DNA of 64,000 nt from Stentor roeselii (Eukaryota; Ciliophora; Heterotrichea; Heterotrichida; Stentoridae): the NCBI GenBank assembly GCA_006503475.1, contig RSEH01000086.1:62001-126000 (forward strand). Reading direction: 5' to 3'. This document shows, one piece after another, positions 1 through 64,000 of the stretch. Made by a program: the position numbers and the translations under genes. The notes under the pieces were generated by a model. The model did not search any database, was not told the DNA's origin, and was given only the letters and a program-made list of their open reading frames with translations. The stretch's first letter is position 1; each line of letters begins with the position of its first letter.

Positions 1-1
1 G

Positions 2-2134
2 CTGGAAAAGGATTTACTGGGCCATACCAACGTAGTTTACAGTATATCAATCAGCCACGATTCCCGATTTTGTATCTCAGGATCAACTGATACAACAGTA
101 AAACTCTGGAACATCGAAGACTACGTTGAAACCTCTACTTTCACAGGTCATACAGATGCAGTGAGAGGAGTCGCCTTCAGTCCATCAGGTAAATACGCAG
201 CAAGTGCCTCATTTGATTCATATATAATTCTCTGGAACATAAATGAAAAACGTCTTGAATTTAAGTTCAAAGCGCATTCAGACACTCTCCTCTGCCTGAA
301 GTTCAGTAATGACGGGAACATTTTATACACAGGAGGTTCAGACAAGCTGATAAAAGCATGGAAAATGCATGAAAACAATGAATTCTCTGAATTAAACACA
401 AGTCTACTAGTAACCTACGAGACTTTTTACCATGAAATCATTAATTTTTTCAATGTCTTATCCAGCATTCGTTTCAAAAACTTCGAAAACCTTTCACTTG
501 ACTCTCTCAGTCTAGTGATAGGTCCTTACAAGTTCACAGCTGTTCACATATTAAGCTACCTTGGCCATTCAAACTTGTTTAAAATGCATTCAGGCAACTC
601 AGACCTTCTGATAAAAAGTGATAACTTTGGCCATTCTCCCTTATTTTACTCAATTTACAAGCAAAACCAGAACTGCACTGATGCTCTTTTGTCTCACTTG
701 ATCGACCTCGCCATTAACTTCCCAGGAAGCATGTCAGTCGAGACCTGTTTTCATTCCTTAAGAAAGGATTTGATCAGTTTAATTAAAAATTCTTCAATTT
801 TTCTTCATGTCTTGATGGACCACTTCATCATTTTCAATGAAGAAAAAATTTTCTTTGGAAGTTGTTTTGAAAGTACCCCGATGATTCTTTTGGAAACTTC
901 ACAATACGCGAAACCTGAAAAGTTTTTTATTGAACATGCAGAAAACTCACAGCCACTTGGGATTAAGTCTTTTCGGTATCAACTTCCTTGTGTCAGTGGC
1001 TCGGCTTCGACGTTTGAAATGCTTTCTTCTTTGTTGGAATGCGCGAATCAAGAGATTTTTAGAACGAGTTTTGTTCAGTATTATGCAAGGTTTATTTGGA
1101 ATCGAGAGTTGTTTTGGGTTTATTTTTACACTTTTTTGGTCTGGATGAATTTAATTGTTGTGGTTTTTATTGTTGCTGTGAAAGAAAAGGCCTTGGTTTG
1201 GGCGTTAGGGGTTCTTAATGGAATTATGATTGTTTGGGAAGTGTTTCAAATGGCTCATGGAGTGTCTAGGTATTTGGCTAGTGGATGGAATATGGTTGAT
1301 TTGATGAGATTTGCTTTTACTTTGTGTTGGATGATTTTGGTTTGTCTTGATACTTATTGGTGGTTTATTGTTTGGCCTACGATCTTGTTAAATATTATTA
1401 GAGGACTCACTGGGTTTAGAGCATTCGACAAAACAAGATTTTACATCAAACTAATCCTAATTTCAATTTCAAACAGCAAATTTTTCTTGATAGTATTTAT
1501 TTACTCAACTATTTGTTTCGGACTTCTCTCCAGCATATCATCTACGAACGATCATTATGACTACAGATATCTGTGGGTCTATCCTTTTGAGCTTACAATT
1601 GGCGATGCTAGTGGAATAGGCTCAAATAACTTTGAGTTGAAATATGTAAGTTTTTGTTTGGCTTTAGTAGTCAATATTATACTTATGTTAAACATGCTGA
1701 TTTCAATTCTTGGAGATTCTTTTGATGAGTTTCAGCTTAAGTCCGAAATTTATGATTTTACTGAAATTATTGAAGTTTTATTGGAAATCGAGCAAATCAA
1801 ATCAGTTGTCTTTAGGGAAAATTGCTACTATTTTCTTCATATTTGTGAAAATCCACACAAGTATTTGGATCAAGGATGGGGAGGAAGGGTCATGTTCATT
1901 CAAAAAGAAATTTTAAATACTAAGAAAAGTATCAATGAGAAAATTACGAAATTCGGTAGTGAATTGAATGAAAATATGAAAGTTTTTAATGAAAATTTCA
2001 AGGAGTTGATGAATAGGAATTACTTTGATTATGAGAGAATAGAATCTATAGAAAATAGAATTACTAATATTGAAGGATCTGTTAATCGAGTTTTAGAAGT
2101 TTTAGAAAATAAAACTAAAAATTTAGAAAGTTAA
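2..2134 (+). CDS. WD40-repeat/TRP-like cation channel fusion (5' end outside window)
   Basis: The frame is already open at base 2 and runs 710 codons to TAA, so the true start lies upstream; the ATG at 161 is internal. Three WD40 blades are visible at the start, with the typical GH...LWNI, GH...LWNI and AH...AWKM spacing. An ankyrin-like stretch (DNFGHSPLFYSIYKQ) follows, then about six hydrophobic segments from roughly base 1110 to 1720. The last ends in NMLISILGDSFDEF, which matches the S6/TRP-box region of TRP and polycystin channels. A short coiled coil rich in Glu, Asn and Lys closes the protein. I infer a cation channel of the plasma or ciliary membrane with a cytosolic beta-propeller. 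The ligand and selectivity cannot be read from sequence. WD40 plus TRP-like pore in one chain is unusual outside protists. Confidence 0.8.
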   Translation: MEKDLLGHTNVVYSISISHDSRFCISGSTDTTVKLWNIEDYVETSTFTGHTDAVRGVAFSPSGKYAASASFDSYIILWNINEKRLEFKFKAHSDTLLCLKFSNDGNILYTGGSDKLIKAWKMHENNEFSELNTSLLVTYETFYHEIINFFNVLSSIRFKNFENLSLDSLSLVIGPYKFTAVHILSYLGHSNLFKMHSGNSDLLIKSDNFGHSPLFYSIYKQNQNCTDALLSHLIDLAINFPGSMSVETCFHSLRKDLISLIKNSSIFLHVLMDHFIIFNEEKIFFGSCFESTPMILLETSQYAKPEKFFIEHAENSQPLGIKSFRYQLPCVSGSASTFEMLSSLLECANQEIFRTSFVQYYARFIWNRELFWVYFYTFLVWMNLIVVVFIVAVKEKALVWALGVLNGIMIVWEVFQMAHGVSRYLASGWNMVDLMRFAFTLCWMILVCLDTYWWFIVWPTILLNIIRGLTGFRAFDKTRFYIKLILISISNSKFFLIVFIYSTICFGLLSSISSTNDHYDYRYLWVYPFELTIGDASGIGSNNFELKYVSFCLALVVNIILMLNMLISILGDSFDEFQLKSEIYDFTEIIEVLLEIEQIKSVVFRENCYYFLHICENPHKYLDQGWGGRVMFIQKEILNTKKSINEKITKFGSELNENMKVFNENFKELMNRNYFDYERIESIENRITNIEGSVNRVLEVLENKTKNLES

Positions 2135-3012
2135 TTAATTAGGAATTCTTAGAGAAATATAATTAGCTATTCTAGAAATCGATACTTTTATTTTGAATGC
2201 AGGAATATTAATTATCCATAAAAAGATTAATAAATTCATCATAATTCGCATATAAAAAATACTTAAAGTTTGATTTTAAAGATCAAAATAGCTACGATCT
2301 AATATTAAAGAAAGAGTTTGTAAATTTAATTTGGAGACACTATAAATAAAGAATAGCAAACATTTATTTCTAAGCAATATATATAGAGTTAAAATATTTC
2401 ATGACATTTATACAAATATTCTTAATCAAGGAGGATATTGATATGCACAAAAAAATTAAATAATAACTACACATTAAATATATAACCACAAGCTCTTATT
2501 TGTATTCATCAAATCAAACTTAAACTTAAAATTAATTGTGATTAAAAGACATAACCAAGGACCTTATAAATCTAAGCAAAAAACAAAATTCACATAAAAT
2601 GATTTAAATTTTTTTTTATGTATAATTACAAATAATCTTTCATTTATATAGTTACTGTAAATAGATGTATTTAAGTCTTAAGTAAATTTAATAATTCCAT
2701 AAAACTAGCTGCATATTTTGGTTGATACTTTAAAATTTATTCCTAAATATTCCGTCTTTTCTTCCAAATGTTTGTCTAAAAAAAAATCCAATATAAATCA
2801 TTTTTACAATTGTAACAAAATTTTCCAGTAATCTTTTTAATATCATCAAAAAACTCGAACCTAACTTCAATTTCTTTTCTCATACCAAAAAAACTCTACA
2901 TAAACCAAAGATTCTAAAATTTTCCTAAAATTAATCCTACTTTAAACAATTTACCATGATTACTGAACATTTTAATATTTCGATCTCAAGATGAAAACTA
3001 AAGTTTAATTAT
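2135..3012. other. AT-rich intergenic stretch
   Basis: About 880 bp between two convergent genes. It is very AT-rich with many stops in all frames. I see no convincing gene, tRNA or tandem repeat here. Confidence 0.6.
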
Positions 3013-3402
3013 TTATCCTAAAGCCTTAGCTAATGGCAAGAAAACATCAAAGGTCGGTGAGGAAATCGGTGGTAGGTCAATTTTTTGTTTACTTTTTTTC
3101 AGCTTTATCTGTTTTTTTTCATCATTTTGAAGTACCTGCAAAACCAAGTAAATAAAATCCTTTAGGCTATCATTACTCGTAAATAAAATAGTTTCTTTAC
3201 GGCGGTGGAGTTTTTTATGGATTGAAAGTTTGCTTGCATGACTAAAGACAGAAGAACATCCTTGAAACTTGCACATAAATGGTTTTGAACCTGAGTGGAT
3301 GTTTAGATGATGTTTGTAGTTCTGATTCGAAGATAATAGTTTTTGGCAGAACTCACAACGATAAGGTTTAACTTTGGATATTTTAGTGATTGAGGCACTC
3401 AT
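3013..3402 (-). CDS. Two-finger C2H2 zinc-finger protein
   Basis: A 129-residue protein if translation starts at the Met in MSASITKISK. The frame can begin 63 bases further upstream at 3465, but that extension is hydrophobic and looks like leader sequence. Two classical fingers are complete: C16-x2-C19-x12-H32-x3-H36 and C44-x4-C49-x12-H62-x3-H66, joined by a TGEKP-like linker (HSGSKPF). The remainder is a Lys-rich tail with no recognisable domain. Two adjacent fingers usually bind DNA, so a transcription factor is likely, but an RNA or protein ligand is possible. I cannot assign an orthologue. Confidence 0.75.
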   Translation of the reverse strand: MSASITKISKVKPYRCEFCQKLLSSNQNYKHHLNIHSGSKPFMCKFQGCSSVFSHASKLSIHKKLHRRKETILFTSNDSLKDFIYLVLQVLQNDEKKQIKLKKSKQKIDLPPISSPTFDVFLPLAKALG

Positions 3403-4267
3403 AAAATTTATAAAGACCATTAAATAAGTGGGTATTAGATTAAAGAGATACAAAGTAATTACCAAATTTTTGAGAAGATCATTAATTTGCTTTATGGTAG
3501 TTGTTTATTTTATTTGCTTGATGGGTTTAGGTGATATTCATGACTTTACTAGTGTAAGGGAAGACTTTAAAAATCTCAAATTCGACTTTTAATGATTTTT
3601 TTTGAGTTTACCGATTGAAAAAAATATATATAAATTGATTAAAATCAGAACTGGTATTAAATATGGATTATCTAAAATTTGGTTTTTTACAATGTACTCC
3701 AAATTCGAACAAATAATTCTTATTTGATCCTAATATACTACTATAACTTTAAGTCTATAAAAACACTTTTCCTCTTCTCTCATTTTATCTATCATGTCTC
3801 TTCAAATATTTATGAGATTCTAAAGTTCAAATAGGTAAAAATATAAATATTAGGTTTTTAGTTTTATTTAATGCCGTCTAAAAATATTCCAAGCGATTTT
3901 ATAGCTCGATATCGAAATGATTTTAAGAGCATCAGTAATCAAAGCCATACTGATTTTCAAATCCTAAAAAAATGAATTTCTTTTGTTTAAATATATCGTA
4001 ATATTCAATACAAAACTAGGCTCAAGCTTTTTAGAAGATAAAACTATATCTTATATACATCAAAATATTCAGCAGTAGTTAATTTATAAGTTTCATGACA
4101 TATAAGAAAAAAACATCAATTGAATTGAAGGCTAATGCAAATATTTTAATATCATTAAATTTTACAAGTGAAAATCAATTACCTTGAAACTCCAATTAAA
4201 TTCCAAAATAAAACATAGACCTATCCAACCTAAAATCACTCTCTATTAAACTCATAAATCCTTAATC
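3403..4267. other. AT-rich intergenic stretch
   Basis: About 860 bp upstream of the C2H2 gene and downstream of the cyclase gene. It must hold the C2H2 gene's promoter, but I recognise no defined element, RNA gene or repeat. Confidence 0.55.
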
Positions 4268-7200
4268 TTACACATGATCCTCTATAATTTTACTTCTCTT
4301 TACAAAATAAGAACTGAATCCATGAACTTCCTTATTAAAATCAAATTGCAATTCGCCATTATCCTTTTCCTGAAGCATCTTCATGGTAACTTCACTGACA
4401 TTAACAACTCCCGGTTTTCCATTACTTTCCATTTTATTAGCAACAAGTACATCAGTTCCCCAGATATCATACCTGACAACATTATTTCCAATGACTCCAG
4501 CAACAAGATGTCCAGTATGAATTCCGATCCTCATCGCAAGCTGCATTCCATAAGCTTGATTTTCTTCTTCAATGATTTGAATCATGTAATTCGCGAGTTC
4601 AAAAACATTCCAACATTCTCCAACAGGGTCTCGTTTTCCAGTGAGATACCCAAGCACGACGTAGCAGTCTCCAATAGTATGCACCTTGTAAACTCCTAGT
4701 TCTACACACTTTTTATCGAATTCTGTAAATAAGTTAGATAACATTTGAACTACCTCACTCGGGGACTTTCCTGAACTCCAGGCTGTGAACCCGACGATGT
4801 CTGCATATAAAATTGTTACGTCGTAGAGTTGGTCAGTTATTGAAGAACCTTCACTGAGTCGATAGACAACATGTGCTGGCATCATTTGGACTAGCAAGTG
4901 CTCTGTTACTCTTATTTCTTTGTCTGATTTTATTTTTAGGTTGAAACTCTTTCGGAACTGAGATTCGATTTTGTTTATTGAGAATAAATTTACACCTGCA
5001 GAGAAAATCAGAAGGAGGATTTCTTGGGTACTTATTGATCCTTTTATTAAATAAGTACTTAGCAGGTATAATGCTACAAGTGCTAGGTTTAAAAAGACGG
5101 AGAAAAGCATTTGAATGTTTTGGCTATGGTTTAATAGTAGTAAAACACTGCAGAATTCAACTATGAATACATTTTGGTCTTTTGAAAATATTGAAAGTAT
5201 AGAACTGATAAAGGCCAATAAGTATAAAATAAATGTAAAATAGTAAAAATTCAAGTCTTGGTAACATTTTTTGTAGATAATAAAGAAAATAAACCCAAGG
5301 ATACAGACAATCGCCTTTGTTGCCACTTCTAATATTAAAAAAGTGCTTGAAATTGATTTTGTGATATCACAAATCACTAAAATTAAATAAGTCAAAAAAA
5401 TGATGAAGAGAAAAATATGCACTCCTGATGATTTACCTTTGATTTTCTTCATGATATAGTCTTGCTGTCTTTTGGTTGTCTTTGTCTTAAAATTCCAAAT
5501 ATTAGGAATAAGTTCAGTATCTTCACGTGCCATGACTGACTCTCTCCAATCCACAGTCTTCACAGGACTAGTACTAGAAGTCCTCATCCTAAGTGGTAAA
5601 ACCCTTAACTCTTTATTCCTAGTAACAATAAAAGTATCCATCTCACCCTTCCCCTTAGCACTTACAGTGCAACTTTCAAACGACAATCCAGAATACTGTT
5701 TTAAAGCCTCATAAGTTTCCATAGAAATCTGAACGGCATTTTTCCTATCCAAAGTAGAGCACATTCTCGAGGCAGTATTAACAGTATCCCCAACAAGTGA
5801 AAACTGAGGTTTATGAAACCCAACAACCCCGGCAGTAACAGGCCCAGTATGAATCCCGATCTTAACCTTCAAAAACCCTTTCTTCAAACTGATTTTTTCA
5901 CATTCCCTCAATATCCCTAAAGCCAAGTCACAAGCAAGTCGAGCAGGTGGGACATCAGCTTCACTATTTTTATTCAGTCCACAACAAGCCATGTAAGTTT
6001 TTCCAACAGTTTCAATTTTCGTGACTCCGAAGTCATCACAAAGCTGGTCAAACAAGGTGAAAATCGAGTCAAGTAAAGAACAGAACTCTTTAGGTGAGTA
6101 GTCCGAACAGAGTTCTTCAAATTCGCAGATGTCACAAAAAATCACAGTGACTTTTCCTCGATCTTCTGCAATGTACCTCACGCCAGCTTTTACCCTGGCG
6201 ACGACGAATTCAGGTAAAAGAATTTCTAAAACACTTTGAGTGTTTTCGACTTGCATTTTGATTTGTTGTGTCAAGACGTAAACTTCGCGATGATGCATTT
6301 CGATCTCGTAACCGACGATTGCGGAGACGGAGAAGAGAGTTGTGATGAGAGTGATCAAGTAAAGCTTTTCTAATGGCCACTCGGAGGTAAAGAATAGAGA
6401 GACTGTGATGATGTTCAAGAGATATGTCGCCAGGTTGATGTAACAGACCATTAACCAGTCTGTGCTTAGAAGGATGAAGAAACAAGAAGGAATCAGCAAG
6501 GTCGAGATGATGCTTAGGGTAGTTGAGGAAAACTCCAGGTAGAACTTGATGAACATTGAAAAACTCATTATCACTGAAAGGGAAAATGAGGAGTTGGTCT
6601 CGAAATAGGAACTGAATGAAAAAAGGAAGAATAAAAAGTAACATATTGTCAGAATACCTCGGATTACTACTGCTGATTGAGAATTTTCTAGGATACTCAT
6701 TGAAACTGTCCAGATTAGGAATATGATGAATAGAAGGCATAGAGTTACTCGAACTGTTGTCCTCACTTCTTTCGCATAAAACAATCGAAAATCTCTTTCA
6801 GTTCGTTTATTTTTAAACTTCAAAGTGTACCTTTTCCTAATAAATAAATCTTTATCCCCAGTAAAATGATCTGACTCGCGATAAACCGATGCCAAGTTCG
6901 GATACTTCTGCTCTTTTGCCGTTATTCGAGAAAAAGCAAGTCCAGGAACAATCAAGACCAGAGTCCCAAAAACGACCTGAACCCAAAAAATTCCTGAATC
7001 AAAAGGTCTGAGTTCAAAGATCAAGCTAGTGACGATGACGAGGACAGCAAAAGCAAGAGCCAAACCACTCCAGTACTTATTTTCACAGAAGCACATAAAA
7101 ACAACACTTGCGACAATGCAAGTGTAAAGCAATCTGGAAAATACGTCAAAGTTTTCACTTGAACCTTCTTCGAACAAGGCTCGGGTTGAAGATAGAATCA

Positions 7201-9871
7201 AAAAAAGTAAAACAATAGCAACTTGAAATAGAATTACAAGAGCGTGCTTTAAAATTGATGTTCTTCCTGCTTTTCGAGTCAAAAGCTGAATTCCTGTGAT
7301 TAAGTTGTAAAAAATCGCGATTTCATTGCTCCAGACATCAGCAGCTGAGAACTGTTGAAAGAACTGATATAAGAATTGAATTGAAACTTCTAATATGTTT
7401 TTGTAGAAGCTCCAACCCACACAAAACCAAGATACTTGTCCTGAAACTTTAAACTCTTGAATAACTTTTGGTAATTCCGATAAACTTATATTACGGAAAT
7501 CACAAAAGAAACTTTCTGAGACACTCGCCGATGAACACGCCGCTTGAGCCATTCCGAGACTCCAGAAATCGTTGCAAACAGCTAAAACTCCTGGGCGGTG
7601 CTTTATATTATTTTGCAAAAGGTTTACAAGAGTTACTTTATCATCTGGATGCATGTTGTAAAAATAGCAAGCCTTTGAAGCTGAAAGAAGAGCGACAAGC
7701 ATTTTTAAGGTCACTTGATTTTTTATGCAGAGTAATAAACTGTTTCGGTCTATTAGCAGAGTTGCTTGTTTTTGCCACGTGAAGTCTTTTTCAAGGAACT
7801 CCAGGTTGTTTTTTATTGTGAATTTTCGGAAAAGACGATGATTTGCGATCACTTTTTCGCTGTTTGTGTATCTCGAGGGCTTTAATTTTGGGCTGTCGTC
7901 GAAGTCTTTAAATGTCTCTGCTCGGAATTCGTCTCGTTTTTCTTCGGATTTGTAAAGTTTTTTTAGGATTGCTTTTTGTAGAGCGCGGTAACAGTTTGCC
8001 TCGCTGTCCAGATTAGTCAATGAAAAAATATTCGAAAACCCAAGAGCATTAACTATACCCTCAGCCTTAAACCTATCATCAGCCGAAACCACAAAAACCT
8101 TCAAATCCAACTCAAAAAATTCCTGAATATTTCTAATTTTTTCCTGGTTTACCTGGGGATCAACAGCAAAAATAGTTAAAAACCTAAGTTCTTTCTCAAG
8201 TTTATTAAAAATCCTTTTAAACTTCTTCTCTTGACTAACCCTCGAAGTAGAAATCGATTCAAGTTTATCAGAAACTTTCAAAATTTTCTCATTACTAAGT
8301 CTTTTATAAGCCAATGTAAAAGGAAGTAGTCCTTTAGAAAAGAATTCATTAGTAAAATCTTCAGCTTTAAACATATCCGTGTCCGAAATCAAAGGATTAA
8401 CAGAGGGTCCCTGCCCAAGGACTAAGAAATATCCATTATCTGCCGAACTCACAACAGACCTGCTGCGATGTTCGACTTTACTGACGCCAACAACTTGAAA
8501 TTCAGTGACTTTCCCAAGGTAGCTGATAGTGCAACTATTTGAATCTTTATGAACGACATTGAATCCCAGTTGTTCTGCAGCCTTTATAATGCAAACTTCA
8601 CTTTTACTTCCGACAATCAGACCGTCTTGACAAGTAGCAGTTGTTGATAATATCGCTAAAGTCCACAAGTGATGATTCACTTCGATTTTAGAGAAAGTCA
8701 AATGAAAACTTCTGTCAGTGACTAGTGTTCCTTGGTCAGAGTCTTCTTTTACTAGTTCCAAGACCTCGTCGCCGTTGACGTACCTGGAAAGGACATGTTC
8801 TTCAGTGAGTAAAGGCTCGTCTATTGCGAGGAACTCGACTTTTGAAAGATTTTCCAACTGGGTAAAGCCAGAAACTTGTGCGAATTTTAAAGTCTTGCAC
8901 ACGAAGAACCAGTTGAAAACTCTCAGAAGTTCTAAAAGCACAAAAAGCGAGATAGGCAAAATATTATTGTAAAGCAAAAAGAAGTAAATCAACGAATCAC
9001 TTAAGATAAAGTCATTCAATTGAAGGTACCCAGGAAGTGCTGAAAAGACTAACAACAATGCGAGGACAATGAAAAGAATCCAGGACCTTTTATTTAACTT
9101 GCTGTTGATGAAGCTTCCTCGATAACCGATGTTAAGAGACTTTGAAAGTTTTGTGTCTTGTCCTGTATAAACCACCAAGCCGAGGACTGTCCCTTCCAAT
9201 GAACTGCCTTGGAATAAAAAGTTACTTTTATTGACTTTCACGCTGTTTGGCTTGCCCCTGATTTTTATTTTTCCTGATAATTCAGAAAATCTTGAACTTG
9301 ACTCTTCGACTTCAGCGATTCCTACAAGTCTTGAAAGGCCGAAAAATTGATGATCTGAATAAGAAACTAAAGACTTTATCACTAAAGGGGCTTGTTTTTC
9401 TTCTTCGTTCTCGTAGTATGACTTTGATTTCACTTTTTCGTCACTTGTTGAAAGAATCAGAAGGTCGGCTGGGACTATGCCTGAGGAACATTTTATTAGA
9501 TGGGACACTTTCAGGTCTTTGCTTTTTAGTATTGAAAATTCTGAACCTGTCCATACTTCCACTGGCTTGTTGTTTAGATCTTGAGACTTTAACATTGGAC
9601 TTAGAACTGACTTGATTTCCGAAAAATAAAAAAAAACTGTGAGGATTAGAAGAAGGGAGAAAAGTGCGAAGGAGTCTCTGAATATTATGTCGAGAAGGGC
9701 CTGTAGAAAAAAGTAAAAGTAACAAGGTTGGGAGTAGAGGTAAGTAATTGATTGGAAAATGAAGTACTTGAAAGAATAATGGCAAAGAAAGATCTCATTT
9801 GAACAAAAATTTCCAGTAGCCTGACCTTTGAGACCATCTATCCGGATTTCTCTATACGGATGGACATTCAT
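4268..9871 (-). CDS. P4-ATPase-like/guanylate cyclase fusion with two cyclase domains
   Basis: 1867 residues. The N-terminal ~1000 residues follow the P4-ATPase plan: an N-terminal SNEIxxxxY-type segment, VPADLLIL near residue 133 and VVYTGQDTKLS. The catalytic signatures are degenerate: the DKTGT site reads IDEPLLTEE near residue 351, and the GDGAND hinge reads CNDFWSLGM. It is therefore probably a non-pumping module. Two cyclase units follow, each behind a set of membrane helices. The first (about 1240-1400) is C2-like, with FCDICEF and DTVNTASRM. The second (about 1690-1850) is C1-like, with YADIVGF, TIGDCY and DVLVANKM, and keeps both metal aspartates. This inverted C2-C1 order behind a P4-ATPase-like half is the known architecture of ciliate and apicomplexan guanylate cyclases, which make cGMP from GTP at the membrane. 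The substrate is inferred from family. In the first domain the second metal Asp is Lys (TVGKTY), so the pair probably forms one composite active site. The start at 9871 fits the family N-terminus. Confidence 0.9.
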   Translation of the reverse strand: MNVHPYREIRIDGLKGQATGNFCSNEIFLCHYSFKYFIFQSITYLYSQPCYFYFFLQALLDIIFRDSFALFSLLLILTVFFYFSEIKSVLSPMLKSQDLNNKPVEVWTGSEFSILKSKDLKVSHLIKCSSGIVPADLLILSTSDEKVKSKSYYENEEEKQAPLVIKSLVSYSDHQFFGLSRLVGIAEVEESSSRFSELSGKIKIRGKPNSVKVNKSNFLFQGSSLEGTVLGLVVYTGQDTKLSKSLNIGYRGSFINSKLNKRSWILFIVLALLLVFSALPGYLQLNDFILSDSLIYFFLLYNNILPISLFVLLELLRVFNWFFVCKTLKFAQVSGFTQLENLSKVEFLAIDEPLLTEEHVLSRYVNGDEVLELVKEDSDQGTLVTDRSFHLTFSKIEVNHHLWTLAILSTTATCQDGLIVGSKSEVCIIKAAEQLGFNVVHKDSNSCTISYLGKVTEFQVVGVSKVEHRSRSVVSSADNGYFLVLGQGPSVNPLISDTDMFKAEDFTNEFFSKGLLPFTLAYKRLSNEKILKVSDKLESISTSRVSQEKKFKRIFNKLEKELRFLTIFAVDPQVNQEKIRNIQEFFELDLKVFVVSADDRFKAEGIVNALGFSNIFSLTNLDSEANCYRALQKAILKKLYKSEEKRDEFRAETFKDFDDSPKLKPSRYTNSEKVIANHRLFRKFTIKNNLEFLEKDFTWQKQATLLIDRNSLLLCIKNQVTLKMLVALLSASKACYFYNMHPDDKVTLVNLLQNNIKHRPGVLAVCNDFWSLGMAQAACSSASVSESFFCDFRNISLSELPKVIQEFKVSGQVSWFCVGWSFYKNILEVSIQFLYQFFQQFSAADVWSNEIAIFYNLITGIQLLTRKAGRTSILKHALVILFQVAIVLLFLILSSTRALFEEGSSENFDVFSRLLYTCIVASVVFMCFCENKYWSGLALAFAVLVIVTSLIFELRPFDSGIFWVQVVFGTLVLIVPGLAFSRITAKEQKYPNLASVYRESDHFTGDKDLFIRKRYTLKFKNKRTERDFRLFYAKEVRTTVRVTLCLLFIIFLIWTVSMSILENSQSAVVIRGILTICYFLFFLFSFSSYFETNSSFSLSVIMSFSMFIKFYLEFSSTTLSIISTLLIPSCFFILLSTDWLMVCYINLATYLLNIITVSLFFTSEWPLEKLYLITLITTLFSVSAIVGYEIEMHHREVYVLTQQIKMQVENTQSVLEILLPEFVVARVKAGVRYIAEDRGKVTVIFCDICEFEELCSDYSPKEFCSLLDSIFTLFDQLCDDFGVTKIETVGKTYMACCGLNKNSEADVPPARLACDLALGILRECEKISLKKGFLKVKIGIHTGPVTAGVVGFHKPQFSLVGDTVNTASRMCSTLDRKNAVQISMETYEALKQYSGLSFESCTVSAKGKGEMDTFIVTRNKELRVLPLRMRTSSTSPVKTVDWRESVMAREDTELIPNIWNFKTKTTKRQQDYIMKKIKGKSSGVHIFLFIIFLTYLILVICDITKSISSTFLILEVATKAIVCILGFIFFIIYKKCYQDLNFYYFTFILYLLAFISSILSIFSKDQNVFIVEFCSVLLLLNHSQNIQMLFSVFLNLALVALYLLSTYLIKGSISTQEILLLIFSAGVNLFSINKIESQFRKSFNLKIKSDKEIRVTEHLLVQMMPAHVVYRLSEGSSITDQLYDVTILYADIVGFTAWSSGKSPSEVVQMLSNLFTEFDKKCVELGVYKVHTIGDCYVVLGYLTGKRDPVGECWNVFELANYMIQIIEEENQAYGMQLAMRIGIHTGHLVAGVIGNNVVRYDIWGTDVLVANKMESNGKPGVVNVSEVTMKMLQEKDNGELQFDFNKEVHGFSSYFVKRSKIIEDHV

Positions 9872-9971
9872 TATTATAAAAAATCCATAAATCCTCTCAA
9901 ATCTGAACTAACCGCTTAGCTTATAATTTAAATATGATTTGATTAACTATTATCTATTTTTATCATATCAG

Positions 9972-11024
9972 CTACTCAGAGCATCTACCTTTACGTCTAT
10001 TGCATCCAGGCAAAAGACTGACAGCCTTGAAAGGAAGCAACACAACAACCACTACAAAAACAAACAAAACATTAAACCTTCCCTTATCTCCAGACTCAAG
10101 ACAACAAGATTCAATCAAAGTTTCTTTCTGATTTTTTTCATTCAAATTCATATTTTTTCCATCATCCTGCCTGCAATCTCTTGTATCATATCTAAAAATT
10201 CCCTCATCCCTGTTCCCAATAAAATTTTCTCCCCCTTGAGTTTCACAAAGTTCGACATCAACAATAAACTTATTCTCATCCTCCTTTTCACGCTTTTCAT
10301 CTTTTCCATCGTTTTGATTCCTTTCATCTTTTTCACTCTTTTCATATTCTTCATCCTTTTCATTCTTTTCACTTTCTTCATCCTTTTCATCATTTTCATT
10401 CTTTTCACTCTTTTCATCCTTTTCACTTTCTTCATCCTTTTCATCATTTTCATTCTTTTCACTCTTTTCATCCTTTTCACTCTCTTCATCCTCTTCACTC
10501 TCTTCACTCCTGCTATTCGAAGTAAACGACTCAGACTTGACAAGACTTCCATTCAACCGATTCGTACTTTCAAACGACAAACTTCTTGAAATTGTCTTTT
10601 CCTGGCTAACCTCAATACTTTCAACCTGGTCAATTTTAAGTCCATGGCAGATTTTGCATCCAAGTCCTGAACTGCTTTGAAAGAAGCAAGACGAGCACAA
10701 GACATGTCCACAGTCATGTTTTTGAAGTACTTCAGAACTATTAAAGCAACTTTCACATTTAAAGCAACTTGGACAGCAGAAGTTTTTCTGTTTGCAGTCT
10801 TGACAGAGAACTTTGCAGCAACTGGATGACAGGTCTTTGTTTTCTTTTAAGCAGACTTTGCAGGTTTTGAACTCGAGGATGGGAATGAGTGAGTCGCAGT
10901 GCTTGCAGGAAGCCATTGTGCTTGATTGGACTAGGTGAGATGAGCAGACGCCGTGGAGTTGGGCGTAGTTTACTTTGCAGGTTTGGGATTCGGAGCAGAA
11001 CATACAAATCTTGTGGCAGTCCAT
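9972..11024 (-). CDS. RING-finger membrane protein with acidic repeats (probable E3 ligase)
   Basis: 350 residues. The first ~130 residues are Cys-rich, with several CxxC pairs, and end in a canonical C3HC4 RING: C90-x2-C93-x11-C105-x-H107-x2-C110-x2-C113-x9-C123-x2-C126. A low-complexity Glu/Lys/Asp/Ser segment follows, containing an 18-residue repeat. Near the C-terminus a hydrophobic stretch (NVLFVFVVVVVLLPF) could anchor the protein in a membrane, followed by a basic tail. RING proteins recruit E2 enzymes for ubiquitin transfer, so I infer a membrane-bound E3. Substrate and compartment are unknown. It lies 100 bp upstream of the cyclase gene on the same strand, without evidence of a shared transcript. 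Confidence 0.75.
   Translation of the reverse strand: MDCHKICMFCSESQTCKVNYAQLHGVCSSHLVQSSTMASCKHCDSLIPILEFKTCKVCLKENKDLSSSCCKVLCQDCKQKNFCCPSCFKCESCFNSSEVLQKHDCGHVLCSSCFFQSSSGLGCKICHGLKIDQVESIEVSQEKTISRSLSFESTNRLNGSLVKSESFTSNSRSEESEEDEESEKDEKSEKNENDEKDEESEKDEKSEKNENDEKDEESEKNEKDEEYEKSEKDERNQNDGKDEKREKEDENKFIVDVELCETQGGENFIGNRDEGIFRYDTRDCRQDDGKNMNLNEKNQKETLIESCCLESGDKGRFNVLFVFVVVVVLLPFKAVSLLPGCNRRKGRCSE
10285..10505 (-). repeat. 54-bp coding tandem repeat (18-residue acidic repeat)
   Basis: A Glu/Lys/Asp/Ser/Asn-coding purine-rich tract of the minus strand. The block reading KNENDEKDEESEKDEKSE recurs with a 54-bp period; for example, the same 30-mer starts at 10387 and 10441. Two near-perfect copies are flanked by decayed ones. 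This is a likely site of copy-number variation between strains. Confidence 0.75.
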
Positions 11025-11276
11025 TGGTTTGTAATGGATGAATGTGAATGATTGTGATGAATTTGAATGATTTAGAGGGTTTATTGAAGGATTAGTTATA
11101 AGGAATATTAAATTGTTTAAATGATTTTTTTGAAGAATTTTAAATGATTTTTCTTTGAATAATGTGATATTTTTGGAAGTTTATATTTGAGTGAAACTAA
11201 AGTCAGGGTAATTAAAAAAATAAGGTAAGAAGTAAACTAATAGTCAGTTTACTTACAATAATTAAAACATTCTAAA

Positions 11277-13139
11277 TTACACTCCGACTTTATTTATTTT
11301 CAAAGGTTCCAACTTCCTCTTAGGAGTTTTTGTGTACTGCTGCAAAAATTCCGAGTACTCCGGCAAAGCCTCATCAAACGAAAACGAAACCCTTGTGGAA
11401 AAAAAGTTACTATTATTTTGCTCACTTTCATCTTTCACCTTTTCTTTATTCTTAAAGCTAAGTAAAACAGGAACTTTTCTATGATTTTCTTTTTTTTCAG
11501 GTTGTTCAGGAATTTCAAGTAAAATATTACTTCTAAACTTTTTACTGGGCAAGACAAGTTTTTCAGCAGTTTTAGTTTCAGTGCTATGAGAGCGACTTGA
11601 AGGGTTTCCCATAGTTTTTTGTATAAAAGCAGCAGTAGGTGCCATCAAGGTGCTATTATTTCTAACTTTCCCCTGTCCCAAAGAGTTTTCTTCCTCATAA
11701 AACAAGTCACTGGGGTCAATATGAGAGTTTTGAAAAGCCTGAGTTTCTTTCATGTAAGACCCAGGGACATAAGGTTTTCTTTTAACAGCAAGTCCTTCAA
11801 ATTTCTCTCGAATCGGCGGAATGGTGAAGATATTCTGTTTAAAAGAACTTAGAGAAAGGGGAAAATCAGGTTCATTCCCAGAAAGTGTTTTAAGATAAGG
11901 TAAAAGACGAGTTTCATCTTTAGTCCTAACATTGTACGAGATTCGCCCTAATGAAACTTTAACCTTTCTTTCTTCTTCTAGTTTTTTTAATAATTCTTCA
12001 CGAATTCGAGCTTCTTTTTCTGTTGTCGTCGTTATTATTGACTCTTGTGAACCACTTGGTATCAGAAGGGACTGAGAAGGGGTTCGAAGGTGAGACGGGT
12101 CTTCTGGGTCTTTCGACTTTGGACTCTCGGGTTGAGACTTGTCGCGATTTTCAGAGTTTTCGTTCATTGGGGACTTGAAATAGTCGGATTCGATGTTGGA
12201 AAAATGGACCCGGGGACTTGCTGATGGACTTTTTGAGGCTTCTGGGTTTAGTGAAGGAGATTCTGACTTTTTTATGATGATTTCAGGCTTTTTTTCAACT
12301 TCTGCTGGCTTTTTAGTTGGGAGTTTTGAGTCGGTTTCGAAAATGATGGTGTTTCTTCTGTTGATTTTTCTTTGCGGCACTTTCAAGTTCCTTTTAAACT
12401 TCCTGATACGTAATCTAACGATTTTCCAGGTGATTTTTTCCCTGGCAAAGACTTTTTTAATACTAAGAATTGCAAGTTTTCTCTTAATTTTCATCAATTT
12501 CTTACATTTTATTTTCTCAAACTTCAAAAAATTGACAAAATTCACAGAATACAAATTTCTAAGAGTTTCTCGAATCTTCTTAAAAGTTTCCTGTTCTTTC
12601 AATTCAAGAACTCGAATATAAGTAGCTTTAATCCTAAGGATTTTCTTATAAAACAAGCATTTTCGATAAGCTTTTTGAATGACTTTAGCAGCGAATTCCG
12701 GTAGTTTGCCAAGACAGTACATGTACTGGTCTCGATTCGCTAAAACCTCATCAACCATCGCGTTCATCTTTTCTTTTTTCATGTCATGCCAGATGTCATC
12801 GATTTGTCTTCTGAGGAGAAAACCTCTGACATGTTTTTGAATAATCACAGCAGCTTTGTTATGTTTTTTTGAAGTCTCTTCAGATTCCTGGAGTTTTGAC
12901 TGGTAATTGGCTTTCGTTGCTTTTAAAGTTGAGAGACGGGCTCTTAAGGACTGGTGGTGTTCCTTTGAGGTTGAAATTTTAGTGATTTTTCTTTGGAGGT
13001 TCTGAATGTGGGTCTTTTGAAGCGTTGAAAGCTTTTGGGTTTTTGCCAGTGAAGTGTCTTGGTATTGAGACTTTTGTGAGGAGGTGAAGGTGAAGGAAAG
13101 GCCGTGGGTTTTTCGTAAGTTGCTACGGAGAGAGTCCAT
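11277..13139 (-). CDS. IQ-motif (calmodulin-binding) protein
   Basis: 620 residues. Two IQ motifs are clear: AAVIIQKHVRGFLLRRQ at about 96-112 and AAKVIQKAYRKCLFYKK at about 149-166. They are preceded by a predicted coiled coil (about 40-95) and followed by a strongly basic helical stretch to about residue 270. The C-terminal half is Ser/Pro/Glu-rich and probably disordered, apart from short segments. IQ motifs bind calmodulin or centrin-type EF-hand proteins, so a cytoskeletal or basal-body role is plausible. No specific orthologue is recognised. Confidence 0.8.
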   Translation of the reverse strand: MDSLRSNLRKTHGLSFTFTSSQKSQYQDTSLAKTQKLSTLQKTHIQNLQRKITKISTSKEHHQSLRARLSTLKATKANYQSKLQESEETSKKHNKAAVIIQKHVRGFLLRRQIDDIWHDMKKEKMNAMVDEVLANRDQYMYCLGKLPEFAAKVIQKAYRKCLFYKKILRIKATYIRVLELKEQETFKKIRETLRNLYSVNFVNFLKFEKIKCKKLMKIKRKLAILSIKKVFAREKITWKIVRLRIRKFKRNLKVPQRKINRRNTIIFETDSKLPTKKPAEVEKKPEIIIKKSESPSLNPEASKSPSASPRVHFSNIESDYFKSPMNENSENRDKSQPESPKSKDPEDPSHLRTPSQSLLIPSGSQESIITTTTEKEARIREELLKKLEEERKVKVSLGRISYNVRTKDETRLLPYLKTLSGNEPDFPLSLSSFKQNIFTIPPIREKFEGLAVKRKPYVPGSYMKETQAFQNSHIDPSDLFYEEENSLGQGKVRNNSTLMAPTAAFIQKTMGNPSSRSHSTETKTAEKLVLPSKKFRSNILLEIPEQPEKKENHRKVPVLLSFKNKEKVKDESEQNNSNFFSTRVSFSFDEALPEYSEFLQQYTKTPKRKLEPLKINKVGV

Positions 13140-13627
13140 TTATTAGCTTTTTTTAAGTATTGTTGGGGTATCAGGGTTTCGGTTTTGGATTGTGAATTTT
13201 GGTGGATTGGGGTTTTGGGTAGTTGGAGATAAGAATTTTTTTATTATTTGAGTTTTATAGAGTATTTGGTGATATGCAGAGCTTGAATAGCAAGTACCGA
13301 ATTAATCTGTAAATAATAGACAGAATTTATTTAACTAAAATCCTATCGTCTTAATCTTTTTCATACCAAGAATTTAATATTTTGTTGAAGATTGCAACAA
13401 ACCAAAAAGATGGTCAATTGAAAGTATATTCACTTTCCATCAACCTGAACTAAAAATACAAAGAACTTAAACATATATCCAAATTAATCACAAAACATTC
13501 CAAGATAAAACCACTTCAAAACTAAAACTTAAAAAATCCAATCTCATCATGATCTAAACCTTCATCCTCCAAGCTACTAATCACACTTACACTAATATCC
13601 ATATATAATTAAGCGGGAATCCGAGAA
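13140..13627. other. Intergenic spacer between divergent genes
   Basis: About 490 bp between the starts of two divergent genes, presumably containing both promoters. I see no specific element. Confidence 0.5.
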
Positions 13628-13984
13628 ATGAACCTAAGACTTATGATCATGTCATCTTTAGCTATTATTTTGTTTACCTTCTGCTACAAATTCGAAGAGC
13701 ACAGCAATCAAGAAAGCTTAATTTTGGTCTTTCAGTCAATTAGTGCCTCAAACTCAATCGTTTACTATATTGCATGTTCTTGTGCTATCATAATCGTTGC
13801 AGATTTTTTAAAACAACAGTTTGACGGGTTTTGTGAAAGGAAAAAGTTCTATGCTCAGAGGATTTCACTTCAGGAATATGAATATCAAAAAAATACCTTC
13901 ACGAAAATAAAAGTAAATGAACTTTTGGCTTCTCAAGCTTTTCAGGAGTACCAACAGAGGAATGGAATAAACGGCTTCAATTGA
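13628..13984 (+). CDS. Small two-helix membrane protein, unknown
   Basis: 118 residues with two hydrophobic segments (about 4-19 and 41-60) and a charged C-terminal half that looks helical (ERKKFYAQRISLQEYEYQKN). It ends in TGA, the only TGA stop I find in the window, followed two codons later by TAA. I recognise no family. Its helical C-terminus and lack of low-complexity content suggest a real gene, but there is no independent support. Confidence 0.5.
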   Translation: MNLRLMIMSSLAIILFTFCYKFEEHSNQESLILVFQSISASNSIVYYIACSCAIIIVADFLKQQFDGFCERKKFYAQRISLQEYEYQKNTFTKIKVNELLASQAFQEYQQRNGINGFN

Positions 13985-14162
13985 GATTAATTGATTAGGT
14001 TAGGCAGTTTAAATTAGAATAAAGGATAAGAAATTAAACAATAGAATTTTTAAATCATTTAAATAAGGAGAGAAGTCTTTATTAAAGACTTTCTTGTTTT
14101 TTAGTTAACTTTAACTCTAATTGAATCAGTACTAAGAAATCGTCTGGTAATTTCACAGTTAT

Positions 14163-14393
14163 GTTCAAAACAGTCATTCTAATACTATCAAAGTTTATAA
14201 TGTTCAAAACAATCATTCAATACTATTAAAGTTTATACTGTTCAAAACAATCATTCAATACTATTAAAGTTTATACATCTATCTTCAAAACAGTCATTCA
14301 ATACTATTAAAGTTTATACATCTATCTTCAAAACAGTCATTCTAATACTATTAAATTTTATACAGTTATCTTCAAAACAATCATTCATAAATC
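14163..14393. repeat. ~38-44 bp tandem repeat, about 5.5 copies
   Basis: Units start at 14163, 14202, 14240, 14284, 14327 and 14371. Each begins with TTCAAAACARTCATTC and ends in a TTTATA run, with short insertions between copies. The repeats are noncoding and lie 290-520 bp upstream of the exchanger start. Confidence 0.85.
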
Positions 14394-14473
14394 AAATATT
14401 CAATCTACTTATCTTTAATCTCTTCAAAATAAACAATACTTCTGAAACCTCAACCATACTCAAACATCCAAAA

Positions 14474-14683
14474 AATCCTTATTCCTATAATCTAAATTTA
14501 CTCAATCCTTATTCCTATAATCTAAACTTACTTAACATTCCTCAATCAGGATATAATCTAAACAATCCTTATTCCTATAATCTAAACTTACTCAATCCTT
14601 ATTCCTATAATCTAAACTTACTCAATCCTTATTCCTATAATCTAAACTTACTCAACATTCCTCAATCAGATTATAATCTAAAC
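14474..14683. repeat. 30-bp tandem repeat, seven units, abutting a start codon
   Basis: Seven exact 30-bp units start at 14474, 14504, 14534, 14564, 14594, 14624 and 14654. Two versions alternate as A A B A A A B. A begins AATCCTTATTCCTATAATC; B begins AACATTCCTCAATCAG. The array ends one base before the ATG at 14685, so it occupies the whole proximal promoter or 5' UTR of the exchanger gene. Confidence 0.9.
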
Positions 14684-14684
14684 A

Positions 14685-17609
14685 ATGGCCGGTGCATCTA
14701 TGTCAGTTCAAATAATCCTTTTCTGTTTCCTATCCCTACTGCTGATAATAATTTCCTACGAGCTAAAAAAAAGATACAAGGTGCCTCTCCTTCCATGTTT
14801 AGTAGTAATCGGGCTTTTATTCCGCTTAGCCTCAATATACATATTCAACCAATCAGCGATGATTCACACAATCGACACGATGTCAACCGAAGTGATAAAA
14901 TTTTCAATGCTTCCCGCGATCTTATTCCACGCCGCTTTCTTTTTCGACTGGTACTCCTTCAAGAAAGAAATCGTCCAGACAACAACAATGGCAACGACGA
15001 TAGTCTGCATGACCTCAGTGTTGACAGGAGTGACTTTCAAGTACATCTTGCTTTATGACTTCTCCCTCGATGAGAGCTTCTTGTTAGGAGTCATTCTGAA
15101 TGCGACTGACTATGTAAGTGTGAAATCATTATTCAAAGAAACAGCAATAAGTGACAGAGTTGAAGCCTTGTTGAAAGGAGAAACTCTTTTAAATGCTGCA
15201 ACAGTTTTAGTCATGTTTCAGGTGTTAAAAGAAGTGATTTTAGACCAGGTCAGCTCTGGAATGATTGTTGGGTTATCTGTTAGATTAATTGTTGTCGGGT
15301 TTGCGATGGGAATCGGATTCGCTTATACGATGGGTGTTATTTTAAAGCGATTTGTGAATGACTTTATCCAAGAAACGAACACGACAATAGTTTTTACTTA
15401 TCTGTTGTTTTGGATCTGTGAGTTTGAGAAGGTTAAAGCATCAGGAGGCGTCGCGATGGTGGTTTCTGGACTTTACATGTCGTATCACGGGAAGACCTTC
15501 CTCAGCCCGTCAATCACGAAGAAGTTGCACAATACTTGGAATATTTTCGTGAATAACATCGAGTGTCTTATTTTCATCATCGCTGGAGTCTACCTCGGTC
15601 GATTCGCCCTTAGCAATGAAGAAATGACTGGGAAAGACCTGGGAATGAGTATAGTCCTTTTCATTTTTCTTCATCTTATCCGTGGTACTTGCCTCTTGCT
15701 GCACTTTCCAGTCTTCAAGTACCTCGGAACAAGTCTTTCCCTTCAAGAAATCCTGGTCCTTACCTTCGCAGGCATAAAAGGCGCGATTTCCTTAGCACTG
15801 GCTTTAATGGTCTTTAATGATAACTCTTTCAACCTGCCCTTTAGAACAAATTTACTTTTCATGGTGATCCTTATTTCAATCCAGTCGATTATTGTTGACT
15901 CTTACTGCACGAAACTCTTGGCGAAAAAATTGAATCTTGGAACTATTTCAGATATTCAAGAAAATATCCTGCTTGGAGTTACTACGAAAATTCTTGAAGA
16001 AACTTCTGATATTATAGAAAAAGTTAGAAATGATAAAGATTTTGGACTTGTTAAATGGGATGATGTTCTTGCTTTAGCTGGACCTAAAATGCTTTTAAAG
16101 GAAGTTATGCAGAAGTCTACTGTTGGTCGGAGGATTTTAATTGAAAATGCTGAAGAAAGTACGGAAAAATTGATACATATTTACAATAAACAGTTTCAGA
16201 TTGATGATAGTCTTTATTCTGTTGAGTTAAGAAGAAGGTTTTACTCGACTTTAAAAGGAATTTACTGGAAAAGTTATGAAAAAGGAGAATGTTTTGACTC
16301 GACGGTTCTTCATTTGGTTGATTATTGCGACAAGTCGCTGGATAAGGACCATGAAAAGATGAGGACTTGGGAAGGTAACCAGAAAGATATTTATAATGCG
16401 AAGAGGATCAATGCACTGAAGAAGTACACTAATTACCCACTCATTGGCAAGGTCCTCAGCAGGTTTCTTTATGATAAGATTGTGAAAGCTTATGACTTGG
16501 CGCTTACCTTCCTGCGAGCGCATTATAGTACTGAAGAAATCATGGATGCCATGGAAAAAGACCTGGAACAAGATACTTTTGAAGGAATCATGGAAGAAGC
16601 ACATTCACAGATCATTGCTTGTCATGACTTCATCAAAGAGTTTATCACGGACTCCTACCCAGACATAATCGCTGAAGTCCAAACAAAGATGACCTGTTTT
16701 TTACTCCTAAACAAGCAAAGAAAACTCGTAAACCATATTTACGAACAAGGAGTAATCAGAGAACTCGAATATGAACATCTAATCTCATCCATAACCGACA
16801 ACTTAAAACAGTTAAAATTCATGTCAAAACCTGAAGTTCCAACCTTAGAAAGCATTTTCAAGAGAAGATTTAAAAAAGTTCCTTTTGATGAAATTAAAAA
16901 GGTTCTTCCAAACGTGACTGAAAGACACTTCAAACCTGACACTATTCTTTTCCAAGAAGGTGAAAAAGTTGAAGGTGCTTATCTTTTATTTAACGGAATT
17001 GTTCATGAGTCCGGTTCCTTAGTAGAGCAAACTTTAGGTAAAGATAACATTGTAGGAGCTTTTCATTTGATTTATGGCTTTCAGGATTTTTACATGTCGA
17101 CTGCTGTGACTCAGACTGTTGTCATCGCAGCTTTTATTCCTCTTAACACTCTCAGTCAGTTGTTTATTGAAGATATTTATAAAGAGTCAACAAAACAGTT
17201 CGTTTTGTTTCACAAGGAAAAATTCGGCCTTAAGGAAGCCTCAAATTCGCATATTGTGAAAGTTGTTGAAAATTCTTCTGTCATTCATTTGTACCCCGGG
17301 TCTCCTGTTAATTTAAGACGTGGAGCTATTGTTTTGAAAGGAAGGGTCAGGAAGGAAAAAGAGATCTTTTCGCTTATGAGACCTAGTCGAAAAATTATTG
17401 AATCTCTTGATGATGCTGTTGTTATGATCTTTCCACCGCATTTTGGAGGGATTCTTAAACAGCATCTGCATTTGAATGAAGCTTTTGCTAGCTATTTTAT
17501 TAAAGGACCTAGTAAAAAGGTGGAGTATAGAACGATTGATAGGTCGATTACTGTGGCTTCTACTTTTAAGATCAATCAGCTGGATGTTACGAAGACTAAT
17601 GAAAATTAA
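14685..17609 (+). CDS. SOS1/NHE-type cation-proton antiporter with C-terminal cNMP-binding-like domain
   Basis: 974 residues. Residues ~5-425 carry the 11-13 hydrophobic segments of a CPA1 exchanger, including LNATDYVSV and GETLLNAATVLV, equivalents of the ATDP and ND motifs. A long cytosolic region with AYDLALTFLRAH and a helical NHIYEQGVI...LEYEHLI stretch resembles plant SOS1. A cyclic-nucleotide-binding-like domain follows (about 745-845, PDTILFQEGEKVEGAYLLFNG). Its phosphate-binding cassette lacks the usual Arg, so ligand binding is doubtful. Members exchange Na+ (or K+) for H+ across the plasma membrane. Oddly, the ion-binding Asp of the ND motif is Ala (about residue 171), so transport may be altered or lost. 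The ATG sits directly after the 30-bp repeat array. An SLC9C-like identity is an alternative, but I see no separate voltage-sensor block. Confidence 0.85.
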   Translation: MAGASMSVQIILFCFLSLLLIIISYELKKRYKVPLLPCLVVIGLLFRLASIYIFNQSAMIHTIDTMSTEVIKFSMLPAILFHAAFFFDWYSFKKEIVQTTTMATTIVCMTSVLTGVTFKYILLYDFSLDESFLLGVILNATDYVSVKSLFKETAISDRVEALLKGETLLNAATVLVMFQVLKEVILDQVSSGMIVGLSVRLIVVGFAMGIGFAYTMGVILKRFVNDFIQETNTTIVFTYLLFWICEFEKVKASGGVAMVVSGLYMSYHGKTFLSPSITKKLHNTWNIFVNNIECLIFIIAGVYLGRFALSNEEMTGKDLGMSIVLFIFLHLIRGTCLLLHFPVFKYLGTSLSLQEILVLTFAGIKGAISLALALMVFNDNSFNLPFRTNLLFMVILISIQSIIVDSYCTKLLAKKLNLGTISDIQENILLGVTTKILEETSDIIEKVRNDKDFGLVKWDDVLALAGPKMLLKEVMQKSTVGRRILIENAEESTEKLIHIYNKQFQIDDSLYSVELRRRFYSTLKGIYWKSYEKGECFDSTVLHLVDYCDKSLDKDHEKMRTWEGNQKDIYNAKRINALKKYTNYPLIGKVLSRFLYDKIVKAYDLALTFLRAHYSTEEIMDAMEKDLEQDTFEGIMEEAHSQIIACHDFIKEFITDSYPDIIAEVQTKMTCFLLLNKQRKLVNHIYEQGVIRELEYEHLISSITDNLKQLKFMSKPEVPTLESIFKRRFKKVPFDEIKKVLPNVTERHFKPDTILFQEGEKVEGAYLLFNGIVHESGSLVEQTLGKDNIVGAFHLIYGFQDFYMSTAVTQTVVIAAFIPLNTLSQLFIEDIYKESTKQFVLFHKEKFGLKEASNSHIVKVVENSSVIHLYPGSPVNLRRGAIVLKGRVRKEKEIFSLMRPSRKIIESLDDAVVMIFPPHFGGILKQHLHLNEAFASYFIKGPSKKVEYRTIDRSITVASTFKINQLDVTKTNEN

Positions 17610-18403
17610 CTGGGATTAGAGTAGTTTAAGGATTAGGAAGGAATATTATTAAGTTTTTGTAAAGTTTTCAAGGTTAAAGAAATAAGATAGGTTTAATTTA
17701 TTTGAAGTGGAGGAGATAATTTTAGCTTAAATGTCTGTTGTTGGGAATTCATCATATTGATAATCATCATTTTATTTGATGGCTGAGATTAGATAGGAAA
17801 GAAATTCTAAATCTTAATTTAGATTACCCATAATGCTTCATTTAGCTCACTGTTTTTTTAAATTTACTTAGATATTTTTTACTTAATCAATCTTAAGTCG
17901 ACTTAAATTGTTGTAAATAGATATTTATCAAATCCAGTTGCATGAATGAGTTTACTCTAATAAATTTTAAATGGATAATATATAAATGCTTAAATATATT
18001 TTATGTACCAGATTTGTATGATAAAATAATCGATGTAATTTTAAATATAGATAAGTGATTAAGATACTCTCGAAAACATAATATTTCTAAAATCTCATTA
18101 AGTACCTAATTCAAACCATTCAGTAGTAAATAACAAAAATACTTAAATTTGAAACTATCTTGATAATAAATTTCATCTTATCCAAACTTTCTTCTCTCAA
18201 ATAAACCTAAAACCTCTACTTCTCTCCAATACCTATCTGTAAAATCTCCAAAAATCCAATATTAAATTCAAAAAACTCCAACATAAACTACCAAAAACCT
18301 CCACCTTAAACTAAAAAACCTTAAAAACCTCATAAAATTCGACTAAAACCATAAAATCTTCCTAAAACTCTCTATTTTTGTAACTAAAAATCCCCAAATA
18401 ATT
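17610..18403. other. AT-rich intergenic stretch
   Basis: About 790 bp between two co-directional genes. It is AT-rich with frequent stops, and no gene, RNA or repeat is recognised. Confidence 0.55.
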
Positions 18404-19354
18404 ATGGCTCAAAATCAAAATCAATCCTTTCAAGTAGTCTGGGCAAAAGTGCGAGGGTACCCATGGTGGCCAGGTGTTGTAAAATAAATTCAGATAGAAT
18501 TCCCCAGAACCCGCAAACAAAAACAATCATCCGACTCAAGCCATTTAGTTCGATTCATCGGTGAAACGACTCAGTACTATCCAAAAAGTTCAACTCTTCA
18601 CGAAAACTGCATAAAAGACTTCAGTGAATCCCCTTCACTCCACTTAAACCTGAAAAACAAAGTAAAACTCACTTAGAAGTTAACAGAAAGCGTGAACAAG
18701 GCGAATCTTTTACTAAAAAATGAATTAACCCTAAACGATTTATTCTCTCCAGACCCTTTGAAAATGATTAAAACTACTTCAAACAAGGATTTAAAAGAGA
18801 AGTTCAAAATGATTCAAGCAGCTTTAAAACTATCTCCGCCTGTCGAATCCTCTGATAGTCCAGATGACTTCCACCGTCAAGTCTCTTTCCTGGCCCATCT
18901 CAGCCAGTCTAAAATCGACGAGGTCAGCATAACAGTCGACCTTTGCGAAGCACTTTTCGAGTTAGTCAGGATGAAGGTCAGTTCAACAGTCTTACAAAAG
19001 TCAAAAATTCTTAAAGTCTTGAAAATTATTGAAAAAGTCTGTCAAAAGTCAACTTGTCCTAATGTTGGACAACTTGGAATACTCATCAAGGCTTTAAAAA
19101 AACATTATAAAGGAATTTTAAAATTTAAACAGGAATTTTGTGATGAACATGTTCAGGATCATTCTTTGAGAAGAACTGTCTTGCAAAAAACTGCGAAAAT
19201 TTTAGAGGTTAAGTCGTTTGAAAAGGAAGAAGCTCGGGAAATTGCAATTCAAGTTGAAAAAAAAATAAGAGAAAAAGATCCTTCGATGACCAGGGTGTAC
19301 AAAAAATACATCAAAAGGATGATGAAGGACTTTAGGAGGATACCTTCGGCTTAG
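18404..19354 (+). CDS. PWWP-domain chromatin protein with two 15-nt introns
   Basis: The exons are 18404-18478, 18494-18661 and 18677-19354, giving 306 residues. Exon 1 begins MAQNQNQSFQVVWAKVRGYPWWPGV, the diagnostic PWWP start; after splicing, the domain continues through HLVRFIGETTQYYPKSS. Without removal of the introns the frame hits TAA and TAG; with it, the domain is continuous. PWWP domains bind methylated histone tails plus DNA. The rest (about 100-220) is helical and could be a TFIIS-N or LEDGF-IBD-like bundle (TVDLCEALFELVRM, VLKIIEKVCQKS), though that is weak. The C-terminus is basic. I infer a nuclear chromatin reader of the LEDGF/HDGF type. Confidence 0.85.
18479..18493 (+). other. 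15-nt intron 1 of the PWWP gene
   Basis: GTAAAATAAATTCAG: GT...AG boundaries, phase 0, lying inside the PWWP domain. If retained it keeps the frame but brings in an in-frame TAA. Its length matches the 15-16 nt introns known from Stentor and other heterotrichs. Confidence 0.9.
18662..18676 (+). other. 15-nt intron 2 of the PWWP gene
   Basis: GTAAAACTCACTTAG: phase 0. Its last three bases, TAG, are both the 3' splice site and an in-frame stop if unspliced. Removal joins NLKNK to KLTES. Confidence 0.87.
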
Positions 19355-19385
19355 AAGGAATTAATATTTAAGTCTTGATTATAAT

Positions 19386-19589
19386 ATGATTAGGATTTTA
19401 GAGTTTTGTATTAAGTGCTTCAAAAAGGAGAAAAATGTGGAAGTTGTTCAGAAGGATGAAGAAAATTCGAAGGAACTTGATATTGGGAAAGGTTTTCCTG
19501 GAAGAATTGGGAAAAAAAAAAGATCTTGCATGATTGATCAGAATGGAAAGGTTAGTGAACTTTATAAACCGAGTAGGGGAAAGGTTTGA
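19386..19589 (+). CDS. Doubtful small protein with cysteine-rich N-terminus
   Basis: 67 codons starting 31 bp after the PWWP stop. It begins MIRILEFCIKCFKKEK, a hydrophobic segment with two Cys followed by basic residues, reminiscent of a palmitoylated membrane anchor. The rest is charged, ending GRIGKKKRSCMIDQNG...YKPSRGKV. It could be a genuine small gene, or chance ORF in the 3' flank of the PWWP gene. No family is recognised. Confidence 0.35.
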   Translation: MIRILEFCIKCFKKEKNVEVVQKDEENSKELDIGKGFPGRIGKKKRSCMIDQNGKVSELYKPSRGKV

Positions 19590-20094
19590 AACTTTTTATA
19601 TATTTTAGAATTTTAGGTAATAAATAAGAGGTTTTCATTGATTATCTTTTGAATAAATTTTTCAGGATGTTTAATGATTTTTGGTTTCTGGTATATTTGA
19701 ATTTTAAGTTGTTGCGAATGAAATGAAAGACCTTTAGGGTTGACTTAATTTAAAAAATAAAGTATGGACCTGTGGTCTGCTTTTTAATCAAACCTAATAA
19801 TTTAAACTAAAAGTTTATCCTACTTGTTAAAAATTTTACCTAAAGATCCATACAAAATTAAACTATTCTAACTTTCTTTGATAAAACCAAATTATATTCT
19901 CTTTACTTCTCTACTTTCAATACTTAAACTCTAAAATATCTTAATCTCTCCAAAAATATCAATGATTTTCCTACAATCATTTAAAATCCTATCTTTCTAT
20001 CATATAACCTCGAATATCCTAACTTTAAATCATTCAGCCAACCACTAAAAAAATTCTAAAATTTATTTAAATCCAGTTATTCAAATCTTAATTA
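19590..20094. other. AT-rich intergenic stretch
   Basis: About 500 bp without recognisable gene, RNA or repeat. Confidence 0.55.
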
Positions 20095-21855
20095 ATGAAA
20101 AAATCTTTAAGTTCCAACAACTCCCGAGAAAAAAAAAGTCCTCTTCCTAAAAGTCGAAGCAGTTCCCGCATTAACCTCGAGCCTTTTCACTCATTTCTCG
20201 AGAAAAATCTTTCAAAATCATCAACCAATCCAATCCAAAAGTTAAAATCTCATCTAGACGAGCTAAAATTCGAAAACTATCTGAAACAGGCAAGACTTTC
20301 ACAAACCTTAGAAAAAATAAAAAGTCTCCAAAGTTGCCAAAATCAAGAAGAAAAAAAAAACACGTCAAAAGCAAGTCTCGAAGACATTAATGAAAAAAAT
20401 GATGAAGAAACAGCTGCATTAGAGACTTTAAGTCATTTAAAATCATCAATCTTCAGAAAAGTGAATCACTGGAAAAGTAAAATTTCTGAAATTTCTGAAC
20501 TTTTTGAGAAGTTTTCTTTAAAACATGACAAAATCTGTCTCACACTTATTAAAGCTCTTCGGGAGTCAGAAAAAGTTGAAGTTAAACTAGATTCTTTTAG
20601 AGAAAGAGTGAAAAGTGAAAGTCTTGAAAGGAAAAAAATGCTTTTAAAGAAAAGGTTGATGAAAGAAGCTTTGGAAAGAGAGACGAAAAACTTGTTTGAT
20701 ATGATGGAAGGTGCTGTGAATCAAAGAATACAGAAAAAAAAAAGCTTTTATTCGGAATTAGAAAGGATTTCATTTGGCTCGAATTTAAAATATTCTGAAA
20801 AAAATCCGAGATTTCAGAGATTTTTAAAAGATTTTCAAATATTTCGCAATTTTTTTGAAAAATTAACAAATCTTAAGTCTTTACCTGAAATGGTCGACTT
20901 TGCCTTAGAAAAAATATCAGATTTAAAGGAAAACTCTAAAAGTTTATCATTAAAATCAGAAGAAATAACTAATGAGATATCAAAAAAGCAAGAACAATGT
21001 GAGATATTACGTAAAGAATATGAATCATTAAAGAACCCTTCAAACCAAAAAAAAATCTTTGAAAATCAGGACTTTTTTCCAATAAAATCAGTGAAAAATG
21101 AAGAAATTTTGATAAAATTATTTTATTCTTTTCAGCAGATTTCAAAGGAAGTGTCTTTAAAGACTGGGCAAATTAATTCAAACTTTCCAGAAGCTGAGTT
21201 AAACCCTTTGATCCTCGATTTTAATCAGAATGAAAGCCACTCAGTCTTACATCGAAGTAACACTTCGAATAGAATAATTAGGCGAAAGGCGGAAAAACAT
21301 CTGACGAGTCCAGAAAAGGCCCAAAGCCACAAACATGAGGAAAATGAACCAGTTATCATTAAAAGCATCAAAAATCTATTTAAAGAAAAAATTTTGAATG
21401 AAATTTTCAGCTCAAGTCAAGTTATTCGGCTTTTTTCTGATTTTGAGTACTTGGAAACTCTTTCATCGGGTAGATATTCAGATGAACAAGATAAAAAAGA
21501 CCTGGTTTTTTCAGTATTCAGTAAAGCTCTAATTAATCTGACAGGAAGTCTTTTTAGAAGCTTTAATCGAACGCGTTCAGTTTTATTTTACTTGAAATCT
21601 CAGACAGATCATCAAATGGGAAATAAATCACAACTGGTCATCACTTGTCATCAAAAGCATTCAAAGCCTCTAGTCCCAAGATTTTTCATCCGTTCAATGT
21701 CAGATAAAAAGTCAAGAAAGTCAAGATCACCAGGTCAATTTTCAAATTCAGCCTCAGGAGATTTAACCTCATTAAGTAAAACAGAAAGACTGAAAGAAAT
21801 GCGAGAAATTGACAAAAAACTGCGTTTTATCAAGTTGAAATTCCGTATGCTATAA
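20095..21855 (+). CDS. Coiled-coil protein, unknown
   Basis: 586 residues, Lys/Glu/Ser-rich. A basic Ser-rich N-terminus (SRSSSRINLEPFHSF) is followed by predicted coiled coil over about residues 45-320 with few prolines. A less regular region comes next, then a short charged helical C-terminus (RLKEMREIDKKLRFIKLKF). A structural or cytoskeletal role is the usual inference; no orthologue is recognised. It converges on the CaV-type channel gene with only 18 bp between the two stop codons. Confidence 0.7.
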   Translation: MKKSLSSNNSREKKSPLPKSRSSSRINLEPFHSFLEKNLSKSSTNPIQKLKSHLDELKFENYLKQARLSQTLEKIKSLQSCQNQEEKKNTSKASLEDINEKNDEETAALETLSHLKSSIFRKVNHWKSKISEISELFEKFSLKHDKICLTLIKALRESEKVEVKLDSFRERVKSESLERKKMLLKKRLMKEALERETKNLFDMMEGAVNQRIQKKKSFYSELERISFGSNLKYSEKNPRFQRFLKDFQIFRNFFEKLTNLKSLPEMVDFALEKISDLKENSKSLSLKSEEITNEISKKQEQCEILRKEYESLKNPSNQKKIFENQDFFPIKSVKNEEILIKLFYSFQQISKEVSLKTGQINSNFPEAELNPLILDFNQNESHSVLHRSNTSNRIIRRKAEKHLTSPEKAQSHKHEENEPVIIKSIKNLFKEKILNEIFSSSQVIRLFSDFEYLETLSSGRYSDEQDKKDLVFSVFSKALINLTGSLFRSFNRTRSVLFYLKSQTDHQMGNKSQLVITCHQKHSKPLVPRFFIRSMSDKKSRKSRSPGQFSNSASGDLTSLSKTERLKEMREIDKKLRFIKLKFRML

Positions 21856-21873
21856 AATCTTAACTAATTAACC

Positions 21874-24800
21874 TTATTTTACATCATTTCTTTTAATCCT
21901 TTCAGAAAAAATAATAGAATCTATACTGTTATGCTTTCCTTTTGTCCTTTTATCAATTCTGTTTTTCACAAAGCCCTTCCAGGCAAGAAAGACTTTTAAA
22001 ATAAACCCTTTTTCAATAACATAACTAGAAACAGTTGATTTTTCAAGATAACTATACGACCTGTCGTTAAAAACATCTTTTTTTACATTTTCCGTGATTT
22101 TCTTGATCTTAGCTCTAGTCTTCCTCTCTTCGTTAACAACGACTTTCCAAAGATGTCCTTTAAGTCCCTTCCTCATATACTTCCTCCTAAGAAAAGCAAA
22201 TAAAAACTGATGAAAATAAACAAATCCTTGTTTATCAGTGCACAAATCAAGACTCCTTAAAAATCTCAAAACTTTTTCATTCGAGTCTTCCAAGCGAAAC
22301 CTAAACTCTCCAATTTCTTTAATCAAACAAGCAACTTCATTAACATGAATTCTTTTCCCTTTACTTTCCTTAGAATAAGCCATCCAAAGTACCTTTATTT
22401 TTTTTACTTCTTTTTCAAAGACCTGTCGAACATTTCCATTATTTTTCTCAAACTCTTCATAATGGTGAATAATAACCATTGCAAAAAGATTCAACATCAC
22501 GAAAACCACTAGAGTGATAAAAGACAAAAAATAAAACTGTGATAAAAACATGTTAACTGACTTTCCACAGTCAAACATTATCGAATACCAGTCTTCTCCA
22601 GTGCTGCACCTGAATAAAGTCATCATCGCTCTGCCGAAGTTTGAAAAGTTTGTTTCAGAATCAATGATTTTCCCTGAAACGACTCCTGAAAATAAATTAA
22701 CTCCAATGATAGAGTATATGAAAAAAATCAGTGATAGTAAAGCTGAAACATTTCCTATTGATGGCAAGGAATACATGATTATTTTGATAAGGTTTTGAAG
22801 AGATTCCAGAGCTTTGAATAAACGGATCAACTTGGAAACTCGGAAAACTCGAACTATTCGGATCATTTGAGGACCACTGCGGAGAAGAAGAATTGTGGAA
22901 CCGAGCACGTAGGTTAGAATGATGTCGATCAGTGAAAGAGCTACTACGACAAAATCAAAAATATTGGAAAAACTAGAAAAATACCCATGAAACCCTAAAG
23001 CAAAAATTTTGATACAAGCTTCTAATAAGAAAAAAGAAGTAAAAATCAAATTTCCAGTTTCCATCACAAATGTCAGGTTTTCACTTGCCCCGTAGTACTG
23101 AAAGCTCATTAAAACCATGTTAAAAGCAATGAGAAGGTTCATACTCACCTGAAAATAAACACTTTTATAAGCTCTATAAGAAAATTTCCTCAACCTACCA
23201 CCTGGTCTGTCTTGAAATCTCTTTTTCGGTTTACATTTCACGATCATTTTCTGCATATCTACCCAAATCATCTGTTCTTTCGACAGAAATGAAGCCGCAA
23301 GTGAGATTTCATGATCTTTAGCCTCATTAAACTTTTCATAAACGACTCCAATAAACAAGTTCATAAACAAAAAAGAAGAAATCGTGATAAAAACAATGAA
23401 ATAATAAGAAAGCATCGGATTTTCGTTATACCCAGGAGCCTGTTCAACGTCTCTTGCATCAATGGCCTGGTTCATAATATCAGGCCATCCTTCTTCAGAG
23501 CTTAAAATGACAAGAGTCGTGAAGGTGTTAAGCACATTATCATAATTCGGCCAAATTTTCTGCCATTCAAAGCCAGCTCGAATACATTCATCCATCGTTT
23601 CAGAGACCTGGTCAGAGCAAGAGTAAAGTTTTCCTGCTAAAAGTGAAACTCCTAAAATAGCGAACATCAGCAAAACAATGCCTTGAATAAAAACGACGTT
23701 TAAAATAGCAACGATTGATTGTAACAAGGCTATAACGACGATTTTCATTGAGGTGTTGTAGTTGATGTACCTGAATGGACGGAGTGTTCGAAGTAGTCGA
23801 GTCACTTTTATCTTAGAAAAATCGACTGAGGAAATCGCAAGGTCGAGTATTGAAGAAATGACTACCATGAAGTCGATGTAGTTCCAACGGTCTTTTAGAT
23901 AAGAACTTTCACCTGATAACAGCCCTCGACTGATGGTCTTGATGATGAACTCGCACATGAAAATCCCTGAAAAAAAATAATCGATTATTTCTGAAATTTT
24001 AAGTAAATCTGAATCTTTTATATAAGTGTCTCCTGCTAGTTTGATACTGCTGATGAAAATTATGAATAGAATGAAATATTCGAATATTGGGGAAAAATCG
24101 AGTTTTATGCAAATTTGACGGATTTTGTGAGATTTGGAAAAAATGTAAAAACTTTTACCTGGGTCTTGCATTAGGTTGATTTTTGTTGTGTTGGACTTTT
24201 CTATTGAAACTTCTGCTTCTGAATCACTGCTTAGGTCTTCGATTAATTTCAGTCTCTCCTCCTGTTTTTTTTTCATTCTTTGACTGTGGCCTTTGAACAG
24301 GTTTTCTTTTTCTACTTTTATCATGTCCTCCAGGTCGGTACTGGAGAAACTTTCTAGTAAAATAGCAAGAAATAAGTTTAAAATGATGTAATTTCCAATG
24401 ATAATCCAAGATATGATAAAAATGCAGCTTGCATACCCGGCATCCGAGCTCATCGCCTGATAAAGTACCGACTGCCAGTTCTCAACACTTAAAATCTGAA
24501 AATTGGTAACAAAGCTCGCATGAAAACTATCAAAATTATTCCTAAAACTCTTACTTTTTTCAAACTTCCCAGCAAAAATTTCCATTCCAATGAGACTATA
24601 AATAACCAACAATAGAAAAAGCAATAATCCAAGATACATATACCGACTCATATTCATTCCCATGACTTTAACAAGATGTGCAAGAGATTTAACATACCTG
24701 AAAATTTTAGCAACTCTTAAAATCCTCAACATTCTGAACACCCTGAAAATTCTTGCAACACGAAAAGCGCTGATTGCAGATTTTGTTGAATTTGACAGAA

Positions 24801-27099
24801 AGTAAACTTCGATAAGGCTAAGAACGACGATGACTGTGTCGAAATAGTTCATCACATCACGAAAGTACCGAATAGGGCCATATGCCAGGAGATTTACACT
24901 CATTTCAAAGAGAAAGATGAAGGCAAAGACGATGTTGACTCGATTTAAACTTTCCTGAGTCCCTGTTGAGATCCCATAATGATCAATACTCAGAACAATA
25001 GTGTTAATTGTCACTGAAAGAAGAATAAATAACTGAAAAAACTTCGAATCGATCACAAAAATCAAAGGAAATCGAAATTTTTGAATTTTTCCCCAAAACC
25101 CTTTTTTCCAGATCCTGAAGTTCATTCGATTCAGTTTTTCAAAACTCATCAAAGTTGAATAAGGCTGGACATCAGAACCTGACCACCCTCCTTCTACATT
25201 CAAAGTCACTTCTTCCATCTGTCTCAAATAACCACAGAACGTCTTAGTCGGGAAAAAAATCAGTTGAAAAGCGCCGACTTCATCGAACCTTTCAACAAGT
25301 TTTGAAAAAATCTTGAATTCAGTCCAATCGTTTTGAATCTCTTCTATTCCTAAGTCTTGATTCCAGATTTTTACAGGAATTTCGCTTGAATCGATGTAAG
25401 AAAAAGAATAAAATTGTTTTTTCATTAGGTTTGGAATGTTAAATCTTGAAATTGGCAGAACGTCTGATGATGAAGTGGAAAATGTTTGAATGTCTTTGAT
25501 GTTTATACTTGTGCTTTCGAGTTTTTCTCCGTTGTTTAGTCTTTTTAAAACCTTTTCGTTGATTTTTAGTTGGGTGTTCATTCTTTGGAATAGAGAGGAA
25601 ATGTTTTTTAAGGTTTGGGTCTTGTTGAGCTTTTCGCTTTTGAAGTCGCTGGGTTGGAAGCTTTTGTCTTGGGCTAATGTTGGGTCAAGGTCTTTTAATA
25701 AGAAGGACTTGGAAGGGATCTTTAGGTCGAATGAGTTTTTGAATGTTCCCACTCGGCCAGTTAGTCTTGATTTGGACGGCAAGACCGTAAACTGAACTTC
25801 AGACCGTTCTGACTGTTGATTATCATTCACATCTGAAAAATGACTCATCAAAAACGTAGTCTCAAGTGATCGAAAATTTTCCGTAGTCTCAAACTTCTCA
25901 AATTTCAAAATAGCTGTCGAAAGAGCAGACTTGATGATAGCCATGAAGAGGTTAAGAAAAATCAAAGCCCCAATGAACACCAGAGGTAAAAAATACAAAA
26001 GACTTAAAGTTCCAAAAGCCTGTTGAGTGAAATTCATAATCTGTGTCCATCCTTCTAAAGTAATGCACTGATAAACAGCAAGCGAAGCAAACAAATAATT
26101 ATCAAAGTTGGTTATTCCTCTATTGGGGTTACTAAGCCATTCAACACATTTTTCTCCAGTGCCACAATCAAGACTTCCACATATTTTACTCTGAAAAACA
26201 ACTCCAGTATTAACATCCATGCACCTTTTAAGCAACAACCCTGACCAAAGCTGCATTCCTGCAATAGAAAAAATCGAAATCACCAGAAAAAACAAAGCAA
26301 AAGCTGCAAGTAAAGGCTTTATTGATGAAACCAAAGCCATGAAAATTAACCTCAGTCCTTTTAAACTACTGATACTTTTAAAAGGTCGTAAAACGCGAAA
26401 GGTTCTTAGAACTTGAAGATTCAGGTCTTGGGCACTTAGGTAGTCGATCCAGCTGGTGAGGACTACGACGAAGTCTAGAAGGTTCCAAGGGTCTCTGAAA
26501 TAAGAGGATTTTGAGAGAATCAGGCCTTTTGCTGTGAGTTTTAAGAGAAATTCTGTTGTGTAGACTGATAAAAATAAGTCGTCGAAACGTGACTTGAATG
26601 ATGATTTGTCATTTGATGTTGGGTCTTGGATTACTATCAGCACTGTGTTGAAGATAATCATCAAAAATATGATCAGTTTAAATAATCCACTTGAAACTAT
26701 CTTGGAACTTAATTCGATTAAACCTGCTCGGATTCTTAATATTGACTTGAAAAGCTTGAACCTGATAAAACCTGAATCAATAAATTCAATTTGTTCGAAT
26801 AGGGACTTTTCTCGGATTTCAATTATTTCTGAGTAGTTTTCTTTTTGTTGACGGATTATCAGTTCTGGAATGTAGGCTTCGATGTGTTTGTAAAATATTG
26901 AAAGATGAGTAAATTCGAAATCGACTTTAGGGGTTAAGTCTGCTACTTTTGTATGGCAACGAATGAGAGATATCACAGTTGGAGTACGAAGTAATGAAGA
27001 ATTTATTGGACTAAGTAAATCACTTCCGTTTTTACTTAATAGTGAATCATTTCTAAGGTAGTCTTGGTCTTGACGTGCGGTGGTTACCGATAATCTCAT
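21874..27099 (-). CDS. Four-domain voltage-gated Ca2+ channel alpha subunit (CaV-type)
   Basis: 1741 residues with four repeats of six membrane segments. S4 segments carry regularly spaced Arg, e.g. VLRTFRVLRPF (I), FRVFRMLRILRVAKIFR (II), VTRLLRTLRPFR (III) and IRIVRVFRVSKLIRLF (IV). The pore loops read TLEGW, VENW, SSEEGW and STGEDW, with glutamates near residues 348, 873, 1204 and 1508. This EEEE ring predicts Ca2+ selectivity. After IVS6 there is an EF-hand/IQ-like region (DLCTDKQGFVYFHQFL, then a basic helix). In ciliates such channels carry the depolarising Ca2+ current that triggers ciliary reversal and, in contractile forms, calcium entry. The length is near the lower end for CaV alpha1. 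The start at 27099 precedes a 120-residue cytosolic leader. Confidence 0.93.
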   Translation of the reverse strand: MRLSVTTARQDQDYLRNDSLLSKNGSDLLSPINSSLLRTPTVISLIRCHTKVADLTPKVDFEFTHLSIFYKHIEAYIPELIIRQQKENYSEIIEIREKSLFEQIEFIDSGFIRFKLFKSILRIRAGLIELSSKIVSSGLFKLIIFLMIIFNTVLIVIQDPTSNDKSSFKSRFDDLFLSVYTTEFLLKLTAKGLILSKSSYFRDPWNLLDFVVVLTSWIDYLSAQDLNLQVLRTFRVLRPFKSISSLKGLRLIFMALVSSIKPLLAAFALFFLVISIFSIAGMQLWSGLLLKRCMDVNTGVVFQSKICGSLDCGTGEKCVEWLSNPNRGITNFDNYLFASLAVYQCITLEGWTQIMNFTQQAFGTLSLLYFLPLVFIGALIFLNLFMAIIKSALSTAILKFEKFETTENFRSLETTFLMSHFSDVNDNQQSERSEVQFTVLPSKSRLTGRVGTFKNSFDLKIPSKSFLLKDLDPTLAQDKSFQPSDFKSEKLNKTQTLKNISSLFQRMNTQLKINEKVLKRLNNGEKLESTSINIKDIQTFSTSSSDVLPISRFNIPNLMKKQFYSFSYIDSSEIPVKIWNQDLGIEEIQNDWTEFKIFSKLVERFDEVGAFQLIFFPTKTFCGYLRQMEEVTLNVEGGWSGSDVQPYSTLMSFEKLNRMNFRIWKKGFWGKIQKFRFPLIFVIDSKFFQLFILLSVTINTIVLSIDHYGISTGTQESLNRVNIVFAFIFLFEMSVNLLAYGPIRYFRDVMNYFDTVIVVLSLIEVYFLSNSTKSAISAFRVARIFRVFRMLRILRVAKIFRYVKSLAHLVKVMGMNMSRYMYLGLLLFLLLVIYSLIGMEIFAGKFEKSKSFRNNFDSFHASFVTNFQILSVENWQSVLYQAMSSDAGYASCIFIISWIIIGNYIILNLFLAILLESFSSTDLEDMIKVEKENLFKGHSQRMKKKQEERLKLIEDLSSDSEAEVSIEKSNTTKINLMQDPGKSFYIFSKSHKIRQICIKLDFSPIFEYFILFIIFISSIKLAGDTYIKDSDLLKISEIIDYFFSGIFMCEFIIKTISRGLLSGESSYLKDRWNYIDFMVVISSILDLAISSVDFSKIKVTRLLRTLRPFRYINYNTSMKIVVIALLQSIVAILNVVFIQGIVLLMFAILGVSLLAGKLYSCSDQVSETMDECIRAGFEWQKIWPNYDNVLNTFTTLVILSSEEGWPDIMNQAIDARDVEQAPGYNENPMLSYYFIVFITISSFLFMNLFIGVVYEKFNEAKDHEISLAASFLSKEQMIWVDMQKMIVKCKPKKRFQDRPGGRLRKFSYRAYKSVYFQVSMNLLIAFNMVLMSFQYYGASENLTFVMETGNLIFTSFFLLEACIKIFALGFHGYFSSFSNIFDFVVVALSLIDIILTYVLGSTILLLRSGPQMIRIVRVFRVSKLIRLFKALESLQNLIKIIMYSLPSIGNVSALLSLIFFIYSIIGVNLFSGVVSGKIIDSETNFSNFGRAMMTLFRCSTGEDWYSIMFDCGKSVNMFLSQFYFLSFITLVVFVMLNLFAMVIIHHYEEFEKNNGNVRQVFEKEVKKIKVLWMAYSKESKGKRIHVNEVACLIKEIGEFRFRLEDSNEKVLRFLRSLDLCTDKQGFVYFHQFLFAFLRRKYMRKGLKGHLWKVVVNEERKTRAKIKKITENVKKDVFNDRSYSYLEKSTVSSYVIEKGFILKVFLAWKGFVKNRIDKRTKGKHNSIDSIIFSERIKRNDVK

Positions 27100-27430
27100 T
27101 AAATTGATTATTATTGATTAATTGAGGCAGATGAACTGTTATTTGTTAGTCTGTAAAATGATATTTCATTAGAAATATTGAAAATGTATATAAGTCTTAA
27201 ATAACAAAAAAATTAGACTTTTATACAAATTTTCCGATTTAGGCTTTATTTTAACCTTATTCAAGCAAAAAATTTACTATCAAATAATTTAAATGACAAG
27301 AATATTCTTACTATATAATTTATTCATTTTCTCTATTATATGATAGATTAACATTTGAAATACTAGAAGATTGTAACAATTTTAGACTTTATATCAACTA
27401 TCTAAAGTAATTTTTTACTTTTATTACAAC
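27100..27430. other. AT-rich intergenic stretch
   Basis: About 330 bp separating the channel gene start from the end of the next minus-strand gene. It is AT-rich with no recognisable element, and presumably contains the channel promoter. Confidence 0.5.
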
Positions 27431-30400
27431 TTAATTAGAATTTTTCTCATTTCTTCTACGAGAAACAGCTTGTTTAAGAAATCTTTTAAATTCCCCAACA
27501 ACAGGAATAGGCTGTGGTAAAGAAACCATAGAATTCGGTTGACTTCCTCTTTTGCTAATAAGTGGAAGTTTTCCTGGGACCACTGGTGTTTCATTAGTAT
27601 CATTAGTAGGTTCATTATTATAAATACTCCTCATATTAAGAGGAGTTACTGTCTCATCAAGAGGACTTTCTTTAATAATTTTTCTGGGTTTTTCAATGTT
27701 TTTTTCTGGAACTTCAATCGGATCCCTCGCAGTTTTTTTTCTTTTTTCAATGACTTTGAGCCCTAAGTCGATACTTTCACTGACTTTTCTTCTTTGAACA
27801 GGAGGTGTTTCAATAACTGAAGAACTAGACCTTTGATGAAAAGGTTCATCATCTTCAGTTTCAATATAAAAAGCATTAGTCTGGGCTTCACAGTCCTTCT
27901 TCTCAATAACTTCTTCCTTGCACTGACATGAAAAGTCCTTAACAATAGGTTTGCTAGCTTCTTTAAACTGAATATCAGATTTCAAATCACTTATCTGCTT
28001 GACAAGATTCCTAAAAGGATTAGGTGAGTTTCTAAATTCAGGAGGAATCATATTTCTAAATTCCATTAAATTTTTCTGCACCTTTTTCAATTCAAACTCT
28101 TGAGATTTTACATTATTTTTCAATACCTGTATTTCTTCGATTTTCATTATCAAGTCCTGCCTGGCCTCTTCCAGAAACATTCCAAGTCGATCAGCGAGTA
28201 AAGAAGCGATAAAGCCTTGAGCTTTAATATTATCAACCATTTCATCAATTCCCTCCTGAACTTTTAAAATCTCTTGATTTTCCTTAACTATCCTCTGCAT
28301 GTTGTTCAAGTGACCAAGAGCCACCTGCCTGATATCTTCAGCTTCCATCAAAGCAGAGTTAACAGCTTCCATTTTCGCTTCATTAACCAGAACGATTTGT
28401 TGATTATGTTCTTGAAATCTTTCCTTATAATCTTCATCAACTTTTTCTAAAAGAATTTTGCTTGTTTTTAACTTTCTCGTTAATTCTTCATTATGTGCTC
28501 GAAGGGATAAGTTTTGGTCTACTTCTTGTTTGTGCTTTTCGAAGAGTTTTTCACTTGCTTGGTTATTTTCTAGAAAAGCTGCGTTGAGATTGTTGAATTT
28601 AATGATTGACTCGTTGAGTTTATCTTGAGTGCTGATGAGTTCTCTTGTTACATTAGAAGAGGTTTTTTGTTCTTCTTCATATCGATAAATCCAGTTTTGT
28701 CTGACAGACTTTTCAGATTCCAGGATTTCATTTAAACTGTTTATTTTTTCTTGCATTGTATTCCGAGTGACTTCGAATTGCTTTTCAATTGATGATAACT
28801 TTACGGATAATGTTGAGATATGAGACTGGAGCTCGTTTTCATGAACTTTTGATTTTTCTTGAAGTTCTTTTAAAGTAAAGATCTCTCCTCGACAGATTTG
28901 AATTTCTTTTTCTCTGTCAGTCATTCGAGATTTTAATGTAGAATTCATTTCTTCAACGATTCTTCGACCTTTGTTCATTTCTTCGATTTTTTCTTGGGAT
29001 TGTTTTAGTTGATTTTTGAATTCATTGTTAGAAGATTCAAGACTTTCTTTCTGAATTTTTAATGAATCTCTTTCTTTTTCTATAACTAAAAGTTGACTTT
29101 CTTGAACTTCTGAACGTTTTTTGTACTTTTCTAAATCAACTGTTTTTACAATGTCATGTTCTTTGATTTTTACGTATTCTTGTTGAAAATGCTTGTTTTT
29201 TTGAATTTCCTCTGAAAGGGCAGTCTCGAGGTCAACGATTCTTTGTGTATGGACTGTTTTTTCAGTGTTTAACTCGATTATCATTGTGAGTTGTTTTGAT
29301 GTTTGACCTTTCATTGTTTCGACTGTGAATTTGAGGTCTTCTATTTCAATGTTTTTATGAGCAAGGTCGTTTAGGGCTTGGTTGTTCTGGGTGTTCATGT
29401 TTGAGACTTTTGAACTTAATTCCTCGATTTTGTCGTAACAGTCTGTTAGTCGCTGCTCCAGGGAAATGTTTACACTTTCTACTTGCTTTGATTTTTCGTT
29501 TGATCTTTTTATCTCTTGCTCGGTTTCGAGCTTGAATTGGATTAGAACTAGGTTTTTTCGACGTTCTTCTTGAAGGGAATCGGTTCGGTCTTCTACCAGT
29601 TTTTGCATCTCTTCCATGCTTTCGTTCACCAGAGCAAGTTTGCTTTCCATATCCCTAATCTTGGCAAACATATGATTAAGTTTGCTTTCAAACTGCAATC
29701 TCATAGTAACTTCTTCTTCATGTCCACTTCCTCTCTGCAAGAGTTCATCTTCCAATTCTTCCCTTTTCCTGATTTCATCCATCAAATCCTTCTGCAGCTG
29801 TGCGACATGATTTTTCGTCTGATTGAAATTTTCAATGATGCCTCTTTCACGTTCTTCAATTTTCAATATCTGTTCTTTAAACTCATTTTCATTAGCATTA
29901 ATTTCTTCTTTTTTCTCTGTATTGAGTGTTTTGATGATCATTTCATAGTCGAACTGGCAGCAGTACTCAAGTAAAATCGCGTAAACCTTCCAAACTCCAG
30001 TCACTATCGTGTATTGGCTTCGCGTGTGCTCTAAAATTCTTCTTATAAGCTGAAAAAAACCAATTGAATAAACAAACAACGCTCGGTATATCCTGTCTAC
30101 CTCTGATGACTGAAGACCTGCGTTTAATAATGTTGTCCTGTCTATTCCGAAACGAACTAAGGGAGACTTGAACTCGGATTTTATTACTTCGTCTGGAAGG
30201 TTTAATTCGCATGCGTCTTCTATTGTGTTGTTTAACCAGGTTTCGAGGATTCTGGAATTCAACTTGTGACTTGATTTTACTTCTTTGAAAAACTTTTCGG
30301 AGTCGAAGTCTGGACCTGCTCCCAGCTCGGGCAATATCGAAGACATTCCAGACAAGGGATGACGATGATGCTTTAACCGACGAACCATCATATCAGACGA

Positions 30401-30535
30401 GTTCTCCATAAAAGGACTCATATTGCTCGACTTATACAAAGAGTCAAAAGTCGAGTTGCTCAGAAACTTATGAGAAAGTTCTATTTGCAGGCGAGAAGTG
30501 TCAGCGGGAAGTACTTTTGAGTGTTTTTCAGTCAT
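27431..30535 (-). CDS. Long coiled-coil protein with N-terminal helical domain
   Basis: 1034 residues. Residues 1-75 are Ser-rich. About 75-210 look like a folded helical domain (RILETWLNNTIEDACELNLPD, IYRALFVYSIGFFQLIRRIL). Continuous coiled coil runs from about 215 to 870 with hardly any proline, and a basic, Ser/Pro-containing tail ends RRRNEKN. The overall plan resembles ciliary or basal-body scaffold proteins, but I cannot name a family. Its start codon faces the start of the next gene across 56 bp. Confidence 0.75.
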   Translation of the reverse strand: MTEKHSKVLPADTSRLQIELSHKFLSNSTFDSLYKSSNMSPFMENSSDMMVRRLKHHRHPLSGMSSILPELGAGPDFDSEKFFKEVKSSHKLNSRILETWLNNTIEDACELNLPDEVIKSEFKSPLVRFGIDRTTLLNAGLQSSEVDRIYRALFVYSIGFFQLIRRILEHTRSQYTIVTGVWKVYAILLEYCCQFDYEMIIKTLNTEKKEEINANENEFKEQILKIEERERGIIENFNQTKNHVAQLQKDLMDEIRKREELEDELLQRGSGHEEEVTMRLQFESKLNHMFAKIRDMESKLALVNESMEEMQKLVEDRTDSLQEERRKNLVLIQFKLETEQEIKRSNEKSKQVESVNISLEQRLTDCYDKIEELSSKVSNMNTQNNQALNDLAHKNIEIEDLKFTVETMKGQTSKQLTMIIELNTEKTVHTQRIVDLETALSEEIQKNKHFQQEYVKIKEHDIVKTVDLEKYKKRSEVQESQLLVIEKERDSLKIQKESLESSNNEFKNQLKQSQEKIEEMNKGRRIVEEMNSTLKSRMTDREKEIQICRGEIFTLKELQEKSKVHENELQSHISTLSVKLSSIEKQFEVTRNTMQEKINSLNEILESEKSVRQNWIYRYEEEQKTSSNVTRELISTQDKLNESIIKFNNLNAAFLENNQASEKLFEKHKQEVDQNLSLRAHNEELTRKLKTSKILLEKVDEDYKERFQEHNQQIVLVNEAKMEAVNSALMEAEDIRQVALGHLNNMQRIVKENQEILKVQEGIDEMVDNIKAQGFIASLLADRLGMFLEEARQDLIMKIEEIQVLKNNVKSQEFELKKVQKNLMEFRNMIPPEFRNSPNPFRNLVKQISDLKSDIQFKEASKPIVKDFSCQCKEEVIEKKDCEAQTNAFYIETEDDEPFHQRSSSSVIETPPVQRRKVSESIDLGLKVIEKRKKTARDPIEVPEKNIEKPRKIIKESPLDETVTPLNMRSIYNNEPTNDTNETPVVPGKLPLISKRGSQPNSMVSLPQPIPVVGEFKRFLKQAVSRRRNEKNSN

Positions 30536-30591
30536 TTTTATGAAAGACTGTCATTGTTGATTATTCTTAGCGTTAAATTAGAAAATTCAAA
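30536..30591. promoter_or_regulatory. 56-bp bidirectional spacer between divergent start codons
   Basis: Only 56 bp separate the ATGs of the minus-strand coiled-coil gene and the plus-strand CH-like gene. Both promoters and 5' UTRs must fit here or overlap the coding regions. The sequence is AT-rich with no motif I can name. Confidence 0.55.
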
Positions 30592-32016
30592 ATGAATGAA
30601 AGCTTTCTTAGTAAAAAAAATAGACTTGAACGGGAACCTGTGAAAGAAATGCGAAATTTTCATGATCAGAGAACTGAAAAAGTGTTTTCTGGAAGTTTTA
30701 ACTTTGAAAGAAAGAAAAACTTGAAACTTGCACCTTCTGAAACTGTTTTTCAAGAAAATTTGAAGGACAAGTTTGAACTTGTGAAGAAAGTTAAAAAAGT
30801 TTCTAAGGAGATTATTGGTTTGAAAGATGGAAGAAGGATTCCTTTGTTGGACTTGGGGGATATTGCTGTTAGTGGAAGAGGTTGCACTTCTACTAGGTCT
30901 TATTTGACTAGTTATCAGAGTAGGGGAAAAAAAAGGGTAACTACTGCAGAGAGAAAAAATCATGAACCTGCTGTTTTTCTATGGGCTAGCAGTTTTATTA
31001 TGGATGGAGATTTAAAAAGAAATCTACACTGTGGCGTCGCATTTTGTGAATTAATAAACGCTCTGGAAGGTAAAAAATCCTTAAAAGGTTTCATAAAACC
31101 AGCTAAAAGTCTCTCAGCTGCAAAATTCAATTTGCATAAACTAGAAGATTATTTGAAATCCAAGTCATTTCATTCAAATTTTTTAAACATCTCTGAAATT
31201 CTAAGTGGAAGCGAAATTTATACAACAGGTTTATTAGAAGATATAAAATCCTTTTACGATCAAGCGAAAAAAACCACAGAAACTTTAGTTTTAACTAAAA
31301 ATTGCTCAAAACTGAAAAAATTTTTAGAATCTCTGGGATTTTCATTTGAATTTTCAGTAAATCCGGAGAATTTCGGGCAATTTCTTCAAGATTTTATTAA
31401 AAAATTATTCAAAGTTGACATTTCCAGTACTTCTTCAGACTCATCAATTCAAAAATTAGAAAAAGCTCTTCAAATAGTCTCTTCTCTCTGTCCTGACCTG
31501 GGAAAGAAGTACTTAAAACGTGTGGATCAGATATTGTTGAATTCGAGTCTTCTTTTAACATTTTTGAATGATTTAACTGACTTTTCTTATCATTTTTCTC
31601 CTTTTTGTGACCAAAATTCAGTTGTTGCTTGGCTTAAGTCTTTGGATTTGATTGGAAATATGGATGGAATATATCAAATCATCCCCATGTGCAAGACAGG
31701 ACAGTTTTTTTGGGATTTGATTGAAAGGGTTTCAGGATTGACTGAAGGGAGAAGGGAGGAAAGGGTAGTTAGGAGAATTGCTAGCTTGCAAAAGGTTTTT
31801 GATGTGCTTTTTGATTTAAGGCTTGTTGAAAATTTAAATGAAAATGTAATTATTCAGGTTTCTAAAGGTGATGTTCAAACGATTTCTAATGTTTTAAGTC
31901 TCATTAAAGAAAAATGTGTCAAATTTTCCAATGTCAAAAACCAGCCGCAAGAGTTTAATAAGAAGAAGAAGTATTTTCGCTCAGTTACGCCACCAAAGTC
32001 AATTTTAATAATATAG
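30592..32016 (+). CDS. Calponin-homology-like protein (two CH-like domains), tentative
   Basis: 474 residues. A basic N-terminal 120 residues precedes a segment resembling a CH domain (about 127-222): FLWASSFIMDGDLKR, then CGVAFCELINALEG, then a helix and ILSGSEIYTTGLLEDIKSFY. A second similar arrangement lies near 345-445 (VVAWLKSLDLIGNMDGIYQI, FFWDLIERVSG, and a helix followed by GDVQTISNVLSLI). CH domains bind actin, or microtubules in ciliary proteins. The match is by pattern only, so the fold needs confirmation. Confidence 0.55.
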   Translation: MNESFLSKKNRLEREPVKEMRNFHDQRTEKVFSGSFNFERKKNLKLAPSETVFQENLKDKFELVKKVKKVSKEIIGLKDGRRIPLLDLGDIAVSGRGCTSTRSYLTSYQSRGKKRVTTAERKNHEPAVFLWASSFIMDGDLKRNLHCGVAFCELINALEGKKSLKGFIKPAKSLSAAKFNLHKLEDYLKSKSFHSNFLNISEILSGSEIYTTGLLEDIKSFYDQAKKTTETLVLTKNCSKLKKFLESLGFSFEFSVNPENFGQFLQDFIKKLFKVDISSTSSDSSIQKLEKALQIVSSLCPDLGKKYLKRVDQILLNSSLLLTFLNDLTDFSYHFSPFCDQNSVVAWLKSLDLIGNMDGIYQIIPMCKTGQFFWDLIERVSGLTEGRREERVVRRIASLQKVFDVLFDLRLVENLNENVIIQVSKGDVQTISNVLSLIKEKCVKFSNVKNQPQEFNKKKKYFRSVTPPKSILII

Positions 32017-32158
32017 CTTATTGGGAACTAATATATGTTTAATGGTCTTAATAATAAAAAAATGATACAATAAAGATGAAATAATATTCCTCTTCAGAGC
32101 AAAAATTTCAAATCACTCTAAACTCCTTAATCCCTAATCTAAAAAATCATCAAAATAA

Positions 32159-34036
32159 ATGCTGAAATCATTTCTCACTTTACTTCTGTTTTACACCCAC
32201 CAAACCCATTCAATTCCCGATAGCATCTATGAAGAAGCCGAATCCAAACTAAAATCCTATTCCTCTCTTCAAGACCTATTAGAAATCGAGGACCTTCTCG
32301 AAGACTCACGAAGACCAGGGCCAAAAGCCTTCGACACTCTTTTCGAGATATATTTTTTCGGTGATCCTTCAAAATCAATATCCCGAAACCACACAAAAGC
32401 AGTGACCTTCCTGAACAAAGGTCTAAAATACCGAAGTTCAAAAGCAGTCTTCGCCGCAGCAGTTATTTTTCAACAAATTCTTCTTACAGACGATTTTCTA
32501 GAATTCGAATCGAATCTAGAAATCCCCAAATTCGAGACTAAAGGACTCAAAAGTCGCCATGACGGCCACGACTTGTTAGAAGTTTCATATTTCGCTTCTG
32601 TTTATGAATGTCTTCTGCTGAAGGACGTTGAGGTTCCTGAAATGTTGAGACCTCGTCTTGAAGACTTCCATTTGAAGAAAAATGATGAAGAGGATGATTT
32701 GGAAGACTATGAATTTCGTGATAATGTTCAATGGGAAATGATTTATCCTGTCATGGAATTAAAAAATTGTGGATTTGATCGATCTTTAACGTATTCTGCG
32801 ATTTCTCAAGCTTTTTATGCAAGGGATTTTATTGAAGATCTTGGAAGACCTCCTCATGAAATCACTTTAGATAGTTTGGATTCTGAATTGAGTTATGGCA
32901 ACGATTCTCAAGAGATGCTCACGAAAGTTGATAAGATTTATTCAAGTTATAAATACTCTAAAGGAATTGAAAATCTGGGGCAAGAGTATCTTCATGGGAA
33001 TAATTTACTTGGCATTGAACCTAATTATGAAGAAGCTTTGAATTACTTTTCGAAATCTGTTGATCTTGGAAATCCTGCAGCTACTGCTAATCTTGGGAAG
33101 ATGTATTTGAAGGGCCTTGGAGTAGACCAAAACACGACAAAAGGGATGGAATATCTGGAACAAGCAGCAGAGGCAGGTTCACTTGATGCTCTTCGTCAGT
33201 TATCAGTGGTATACCAACGAGGCGAGGTAGTTCCACGAAACAAGACAAAAGCCTTCGACTATGCTAAAAAAGCAGCAGATAAAGGAGACGTGCAAAGCCT
33301 TAACAACATTGGAGTGTATTATTTAGAAGGGATTGGAGTAGAAGCAGACCCAGTTCTTGGAGTCGCTTATATTGAAAGGGCATCTGACCTAGGCAGTCCA
33401 GCAGCGATGTATAATCTTGCCACAATTTACTTTAATGGTGACCACCGCGAAATCGACTTAGAACTCGCTTTCGAGCTCTCATTAAAAGTGATCCACTCAG
33501 CACAGCAAGACGGTTACATGGAAAAAGCCTATGAAAGATACAAAACAAAAGACTTCGAAGGTGCATTCCTTTACTTTCTATTCGCCGAGAGTTTAGGTTA
33601 CATAGAGGCAAGCAAGTCAATCGCCTATCTTCTAGAAAAAGACTTAAAAACCTTTACCTGCAATTCAGGAATGTTTTATTGTCTCGGCCGTCATCTTTTC
33701 CGAGGTGTCTTAAAAATGGACTCTTTTTCCTACGTTCACCTCGCAGACCTGATGTACTACGGCAAATACGGCCACCCTTCAGACTATTCAAACGCCCTTC
33801 TCTTTTACTCCCTTTCACCCAATTCAGGAGAAAGTTTATTCCACATGGCTTACATGCTTGAAAACGGCCTGGGAACTGAAAAAGACGAGGAAAGAGCCCT
33901 AAAGTTGTATAATAAAATCATTGAATTAAGCCAATCAAGACAAATCGACTCTTTTGCTAAGTTTCCAGCTGGTCTTTCTAAGTTTTTCTTACTTTTCAAA
34001 CAGTTCCTCGTTAACACCCTGGGAATCAACTTTTAA
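32159..34036 (+). CDS. SEL1L: SEL1L/HRD3 homologue, ER-associated degradation
   Basis: 625 residues. A cleavable signal peptide (LKSFLTLLLFYTHQTHS) precedes an acidic linker and a run of Sel1-like repeats from about residue 255: AATANLGKMYLKGLGV, ALRQLSVVYQRGEVV, SLNNIGVYYLEGIGV, AMYNLATIYFNGD. The C-terminal part (YVHLADLMYYGKYG, then LFHMAYMLENGLGTEKDEERAL) closely matches the C-terminal repeats of animal SEL1L and yeast Hrd3. Those proteins sit in the ER lumen and membrane, hand misfolded proteins to the HRD1 ubiquitin ligase and stabilise it. A clear C-terminal transmembrane anchor is not obvious; a weak hydrophobic stretch (FFLLFKQFLVNTLG) ends the protein. Confidence 0.85.
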   Translation: MLKSFLTLLLFYTHQTHSIPDSIYEEAESKLKSYSSLQDLLEIEDLLEDSRRPGPKAFDTLFEIYFFGDPSKSISRNHTKAVTFLNKGLKYRSSKAVFAAAVIFQQILLTDDFLEFESNLEIPKFETKGLKSRHDGHDLLEVSYFASVYECLLLKDVEVPEMLRPRLEDFHLKKNDEEDDLEDYEFRDNVQWEMIYPVMELKNCGFDRSLTYSAISQAFYARDFIEDLGRPPHEITLDSLDSELSYGNDSQEMLTKVDKIYSSYKYSKGIENLGQEYLHGNNLLGIEPNYEEALNYFSKSVDLGNPAATANLGKMYLKGLGVDQNTTKGMEYLEQAAEAGSLDALRQLSVVYQRGEVVPRNKTKAFDYAKKAADKGDVQSLNNIGVYYLEGIGVEADPVLGVAYIERASDLGSPAAMYNLATIYFNGDHREIDLELAFELSLKVIHSAQQDGYMEKAYERYKTKDFEGAFLYFLFAESLGYIEASKSIAYLLEKDLKTFTCNSGMFYCLGRHLFRGVLKMDSFSYVHLADLMYYGKYGHPSDYSNALLFYSLSPNSGESLFHMAYMLENGLGTEKDEERALKLYNKIIELSQSRQIDSFAKFPAGLSKFFLLFKQFLVNTLGINF

Positions 34037-34078
34037 CTCAAGACCTTTCCTGTTGTTTTAAGCATTCTTAACTTAAAA

Positions 34079-34609
34079 ATGATTAAAATGAATAAAATTT
34101 CAGTAAAAAAAAAACAATTCTCTCAAAATTCTCTGGAACCGAAAACAACTTCAAGTTTTTCTCAAAATTTTCAGATTCTTCCAGATCAGAAGTTTCAGGA
34201 AAAGTCGAGTTTTAACTCAGAACTTAAAAAAATCACTGCAAAAGTAGGACCTGTTCTAGAGAAAAACATTTTAAAAGTACAGAATGTTTCAAAAGATGAA
34301 AAAGGACTGCCTTTTAAAAGACGAGCAAGAAGTTCTTCTCCTCCGAAGGAGGATTTGAAGGTTTTGAGCCATAAGTTTAACTTGTTTCCTTGTGGAGCTC
34401 CTGTGGTTCCAGTGGATCTTCATGCGGAAAATAGGATTTTGTATGTTGAGGATGAGGAGTTGAGGAGGATAAAAGAGGATTATTTGAAGTTGTTGGAGTC
34501 TGCGCAGGATACCAAGGCGACTGAAAATGAAGACTATTGGGATGAAGAAGAAGCTTACATCGAGAACATCATTCACAGTCTAAGTTTCGTAAGATTAAAA
34601 CAAGGTTAA
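34079..34609 (+). CDS. Hypothetical basic protein
   Basis: 176 residues with no recognised domain. The N-terminal two thirds are Lys/Ser-rich and probably disordered, including KRRARSSSPPKEDL. The C-terminal third is acidic and helical (LRRIKEDYLKLLESA, ENEDYWDEEEAYIENII). The gene is tightly spaced, 42 bp after SEL1L and 37 bp before NOP56, which supports reality. Confidence 0.6.
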   Translation: MIKMNKISVKKKQFSQNSLEPKTTSSFSQNFQILPDQKFQEKSSFNSELKKITAKVGPVLEKNILKVQNVSKDEKGLPFKRRARSSSPPKEDLKVLSHKFNLFPCGAPVVPVDLHAENRILYVEDEELRRIKEDYLKLLESAQDTKATENEDYWDEEEAYIENIIHSLSFVRLKQG

Positions 34610-34646
34610 GTTCTGGCCTGTTTTAATAGCTAGCATCATTCAATAA

Positions 34647-36326
34647 ATGGCAACCTATTACTTGTTCGAAACAGCCACCGGATACTCTCTATTCGAGGGC
34701 AAGACCATCGAAGAAATAGGCGGCCTGTTAGAATCAGTTCAGTCCTCCATCACATCTTACAAAAGATTTAAAAAAGTTGTCCAGCTAGTCGCATTCCTTC
34801 CATTCACTTCTTCAGACCAAGCCCTAGAAAACATGAGAGAAATAAGTTCTGGGAAGTGCTCAAAGGACCTCAAAGCCTTCTTGAAAGGAAAAATGCCGAG
34901 TCTCACCAAGTCTAAGTACAAGTTGGCCGTGGAAGACTCGCGTCTTCCTGCATCTCTTAATGAGGTCTTTCCTAATCTCTCTCTTCTGAAAAATGAAATC
35001 ACTTCTGAGATCTTTCGTGGAATAAGGCAACATTTTAGTCAACTTGTGGAAGGCTTTGATATTAAACATTTGTCAAGAGGACAATTGGGACTTGCACATG
35101 CTTATTCACGGTCTAAAGTTATGACTGATATTAAGAGATATGATAAACATATTATTCATGCTATTTCTTTGATTGATCAGCTGGATAAAGATATTAATAC
35201 CTTCGCTATGAGACTTAAGGAATGGTATTCTTGGCATTTTCCGGAACTTTGGGGAATTGTTAATGATAACTTGCTTTTTGCTAAAGCTGTGAAAGTTATT
35301 AGGAATAAGGGTGACATGGACGACTCAACCCTCTCAAACCTCTCAAAAGTTCTAGAAAACGAAGAAATTTCCCAAGAAATCGCAGCAGCCTCTAAGATTT
35401 CAATGGGTGGAGACTTATCCGAGTTAGACTCCCTTCAAATTTCTTTATTCACCGACAAAGTGATCAGTTTGTCTCTTTACCGAATCGAGCTTGCCGAGTA
35501 CCTCCGTTCAAAAATGGATGAAGTGGCTCCAAACCTTGCAGCTTTGATCGGTGAAATCGTCGGTGCTCGTCTTATAAGTCAAGCGGGAGGACTCAGCAAT
35601 CTTGCGAAGTACCCGGCGAGTACTGTGCAAATTTTAGGAGCGGAAAAAGCTTTGTTTCGCGCACTTAAGACTCGGGGAAATACTCCAAAATATGGAATTT
35701 TGTATCATTCGTCGTTTATTGGAAGGGCAGGTGCTAATGATAAGGGAAGGATTTCAAGGTTTTTAGCGAATAAATGCTCGCTTGCTAGCAGAATTGATAT
35801 GTTTTACCCCGTTGTAAGAGTTATTTAGCCTACTAGTGCCTTTGGAAAGAGAATGAATCAGCAGGTGGAGGAAAGGCTTAAGTATTTTGTTAATGGAGAG
35901 CGAGGACCTAGCAATGAAGACGTAATGCATGAAGTCCTTGAACAACTTCAGCTAGAAAGTGGAAAACAAGTCAAAAGAAAAAAACACGAAAAAAACGACT
36001 CAAGTGAATCTGAAGAACAAAAACCCAAAAAATCTGTGAAAAAGTCTAAAGTCGACTCTTCAGAAGAATCAGAAGTCCCAGTCAAGAAACCCAAGAAGAA
36101 AAAAGTTGTCAGTTCAGAGTCAGAAGAGCCGAAAATCAAGAAAAAAAAAACTAAAAAGGTAGAAAGTTCCGCATCTGAATCCGAAGTGAAAAAGAAAAAG
36201 AAAAGCAGAAAAGTGTCAGAAAGCGAAGAAGAAGTCGTCAAAAGGAAAGACAGGAAAAAAAGCAAAGAAGTTAGCAGTGGCGATGAAGTTAAAAAGAAGA
36301 AATCAAAAAGAAAGGATTCTAGATAG
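34647..36326 (+). CDS. NOP56: NOP56, box C/D snoRNP core protein
   Basis: The exons are 34647-35813 and 35829-36326, giving 554 residues. The N-terminus (YYLFETATGYSLFEG) is the NOP5NT domain; a coiled coil and the Nop domain follow, with the hallmark stretches LAALIGEIVGARLISQAG, LAKYPASTVQILGAEKALF and RGNTPKYGILYHSSFIG. Splicing a 15-nt intron restores the family sequence FYPVPTSAFGKRMNQQVEERL. The tail has typical Lys-rich and SSESEE repeats (low complexity, nucleolar). NOP56 pairs with NOP58, fibrillarin and Snu13 to direct 2'-O-methylation and rRNA processing. It is distinguished from NOP58 by its start and by the HFPELWGIV...LLFAKAVK region. Confidence 0.96.
35814..35828 (+). other. 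15-nt intron in NOP56
   Basis: GTAAGAGTTATTTAG: phase 0. Conserved NOP56 protein sequence on both sides proves the splice. Left in place, it ends the frame with TAG at the 3' splice site itself. Confidence 0.95.
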
Positions 36327-36367
36327 TTAACACCCTCTTCTGCAAAGAATAAAAATTCTTATAATTT

Positions 36368-37030
36368 ATGAATTTACCACCACTCGTTGACCCCAAAGAC
36401 CTAGGTGTTGAGAACCAGGATAAATTCGTAAAATGTAGAGTTCTGTCAGGTGCAAACATGTTCCCATCGCTCTTCATCACGTCAATCGAGCAGCTGATAA
36501 TAAAAAAATGCTTCAACTTCGCATTCGAGGTCTTCTTCGGCGTGATGTTCGAGATAAGCGAAACCCTTCAAGTGACTTCAATCGATTCCTCAAAGTTATC
36601 AATAGCCGAGTTCACCTGCACAATGCAAACTCAAAAGTTATCTTCTTTCCGTTCCCTTCAACAGAATCCAGACTTTTACCCAGTGATAAACGAAATCGGA
36701 AGCTACTTCGACATGAGCCTCGACCATCGAACTTTGACTTCAATTCAAGAAATCTTTAAAACAGTTCGAGTGAATTTGATCCTTTCAGAAGACGTTGAAG
36801 AAAAATGGGACCCGAACAATGAAATGTTTTATGCAAATCTTTTAGTACTTAAAAAAGACGGAAAATATTTATTGATGCTTGAAGTTCCTGACTTTATGGA
36901 TGAAGAAGCTCTTTTACTTGAGGAAAAAATGAGAAGGGAAAGACTTGAATATGAAGAAAGAATGAGAAGGGAAAGGAAAGAAAGGAAAAAAGCTGAAAAA
37001 GAAGCAAAAAGACTTGCTGAGGAAAATTTG
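36368..37030 (+). other. N-terminal domain and charged helix of the giant protein
   Basis: Residues 1-221. The first ~180 have mixed hydrophobic/polar composition with short strands and helices (MFPSLFITSIEQLIIKKCF, FYANLLVLKKDGKYLLMLEV) and look like a folded domain of unknown family. From about 181 the sequence becomes a highly charged Arg/Lys/Glu helix (MRRERKERKKAEKEAKRLAE) that runs directly into repeat unit 1. Confidence 0.7.
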
Positions 37031-40000
37031 ATGAGGGAAGAAGAAATTAGGACTTTTGCTATTAATCGATTTGCAAGGGATTTAAACGCTGAATGTAATT
37101 TTTATATGGAAAAAAATGACTCGGCTTTTAAGGATTTTATGAAAAATCAGGAAAAAGTTAGAAGGATTCAGGAACAGTTCATGAGAAATGAAGAGATCTG
37201 GATGAGGGAACTCATTAAAAAAGAGATTAAAAGAGAACAGACTGAAGAAAATTATTTGAAAAATGAGGAAAAAGTTACAAGGTTTTTTGTTCATAAAGCA
37301 AATAAAAAAATCCTTAAAGAATCTGCAGCTTTCGCTAATGAAGACCGACTTTCTCTAAAATGGGAAAAAATCTACCAAAAAATCAGTCATGACTCTAAAG
37401 ACTCTCTAGAATTCGAGGAAAATTCAAAAAAATCCTTCGAAAAATCAGAAAAAAATCAAGAAAAATCCTTTGAAAACTATCTTCAAAAAAGTGAAAAAAC
37501 TTTAAATTCCTTTTTAAAGTCACAGATAAAAAATTCATCAAAAATTTCAAGAAATCTAAAAAAAATCGAAAAATCTCTAAAAAAATTCATATCTGGTGAA
37601 AAAAGAGTAGAAAAAAAATCAAGAAAAAATTTAAGGATTCTTGAAGCGATTACTTTAAACTTCACCGAAGAACACGAGTTTCTTTTGCAAGTCGCTTTAA
37701 AATTCTTGAAAAAAGGAGAACATCAAACTTTAAGCTTTTCTCGGAAATTGAAACATTTCTCTGATGACCAAGGAGAAATTTGCAAAAAGAATGAAAAATT
37801 AATGATCAGGTTTAATAAACAACAAAGTAAAGTTGAAGTCAGAACTTCAAGAAGGTTAAAGGCTCTTGATACTTATTTTAAAGACTTTTTCAGTAGTTTG
37901 AATGGACTTTGCTTACAAGTCTTTAAAGCTTTGCATGAAGAGGACAGGGCAAGTTTTCAGTTTCTTGAAGATGAAAATCGATTTGGCTTGTTGGGAATTG
38001 AAAAACTTTCTGGCGAAGATGAACATCAAATTAACTTTAAAATTGAAGAAAATAAAAAAATTGAATTGCAAATTGATTTTTTACAGAAAGAATTTGATTT
38101 AAACTTGAAGTTTTACAAAAGAGAAATTAAGATTGTTGGTAAATCTCAGAAAAATCTTGAAATTTCAGATGGAGAAAGAAAGGATTTTGAAGATGAAGAA
38201 AAGAAATTGGCTGAACTGGAAAATAATCACTTAATGAAAAATGAAGAAGAATTAAAAGATTTTCTTGAATTTCAGGAAAATTTCAGGAAAAATAACCAAA
38301 ATTCAATGAAAAAGGAGAAAAAAAAAATATTGCAACATGTTTTTTTAGTTAAAAGTCTTGCATCAGGAATAACGTCTTTTTTAATCGAAAATGAAAAAAT
38401 TGTTAAAAAATTTAACTCTGGTGAAAATCATTTAATTTTTAATTCTTTTGAACAGTTAGAGTCTAATGAAAACTTTAGGAAAAAATTTGATTTTAGTGAA
38501 AGATGTCTTCTTGAGAGACAGAGAGAATCTATGGAAGAAGAAAAGATTTTCATTGAAAAAATTGTTCAACTAGTGGATGAAAATAATGGAGAAAGTTTAA
38601 AAACTCTTGAAAATGAAGAAAATTTAAGGAATTTTTTTGATCGCTTTCAAAATGATTTAATTTTTAGCACTTTATCTATCCTTGACCAAGAAGAAAAGCT
38701 TCTTAATTCTTATCAAGAAACTCTTCGAACATTAGAGAATCGAGAAATAAGAAGTCTTTTTAAAAGTGATGATGAAAGAAAATTTTATTTGAAAAAAGAG
38801 GAAAAAAATCAAAGAAACTCTAATCATGCCTTAAAAAAAGAAGACATTTTTAGACTTGAGTTTTCAAAGATTGAGCTGAAATCACTAAATCAATTTGAAA
38901 AAAACCTCGAAAATGAAGAAAAAATAAGAATTAAATTTGAGACCAATCAACAGCACCTCGTAAAAATATCTCAAAATCATCTTCATGAAAACGACCAAGA
39001 CTTAAAGTCAATTTTATCACATCTAGAAAAAAACCTTCTAAACCTTCTCCAAAACTTAAACATCGAAGACTCTTTCACCATTTCCTTCACTTTGAACCAA
39101 GTCAATCTCGAGTCAATCAATCAATCCAATCTTTCAACCCTCGAAGAAAAAGCCTCATCATTTTTAATCTCGCAACAAGAATCAGAAGTCTGCATCCAAG
39201 AATCTTTAATTTCAGAAGATCAAGAAACTTCCAATTTTTTCTCCTCAGAATCACGAAAAATGCGAAAAACGTTAAAAAATTTATCAAAAGAAGAAAAAAA
39301 TTCTAAAAAAATCTTTAAAATCGAGTCAAATGGAGAAAAATTCAATTCAGCTTTTTTAGAATCTGAAGATGAAAGGGTTAAGAGACATGAAGAAAATATT
39401 CTAGAAGTTAGAAGTCGGGCTATTATTGGACTTGATGACCAAGAGAAGGACTTTTGCCAGTTTTCAAATCTTGAAACAACTTTTAGCTTTATGAAAAATG
39501 AAGAGTTAGATAAAAGTGAGTCTTTTATGAAGAAATTTTGCTCTCAAGTTATGAGTATTTGCTCGACTGAAGCTTGTTCACTTGACTTTGAAGAACAGAG
39601 AAATAAAAAGTTTAATTTAGATGAAAATTCTTTGATTCACTTAAAAACTGAAAGACTTGAACATGAAGATTATCTTATCAGAGACTACAATAAAAAGATT
39701 AGTTCTAGACAAAGAAAATACTTGAAAAAAATAGAAGAAAATGAAAAAAATATGAAAAATTTCTTGAAAAATCAGGAAAAAAATAGAAAAAATGAATATC
39801 GAGGTTTGAGGATTAATGATTCAGATACTTTAAAAAATTTGGAGGTTATATCAAGACTTGAAAATCAAATTTTTGAAAATTTGGAAGCTTCGGATTTAGA
39901 AATTTTTGATTTTAATTCAAAAAAACATCTAATTGAATTAACTCAACAAGAAAATTTATCAATAAATGAAAGATTTTCTTGTGATTTTAACAAAATTCAG

Positions 40001-43000
40001 ATGGGCCTTGAAGTACTTACTAAGGAAGAACTTTCAAAAAATGAGAAAAATGTTAAAAGTTTCTTAAAAATTCAAGAAAATTCTAGAAAAATCACTGAAA
40101 AAGAGATGAAAAATAATGAAAAGTTGATAAAAAATATTGTAAAATATGAGAAAACTTTAAAAAATCAAATTGTTTCAGCTTTAGAAATCGCGGATAATCT
40201 TTTATCCGACTTTTCTTGTAAAGAATCATTTGTGATTAAAAATGAATCTGTTATCTTAGCTAAAGAAGAGGCCAGGTCTGTTAAATTCAACAATTCTGAA
40301 AGAAAATTGATTAAATCTTCAGTCAAATCTTTGGGTTTAGCTGATATTGAAGGATATGAAAATAACAGAATCTTGGATGAAATTAGAAATAGAGAAACTC
40401 GTGAATTAGAAAGAGAAGAAAATATTTGTTTGGAATTTTGTGATAATCAAAAAATCAAAGAAGATTTAGATTTTAGGTTTTTAGCTGATGAAGAAAAATG
40501 TTCCAAAACTTTCCTGACCTCCCAAGAAGTACTAAAATCCTCATATTTAAACTTTTTATCAGAAGAGCACAGTCATCTCATAAACTACTTCAACTCACAG
40601 CGAGGACTTGTTAAATCATTCAAGGCCGACTTAGAAGTCGAAGAAAGAATTCAATTAACTTTTCTAAAAGCACAGAAAAAATCACAAAAAGAGTCAATTT
40701 CAAGTTTTTTCGATTTCGAGTTGATTACCCAAAAATTCCTAAAAAAACAATTAAAATATTCTACAAGAGTCTTTTCTAAAATCACTCTAGAAGAAAATCT
40801 AACAATTCACATAAACCTTTTTGAGTTGAAATTAAGAGAATCTCATATTTTTTCACTAGAAAACAACGAAAATTTCATTGAAAATTTTAATAAAACCTCG
40901 AAAAAACTGCAAAAATCACTTGAAAAAATCATCAAAAAAGAAGAAAATCTTTTTGTAGAATTTTCTGAACTTCAGTTGATGAAAGTCAAACAAACCATCG
41001 AAAATTTATTAGAAAATGAACGAGAACTGAAAAATTTCAATGAAAATCAAGAGGTTTGTGAGAAGTGTTTAGTAAAATCTTTGAAAAAACAAGATGATTT
41101 TTCCTCAAACTTTATAAAAAAAGAGGAGAAAATAAGGAAAAAAGAAATAAGAAAATTTAGAAAAAATGATAAAGAAATTCAAACTTTCTTCAAAATTTCG
41201 AAAACAATAGAAAAAGACCACCTGTCTCAATTAGAAACCTCTGAAGACAACATAAAAAACCACATCATCTCCGAACTTTCCTCACAAAAATCATCTAGAA
41301 CCTCATTAAAAACAGAAGAAAATTCATCAAACCTTCTAAAATCTTTCCAACAATCCTTCTCAAACTCACTAAAATCCTCCTTATCAACAAACGAGTCTCT
41401 AACCCTCCAAAAACAATCAATCGAGTTGAAATCATCTGCATCAACCTCATCAACCCTATCCTTAGAAGACTCCTATCTTAAAAATTTCAACAAAAACCAA
41501 AAAAATCTTTCAACCCTTCAATCCAAAAACTTAAAATCTGAAGAAAAACAACTTCACGTCTACCTTTCACAACAAACCCAAAAACAAAATTTTTCAATAT
41601 TTTCTCTTGAATCTGAAGAAAAGTTCATAATTTACTTCAAAAAATTCGAAGAAAATTTCAAACAATCCAGTTTTGAAATCCTTGAAAAACAAGAAAAAAA
41701 CTCAAAATTTTTTTTCAATAAACAATTCGAGATCTTTAAAAAAAGTGGTCTTGAAATGGAATCTCAAGATAATTTCATGAAAAAATTCTTTTCTGAAGAA
41801 AATTTTTTTGCTTTAAATAACTTCAAGTCGTTAAAAGAAGATGAAAAGTATAACAACTTGATTCAGTCTTTTGAAAAAAAATTAAGTTTTAAGGAAAAGT
41901 CTTTGATGGATAAAGAGGAATCGTCGATTCAGACTTTTTCTCAGAAACAAGAAGAATTTTTTACAAAGTCCATGAATTTGATGGAAGCTGAAGAAAATTA
42001 TGCAAGAAACTTTTTTTGTATTGAAAAAAATCTGGTGAATAAAGGATTTTGTTTGATGGAAGAAGAAGAATATTTTGTTCAGGTTTTTGTTGAAACTGAG
42101 GAAAGTGAAAATTTCTTGGAAATGGAAGGAATGGAAAAAGTTGATATTGAAAGGAAAAATTTTGCCTTGATGCAGAAAAATCTTTCAGAAAAAACTATTT
42201 CATGTCTTTTAAATGAAGAAAAAAATATGAAGGAGTTTAATTTTCATGAAAAACAAGAGAAATTAAAGACCTTTGAAAAAATGGAAGAAGAAAATAATTT
42301 CACCTTTAATTTCAGCCTAAAAGTTTCAGAATTTCTAGAAAAAATCAGGAAAAATTTAGAAGATCATGAAAAAATCATGGAAAATGTTTCAGTTATTCAA
42401 TCAAATCAAGAAAAAGATACTTTTTCTCATCTTCTCAGCCAAGAAAACCAAAGAAAACAACATGAAAAAAAAGAAAAGAAAAACGAAGGAAAATGCATTA
42501 AAAAGATGTTACTTGAAGAAAATTTCAATTCACAGTTTTTTGGAATTGAAACCATTGTCGGAAAATCAGAACTTGACGGAATGAGACAAGCTCATTTATA
42601 TCGAAAAGCTTTTGTCGGCATTCAGGAGCAAGTCAGGATTGAAAGCTTGGCAAGTCTTGAAGAAAATGAAAGATTTTCTAAAGAATTCATTTCTAATGAA
42701 CTTGAAACGGAAAATAAAGAATGTTTTTCACTTGATGATGAGGAAGAGTCTTTAAAACACTTCTTAAAAAAATCAGTTAAACTTGAAAAAAATTGCAGAA
42801 AAATATTGAATCATGAAGAAAAAATCAATTTTTCTATAAAAAAGTTTGAAAAAGGATTTAATCATCAAGAAACTCAAAAAATGTTTTTATTGGAAGAAGA
42901 AAATCTCGCTTTTTTTAAGGAAGAATTGAAAAATGAATCGAAAGTGCAGGTTTCTTTATTTGAGGAAGAAAAATTAACAAGACATTTTCAGATAATTCAA

Positions 43001-46000
43001 ACTCAGTTTGTTGAAAAGAATGCTGAAGACTTGTTTAGGGCTGATGATGACTCTTTGGAATTTTTAAAAAAAGAAATTCTTTTGCAGGATGATGTTTGTA
43101 AAGCGCTTTCATTGGATGAAAATGAGACTGGAAAGATTTTGAAAAAAGAGGAAAAGATTTCGCATGGTTTGAGGAAAAAAGTTATGGATTTGGAAAAGTC
43201 TCAGAAATTATTTGATAAGTTGATAAGAAAAGCAGAAAGACAGACCAAGCGAATGATGGCCAAAGAAGACTCTGATAAAATTGAAAAATGTAAAATTCAA
43301 GAAACTCTCGAAATATCATCATCTACTCAGTTATTACTTGAAGAACTATCTGGACGAGAAATTCAAGAAAATAGTCTAAATCTAGAAAATTATACATTTC
43401 AAGACTTAGAAAAAAATGATTTTCATTCAGTAACTGTTTATTCACAAGAAATTAAATTAAATCTTCTTATTACTCAAAAAATGGCCTTAGAAGAAGAATT
43501 CATCAGAAACTTTTACAAAGAGGAAGCTCAAATCGAATTCAGAGATGGAAATTTACTTGAAAATGCTGAACTAAGAATGATATCATTTGAAAAAGAACAA
43601 AAGTACTTTAGAGATATTTGGTTTGAGAGAATGATTAAAGATGAGATTCAATTCTCTGAATTCATTGAGGTTGAGGAGTCAGAACATCAAAATGAAATCA
43701 TTAAACTTGAGCAAGAGTTTAAATTGATGAAAAGTTTTGAAGAGATTGAAAGATCTTTAAGACAAAATAATTATAAATTTCTGAGAGCAGAAGAAAAACT
43801 AATGAAATCATTTGAAAGCATGCAAAAAAAATTGGTTAGTCAAGAAGTATCTCGAATGAATACTGATGAATCGACAATGATAAACTTCTCATCATCAGTA
43901 AGCTCCCTGATTCTCCATGAATTAAACTCCTTAGTCAAATCAGATGAAAGCACAAGAAAAATCAATAACGATCTAAAACTTTCTCTAGAAAAATCTCTTT
44001 TCCTTCTAGAAAATGAAGAAACCTCAGTAAAAACTTATACAAAAATAATCAACTCAATTGAAAAGAAAACAAGAAAAATGATGTCAAATCTAGATGGTCT
44101 TCAATCAAACCTACATCTAAATCAGCTCTCAAAAGAAGAAAAAAATTTCAATTTCTTCGAAGCAGAAGACAATTTTTCTATTTCACATAAAGAAACTTCC
44201 TTAAACCTCGAACTTTCTGCTTTAAGATCTCTTGAATCACTAGATGAAGAGCAGACTTCTTTCAATCTTTTTCAATTAAAACTAACCCAAATAAATCTCA
44301 AAAATTTGCAAAAAGAAGAAAAAAACACCAGAAAAAATATCAAGTCGCAAGAAAAGTCAAATAAAAACTCTCGTCATTTTATGAGAAAAGAAGAAAAAAT
44401 CATGAAAATATTTGAAAAAAATGAAAAAGAACTTATTTTTGCAAACTTTGAAAAACTTGGAGAAGAAGATATTTTTATTAATGAATTTGAAAAAACTGAA
44501 CAACAAGGAAATAATTATGAAAAAAATCGACTTGATTTAGAGTTTGAAGAGATTTCATCATTCCTCAAGCATCAAAATTCTTTGATTCAAGAAAGCATGG
44601 AAAAACTTAGCAAAGAAGATGATTTAATGAAAAGATTTATCGAAATTCAACTTTCAATAAACGAGGAGTCTTTGAAAGACATGGCTTTTAATGATTTTCA
44701 TGCAAATTCATTCTTTTCTGAATTAATTTTGAATACTGAGAGAAATTCTGAACTTCTTTTTGTGGAAGATCAAAAAAGTAGTGAATTTTGGGTAATGGTT
44801 GAAAAGAGGTCACAACAAGTTAGACATAAAATTTCGAAGGAAGAAAAAATTCGGGTAACTTTTGATAAATCTGAGAGAAAAGTCAATCGATTGAATAAGA
44901 GAAATTTACAAACTGAAGATTTAAGTGTTTTAGAAGATCTTAAAATCAAAGACGAACTATTAAAACAATCAGAAAATTTACTAGAAAAAGAAGAAATTCT
45001 TACAATTTTCATTGAAAAAGAACTAATAAAACTTCAAGACCAATCATTGAAAAATCTGGAATTTCATGATAAACAATCTCAAAATTTCCTTCTTTTCCAA
45101 TCATCTTCAAGAGAATCAACAAAAAAATCTCTAAGAACTGAAGAAAAATTACTGAAAGATTATGAAAATGCTGAAGAAAAATTAATATCAAGAAATGATC
45201 ATTTTCTTCAAAAAGACGAAAATTATTTAACTTCTTTCAACAAAAAACATTTATTGCTTGTCACTCATCTTTGTCAGAAAATGATTGAAAGTGAAGAATT
45301 TACTAAAAGATTCAGTGTTTGTGAAAAGTCAGAACAAGTCATTCAGAGAAAAAACATGGAAAATGAAATGAATGAAGTGATGCAATTTGATAGATTTGAA
45401 AAACAATTAAATGAATTATCATTGAAAAAATTGATTCAAGAAAATGAGAAGATGGAAAATTTTTATGAAGTTGAACAAAAGATAAGATTGCTTAGTTCAG
45501 GTGAAATGGCAAACCAAGAATCATCCTCATCATCCTTTATAATCCGAGAAAATTCACATAGAAGTTCAATCATAACTTCCTTAAAATCAGCAGAAGACCT
45601 TCTATCAAAATTCTTAAAGATCAATGAGAAAAAGGCAAATTCTCAAATAAATAAACTATCAAAAGAGGATAAACTTCGCAGGGCATATGATAAAAATGAG
45701 AGGAAAATTTCAAGAGAAAACAAAAGACTTTTAGCTGTACAAGACAAAGAATTAATGGAAACAATAACAAAACATGGAGATCTCACACTCTTATTTACTA
45801 ATATGATGGAAAAAGAAGAAAATGATTTAAACCTTTTCAAAAAACTTTCTGAGGAAAGACAACTTTTGTCTTATCAAGAAATTGAATCAAATGATTATCA
45901 AGGCAAAGATTTTGATTCTTTTCAGAATAATTTCATTATTTCTTTAAATAATCAAATGAAACTCCAAGATCAGTTCATTCAACAACTTTTGAAAACTCAA

Positions 46001-49000
46001 AAAATCATCACTTTTCAAATTTCTGATACTTTGAATCAAGAGGAAAAACAAATCAATCATTTTTTAAATAAAGAGCAACTCATTATAAAACAACAGAAAG
46101 AAAATTTAAATGAAAATGAAGAAGATAGAAAAATATTTGAAGAATTCGAAGTTTCAATGAAACAAACAAGTTCAGAACTTTTAGAGAAAGAAATGAGTTT
46201 GATGATTGACTTTATCGAAAAAGAAAAAGAAATTTCAGAGAAAAGTTTTATGTTTTTAGAACAAGAAAAAAGAGAAATGAAAGATTATAAACTTTGCGAA
46301 AATAACAGGATGGATGATAACTCTTTAAAGATGGCTGAAGAAGAACTTGTTTTATCAAGTTTCATAGAAAATGAATCTGAATTGATGAAAAAAAATCAAA
46401 GATATCTTGAAAATGAAGATCAAGTTTGTTTGGTCATTTCTAAAAGTTTAAACAAAGTTTATCATTCTATTTCTCATAAGCTTTCAAAAGAGGAAAAAAA
46501 TAGAAAGAAATTTGATAAGGTTGACAGAAAATTAGGAAGAGATTCAAAAAGACACATTGCAAATGAAGACTTAAAAACTTTTGAAAGGTTTAGTGAAGAA
46601 AAAGGTCTCCAACTTTCATTACAAAATAATTTGTGCCTAGAAGAAAATTTGATGAAATTTTTTAATGAGAGTTTGAATACTTTTGAATTAAAAACATCTG
46701 AAAAACTTGAAACTTGTAACTTAGAGGTTTTTGAGTTAAATGAACTTATAAAGAAAGTAGAAAAAGTGAATGTAGAAGAAATGAATATGGACGAGGACTC
46801 AAGGATTAATTTTATAAAGAATGAAGATGAAATTGGAATTATATTTAGTGATATGTTAGAAAAAGAAGATGAAAACACAAATAGGTTTGTTTCTCAACAA
46901 TTATTCCAGTCATTAGAAATCACTAAAACCTTAGACTTCCATGAACAAAATCTTAAAACTTTTATAAATCTTGAAATTTTTAAAAATCAAGTTGAGAAGG
47001 AATTCATGAAATCCGAGTTAAAATTAACAAAAAACTATCTTCAATTAGAAAAATCACTGATAGAAAAATCAACTTTATCATTAAACCACGAAGAAGATGA
47101 TTTTCAAATCTTTATCGATTCTTTATATCAAAAGAATCAAGAACTTACTTCAAAGATGGCTGAAGAGGATTCATTAACTCGCGTTTTCTTCAACTTTGAA
47201 AGGTCTTCAATAGAAGGGAACATTTCTTCGATTGAGTCAGAAGACAACTTTTTGAAAAAATTTTCAAAATCTCATGAAAAAAAGTCTAATTCTCAAATTA
47301 ATAAACTTTCAAAAGAAGATAAGTCCAGAAAGGCCTTTGAAAAATATGAAAGGAAAATCGCAAGAGAAAACAAAAGAAAACTTTCTGCTCTTGATCTTGA
47401 ATTACTAGAAACAGTCAAATTTCTTCAAGATCTAACATTCATATCTTCTAGTATGATGGAACAAGAAGAAAATTTTTCTAATCTTTTCAAAAAACTTTCT
47501 GAAGAGAGACAACTTTTGAATTATCAAGAAATTGAATCAAATGATTATCAAGGTAAAGATTTTGATTCTTTTCAGAATGATTTCATTATTTCTTTAAATA
47601 ATCAAATGAAACTCCAAGATCAGTTCATTCAACAACTTTTGAAAACTCAAAAAATCATCACTTTTCAAATTTCTGATACTTTAAATCAAGAGGAAAAACA
47701 AATCAGTTATTTTTTAAATAAAGAGCAACTCATTATAAAACAACAGAAAGAAAATTTAAATGAAAATGAAGAAGATAGAAAAATATTTGAAGAATTTGAA
47801 ATTTCAATGAAACAATCAAGTTCAGAACTTTTAGAGAAAGAAATGAGTTCGATGATTGACTTTATCGAAAAAGAAAAAGAAATTTCAGAGAAAAGTTTTA
47901 TGTTTTTAGAACAAGAAAAAAGAGAAATGAAAGATTATAAACTTTGCGAAAATAACAGGATGTATGATAACTCTTTAAAGATGGCTGAAGAAGAACTTGT
48001 TTTATCAAGTTTCATAGAAAATGAATCTGACTTGATGAAAAAAATTCAAGCATCTCTTGAATCTGAAGATAAGAATTTTTCAACTATCTCGAAAAAATTA
48101 AATAAATCAACTCATTCAATTTCTCGCAAACTCTCAAAAGAAGATAAAGTAAGAAAATCATTTGAAAAATCTGAAAGAAAACATGGAAGAGATGTGAAGA
48201 AAACTCTGGATAAAGAAGAATTAAACACTTCTGAAATAAAAAATAAAGAAGAAAGTCTTGAGTTATTATGCGAAAATAGCTTGAGTTTCATAGAATCTTG
48301 GATGAAAAAACATGATGAAAAGTTAAAAGAACTTGAATTAAAAACATATGAAAATCTTGAATTATCAAATTCAGAGGTTTTTATCATAAATAATTTGAGA
48401 ATAAATTTAGAAAAAGAAAATCGTAAAGCAATTAGATTTGAAGAGGGTGAAAATCGAGATTTTATTAAATGCGAAAAACAGATTGGGATGATTATTGAAG
48501 ATAATTTAGAGATTGAAGAACAAAAAATATTTAAATTTATTTCAGATTTACAAAGTAAGTCTCTAGAAATCTGTCATACCCTTCAAACCATTGAGAATTA
48601 CAATCAAAGTATTATAAAATTCGAAGATTCTTCAATCAAGGCTCAAAGAAAATCAATAAAACATGAATTAGAATCACAGAAAAATTTTCTTTCACTTGAA
48701 AAATCTTTAATTGAAGCTTCACATCAAAAGCTTCAAGTAGAAGAAAACTTTCTGGTAAGCTTTTTAATCATGAACGACCAAATGATTCAAGATTCCTTCT
48801 TAATAATGGCTGGGGAAGAAAAATTCGTTCTAAAGTTTTTGGAAAGTGAAAGTCTTTCGAGACAAGAACATATCTCATCATTAGAATCAGAAGAAAAAAT
48901 ATTATGTAAAATTTCTAAGTCTCATGAAAAAAAATCAAATTCTCAGATATATAAACTTTCAAAGGAAGACAAATATCGAAAGATTTTCGAAAAAAATGAA

Positions 49001-52000
49001 AGGAAATCTTCAAGAGAAAATAAAAGAAAACTTGGATCTCAAGACTTAGAATTAATCGAATCTATCACAGTCCTCGAAAGACTTACCTCCAATTATTTCA
49101 ATCTCTTAGAAAATGAGGAAAACTTATCAAAACTTTTCAAAAAATTATCTGATGAACGACAACATGATTTATTTCAAGAAATTGAATCAAATGATTTTCA
49201 GGGTAAAATCTTTCATTCTTTTCAAAATGATTTGATAGTTGATGGAAATAAAAGACTTAGCAATCAAGATGAATTCATTAAAAAATATTCAAAAACTGAA
49301 GAAATTTTAAAGGTTGATAATTTTAGAAATTTACTTGAAGAGGAAAAGTACAATAGGGATATTGTATATCAGGAAGGAAAAATGATAAAACAAGTTGAAG
49401 AAAGACTAAATGAAGATGAAAAATTTGGAAAAATTTTAGAAGAATGTCAATTTTCAATCAACCATTCAAATTCAGCGTTTTTAGAAAAAGAAATGAATTT
49501 TATGATGAATCATCTCCAACTCGAAAAAGAATTATCAAAAAACACAATTCTACTCCTAAATCAAGAGCAAGACCAGATTATAACTTTAAATATCCAACTA
49601 AATTCTAAAAACCATGAAAATTTAAAGACAATAACTGAAGAAGATCAACTTTCATCCATATTCATTGAAAATGAATCAAAACTCATTGAAATTATTAAAA
49701 TATCCTTGGACAATGAAGCTCAATGGTGTTCAAATATTGATAAAAGCTTGAAAGAAGTCAATATTTTTACTTCTCACAAACTTTCAAAAGAAGAAAAAAC
49801 TAGAAAATTTTATGAAAAGTCAGAAAAAAAGATAAGAAAAAACTTGAAACAACAAATTGAGATTGAAGATTCAAAAATTGTTGAAAAAATGAGAAAAGAA
49901 GATAATTTTGAAGTTTCTTGTCAAAATCATTTATTTTTGGAAGATGCTTCAATGAAAAAAAATGATGGAAAGTTGAAAAAATTTGAATTAAAAAATCATG
50001 AAAAACTTGAAATTTGTGATTTGGAGAATTTTGAAACTATTAATTTTTCCAGTGAAGCACAAAACAGAAATATCAAAGAATTGGGTTTTGAAGAGGATTT
50101 AAACAAAGGGTTTTTTAAGAATGAACTAGAAATTAATATATTTGCTTGTAATTTGTTAGAAAAAGAAGAAAGAAATATAGTTAAATTTCTATCTGGAATG
50201 ACTTTAGAGTCACTTGAAATCTGCCAGAAAATGGAAAAAATTGATACAGAGCTAAAAAATTATCTCTATTCTGAGACTTTTCAAAATAACTCTCAAAATG
50301 ATTTATTGAGAAAAGAATATCAGCTCACTAAGAAATTCATTAAAATAGAAGACTTCTTTGCAAAAAATCTACAAAATTCATTTCAAATAGAAGAGTCTTT
50401 CCAAAAAACCTTTATAGAAAATACAGAAAAAAATAAAGCAAATCTTTTATTCAAAATGGCTGAGGAAGAATCATCCTCATTTCGTTATACGGAGCAAGAA
50501 CAACTCGAAAACCAAAAAACAATCTCAAGTTTAGAATCAGAAGACAAACTCACATCAAAAGTCTCCAAAACTCACGACAAAAAAGTTAACACCCAGACTC
50601 GAAAACTATCAAAACAAGACAAAATCCGGAAATTATTCGAAAAATCAGAAAGAAAACAAACAAGAGACTCTAAAAGACTTCTTTCAATTGAAGACCTTGA
50701 CCTTATAAACATTCTTCAAATTCAGGAAGATCTTCAAGTTTCTTGTGCAAATTTCTTGGAAGTTGAAGAAAAAATTACTGTTTCTTTTGATGAGGAAAGA
50801 TTTGATAGGGAAAGATTTGAAATTGAGCAGGTTAAGGATCATGATTTTAATTCAAATAATTTTTATTTAGAGGAAAAAGAACTGGCGAATGAAATGGCTA
50901 AAAAACTTGAAATTGAGGAATTTGAAATTAGAAGTTTTATTAGGAAAGAGAATGAAATTGGTTTGAAGAGTAGAGAGTTACTTGAAACTGGTGATTTTCT
51001 TATGAAAAAATTTGAATTGGATGAAAAAAAAATTAGAAAGGAAGCGGTTTTGAAACTTGATCAAGGTGAAACTTTTATTGGGAACTTTGAATGTGAAGAA
51101 GATTCAGTTAATTCTTTTCAGAATACCAACTTAGAGAATGAATTAAAGATATCACTTAATTTTTTAACCAATGAAAAGAAACTAAGAGAGAAAACCATTA
51201 AATTTTTGACAGTTGAGGAAAGGAAAACAAGATCATTCCTCAAATCACTTCACGATTCTCAGGAAGCTATATTTGTTCAAATGTCTATCCTTGAAGCAGA
51301 ACTTATGACTTATCTAGAACAAGAAAATCTCATTGTTGAGCAAACTTACTATTCACTGAAATCAGAAGAAAATGATTACCTGAGCTTCGAAAGACAATCA
51401 AAAAGTCTATCATCATCAATATCATCATCTCTTAATCAAGAAAATAAATTAAAAAAATCCTTCGACTTAATCCAAAAGTCTCTTTCAGAATCAATTCAAA
51501 AAAATTTAGAAACACAAAAATTCCATTCACTAGAATTTTATTCAAGTCAATCAGACCTTGAGCTAAAATCAATAAATGAAATGAAAATTCAAGACAACTT
51601 AACAAATGACTACCAACTGGCAGGGCTTTCTTCTGAACATCAAAATTTTAATAGTTTAGAGCAAAACGAAGCTAAAAATTCGAATTTCAGTCTTTTCGAG
51701 AATCAACTTAAAGATTCTATTCAAAAAAACATGGATCTTGAAGAAAGTCTCATCAAAAATTTTGATGAATTCGAAAAAAAATCTGGAGTAAAAAATTTTG
51801 ATTTTCTTGACAATGAAGAAAAAAATGCAAAAGTTTTCATCAAAAAGAATGAAAAATTAAGGAAAAAACTTAGAAGTCATTTGAAAAATGATGAAAAATC
51901 TGTGAAAGGATTAGAAAAAAATTTAAATTCAGGAATTTTTAAAGATTTGGAATCTCTTGAGTCTGAAATGGAACTTTCTAAGTCTTATCAAAAACAAGAA

Positions 52001-55000
52001 AATATTTTGATTGAATTAAATATTGAGAAAATGAATGAAGAAGAAAAAATTATGAAAAAATTTGAGAAAGATGAAAAGAGTTTTGTTGAAGATATTAGGA
52101 AATCAATGGATTTAGAAGAAGTTTTAAATAAGGATGTTTTTGAGAAAGAAGTGGGTTTTATGAGAGGAATGAGGGATATTATCATGATGGAAGATAATTT
52201 AATACAGATGTTATCGAAGTCACTTGAAAATGGCTTACTTGTTTTAGGAAAAGGACTTGAAACTGAAGAGCAGTCAAGATATCTATTTGAATCAAAAGAA
52301 AACGACATAAAAAACTCCTCGCTAAAATCCTTAGAAAACAATGACTTCTCAACATCCAAAACCTTTTCAATCCAAGAATCAATTCAAGCATCTCACAAAA
52401 AAATCCTAGAAAAACAAGACTCTCTTTCAAGTCTTCATGAAAATTTTTCCAAATCCCTTCAGCATAAAACCTTAAAAAACCTCGAATTTAATGAAAACAA
52501 AACTCAAGAAATCAACTTAATTCAACAAGAAAAAATTAACCAAAACATTGAAAAAATGATCATTGAAGAAAAAAATGTCTCAAAAGTAAAAAATTTTGAA
52601 AGACGCTTCGAAAGTCTTTGCTTCGAATTTCTTGATGATGAGGAAAAAATGATGAAAGATCAGAAAAAAACAGAAAATTTTTCAAGATTTTCAGTTTTTG
52701 ATGAGATGGAAAAAGAAGACTTTCGAGGAAAAAATATTGAAAATGGTCAGAAAAATGAGAAGAAAAAGGAGAATATTTTTCTTGAAGAAGAGGATGAAAA
52801 GATGGAGAATTTTCATGAATTGGAAAAAATGGTAAGGGAAAAAAATTTAAGGTACTTGGAAGAAGAGGAAAAAATAATGGAAAAATTTTTGGAAATTGAA
52901 AAAAGTTGTATTAAAGAAGATTTCTTTAATATTAAACTTGAAGATAATTTAATGAATAGCTTCATTCAAGTAGAACATAAGGAAAATATTGAAGTTTCCT
53001 CAAGTCTGTTATTAGAAGATAACCTAATTCAAAACCTTTCAAATTTAATTGAAAATGTTCTTAAAACCCTATCAAACCAACTTCTAAACGAAGAAAAACT
53101 CACAGATCTTTTCAACAACCTCGAAAAGAACTCAGAAAAACATTCTCAACAAGACCTTGCAACTGAAGATTCAAAACTATCAGAAATCATTAAAAATCTT
53201 TCAAAAATCCAAAAAAACCATTTAAAATTTTTAGAAAACGAAGAAAAAACATCAACTTCAAATCATGATTTTCAAGAAACTCTCCAATCATCAACTTGCG
53301 AGTTTTTAACTAAAAACGATAAAAATTCATCGAATTTGCTGATTTCCATCTTCCAAATCACTAAATCCACAATAAACCACCTCGAAAACGAAGAAAATTC
53401 CAACAAAAAACTATTAAATTCCCAGAAATCAAATGAAAATCAAGTAATTTCAAATCTTCTTCTCCAAGAAAAATATTCAAAAGACTTCAAAATTTTTGAA
53501 AACTTTTCAATTCAACAAGTTTTGAGAAAAATGAGCGAAAATGAAGAAGTTAAAAATAATTTTGATTTGATTGAAAAGGGTTTAAAGGAAGATTCATTGA
53601 ATTTCTTGAAGTTTGAATTTAGGTTAAGGGAAAAATTTGTTGATGAAGAAGAAATAACTTCGAAGGGTGTCTTGAAATCTTTGGAAAGTGAGGATGTTAG
53701 GATCAGGATATTAGAATATGAAATTCAAAGAAAAATAAGTGAAAATTTAGAGAATTTGATAGATGAGGAAAGTAAATTGGTTGAGGTTTTAACGTTTGAA
53801 GATATTTCAACTAGAAAAAATCGCCGATCTTTAAGACATGAGGAAAAATCTTGGAAAAAAGCTTCAAAATCTCATGAAAAAGAACTTGCAAGCCACTCCA
53901 AACACTTATCCAAACAAGAAAAACAAACCAAAACCTTCGAAAAACTCGAAAAAAAATCAAGAAAATCAAATCTAAAGTCTCTATCCTCAGAAGATTCTCA
54001 CCTCTCAGAAACCAAAAATCTTTCTTTCAAATTAGAATCCACCTGTGCTGAAACTCTTGAAATTCAAGAAAATTCTTCAAAATCCTTCATTTTCAAATCA
54101 TTAACTTTTGAACAATTCTCCTCAAATCAGCTGAAAATCAACGAAAAACTTTCAAAATCATTTTTTTCAAATGAATCATTTCAAGTCTCCCTGATGATTA
54201 AAAAAATGACAGAAGAAGAGGCTCAAGCGATTCTTTTCTCTTCAGAAGAAAACGTCTTTCGAGGAAAGATTTCTCAAGTCATCATCTCAGAAGAAGCCAA
54301 AACAAAACTTTTTAATGAAAGAGAAATTTTAATGAATGAAACTGAAAATTTAACACTTTTAGAAGAAGAGTCAAAAAATCAAGATTTTTATAAAAAAGAG
54401 TCAAAATTAACAAAATCACTGAAAAAAATATTTGAAGAAAAAGAAGAAGAAAATCTTGAGTTCTTGAAAAAAGAAAGAAAAGAAAATGAAAAATTTTTTA
54501 ATGAACTTATTCAAGAAGATCTGAAAAGAAAGGAAATTTTGAATGAAGAAAGTTTTTTTATAGATAAAATTTCAAAGAAATTAATTGAAGAAGAGTCTTT
54601 TGTTAATGATTTTTATTTGATTGAATCAAAAATTTGTGAAAGTCTTTTAAAACATTTGGAAGGTGAAGAGACTGAACTGAAAAAAATCAATAAAAAAGAA
54701 AATTTTCAACAAGAACTCGTTTTTGATAAAATTATTCAAAATGAGGTTCAACTTCAGGAATTCAAAATGAAGGAAAAAATTAATCTTGAGCTTCACTTAG
54801 CGAAAATGATTGAAAATGAAGGAGAAACTAGAGAGTTCTTACAAAATGAACTAGTTATTGCTGAATGTTTCAATTGTCAAATGAATCTTTTAGAAGAAGA
54901 AAATAAAGAGATTTTAATGAAAGAGGAAAAAAATTATTTTAATGTTTTTAGTCAAATGGTTGGGAATGAGGCAGAAACTTGTGAATTTTTAGAAAGTGAG

Positions 55001-58000
55001 TCAAAATTACTGAAGTCAATTTCGAGAAAAATGAAAGAATCAGAAATGGAAAATAAAAAATTCATTAAAAACTTTTCTATAGAAACCGAGTCACTTTTCA
55101 ATAAAATGCTTGAAGAAGAAAGCCACACAATTGAAATTCTTCAAAATGAGTTAACATTTAATGATTTCCTGTTGAAACAAATGAAAGATTTAGAAAATGA
55201 AATGAAAGATTATGTGAAAAGTGAGAATATTTTAAATTGTGATGTTTATAAGTTTATGTGTGAAAATGAATTTGAAAGTAAACACTTTTTTAAGAATGAA
55301 TCATTTTTACAAGAAAAAAATATCAGGAAAATGTGGGAAGAAGAAGCAGGACAACAAGATTTGCTTAGCAATAAGGAAATAGAAGATAGTTGTATTGTCA
55401 GTAAAATGGAAAAAGAGGAATCTCTAACCAAAGAATTAATCAAAGAAGAAGAGAATTTGAATGTTTTTCTTATTAAAAATATTCACAATGAAGACTCAAA
55501 AACAAAAAAATTTATGAAGAATGAGTCAAAACTTGCTGAAAGTCTTGCAAAGAAACTAGATGAAGAAAATAAAGAAAATAATGAATTTGTTCAAACTGAA
55601 CATCTGCAATGTCAAATGCTTTTTAGTTCCTTATTCAATGAAGAGGCCTCACAGAGAGATTTCCTTCGACTTGAGACTGAAATGAATGAATCTTTAAAAT
55701 GTCAGATGCTAGAAAATGAAGATCAGTTAAAAGAAATCTTGGACTGTGAAGTAACTATTAGAGAATCTCTTCTTGATTTGTTGAATCAGCAGGAAACTGA
55801 AACAAAAGATCTTATCATTGAAAACTTAAAATTCAATCAAAATACATCGAATCAGATGGATGAGGAAGAAATTCTAACAAAAGTATTTCTCGAAAATGAA
55901 AGTCATTCACTAACAGCTCATCTCAATAAACTCTCTGAAGTTGAAACCCAAATCAAAGAACTACTTCATTGTGAAGCCTCGTCTAAGACATCATTAGTCA
56001 ATAAAATGATTGAAGAGGAGAATGAAGAAAGAAAACTCGAAACCGAAAGATTACTAAGCATGAAGATTTTATTTGAAAAAATGAACCTTGAGGAAGTCTC
56101 AACAAAACAATTTCTTTTCAATGAATCTTCAATTTCTGAAACTCTTGGCAGTCAAATGGTTCAAAACGACTCTCTAAATAAAAAATTCCTGGAAAACAAG
56201 TCATTTCTTGAAGAGTCTCAACTAGAAAAAATGATGAAAAATGATGAAAACATAAAAAATTTCCTTAATATTCAGTCTTCACTCATCCAAAAAGTTAAAA
56301 ATCAAATGACCGAAGTTGAAACTCAAACAAAAGAATTTCAAGATCTTAAATCATCACTTCATAAAAAATTATTGAAAAAACTTAACCAAGAAAAAAAAGA
56401 AACAAAAGAATTTTTAATCAAAGAACTCGAAATAAATGAAAAAATTTCCAAAACATTTAAAGAAATCGAATTTGACTTAAAAGATTTTTTGAAAAAAGAG
56501 TCTTTTCTTAATGAAAATCTTTTAAAAAATATGAATCAAGAAGAATCCTCAACAAAATATTTCATTGAAAAAGAGGGAATTTTTGTAGAATCTTTGATAA
56601 ATAAAATGTTTGAAGAAGAAGTCGAAACTAAAAAATTCTTGAAAAATTTAGCTTTATTAGAAAATTCATCAGGAAGAAAAATGTTTGAAGAAGAAGTAAA
56701 TGTAAGAGAACTGAATGTTAATAAAGTACTTTCTAGTGAGAGTCTATTTGAAGAAATGAATCGCGAAGAAGAGCTGATGAAAGACTTTCTGAGAGATGAG
56801 AACTTTTTAAAGGAAAATCTTTTTCTTAAATTGGGTCAAGAGGAGTTGGAAAATAAAGATTTTCTTGAAAATAATTCAATTGAGCAAAGCTTTCATTGCA
56901 AAAAAATGTTAGGAGAAGAGACTGAAATTAATGAGTATGTTGATAGAGAATCTATTATAAACAAAGACCTATGCTGTAAAATGATTGAAGAAGAAACTAA
57001 AACAGAAAATCACTTAAAAAATCAATTATTACTCAATCAAAAACTCTTCTCTAAATTGATCAAAGCAGAAACCAAAACACAAAATCACTTAAAACATGAA
57101 AAATCAATCAAAAAACATTTACTCTCTAAATTCAATAAAGAAGAACTTGAAACTAAAGAGCTTCTTGATGATCAAATAAAAATTAACTCTTTCTCCCTCT
57201 TTAACCTCCAAGAAAATGAAGCTGAAACAAATGAATTTCTTAAAAATCAATCATTATCACAAGATTTCCTTCTTACAACTTTAAACCAATCAGAAGTCGA
57301 AAAAATTGAATTCTTGCAAAGCGAGTTAAAACTAAATAATTCAGTTTTTCTTGAAATGAAAGAATTAGAAGCTGAAACCAAAAAACTTTCAACAAGTGAA
57401 AGTCTTTCAAAAGACTTGATTTTCAATAAAATGATTGAAGAAGAGAAAGAAATTCAGGAATTTTTAAGGCTTGAGTCAAATTTTAACAAATCTCAAATGG
57501 CTTTAATGTCTGAAGCAGATGAATATACAATAGGCATCAATGATGCTTTGAAATCAGTTAATTATTTTGAGTCTTTTAACTTTGAAAAAGAAAATTTAAG
57601 AGATTGTGAGTTTTACTTGAAGGAATGTGAAAGGATGCAATTGACTCTTCATTCGCTAGACTTAGAAGAGTCTCTCATGAAAGACTTTTTACATAATCAA
57701 ACCAATTCAAACCCAAGTAAATCTTTATCCTCAGAAGAAACCTTCTCAAGGCTTTTCCTTGACTACCAACGCGAGACTATCGAAAAATCCCTGCAAGACT
57801 TAATTCAAAGCGAAACTCAATCATCAACTCATTCAAACCTCACAAAAAATATTATCAAATCCTCAACTGATCACCTATCAAATGAAGAAAAACTTCGAAA
57901 GTCTTTTGAAAAAACAGAGCGAAAACTAAAAAGATCTGCTAAAAGAAAAATGGCTTCTCAAGACTTGAAACTCTTAGAAACTCTTAATTTTCAAGAAAAA

Positions 58001-61000
58001 ATTCAAAATCATTTAGAAAAATTTTTGGCTTTCGAAGATCAGCTTGGAATGAATTTTCAAAAAACTCAAGAAAAAATCATTCTTTTTACTTCAGAAATAC
58101 TTGAAAATAACGAAATTTTTATCAAAAATTTCTGCGAAAATGAAAATCGAATTGAAAAACAATCATTCTTCGAATTGGAAAATGAAAGGAAAAAAACAGA
58201 AGAATTAGAAAAAAATTGGAAAATTATTTGTTTTGAAGTTTCTGAAAAAATGGAAAAATTGGAAAAAATTGATGAAAAGTTTGAAGAGACTTTAGAAAAA
58301 TTTGAAGAAAAGGTTAAAGAACAGATGCAAGACTGTGAAAACTATTCTTTAGATTATAAATTAATTGAAATTTCAAAGACTACAGAAGAATTTGAATTAC
58401 TCGAAAAAGAATCAGAAAAAATGATAAAATTTTTAGAGAAAGAAAAAAAGGAAATGGAAAAAGAAGTATCAGGATTAATATCAGAAGAAAATTTCTCTGT
58501 TTCAATTATTATCATCGAGCAGAATCTCATTCAAGGATCGATTAATTCAATGCTCCTCGAAGAACAATCAAAAAACCACTTTTCAATCACCCAAGAAAAT
58601 TTCATTCATAAAACCAGGACAATTCTTTCCACTCAAGAAAAACTTCGAAAGTCCTTCGAAAAATCAGAGAGAAAATCAATTCGGTCAAAAAAACGATTTC
58701 TTGTCGCAGAAGATTCAGAAAACCTGAAACATCAAAAAAATCTTCAATTAATTCAAAGCATCTCATCAAAATCTCTAAATAAAGAACAAAAAATAATGAA
58801 AAATTTCACAAAATCATTGGAAATTCTTAGAATAAGCTCAATGAAAGATTTAGAATTAAATGATCTGCAGATTGAAAATTTCAAATTATTAGAAAATCAG
58901 ATTATTACTCATTCAATCGAAAATTTAGAAGAAGAAGAAGAAAAAATGAGAAATTTCTTGATTAATGAAAATGAAAATGTGGGAAAAAATAAAGGTTTAC
59001 TTGATCATTATGAAGTTATTTCAAGAAAATTCATTGAAAATGAAGAGAAATTGAAAGAGGGATTTGTTAGTTGTTTGGGGGGGAATGAATGTTTTGTAAA
59101 AGTTTTTGAGAATATTGAAAACTCTAGAGTTAGTCGTGAACTTGAAAAAATCGAAGAGCAAATCAAAGAAATGAACTTTTTCCTAGAAGAGGAGAAAAAT
59201 CTCATCAAAAGAAACCTGAATTTTATTAACAATGAGGAGAAATATTCTCAAATTTTAAATAAATTTGAAAGCAACTCATGCATATCAATCCGATCATTTT
59301 TAGAAAAACAAGAAGATCTCGTTCATGCAGTCAACAATAAAAACGCATCACTTTTACTTGAAATAAAATCAAATCTAGAAACAGAAGAAAATCAACAAAA
59401 ACTCTTCACTCAAAAAGAATTAAAACTTATAACCTCCATCACTAAAAATTTATCAAAACAAGAAAAAAACCTTCATTCCATCTTAAAAACAGAAAGAAAA
59501 AAATCAAGACACTGTAAAAGACTTCTGATTTCAGAGGACTCAAGCCTTTCATCCTACGAAAACACTTTAAAATCAATTGAATTATCTTTAACATCAATTC
59601 TAGAAGAAGAAGAAAATCTTCAAAGATCATTTATCGACTACTGTAAAACTTCTGAACTTTCTCATATAAGCAGGCTAGAAGAAAACTCTTTAAACCTCGC
59701 TTCTTTCATATCCTCTGAAGACTTTATCATTAAATCCTCAGTCAGAGGTCTGGAATTCCAGGAATTATTTATAAGAGAGTTCATTAAAGAACAAAAGATT
59801 CACGCCGATCATGAAACTTCGGAAATAGTCTTCGAGGAAAAATTTGAGAAAGAATTGGAAAAAAGTGTTAAAAGATTACATCAAAGTGCAAGAATGGACC
59901 TTGAATATCAGGAAAAATCGATGATCAAGTTTTATGAAGAAGAAAGGGGTAGAGCTTTAAAGGAGTTTGATGTACTTGAGAGGGAAAATTATGGAACTTT
60001 GGAGTTTGAGTCGATTGTTGGACAGTATGAAGGAAGAGAAAGTGAGAGGATGAATAGTGAAGAAGCCTTCCAACAATCATTCAAATCATTTGAAGAAATT
60101 TCCACCACCAACGAGTTCAAATCTCTAGAATCAGAAGACTTAAAAACCTCCAATTTCCACCTAAATCACCTAAAAACCTCATCAAAAACCCTCGAAAAAC
60201 TCGAAAAACAAGAACTTTCCACTCAAGCCTTTCTAGAAACCGAAAAATCGCTGATCCAATCATCATTAAGCCAAGCCCATATCGAAGACTGCCAAATCCA
60301 AACCTTCTACAAATCCGAGTCAATCGAAATAAAATCATCCTGCAACTTCCTCTTATCAGAAGAATCTTTAACGACCTCTTCATCCAAATCTTTTTTTCAA
60401 TCACAGAAAACTGCATCAAAAAGTTTATTCAAAGAAGAAGAATTCACAAAAATCTTCAAAATTCACGAAGCCGAATTTGAAGAAAGCCAAAAAAAGGACT
60501 TAGAAGATTCTGAAAATATTTGCAAAACTTTTCTAGACCAAGAAGTTCAGATGTGTAGAAACTTTGAGGATTATTTAAACTTGCAAGAAAATATCATCAA
60601 AAAGTTTTATGTTGATCAGGGCTTGACTTGTGAAAATCAAATGGTTTTCTTGGAAAGTAATGAAAATTTTGATAGGGAGTTTAAAGTGGCTGAAGGAAGG
60701 AATTGTAAGGATAGTTATAAGATGTTAATGAAGGAGGAACAGAATTTGATACAGTTTTATTATGGAGAGGTGGATGGAGGGAAGGAAGAAGAGTTTTTGA
60801 TGGAACAGGAACTGAATGAAAGAGATGAGTTTTTGAAATTTCAAGAAAGGTTTAGGGGGAATAATATGAGATTATTGTCAAATGAAGATAAATACTTACA
60901 AGACCATCTCATCAACTTCTCATCTTTACAATCTTCTATATTGGAAAATTTAACTCTTGAAGACAAGAAAGCCTCTGAATTAAAATTGAATTCATCAAAA

Positions 61001-64000
61001 ATAGAGCATCAATCCAGAAAAATTCTAAGAACCGAGGAAAGATCAACAGTAAAACAAGCAAAAAACGAGTTCAGAGAGCAAAGATCAGAAACAAAACATC
61101 TAATAAAAGAAGATAAATCTACATCTCGATTCGAAAGAGCCTCAAGAAAACTTACTTCATCATCTTTAATCAAGATGAATGAGTTTGAAACTTCTCAGCA
61201 TTTATCAGGAGACTCTTTAAATGACCTTGAAAATAATTCAAGATTTTCTTTAAATCTAGAAGATCAAAACATTGAGAATTTTTGGAACTATGCAAAAGGA
61301 ATGGAAAATAAAACAGTCTTTGAAATGGAGAATGAAGAGAAAATAATGAATAATTATATTGATCTTGAGATGAATGTGAACCTTAATGAAGGTGAGTTAA
61401 TGTATTTAGAAGAAATTGGAATCAAGAGGTTTTTGAGAAATGCTTTTAGCATATGCTCGACTGAAGAGTTTTCTTTAGAGTCTCAGGATAAGTTTAGTAG
61501 ATTTATCAATGATGAGGAAAGTAGCCAGATGTTGAATGAACTGGACTTAATGAGCATTGATGACATTTTCAGAGAAAAATATCTTAACAAACAAACAAAA
61601 AAATGCAATAAATCTATCCAAGACTTAGAAAAAGAAGAAAAAAATAGAGGAATCCTCCAGAGGGAAGAAAATCTCATCAAATTAAATAACCTTAAATCAC
61701 TGGAACTCGAGGAAAACATAACAAGAACTTTACTTGCAGATGAGAGAATTCTTCAAGAAAAATGCCTAAAAGACTTCGAACAAGAGTCAAACCTTCAAAG
61801 CATCCATTCCTCATCCGAGTTTTCCCTTCGCCAAACTTCATTTTCATCTCTCCAATCCGAAGACGACTATTTCCATTCCCATTTAAAAACCCAGCTAAAA
61901 CAAGAAAACAACAACAAAAAATCTCTTCTAATCGAAGATCAAACACTAAAATGTTTCCTAATCGACGAAAAGAAAAACGCGAGCAAGTCTCAGATCTCAA
62001 TGAAAACAATCGAAAAACTAAAAAATTCTTCTAATTCCAACGAAAACAAACTAAAAGAAAAAACATTCAAAAACCTCGAAATCGAATTTTCCCTTCAAAA
62101 AATCCAAGAAAAATCAGAAAAATCTCTAAACTCAAAAACCTCAAAAATCATCGAAAAATCTGAATTTGACTTAAAAAAATTTTTATCTCAAGAGCACTCA
62201 CTTCAATCAAAAAACATAAAAACTCTTGAATTCGAAGACTTGATATCAAAAAACAGAGTCAATCTTCAACTTGAACTCACAGATATCGTCACCCACGACC
62301 TTGAAAAAGAAGAACTTCTTCTAAAAAAACTAGCAAAAGACGAAATCTCTTCACAAATAATCGCAATTGAAAAACTTGAAGATGAGGAAAAAAATTCCAG
62401 AAAATATTTGAAGGACCAAGGATACAAGGAGAAGTTCGAAAGATATATCATGGAAAAGGAAATGAAAAAAACTATGAAGTGCTTCAGAATCCAATCTGGA
62501 GTTCTCGAATCACAATTGCAAAAAATAGCAGAGCAAGAAAAATTAACAAAGTCATTCCTCGCTGCTCAAAAAGCTCAAATATCCGACGACTTGACAATTT
62601 TAGAAACAGAAGACGAGTTAAACCTTTTATTCACGAAAAAACAATTAAAGGTGCACAAGGTGCACCTAAAGAAATTCAAGAAAATTTCTTTAAACTTAAA
62701 AGTTTTCTTATCATCTGAAAAATCTTTAAGAAAAGCTGTTAGGGTTGAATTGGAAAGACAGGAAAATTTAACAAAAAGCTTTTTACAGTTAGAAAAAGAA
62801 GCAAGTGCCTTAGAAATCCATCTTCTTGAAGCGGAACTTCAAGAACTTGAAGACTTGCAAGGGACTCTACTAGAGATTCAGAACTACGAACTTGCAAGAA
62901 TGACGAAAGAAGAAAGAACAGGAAAACTTCTTCTAAGAACAGATAAAAATATTTCAGAATCAATGAAAAAGAAGCTGAAATTCGAAGAAGATTACTTAAA
63001 ATCTTTCCTTTCTCAATTAAAATCTCAAGAAAATTCAATTATCAAGTCACTGACAAGACTAGATAAAGATCTGACGATATTCAAAAAGAACCAAAAAAAT
63101 AACCAAAATAATTTTTCTTCTTTTCTCAACAAAGAAGAAACTTTCCTTAAAAAATTCTTAAAATTCCAAGAAGACCAAACCGAGACTCAAATAAAAAACA
63201 TGACAGAACAAGAAAAAATCAGCAAAAAATACCAAAACTTCCTGAAACAACTTGAAGAAGACCAAAAACGTAAGAAAGAAGAAGAAGAAAAATACTTTTC
63301 TTCTCTTCGTAAAGTTGAACTCCAGAAAATCGCTGCTCGACAAAGGCTAACACGTGAAAAAACCATGAGACTTGAAAGACTTAACAGCATTCGACAAGCA
63401 GAACTTGAAAAAAAGGCAGAAGAAGAAGATTTAAATGAGTCTCTTGTTCAAGACTCTCCATTGGAAGTCAATGAAACTGAAGATGTCCTTGCAGCGGAAT
63501 CGAAAATCATTGAAAGTCTTGTTTTGATCTGTGGAAGCTTCTTTTGTAGTCAATGTTATCGAATGTTAAAAAGAAGTTCTTTGTTTTTGAAATGTGATAA
63601 ATGTTGTGCCTCGGCTTTTAATAAACAATTACCGCCTTCTAGCTCGGGAAATCAAAGACCGAAAATACCTCCTGGGTCGGTTTGTGTTGGATGTGAAGCT
63701 ATTATTAAAAGAGGGGAAATTGTTCAGTGTATTTGTTGTTATATTCGACAAGAGTTCTTGAAGGACTTCTCACCGATTACTTGTGGAGGGTGTAATCATA
63801 ATGAAAGTGTCTCTTGGGTTGATACTTATGTTGGGTCTAGGTATGAGATGATCAATTGTGGGTTTTGTCAGAGAAGTGTTAATTATTTGTATGTTGTTGA
63901 AATTTGTACTAGTTGTCATGATCAGGTCTGTCTTCATTGCTTAAGAAAAAACAACTTTTTAGCAATATCCGTGTGCAACGAATGCCACAGTCGACGACAA
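36368..64000 (+). CDS. Giant repeat protein, >9,211 residues, 3' end outside window
   Basis: One frame stays open from the ATG at 36368 to the last base: 27,633 nt, 9,211 codons, no stop and no need for an intron. The start lies 41 bp after NOP56. Order of parts: a globular-looking domain (residues 1 to about 180), a Lys/Arg/Glu helix (about 181-221, e.g. EEKMRRERLEYEERMRRERK), 351 tandem 25-residue repeats (222-8994), a charged linker, and a domain rich in CxxC pairs still continuing at the window edge. The visible part alone is about 1.1 MDa. The repeats are Glu/Lys/Ser/Asn/Phe/Leu-rich with virtually no Pro, and predict one very long helix or coiled coil. I recognise no family by sequence. 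By analogy, the giant spasmin-binding proteins of Spirostomum are the closest concept; a cortical or microtubular filament is another option. Confidence 0.9.
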   Translation, partial: MNLPPLVDPKDLGVENQDKFVKCRVLSGANMFPSLFITSIEQLIIKKCFNFAFEVFFGVMFEISETLQVTSIDSSKLSIAEFTCTMQTQKLSSFRSLQQNPDFYPVINEIGSYFDMSLDHRTLTSIQEIFKTVRVNLILSEDVEEKWDPNNEMFYANLLVLKKDGKYLLMLEVPDFMDEEALLLEEKMRRERLEYEERMRRERKERKKAEKEAKRLAEENLMREEEIRTFAINRFARDLNAECNFYMEKNDSAFKDFMKNQEKVRRIQEQFMRNEEIWMRELIKKEIKREQTEENYLKNEEKVTRFFVHKANKKILKESAAFANEDRLSLKWEKIYQKISHDSKDSLEFEENSKKSFEKSEKNQEKSFENYLQKSEKTLNSFLKSQIKNSSKISRNLKKIEKSLKKFISGEKRVEKKSRKNLRILEAITLNFTEEHEFLLQVALKFLKKGEHQTLSFSRKLKHFSDDQGEICKKNEKLMIRFNKQQSKVEVRTSRRLKALDTYFKDFFSSLNGLCLQVFKALHEEDRASFQFLEDENRFGLLGIEKLSGEDEHQINFKIEENKKIELQIDFLQKEFDLNLKFYKREIKIVGKSQKNLEISDGERKDFEDEEKKLAELENNHLMKNEEELKDFLEFQENFRKNNQNSMKKEKKKILQHVFLVKSLASGITSFLIENEKIVKKFNSGENHLIFNSFEQLESNENFRKKFDFSERCLLERQRESMEEEKIFIEKIVQLVDENNGESLKTLENEENLRNFFDRFQNDLIFSTLSILDQEEKLLNSYQETLRTLENREIRSLFKSDDERKFYLKKEEKNQRNSNHALKKEDIFRLEFSKIELKSLNQFEKNLENEEKIRIKFETNQQHLVKISQNHLHENDQDLKSILSHLEKNLLNLLQNLNIEDSFTISFTLNQVNLESINQSNLSTLEEKASSFLISQQESEVCIQESLISEDQETSNFFSSESRKMRKTLKNLSKEEKNSKKIFKIESNGEKFNSAFLESEDERVKRHEENILEVRSRAIIGLDDQEKDFCQFSNLETTFSFMKNEELDKSESFMKKFCSQVMSICSTEACSLDFEEQRNKKFNLDENSLIHLKTERLEHEDYLIRDYNKKISSRQRKYLKKIEENEKNMKNFLKNQEKNRKNEYRGLRINDSDTLKNLEVISRLENQIFENLEASDLEIFDFNSKKHLIELTQQENLSINERFSCDFNKIQMGLEVLTKEELSKNEKNVKSFLKIQENSRKITEKEMKNNEKLIKNIVKYEKTLKNQIVSALEIADNLLSDFSCKESFVIKNESVILAKEEARSVKFNNSERKLIKSSVKSLGLADIEGYENNRILDEIRNRETRELEREENICLEFCDNQKIKEDLDFRFLADEEKCSKTFLTSQEVLKSSYLNFLSEEHSHLINYFNSQRGLVKSFKADLEVEERIQLTFLKAQKKSQKESISSFFDFELITQKFLKKQLKYSTRVFSKITLEENLTIHINLFELKLRESHIFSLENNENFIENFNKTSKKLQKSLEKIIKKEENLFVEFSELQLMKVKQTIENLLENERELKNFNENQEVCEKCLVKSLKKQDDFSSNFIKKEEKIRKKEIRKFRKNDKEIQTFFKISKTIEKDHLSQLETSEDNIKNHIISELSSQKSSRTSLKTEENSSNLLKSFQQSFSNSLKSSLSTNESLTLQKQSIELKSSASTSSTLSLEDSYLKNFNKNQKNLSTLQSKNLKSEEKQLHVYLSQQTQKQNFSIFSLESEEKFIIYFKKFEENFKQSSFEILEKQEKNSKFFFNKQFEIFKKSGLEMESQDNFMKKFFSEENFFALNNFKSLKEDEKYNNLIQSFEKKLSFKEKSLMDKEESSIQTFSQKQEEFFTKSMNLMEAEENYARNFFCIEKNLVNKGFCLMEEEEYFVQVFVETEESENFLEMEGMEKVDIERKNFALMQKNLSEKTISCLLNEEKNMKEFNFHEKQEKLKTFEKMEEENNFTFNFSLKVSEFLEKIRKNLEDHEKIMENVSVIQSNQEKDTFSHLLSQENQRKQHEKKEKKNEGKCIKKMLLEENFNSQFFGIETIVGKSELDGMRQAHLYRKAFVGIQEQVRIESLASLEENERFSKEFISNELETENKECFSLDDEEESLKHFLKKSVKLEKNCRKILNHEEKINFSIKKFEKGFNHQETQKMFLLEEENLAFFKEELKNESKVQVSLFEEEKLTRHFQIIQTQFVEKNAEDLFRADDDSLEFLKKEILLQDDVCKALSLDENETGKILKKEEKISHGLRKKVMDLEKSQKLFDKLIRKAERQTKRMMAKEDSDKIEKCKIQETLEISSSTQLLLEELSGREIQENSLNLENYTFQDLEKNDFHSVTVYSQEIKLNLLITQKMALEEEFIRNFYKEEAQIEFRDGNLLENAELRMISFEKEQKYFRDIWFERMIKDEIQFSEFIEVEESEHQNEIIKLEQEFKLMKSFEEIERSLRQNNYKFLRAEEKLMKSFESMQKKLVSQEVSRMNTDESTMINFSSSVSSLILHELNSLVKSDESTRKINNDLKLSLEKSLFLLENEETSVKTYTKIINSIEKKTRKMMSNLDGLQSNLHLNQLSKEEKNFNFFEAEDNFSISHKETSLNLELSALRSLESLDEEQTSFNLFQLKLTQINLKNLQKEEKNTRKNIKSQEKSNKNSRHFMRKEEKIMKIFEKNEKELIFANFEKLGEEDIFINEFEKTEQQGNNYEKNRLDLEFEEISSFLKHQNSLIQESMEKLSKEDDLMKRFIEIQLSINEESLKDMAFNDFHANSFFSELILNTERNSELLFVEDQKSSEFWVMVEKRSQQVRHKISKEEKIRVTFDKSERKVNRLNKRNLQTEDLSVLEDLKIKDELLKQSENLLEKEEILTIFIEKELIKLQDQSLKNLEFHDKQSQNFLLFQSSSRESTKKSLRTEEKLLKDYENAEEKLISRNDHFLQKDENYLTSFNKKHLLLVTHLCQKMIESEEFTKRFSVCEKSEQVIQRKNMENEMNEVMQFDRFEKQLNELSLKKLIQENEKMENFYEVEQKIRLLSSGEMANQESSSSSFIIRENSHRSSIITSLKSAEDLLSKFLKINEKKANSQINKLSKEDKLRRAYDKNERKISRENKRLLAVQDKELMETITKHGDLTLLFTNMMEKEENDLNLFKKLSEERQLLSYQEIESNDYQGKDFDSFQNNFIISLNNQMKLQDQFIQQLLKTQKIITFQISDTLNQEEKQINHFLNKEQLIIKQQKENLNENEEDRKIFEEFEVSMKQTSSELLEKEMSLMIDFIEKEKEISEKSFMFLEQEKREMKDYKLCENNRMDDNSLKMAEEELVLSSFIENESELMKKNQRYLENEDQVCLVISKSLNKVYHSISHKLSKEEKNRKKFDKVDRKLGRDSKRHIANEDLKTFERFSEEKGLQLSLQNNLCLEENLMKFFNESLNTFELKTSEKLETCNLEVFELNELIKKVEKVNVEEMNMDEDSRINFIKNEDEIGIIFSDMLEKEDENTNRFVSQQLFQSLEITKTLDFHEQNLKTFINLEIFKNQVEKEFMKSELKLTKNYLQLEKSLIEKSTLSLNHEEDDFQIFIDSLYQKNQELTSKMAEEDSLTRVFFNFERSSIEGNISSIESEDNFLKKFSKSHEKKSNSQINKLSKEDKSRKAFEKYERKIARENKRKLSALDLELLETVKFLQDLTFISSSMMEQEENFSNLFKKLSEERQLLNYQEIESNDYQGKDFDSFQNDFIISLNNQMKLQDQFIQQLLKTQKIITFQISDTLNQEEKQISYFLNKEQLIIKQQKENLNENEEDRKIFEEFEISMKQSSSELLEKEMSSMIDFIEKEKEISEKSFMFLEQEKREMKDYKLCENNRMYDNSLKMAEEELVLSSFIENESDLMKKIQASLESEDKNFSTISKKLNKSTHSISRKLSKEDKVRKSFEKSERKHGRDVKKTLDKEELNTSEIKNKEESLELLCENSLSFIESWMKKHDEKLKELELKTYENLELSNSEVFIINNLRINLEKENRKAIRFEEGENRDFIKCEKQIGMIIEDNLEIEEQKIFKFISDLQSKSLEICHTLQTIENYNQSIIKFEDSSIKAQRKSIKHELESQKNFLSLEKSLIEASHQKLQVEENFLVSFLIMNDQMIQDSFLIMAGEEKFVLKFLESESLSRQEHISSLESEEKILCKISKSHEKKSNSQIYKLSKEDKYRKIFEKNERKSSRENKRKLGSQDLELIESITVLERLTSNYFNLLENEENLSKLFKKLSDERQHDLFQEIESNDFQGKIFHSFQNDLIVDGNKRLSNQDEFIKKYSKTEEILKVDNFRNLLEEEKYNRDIVYQEGKMIKQVEERLNEDEKFGKILEECQFSINHSNSAFLEKEMNFMMNHLQLEKELSKNTILLLNQEQDQIITLNIQLNSKNHENLKTITEEDQLSSIFIENESKLIEIIKISLDNEAQWCSNIDKSLKEVNIFTSHKLSKEEKTRKFYEKSEKKIRKNLKQQIEIEDSKIVEKMRKEDNFEVSCQNHLFLEDASMKKNDGKLKKFELKNHEKLEICDLENFETINFSSEAQNRNIKELGFEEDLNKGFFKNELEINIFACNLLEKEERNIVKFLSGMTLESLEICQKMEKIDTELKNYLYSETFQNNSQNDLLRKEYQLTKKFIKIEDFFAKNLQNSFQIEESFQKTFIENTEKNKANLLFKMAEEESSSFRYTEQEQLENQKTISSLESEDKLTSKVSKTHDKKVNTQTRKLSKQDKIRKLFEKSERKQTRDSKRLLSIEDLDLINILQIQEDLQVSCANFLEVEEKITVSFDEERFDRERFEIEQVKDHDFNSNNFYLEEKELANEMAKKLEIEEFEIRSFIRKENEIGLKSRELLETGDFLMKKFELDEKKIRKEAVLKLDQGETFIGNFECEEDSVNSFQNTNLENELKISLNFLTNEKKLREKTIKFLTVEERKTRSFLKSLHDSQEAIFVQMSILEAELMTYLEQENLIVEQTYYSLKSEENDYLSFERQSKSLSSSISSSLNQENKLKKSFDLIQKSLSESIQKNLETQKFHSLEFYSSQSDLELKSINEMKIQDNLTNDYQLAGLSSEHQNFNSLEQNEAKNSNFSLFENQLKDSIQKNMDLEESLIKNFDEFEKKSGVKNFDFLDNEEKNAKVFIKKNEKLRKKLRSHLKNDEKSVKGLEKNLNSGIFKDLESLESEMELSKSYQKQENILIELNIEKMNEEEKIMKKFEKDEKSFVEDIRKSMDLEEVLNKDVFEKEVGFMRGMRDIIMMEDNLIQMLSKSLENGLLVLGKGLETEEQSRYLFESKENDIKNSSLKSLENNDFSTSKTFSIQESIQASHKKILEKQDSLSSLHENFSKSLQHKTLKNLEFNENKTQEINLIQQEKINQNIEKMIIEEKNVSKVKNFERRFESLCFEFLDDEEKMMKDQKKTENFSRFSVFDEMEKEDFRGKNIENGQKNEKKKENIFLEEEDEKMENFHELEKMVREKNLRYLEEEEKIMEKFLEIEKSCIKEDFFNIKLEDNLMNSFIQVEHKENIEVSSSLLLEDNLIQNLSNLIENVLKTLSNQLLNEEKLTDLFNNLEKNSEKHSQQDLATEDSKLSEIIKNLSKIQKNHLKFLENEEKTSTSNHDFQETLQSSTCEFLTKNDKNSSNLLISIFQITKSTINHLENEENSNKKLLNSQKSNENQVISNLLLQEKYSKDFKIFENFSIQQVLRKMSENEEVKNNFDLIEKGLKEDSLNFLKFEFRLREKFVDEEEITSKGVLKSLESEDVRIRILEYEIQRKISENLENLIDEESKLVEVLTFEDISTRKNRRSLRHEEKSWKKASKSHEKELASHSKHLSKQEKQTKTFEKLEKKSRKSNLKSLSSEDSHLSETKNLSFKLESTCAETLEIQENSSKSFIFKSLTFEQFSSNQLKINEKLSKSFFSNESFQVSLMIKKMTEEEAQAILFSSEENVFRGKISQVIISEEAKTKLFNEREILMNETENLTLLEEESKNQDFYKKESKLTKSLKKIFEEKEEENLEFLKKERKENEKFFNELIQEDLKRKEILNEESFFIDKISKKLIEEESFVNDFYLIESKICESLLKHLEGEETELKKINKKENFQQELVFDKIIQNEVQLQEFKMKEKINLELHLAKMIENEGETREFLQNELVIAECFNCQMNLLEEENKEILMKEEKNYFNVFSQMVGNEAETCEFLESESKLLKSISRKMKESEMENKKFIKNFSIETESLFNKMLEEESHTIEILQNELTFNDFLLKQMKDLENEMKDYVKSENILNCDVYKFMCENEFESKHFFKNESFLQEKNIRKMWEEEAGQQDLLSNKEIEDSCIVSKMEKEESLTKELIKEEENLNVFLIKNIHNEDSKTKKFMKNESKLAESLAKKLDEENKENNEFVQTEHLQCQMLFSSLFNEEASQRDFLRLETEMNESLKCQMLENEDQLKEILDCEVTIRESLLDLLNQQETETKDLIIENLKFNQNTSNQMDEEEILTKVFLENESHSLTAHLNKLSEVETQIKELLHCEASSKTSLVNKMIEEENEERKLETERLLSMKILFEKMNLEEVSTKQFLFNESSISETLGSQMVQNDSLNKKFLENKSFLEESQLEKMMKNDENIKNFLNIQSSLIQKVKNQMTEVETQTKEFQDLKSSLHKKLLKKLNQEKKETKEFLIKELEINEKISKTFKEIEFDLKDFLKKESFLNENLLKNMNQEESSTKYFIEKEGIFVESLINKMFEEEVETKKFLKNLALLENSSGRKMFEEEVNVRELNVNKVLSSESLFEEMNREEELMKDFLRDENFLKENLFLKLGQEELENKDFLENNSIEQSFHCKKMLGEETEINEYVDRESIINKDLCCKMIEEETKTENHLKNQLLLNQKLFSKLIKAETKTQNHLKHEKSIKKHLLSKFNKEELETKELLDDQIKINSFSLFNLQENEAETNEFLKNQSLSQDFLLTTLNQSEVEKIEFLQSELKLNNSVFLEMKELEAETKKLSTSESLSKDLIFNKMIEEEKEIQEFLRLESNFNKSQMALMSEADEYTIGINDALKSVNYFESFNFEKENLRDCEFYLKECERMQLTLHSLDLEESLMKDFLHNQTNSNPSKSLSSEETFSRLFLDYQRETIEKSLQDLIQSETQSSTHSNLTKNIIKSSTDHLSNEEKLRKSFEKTERKLKRSAKRKMASQDLKLLETLNFQEKIQNHLEKFLAFEDQLGMNFQKTQEKIILFTSEILENNEIFIKNFCENENRIEKQSFFELENERKKTEELEKNWKIICFEVSEKMEKLEKIDEKFEETLEKFEEKVKEQMQDCENYSLDYKLIEISKTTEEFELLEKESEKMIKFLEKEKKEMEKEVSGLISEENFSVSIIIIEQNLIQGSINSMLLEEQSKNHFSITQENFIHKTRTILSTQEKLRKSFEKSERKSIRSKKRFLVAEDSENLKHQKNLQLIQSISSKSLNKEQKIMKNFTKSLEILRISSMKDLELNDLQIENFKLLENQIITHSIENLEEEEEKMRNFLINENENVGKNKGLLDHYEVISRKFIENEEKLKEGFVSCLGGNECFVKVFENIENSRVSRELEKIEEQIKEMNFFLEEEKNLIKRNLNFINNEEKYSQILNKFESNSCISIRSFLEKQEDLVHAVNNKNASLLLEIKSNLETEENQQKLFTQKELKLITSITKNLSKQEKNLHSILKTERKKSRHCKRLLISEDSSLSSYENTLKSIELSLTSILEEEENLQRSFIDYCKTSELSHISRLEENSLNLASFISSEDFIIKSSVRGLEFQELFIREFIKEQKIHADHETSEIVFEEKFEKELEKSVKRLHQSARMDLEYQEKSMIKFYEEERGRALKEFDVLERENYGTLEFESIVGQYEGRESERMNSEEAFQQSFKSFEEISTTNEFKSLESEDLKTSNFHLNHLKTSSKTLEKLEKQELSTQAFLETEKSLIQSSLSQAHIEDCQIQTFYKSESIEIKSSCNFLLSEESLTTSSSKSFFQSQKTASKSLFKEEEFTKIFKIHEAEFEESQKKDLEDSENICKTFLDQEVQMCRNFEDYLNLQENIIKKFYVDQGLTCENQMVFLESNENFDREFKVAEGRNCKDSYKMLMKEEQNLIQFYYGEVDGGKEEEFLMEQELNERDEFLKFQERFRGNNMRLLSNEDKYLQDHLINFSSLQSSILENLTLEDKKASELKLNSSKIEHQSRKILRTEERSTVKQAKNEFREQRSETKHLIKEDKSTSRFERASRKLTSSSLIKMNEFETSQHLSGDSLNDLENNSRFSLNLEDQNIENFWNYAKGMENKTVFEMENEEKIMNNYIDLEMNVNLNEGELMYLEEIGIKRFLRNAFSICSTEEFSLESQDKFSRFINDEESSQMLNELDLMSIDDIFREKYLNKQTKKCNKSIQDLEKEEKNRGILQREENLIKLNNLKSLELEENITRTLLADERILQEKCLKDFEQESNLQSIHSSSEFSLRQTSFSSLQSEDDYFHSHLKTQLKQENNNKKSLLIEDQTLKCFLIDEKKNASKSQISMKTIEKLKNSSNSNENKLKEKTFKNLEIEFSLQKIQEKSEKSLNSKTSKIIEKSEFDLKKFLSQEHSLQSKNIKTLEFEDLISKNRVNLQLELTDIVTHDLEKEELLLKKLAKDEISSQIIAIEKLEDEEKNSRKYLKDQGYKEKFERYIMEKEMKKTMKCFRIQSGVLESQLQKIAEQEKLTKSFLAAQKAQISDDLTILETEDELNLLFTKKQLKVHKVHLKKFKKISLNLKVFLSSEKSLRKAVRVELERQENLTKSFLQLEKEASALEIHLLEAELQELEDLQGTLLEIQNYELARMTKEERTGKLLLRTDKNISESMKKKLKFEEDYLKSFLSQLKSQENSIIKSLTRLDKDLTIFKKNQKNNQNNFSSFLNKEETFLKKFLKFQEDQTETQIKNMTEQEKISKKYQNFLKQLEEDQKRKKEEEEKYFSSLRKVELQKIAARQRLTREKTMRLERLNSIRQAELEKKAEEEDLNESLVQDSPLEVNETEDVLAAESKIIESLVLICGSFFCSQCYRMLKRSSLFLKCDKCCASAFNKQLPPSSSGNQRPKIPPGSVCVGCEAIIKRGEIVQCICCYIRQEFLKDFSPITCGGCNHNESVSWVDTYVGSRYEMINCGFCQRSVNYLYVVEICTSCHDQVCLHCLRKNNFLAISVCNECHSRRQ
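45833..46410 (+). repeat. Recent segmental duplicate, copy A
   Basis: This segment is nearly identical to 47483-48060, displaced by exactly 1,650 bp. I count 14 differences in 540 bp (45841-46380 against the copy), about 97% identity and no length change. Flanking repeats at the same offset are much more diverged. Confidence 0.88.
47483..48060 (+). repeat. Recent segmental duplicate, copy B
   Basis: Partner of 45833-46410 at an offset of 22 units. Differences are spread evenly and include both silent and replacement changes. Confidence 0.88.
63350..64000 (+). other. Linker and cysteine-pair-rich C-terminal domain of the giant protein (partial)
   Basis: After the last repeat comes a charged helix (RLERLNSIRQAELEKKAEEE) and a short acidic linker. 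From about 63,530 there are repeated Cys pairs: CGSFFCSQC, CDKCC, CVGC, CICC, CGGC, CGFC, CTSC, CLHC and CNEC. This is typical of an array of zinc ribbons or treble-clef fingers. The domain is cut by the window end, and I cannot assign a family. Confidence 0.75.

Follow-up and report, generated by a model that had tools for sequence, protein, structure and literature searches.

We describe a giant gene in a 64,000-nt window of a contig of the ciliate Stentor roeselii (RSEH01000086.1), in which 351 units of 25 residues follow one another in register with a single change of length. We consider it probable (about 0.6) that the product is a phase-locked helical rod or ruler of the cytoskeleton, which spaces two end domains and presents a docking face every 3.75 nm. 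The initial annotation of this DNA covered the repeat array; the end domains, the paralogues and an 11-unit repeat are added by the present analysis.

The giant gene and the register of its repeats

Translation from 37031 showed that the middle of the open reading frame (ORF) consists of 351 units of 25 residues (37031-63349) with no stop. The array is as first described, but the ORF reaches beyond it, from 36368 to a stop at 64040 (Table 1). The complete gene (36368-64042, + strand) is uninterrupted and encodes 9,224 aa with a mass of 1.097 MDa and a pI of 5.3, ending in TAATAA at 64040, 40 nt past the window edge, and reading does not call for any stop reassignment. The contig that holds the window measures 163 kb and the genome that was searched 44.4 Mb (522 contigs); no obvious telomere was seen at contig ends in the eight stretches inspected.

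Table 1. Features of the giant gene, in positions of the window
Feature	Position	Strand	Remarks
Giant ORF within the window	36368..64000	+	open throughout
N-terminal globular domain, aa 1-178	36368..36901	+	OTUB (Peptidase C65) fold predicted by model
E/K/R-rich charged stretch leading into unit 1	36902..37030	+	helix 179-199 in the model
Units 1-276	37031..57730	+	25-residue repeat without length change
11-unit (825 nt) higher-order repeat, units 104-191	44831..51430	+	strong here; traces only elsewhere
Unit 276	57656..57730	+	holds the array's sole proline (codon 57713); shares its final two residues with the next register (the 2-codon loss)
Units 277-351	57725..63349	+	register moved by -6 nt
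Stretch after the last unit	63350..63430	+	ELQKIA segment nearby, shared with the 1,402-aa paralogue
C-terminal Cys-rich domain	63506..64000, on to 64039	+	weakly B-box-like

Unit starts had been placed at 37031+75n for n=0-275 and, after one loss of two codons, in a shifted register for 75 more units. The translation agrees on both counts, the start after the loss falling at 57725 and not at 57731. Autocorrelation of the translated frame gave a sharp peak at lag 25, with an identity of 0.181 against 0.087 ± 0.009 (z = 10.8) for a background of lags 2-399 not divisible by 25. When the units were scored with a leave-one-out profile at shifts from -12 to +12, 339 of the 351 fitted best at shift 0; the exceptions are 12 units that are not best in register, and nine units have a negative in-register score. 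Compensating indels within units are few: with a profile that was not leave-one-out and shifts from -3 to +3, shift 0 gave the best fit for positions 1-9 in 338 and for positions 10-20 in 304 of the 349 units scored. The initial annotation had named the lack of a sharp 25-residue peak and an abundance of such indels as findings that would speak against it, and neither was observed.

The constancy of unit length can be set against the amount of substitution. A minimum spanning tree over the 351 units comprises 5,108 amino-acid changes, which a tree with free inner nodes may reduce by half at most, and one length change. The end domains of the family, in 14 pairwise comparisons with the giant, show 0-0.058 gap events per substitution, and from these ratios roughly 30-250 length changes would be expected in the array; the two gap events in 176 substitutions that separate the end domains of the giant from those of its nearest paralogue mean that the expectation may be as low as about 30. 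Because duplication of whole 75-nt units keeps the register anyway, the tree speaks only against later small indels. With one change found against ~30-250 expected, and 36 of 37 units of a paralogue in register without an indel (see below), the selection on unit length proposed earlier is supported. The accompanying statement that the sequence had drifted freely was too strong, as dN/dS is 0.35 at non-anchor positions, even if this value is biased downwards by the choice of pairs. In the same pairs (16 of the 66 lag-22 unit pairs in units 104-191, namely those at least 60% identical) it is 0.29 overall and 0.08 at anchors 1, 4, 5, 11 and 15, and, since picking similar pairs lowers all three values, nothing but the difference between the anchors and the remaining positions can be taken as firm.

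The 11-unit repeat is marked by the basic unit LSKEEKxRKxFxKxERKxxRxxKR, and two blocks lying 22 units apart (45881-46405 and 47531-48055) are identical at 510 of 525 nt. Charge autocorrelation at lag 11 gave p values of 0.21, <0.0005, 0.47 and 0.12 in four successive regions of the array; in units 192-275 lag 11 is the best identity lag (0.235 vs a mean of 0.202), and basic units reappear at 53906, 57875, 58625 and 59450. As an array-wide rule the 11-unit repeat was dropped, the lag-11 charge signal being non-significant in three of the four regions, and we read it as a recent amplification and not as a design rule. We also dropped the idea that the units fit the tubulin lattice (11 of them measure ~41 nm), since 3.75 nm differs from 4.1 nm and nothing spoke for such a fit.

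Helix and conserved face

The array contains one proline in 8,773 residues, compared with 218 in 8,840 residues from 11 ORFs elsewhere in the window, and its hydrophobicity has a Fourier peak at 3.572 residues, that is, 25/7. Pairs of E(i) with K/R(i+4) are enriched (441 vs 283 expected, +10.8 sd) and acid-acid E-E pairs at i+4 are depleted (-13.3 sd); base-base K-K pairs at the same spacing are enriched as well (327 vs 233, 6.6 sd), which counts against the helix-pairing case. AlphaFold2 returned a single helix for an 11-unit block (residues 2-274, mean pLDDT 89.8, pTM 0.28), run as a monomer on 30 aligned blocks taken from the array itself, an input that favours a helix. The Fourier peak, the lone proline and the continuous model bear out the helical phase suggested in the initial annotation, and the middle of the protein is predicted to be one continuous alpha-helix with 7 turns and 3.75 nm per unit. 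With a helix rise of 0.15 nm per residue, 351 units would measure ~1.32 µm and 37 units ~139 nm, if straight and unbroken. The phase break and the only proline fall in the same unit, and this coincidence probably marks a hinge.

Information is found mainly on one face of this helix, formed by L1, E4, T/L/S8, F11, E/Q15 and L/I18, plus E/D5. Position 1 is hydrophobic in 348 and position 11 in 310 of the 351 units, and position 5 is E/D in 309. Two rails, L1/L12 and F11/L18, run along the face, with a stripe period of 25/7 that corresponds to 7+7+11 residues, and they flank Glu4 (59% of units) and Glu15 (50%), which stand in the middle of the hydrophobic face. The hydrophobic a/d core of a two-stranded heptad coiled coil was not found, other helix packings being possible, and with Glu4 and Glu15 where they are, a simple two-stranded coiled coil is improbable. 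Packing along the two rails, or a dedicated partner, suits the face better.

End domains

The structure model and a structural comparison assign an OTU fold to the N-terminal domain, which we predict to be a catalytically dead OTUB fold. In the catalytic columns of alignment A4 the giant has Asn30 in place of the Cys and a Lys in place of the His, and among the eight family members the Cys is kept in two and the His in none. The active-site motif aligned to OTUB with an hhalign E value of 3e-4 in one comparison, at a probability of 38%. Pfam PF10275 was above its cut-off in none of the eight family N-terminal domains, Pfam and NCBIfam together gave only matches below cut-off for these domains (best E 0.015 and 0.018), and a sequence comparison of the domain with the PDB returned five rows with nothing convincing (best E 0.16). 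Apart from the pseudo-OTUB family, which this profile misses, the genome is rich in otubain-like (Peptidase C65) genes, with 21 PF10275 matches on 16 contigs, 20 of them over the cut-off; the giant is absent from these matches (20 candidates scored).

The C-terminal domain has 16 Cys that are invariant in eight paralogues, spread over about 150 residues, and it is predicted to bind several zinc ions. Its match to a B-box (2ffw) is weak, with E 0.0026, and PF22586 was found in one of the eight C-terminal domains at E 0.0055 and 17.2 bits, against a cut-off of 27.

Paralogues and database searches

A sister gene of 1,402 aa (C407) combines the two end domains with 37 units of the 25-residue repeat. 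It matches the giant with E 4e-51 and 43% identity in the N-terminal domain and with E 2e-77 and 67% in the C-terminal domain, and the two share an ELQKIA segment near 63350..63430, partly in unit 351. In its middle, all 21 profile matches >9 bits are in one phase, 36 of the 37 units are best in register (mean 1.4 and maximum 6 in 200 shuffles), no indel was found and no proline occurs from residue 34 to 1201. A search with this middle matched only C407 itself and the giant (49 of 56 candidates scored). The first four units of the two proteins pair somewhat above average, at ranks 42, 833, 291 and 402 of 12,987, and no pairing above the rest was found when the last units were compared one-to-one.

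The C-terminal domain occurs in seven further loci (E 2e-31 to 2e-12), six of which (L067-L072) can be read as a single frame; the counts of eight family members and alignments A2-A4 leave out L066, the C85 paralogue, whose frame is interrupted. The N-terminal parts of the six readable loci align weakly with that of the giant, at 14-17% identity. When the N-terminal domain of the giant was searched against its own genome at E 0.1, it found, beyond C407, two weak matches on C40 (E 0.005 and 0.03) and a weak one on C125 with a stop inside, so that kinship to the other five rests on the 14-17% alignment. The 25-residue repeat gave no match >9 bits in five of the six readable paralogues; the one left out, L071, has 412 aa and a nearly absent middle. 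Some middles in L067-L070 are simple and E/K/R-rich, such as RLEKERLEKE in L069, as in single alpha-helices, and L072, the C40 paralogue, seemingly has two tandem N-terminal-like domains (two weak matches in one frame). As far as the sequences tell, the members of this family seem to keep their ends and to exchange their rods, with the giant as the extreme case.

Outside this genome, no homologue of the giant was found among 1,097 candidates of about 5,100-16,100 aa, drawn from 5.8 billion proteins by words over residues 1-3000, or among 563 candidates of 3,300-10,500 aa drawn from the same number by residues 1-260. As a control, the neighbouring channel had 854 relatives in that protein database, including a Stentor protein. 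In viral contigs none of 85 pattern matches for the giant was confirmed, a PDB sequence search with the 25-residue repeat gave no match, and Pfam assigned the giant no family at E up to 10, coiled-coil included, with filters that drop most weak matches. No published description of the 25-residue repeat was found in the open-licence literature.

Neighbouring genes and other loci

The control channel is a four-domain cation channel encoded in one frame of 1,741 aa (21874-27099, - strand); among 120 listed relatives the best named one is from Stentor coeruleus, at 39%, and others reach 68%. A protein from a JGI metagenome matches 83% of the channel with 100% identity, which indicates that this organism or a twin of it is present in a public metagenome. 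A Nop56-like gene (34647-36326) is seemingly broken by a 15-nt intron, GTAAGAGTTATTTAG (window 35814-35828), placed there because the Nop56-like frame runs on beyond it. Introns of 15 nt are typical of heterotrich ciliates. With a length divisible by three and TAG as its last bases, this one resembles a stop codon. The intron, the unreassigned stops and the Stentor match of the channel point to a heterotrich other than Stentor coeruleus; two exact SSU rRNA patterns gave no match. The 13 ORF ends in window 1-36326 are TAA or TAG, with no TGA, one of them being the TAG of the probable intron, and TGA may seldom serve as a stop in this genome.

Elsewhere in the genome, five loci (L033-L037, on C31, C237, C185, C186 and C257) encode a strongly conserved, multi-copy centrin-like EF-hand protein of 176 aa; they are 0-9 residues apart but differ at 57-84 of 531 nt, and L037 also has a diverged 176-aa relative nearby.

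Discussion

In the reading that we prefer, the rod would keep its N- and C-terminal domains a set distance apart and would present, every 3.75 nm, an equivalent docking face to a partner that itself repeats, either small proteins in a row or further rods alongside. Gain or loss of whole units would alter the length of the rod by full periods. An indel of one or two residues would turn all downstream sites off the docking face, and such indels would be purged for this reason. The initial annotation had likened the array to a filament or a lattice of binding sites, which it may be. A fuller version, which we put forward only tentatively, is that of a micrometre-scale ruler headed by a pseudo-deubiquitinase and ending in a Cys-rich tail with several zinc ions, whose uninterrupted, phase-locked helix would have its length set by unit number (37 or 351), in a heterotrich family with interchangeable middles. 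If the model is true, the helix is an unusually long continuous one, and it suggests that a structural rod can be capped at its end by a dead ubiquitin-enzyme fold. The giant and C407 offer a natural experiment, with like ends and a like unit but unit numbers that differ tenfold. Should the number of units set a length within the cell, the old problem of how micrometre distances are measured and held in the cortex of giant ciliates becomes directly testable.

Two alternatives name a partner for the rod and thus overlap with the preferred reading, so that the likelihoods given to them are not exclusive. One of them, which we find doubtful, takes the giant as the backbone of a Ca2+-driven contractile mesh that binds spasmin or centrin like GSBP1/2, one EF-hand protein wrapping each 25-residue unit and Ca2+ binding shortening the array. 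Some 25 residues are about the helix footprint of one EF-hand protein, as in IQ arrays, and the agreement of the period with this footprint favours such a mesh, as do the host, a heterotrich and hence of a group with reported giant backbones, and the five loci for a conserved 176-aa EF-hand protein, which we read as centrin. GSBP1/2 are reportedly giant spasmin-binding proteins of Spirostomum. Such scaffolds contain hundreds of binding-site repeats (PMC12661445), and the Sfi1 motif is given as Ax7LLx3F/Lx2WK/R (PMC5112337). This motif occurs 0 times in the array, where the relaxed 8-4-1 form, [LIVM]xxx[LIVMF]xx[FW], is found 16 times against 42 after a full and 30 after a column-preserving shuffle, and the reverse 1-4-8 form is about as frequent as chance predicts (43 vs 41 and 47). 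The 10 Trp in 8,773 residues also speak against the mesh, and an acidic face (E4, E5 and E15) in a protein of pI 5.3 is a poor fit to acidic centrins. PF08457 (Sfi1) matched nothing in the giant at E up to 10 and nothing elsewhere in the genome, control genomes being likewise silent, and the IQ motif is present 6 times in the array against 3.3 expected, its strict form 0 times. If GSBP1 or 2 turned out to be the giant, the novelty would fall, and one would still have to account for the phase-lock, the OTUB cap and the short sister.

The other partner could be the rod itself. In a self-assembling fibre, a possibility that we rate as rather unlikely, rods would pack laterally through the L1/L12 and F11/L18 rails into a staggered bundle, the period setting the stagger. 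The hydrophobic stripe of period 25/7 with its two rails suits such packing, which needs a strict period, and the short paralogue could co-assemble; against it stand the Glu residues midway across the hydrophobic face, present in roughly half of the units or more, and the lack of any Pfam family, coiled-coil included, at E up to 10 with filters that drop most weak matches. It is much less probable, in our opinion, that the register is a by-product of array growth, in which unequal recombination of whole 75-nt units and homogenisation keep the period without selection on phase. Recent whole-unit duplications are visible in the 510/525-nt block and the 11-unit repeat, as this explanation would have it, but most units are far diverged, the nearest unit differing at 30 of 75 nt on average, and this divergence implies time enough for indels to arise. 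The equal register of C407 without an indel and the greater constraint at the anchors than at other positions also argue against a by-product.

Among known systems, the otubains (OTUB1/OTUB2, Peptidase C65) resemble the N-terminal domain of the giant in fold and in the alignment of the active-site motif. The giant differs from them in lying below Pfam detection, in lacking the catalytic Cys and His and in being fused to a rod and a Cys-rich domain. The B-box zinc domains of MID1 and ANCHR resemble the C-terminal domain by weak profile matches that stay below the curated cut-off. One B-box needs fewer than 16 Cys, and the 16 invariant Cys of the giant are more than those of a single B-box. Sfi1-type proteins, PtCenBP1 and GSBP reportedly resemble the giant in their long helix, their many short repeats and their ciliate and heterotrich setting; the giant is unlike Sfi1-type proteins in having no Sfi1 motif, no conserved Trp and an acidic face. 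Nebulin, the giant ruler of the thin filament of muscle, has repeats of about 35 residues in 22 sections of seven (PMC3859903), and it shares with the giant its size, a mostly helical structure, one short repeat along most of the protein, super-repeats, and a step that goes with a partner lattice. The giant has a unit of 25 and not 35 residues, no Pfam match and other end domains, and its 11-unit repeat is local and not global like the super-repeats of nebulin. The comparison would be one of how the two proteins may work, as long helical molecules in step with a repeating partner, and not one of kinship.
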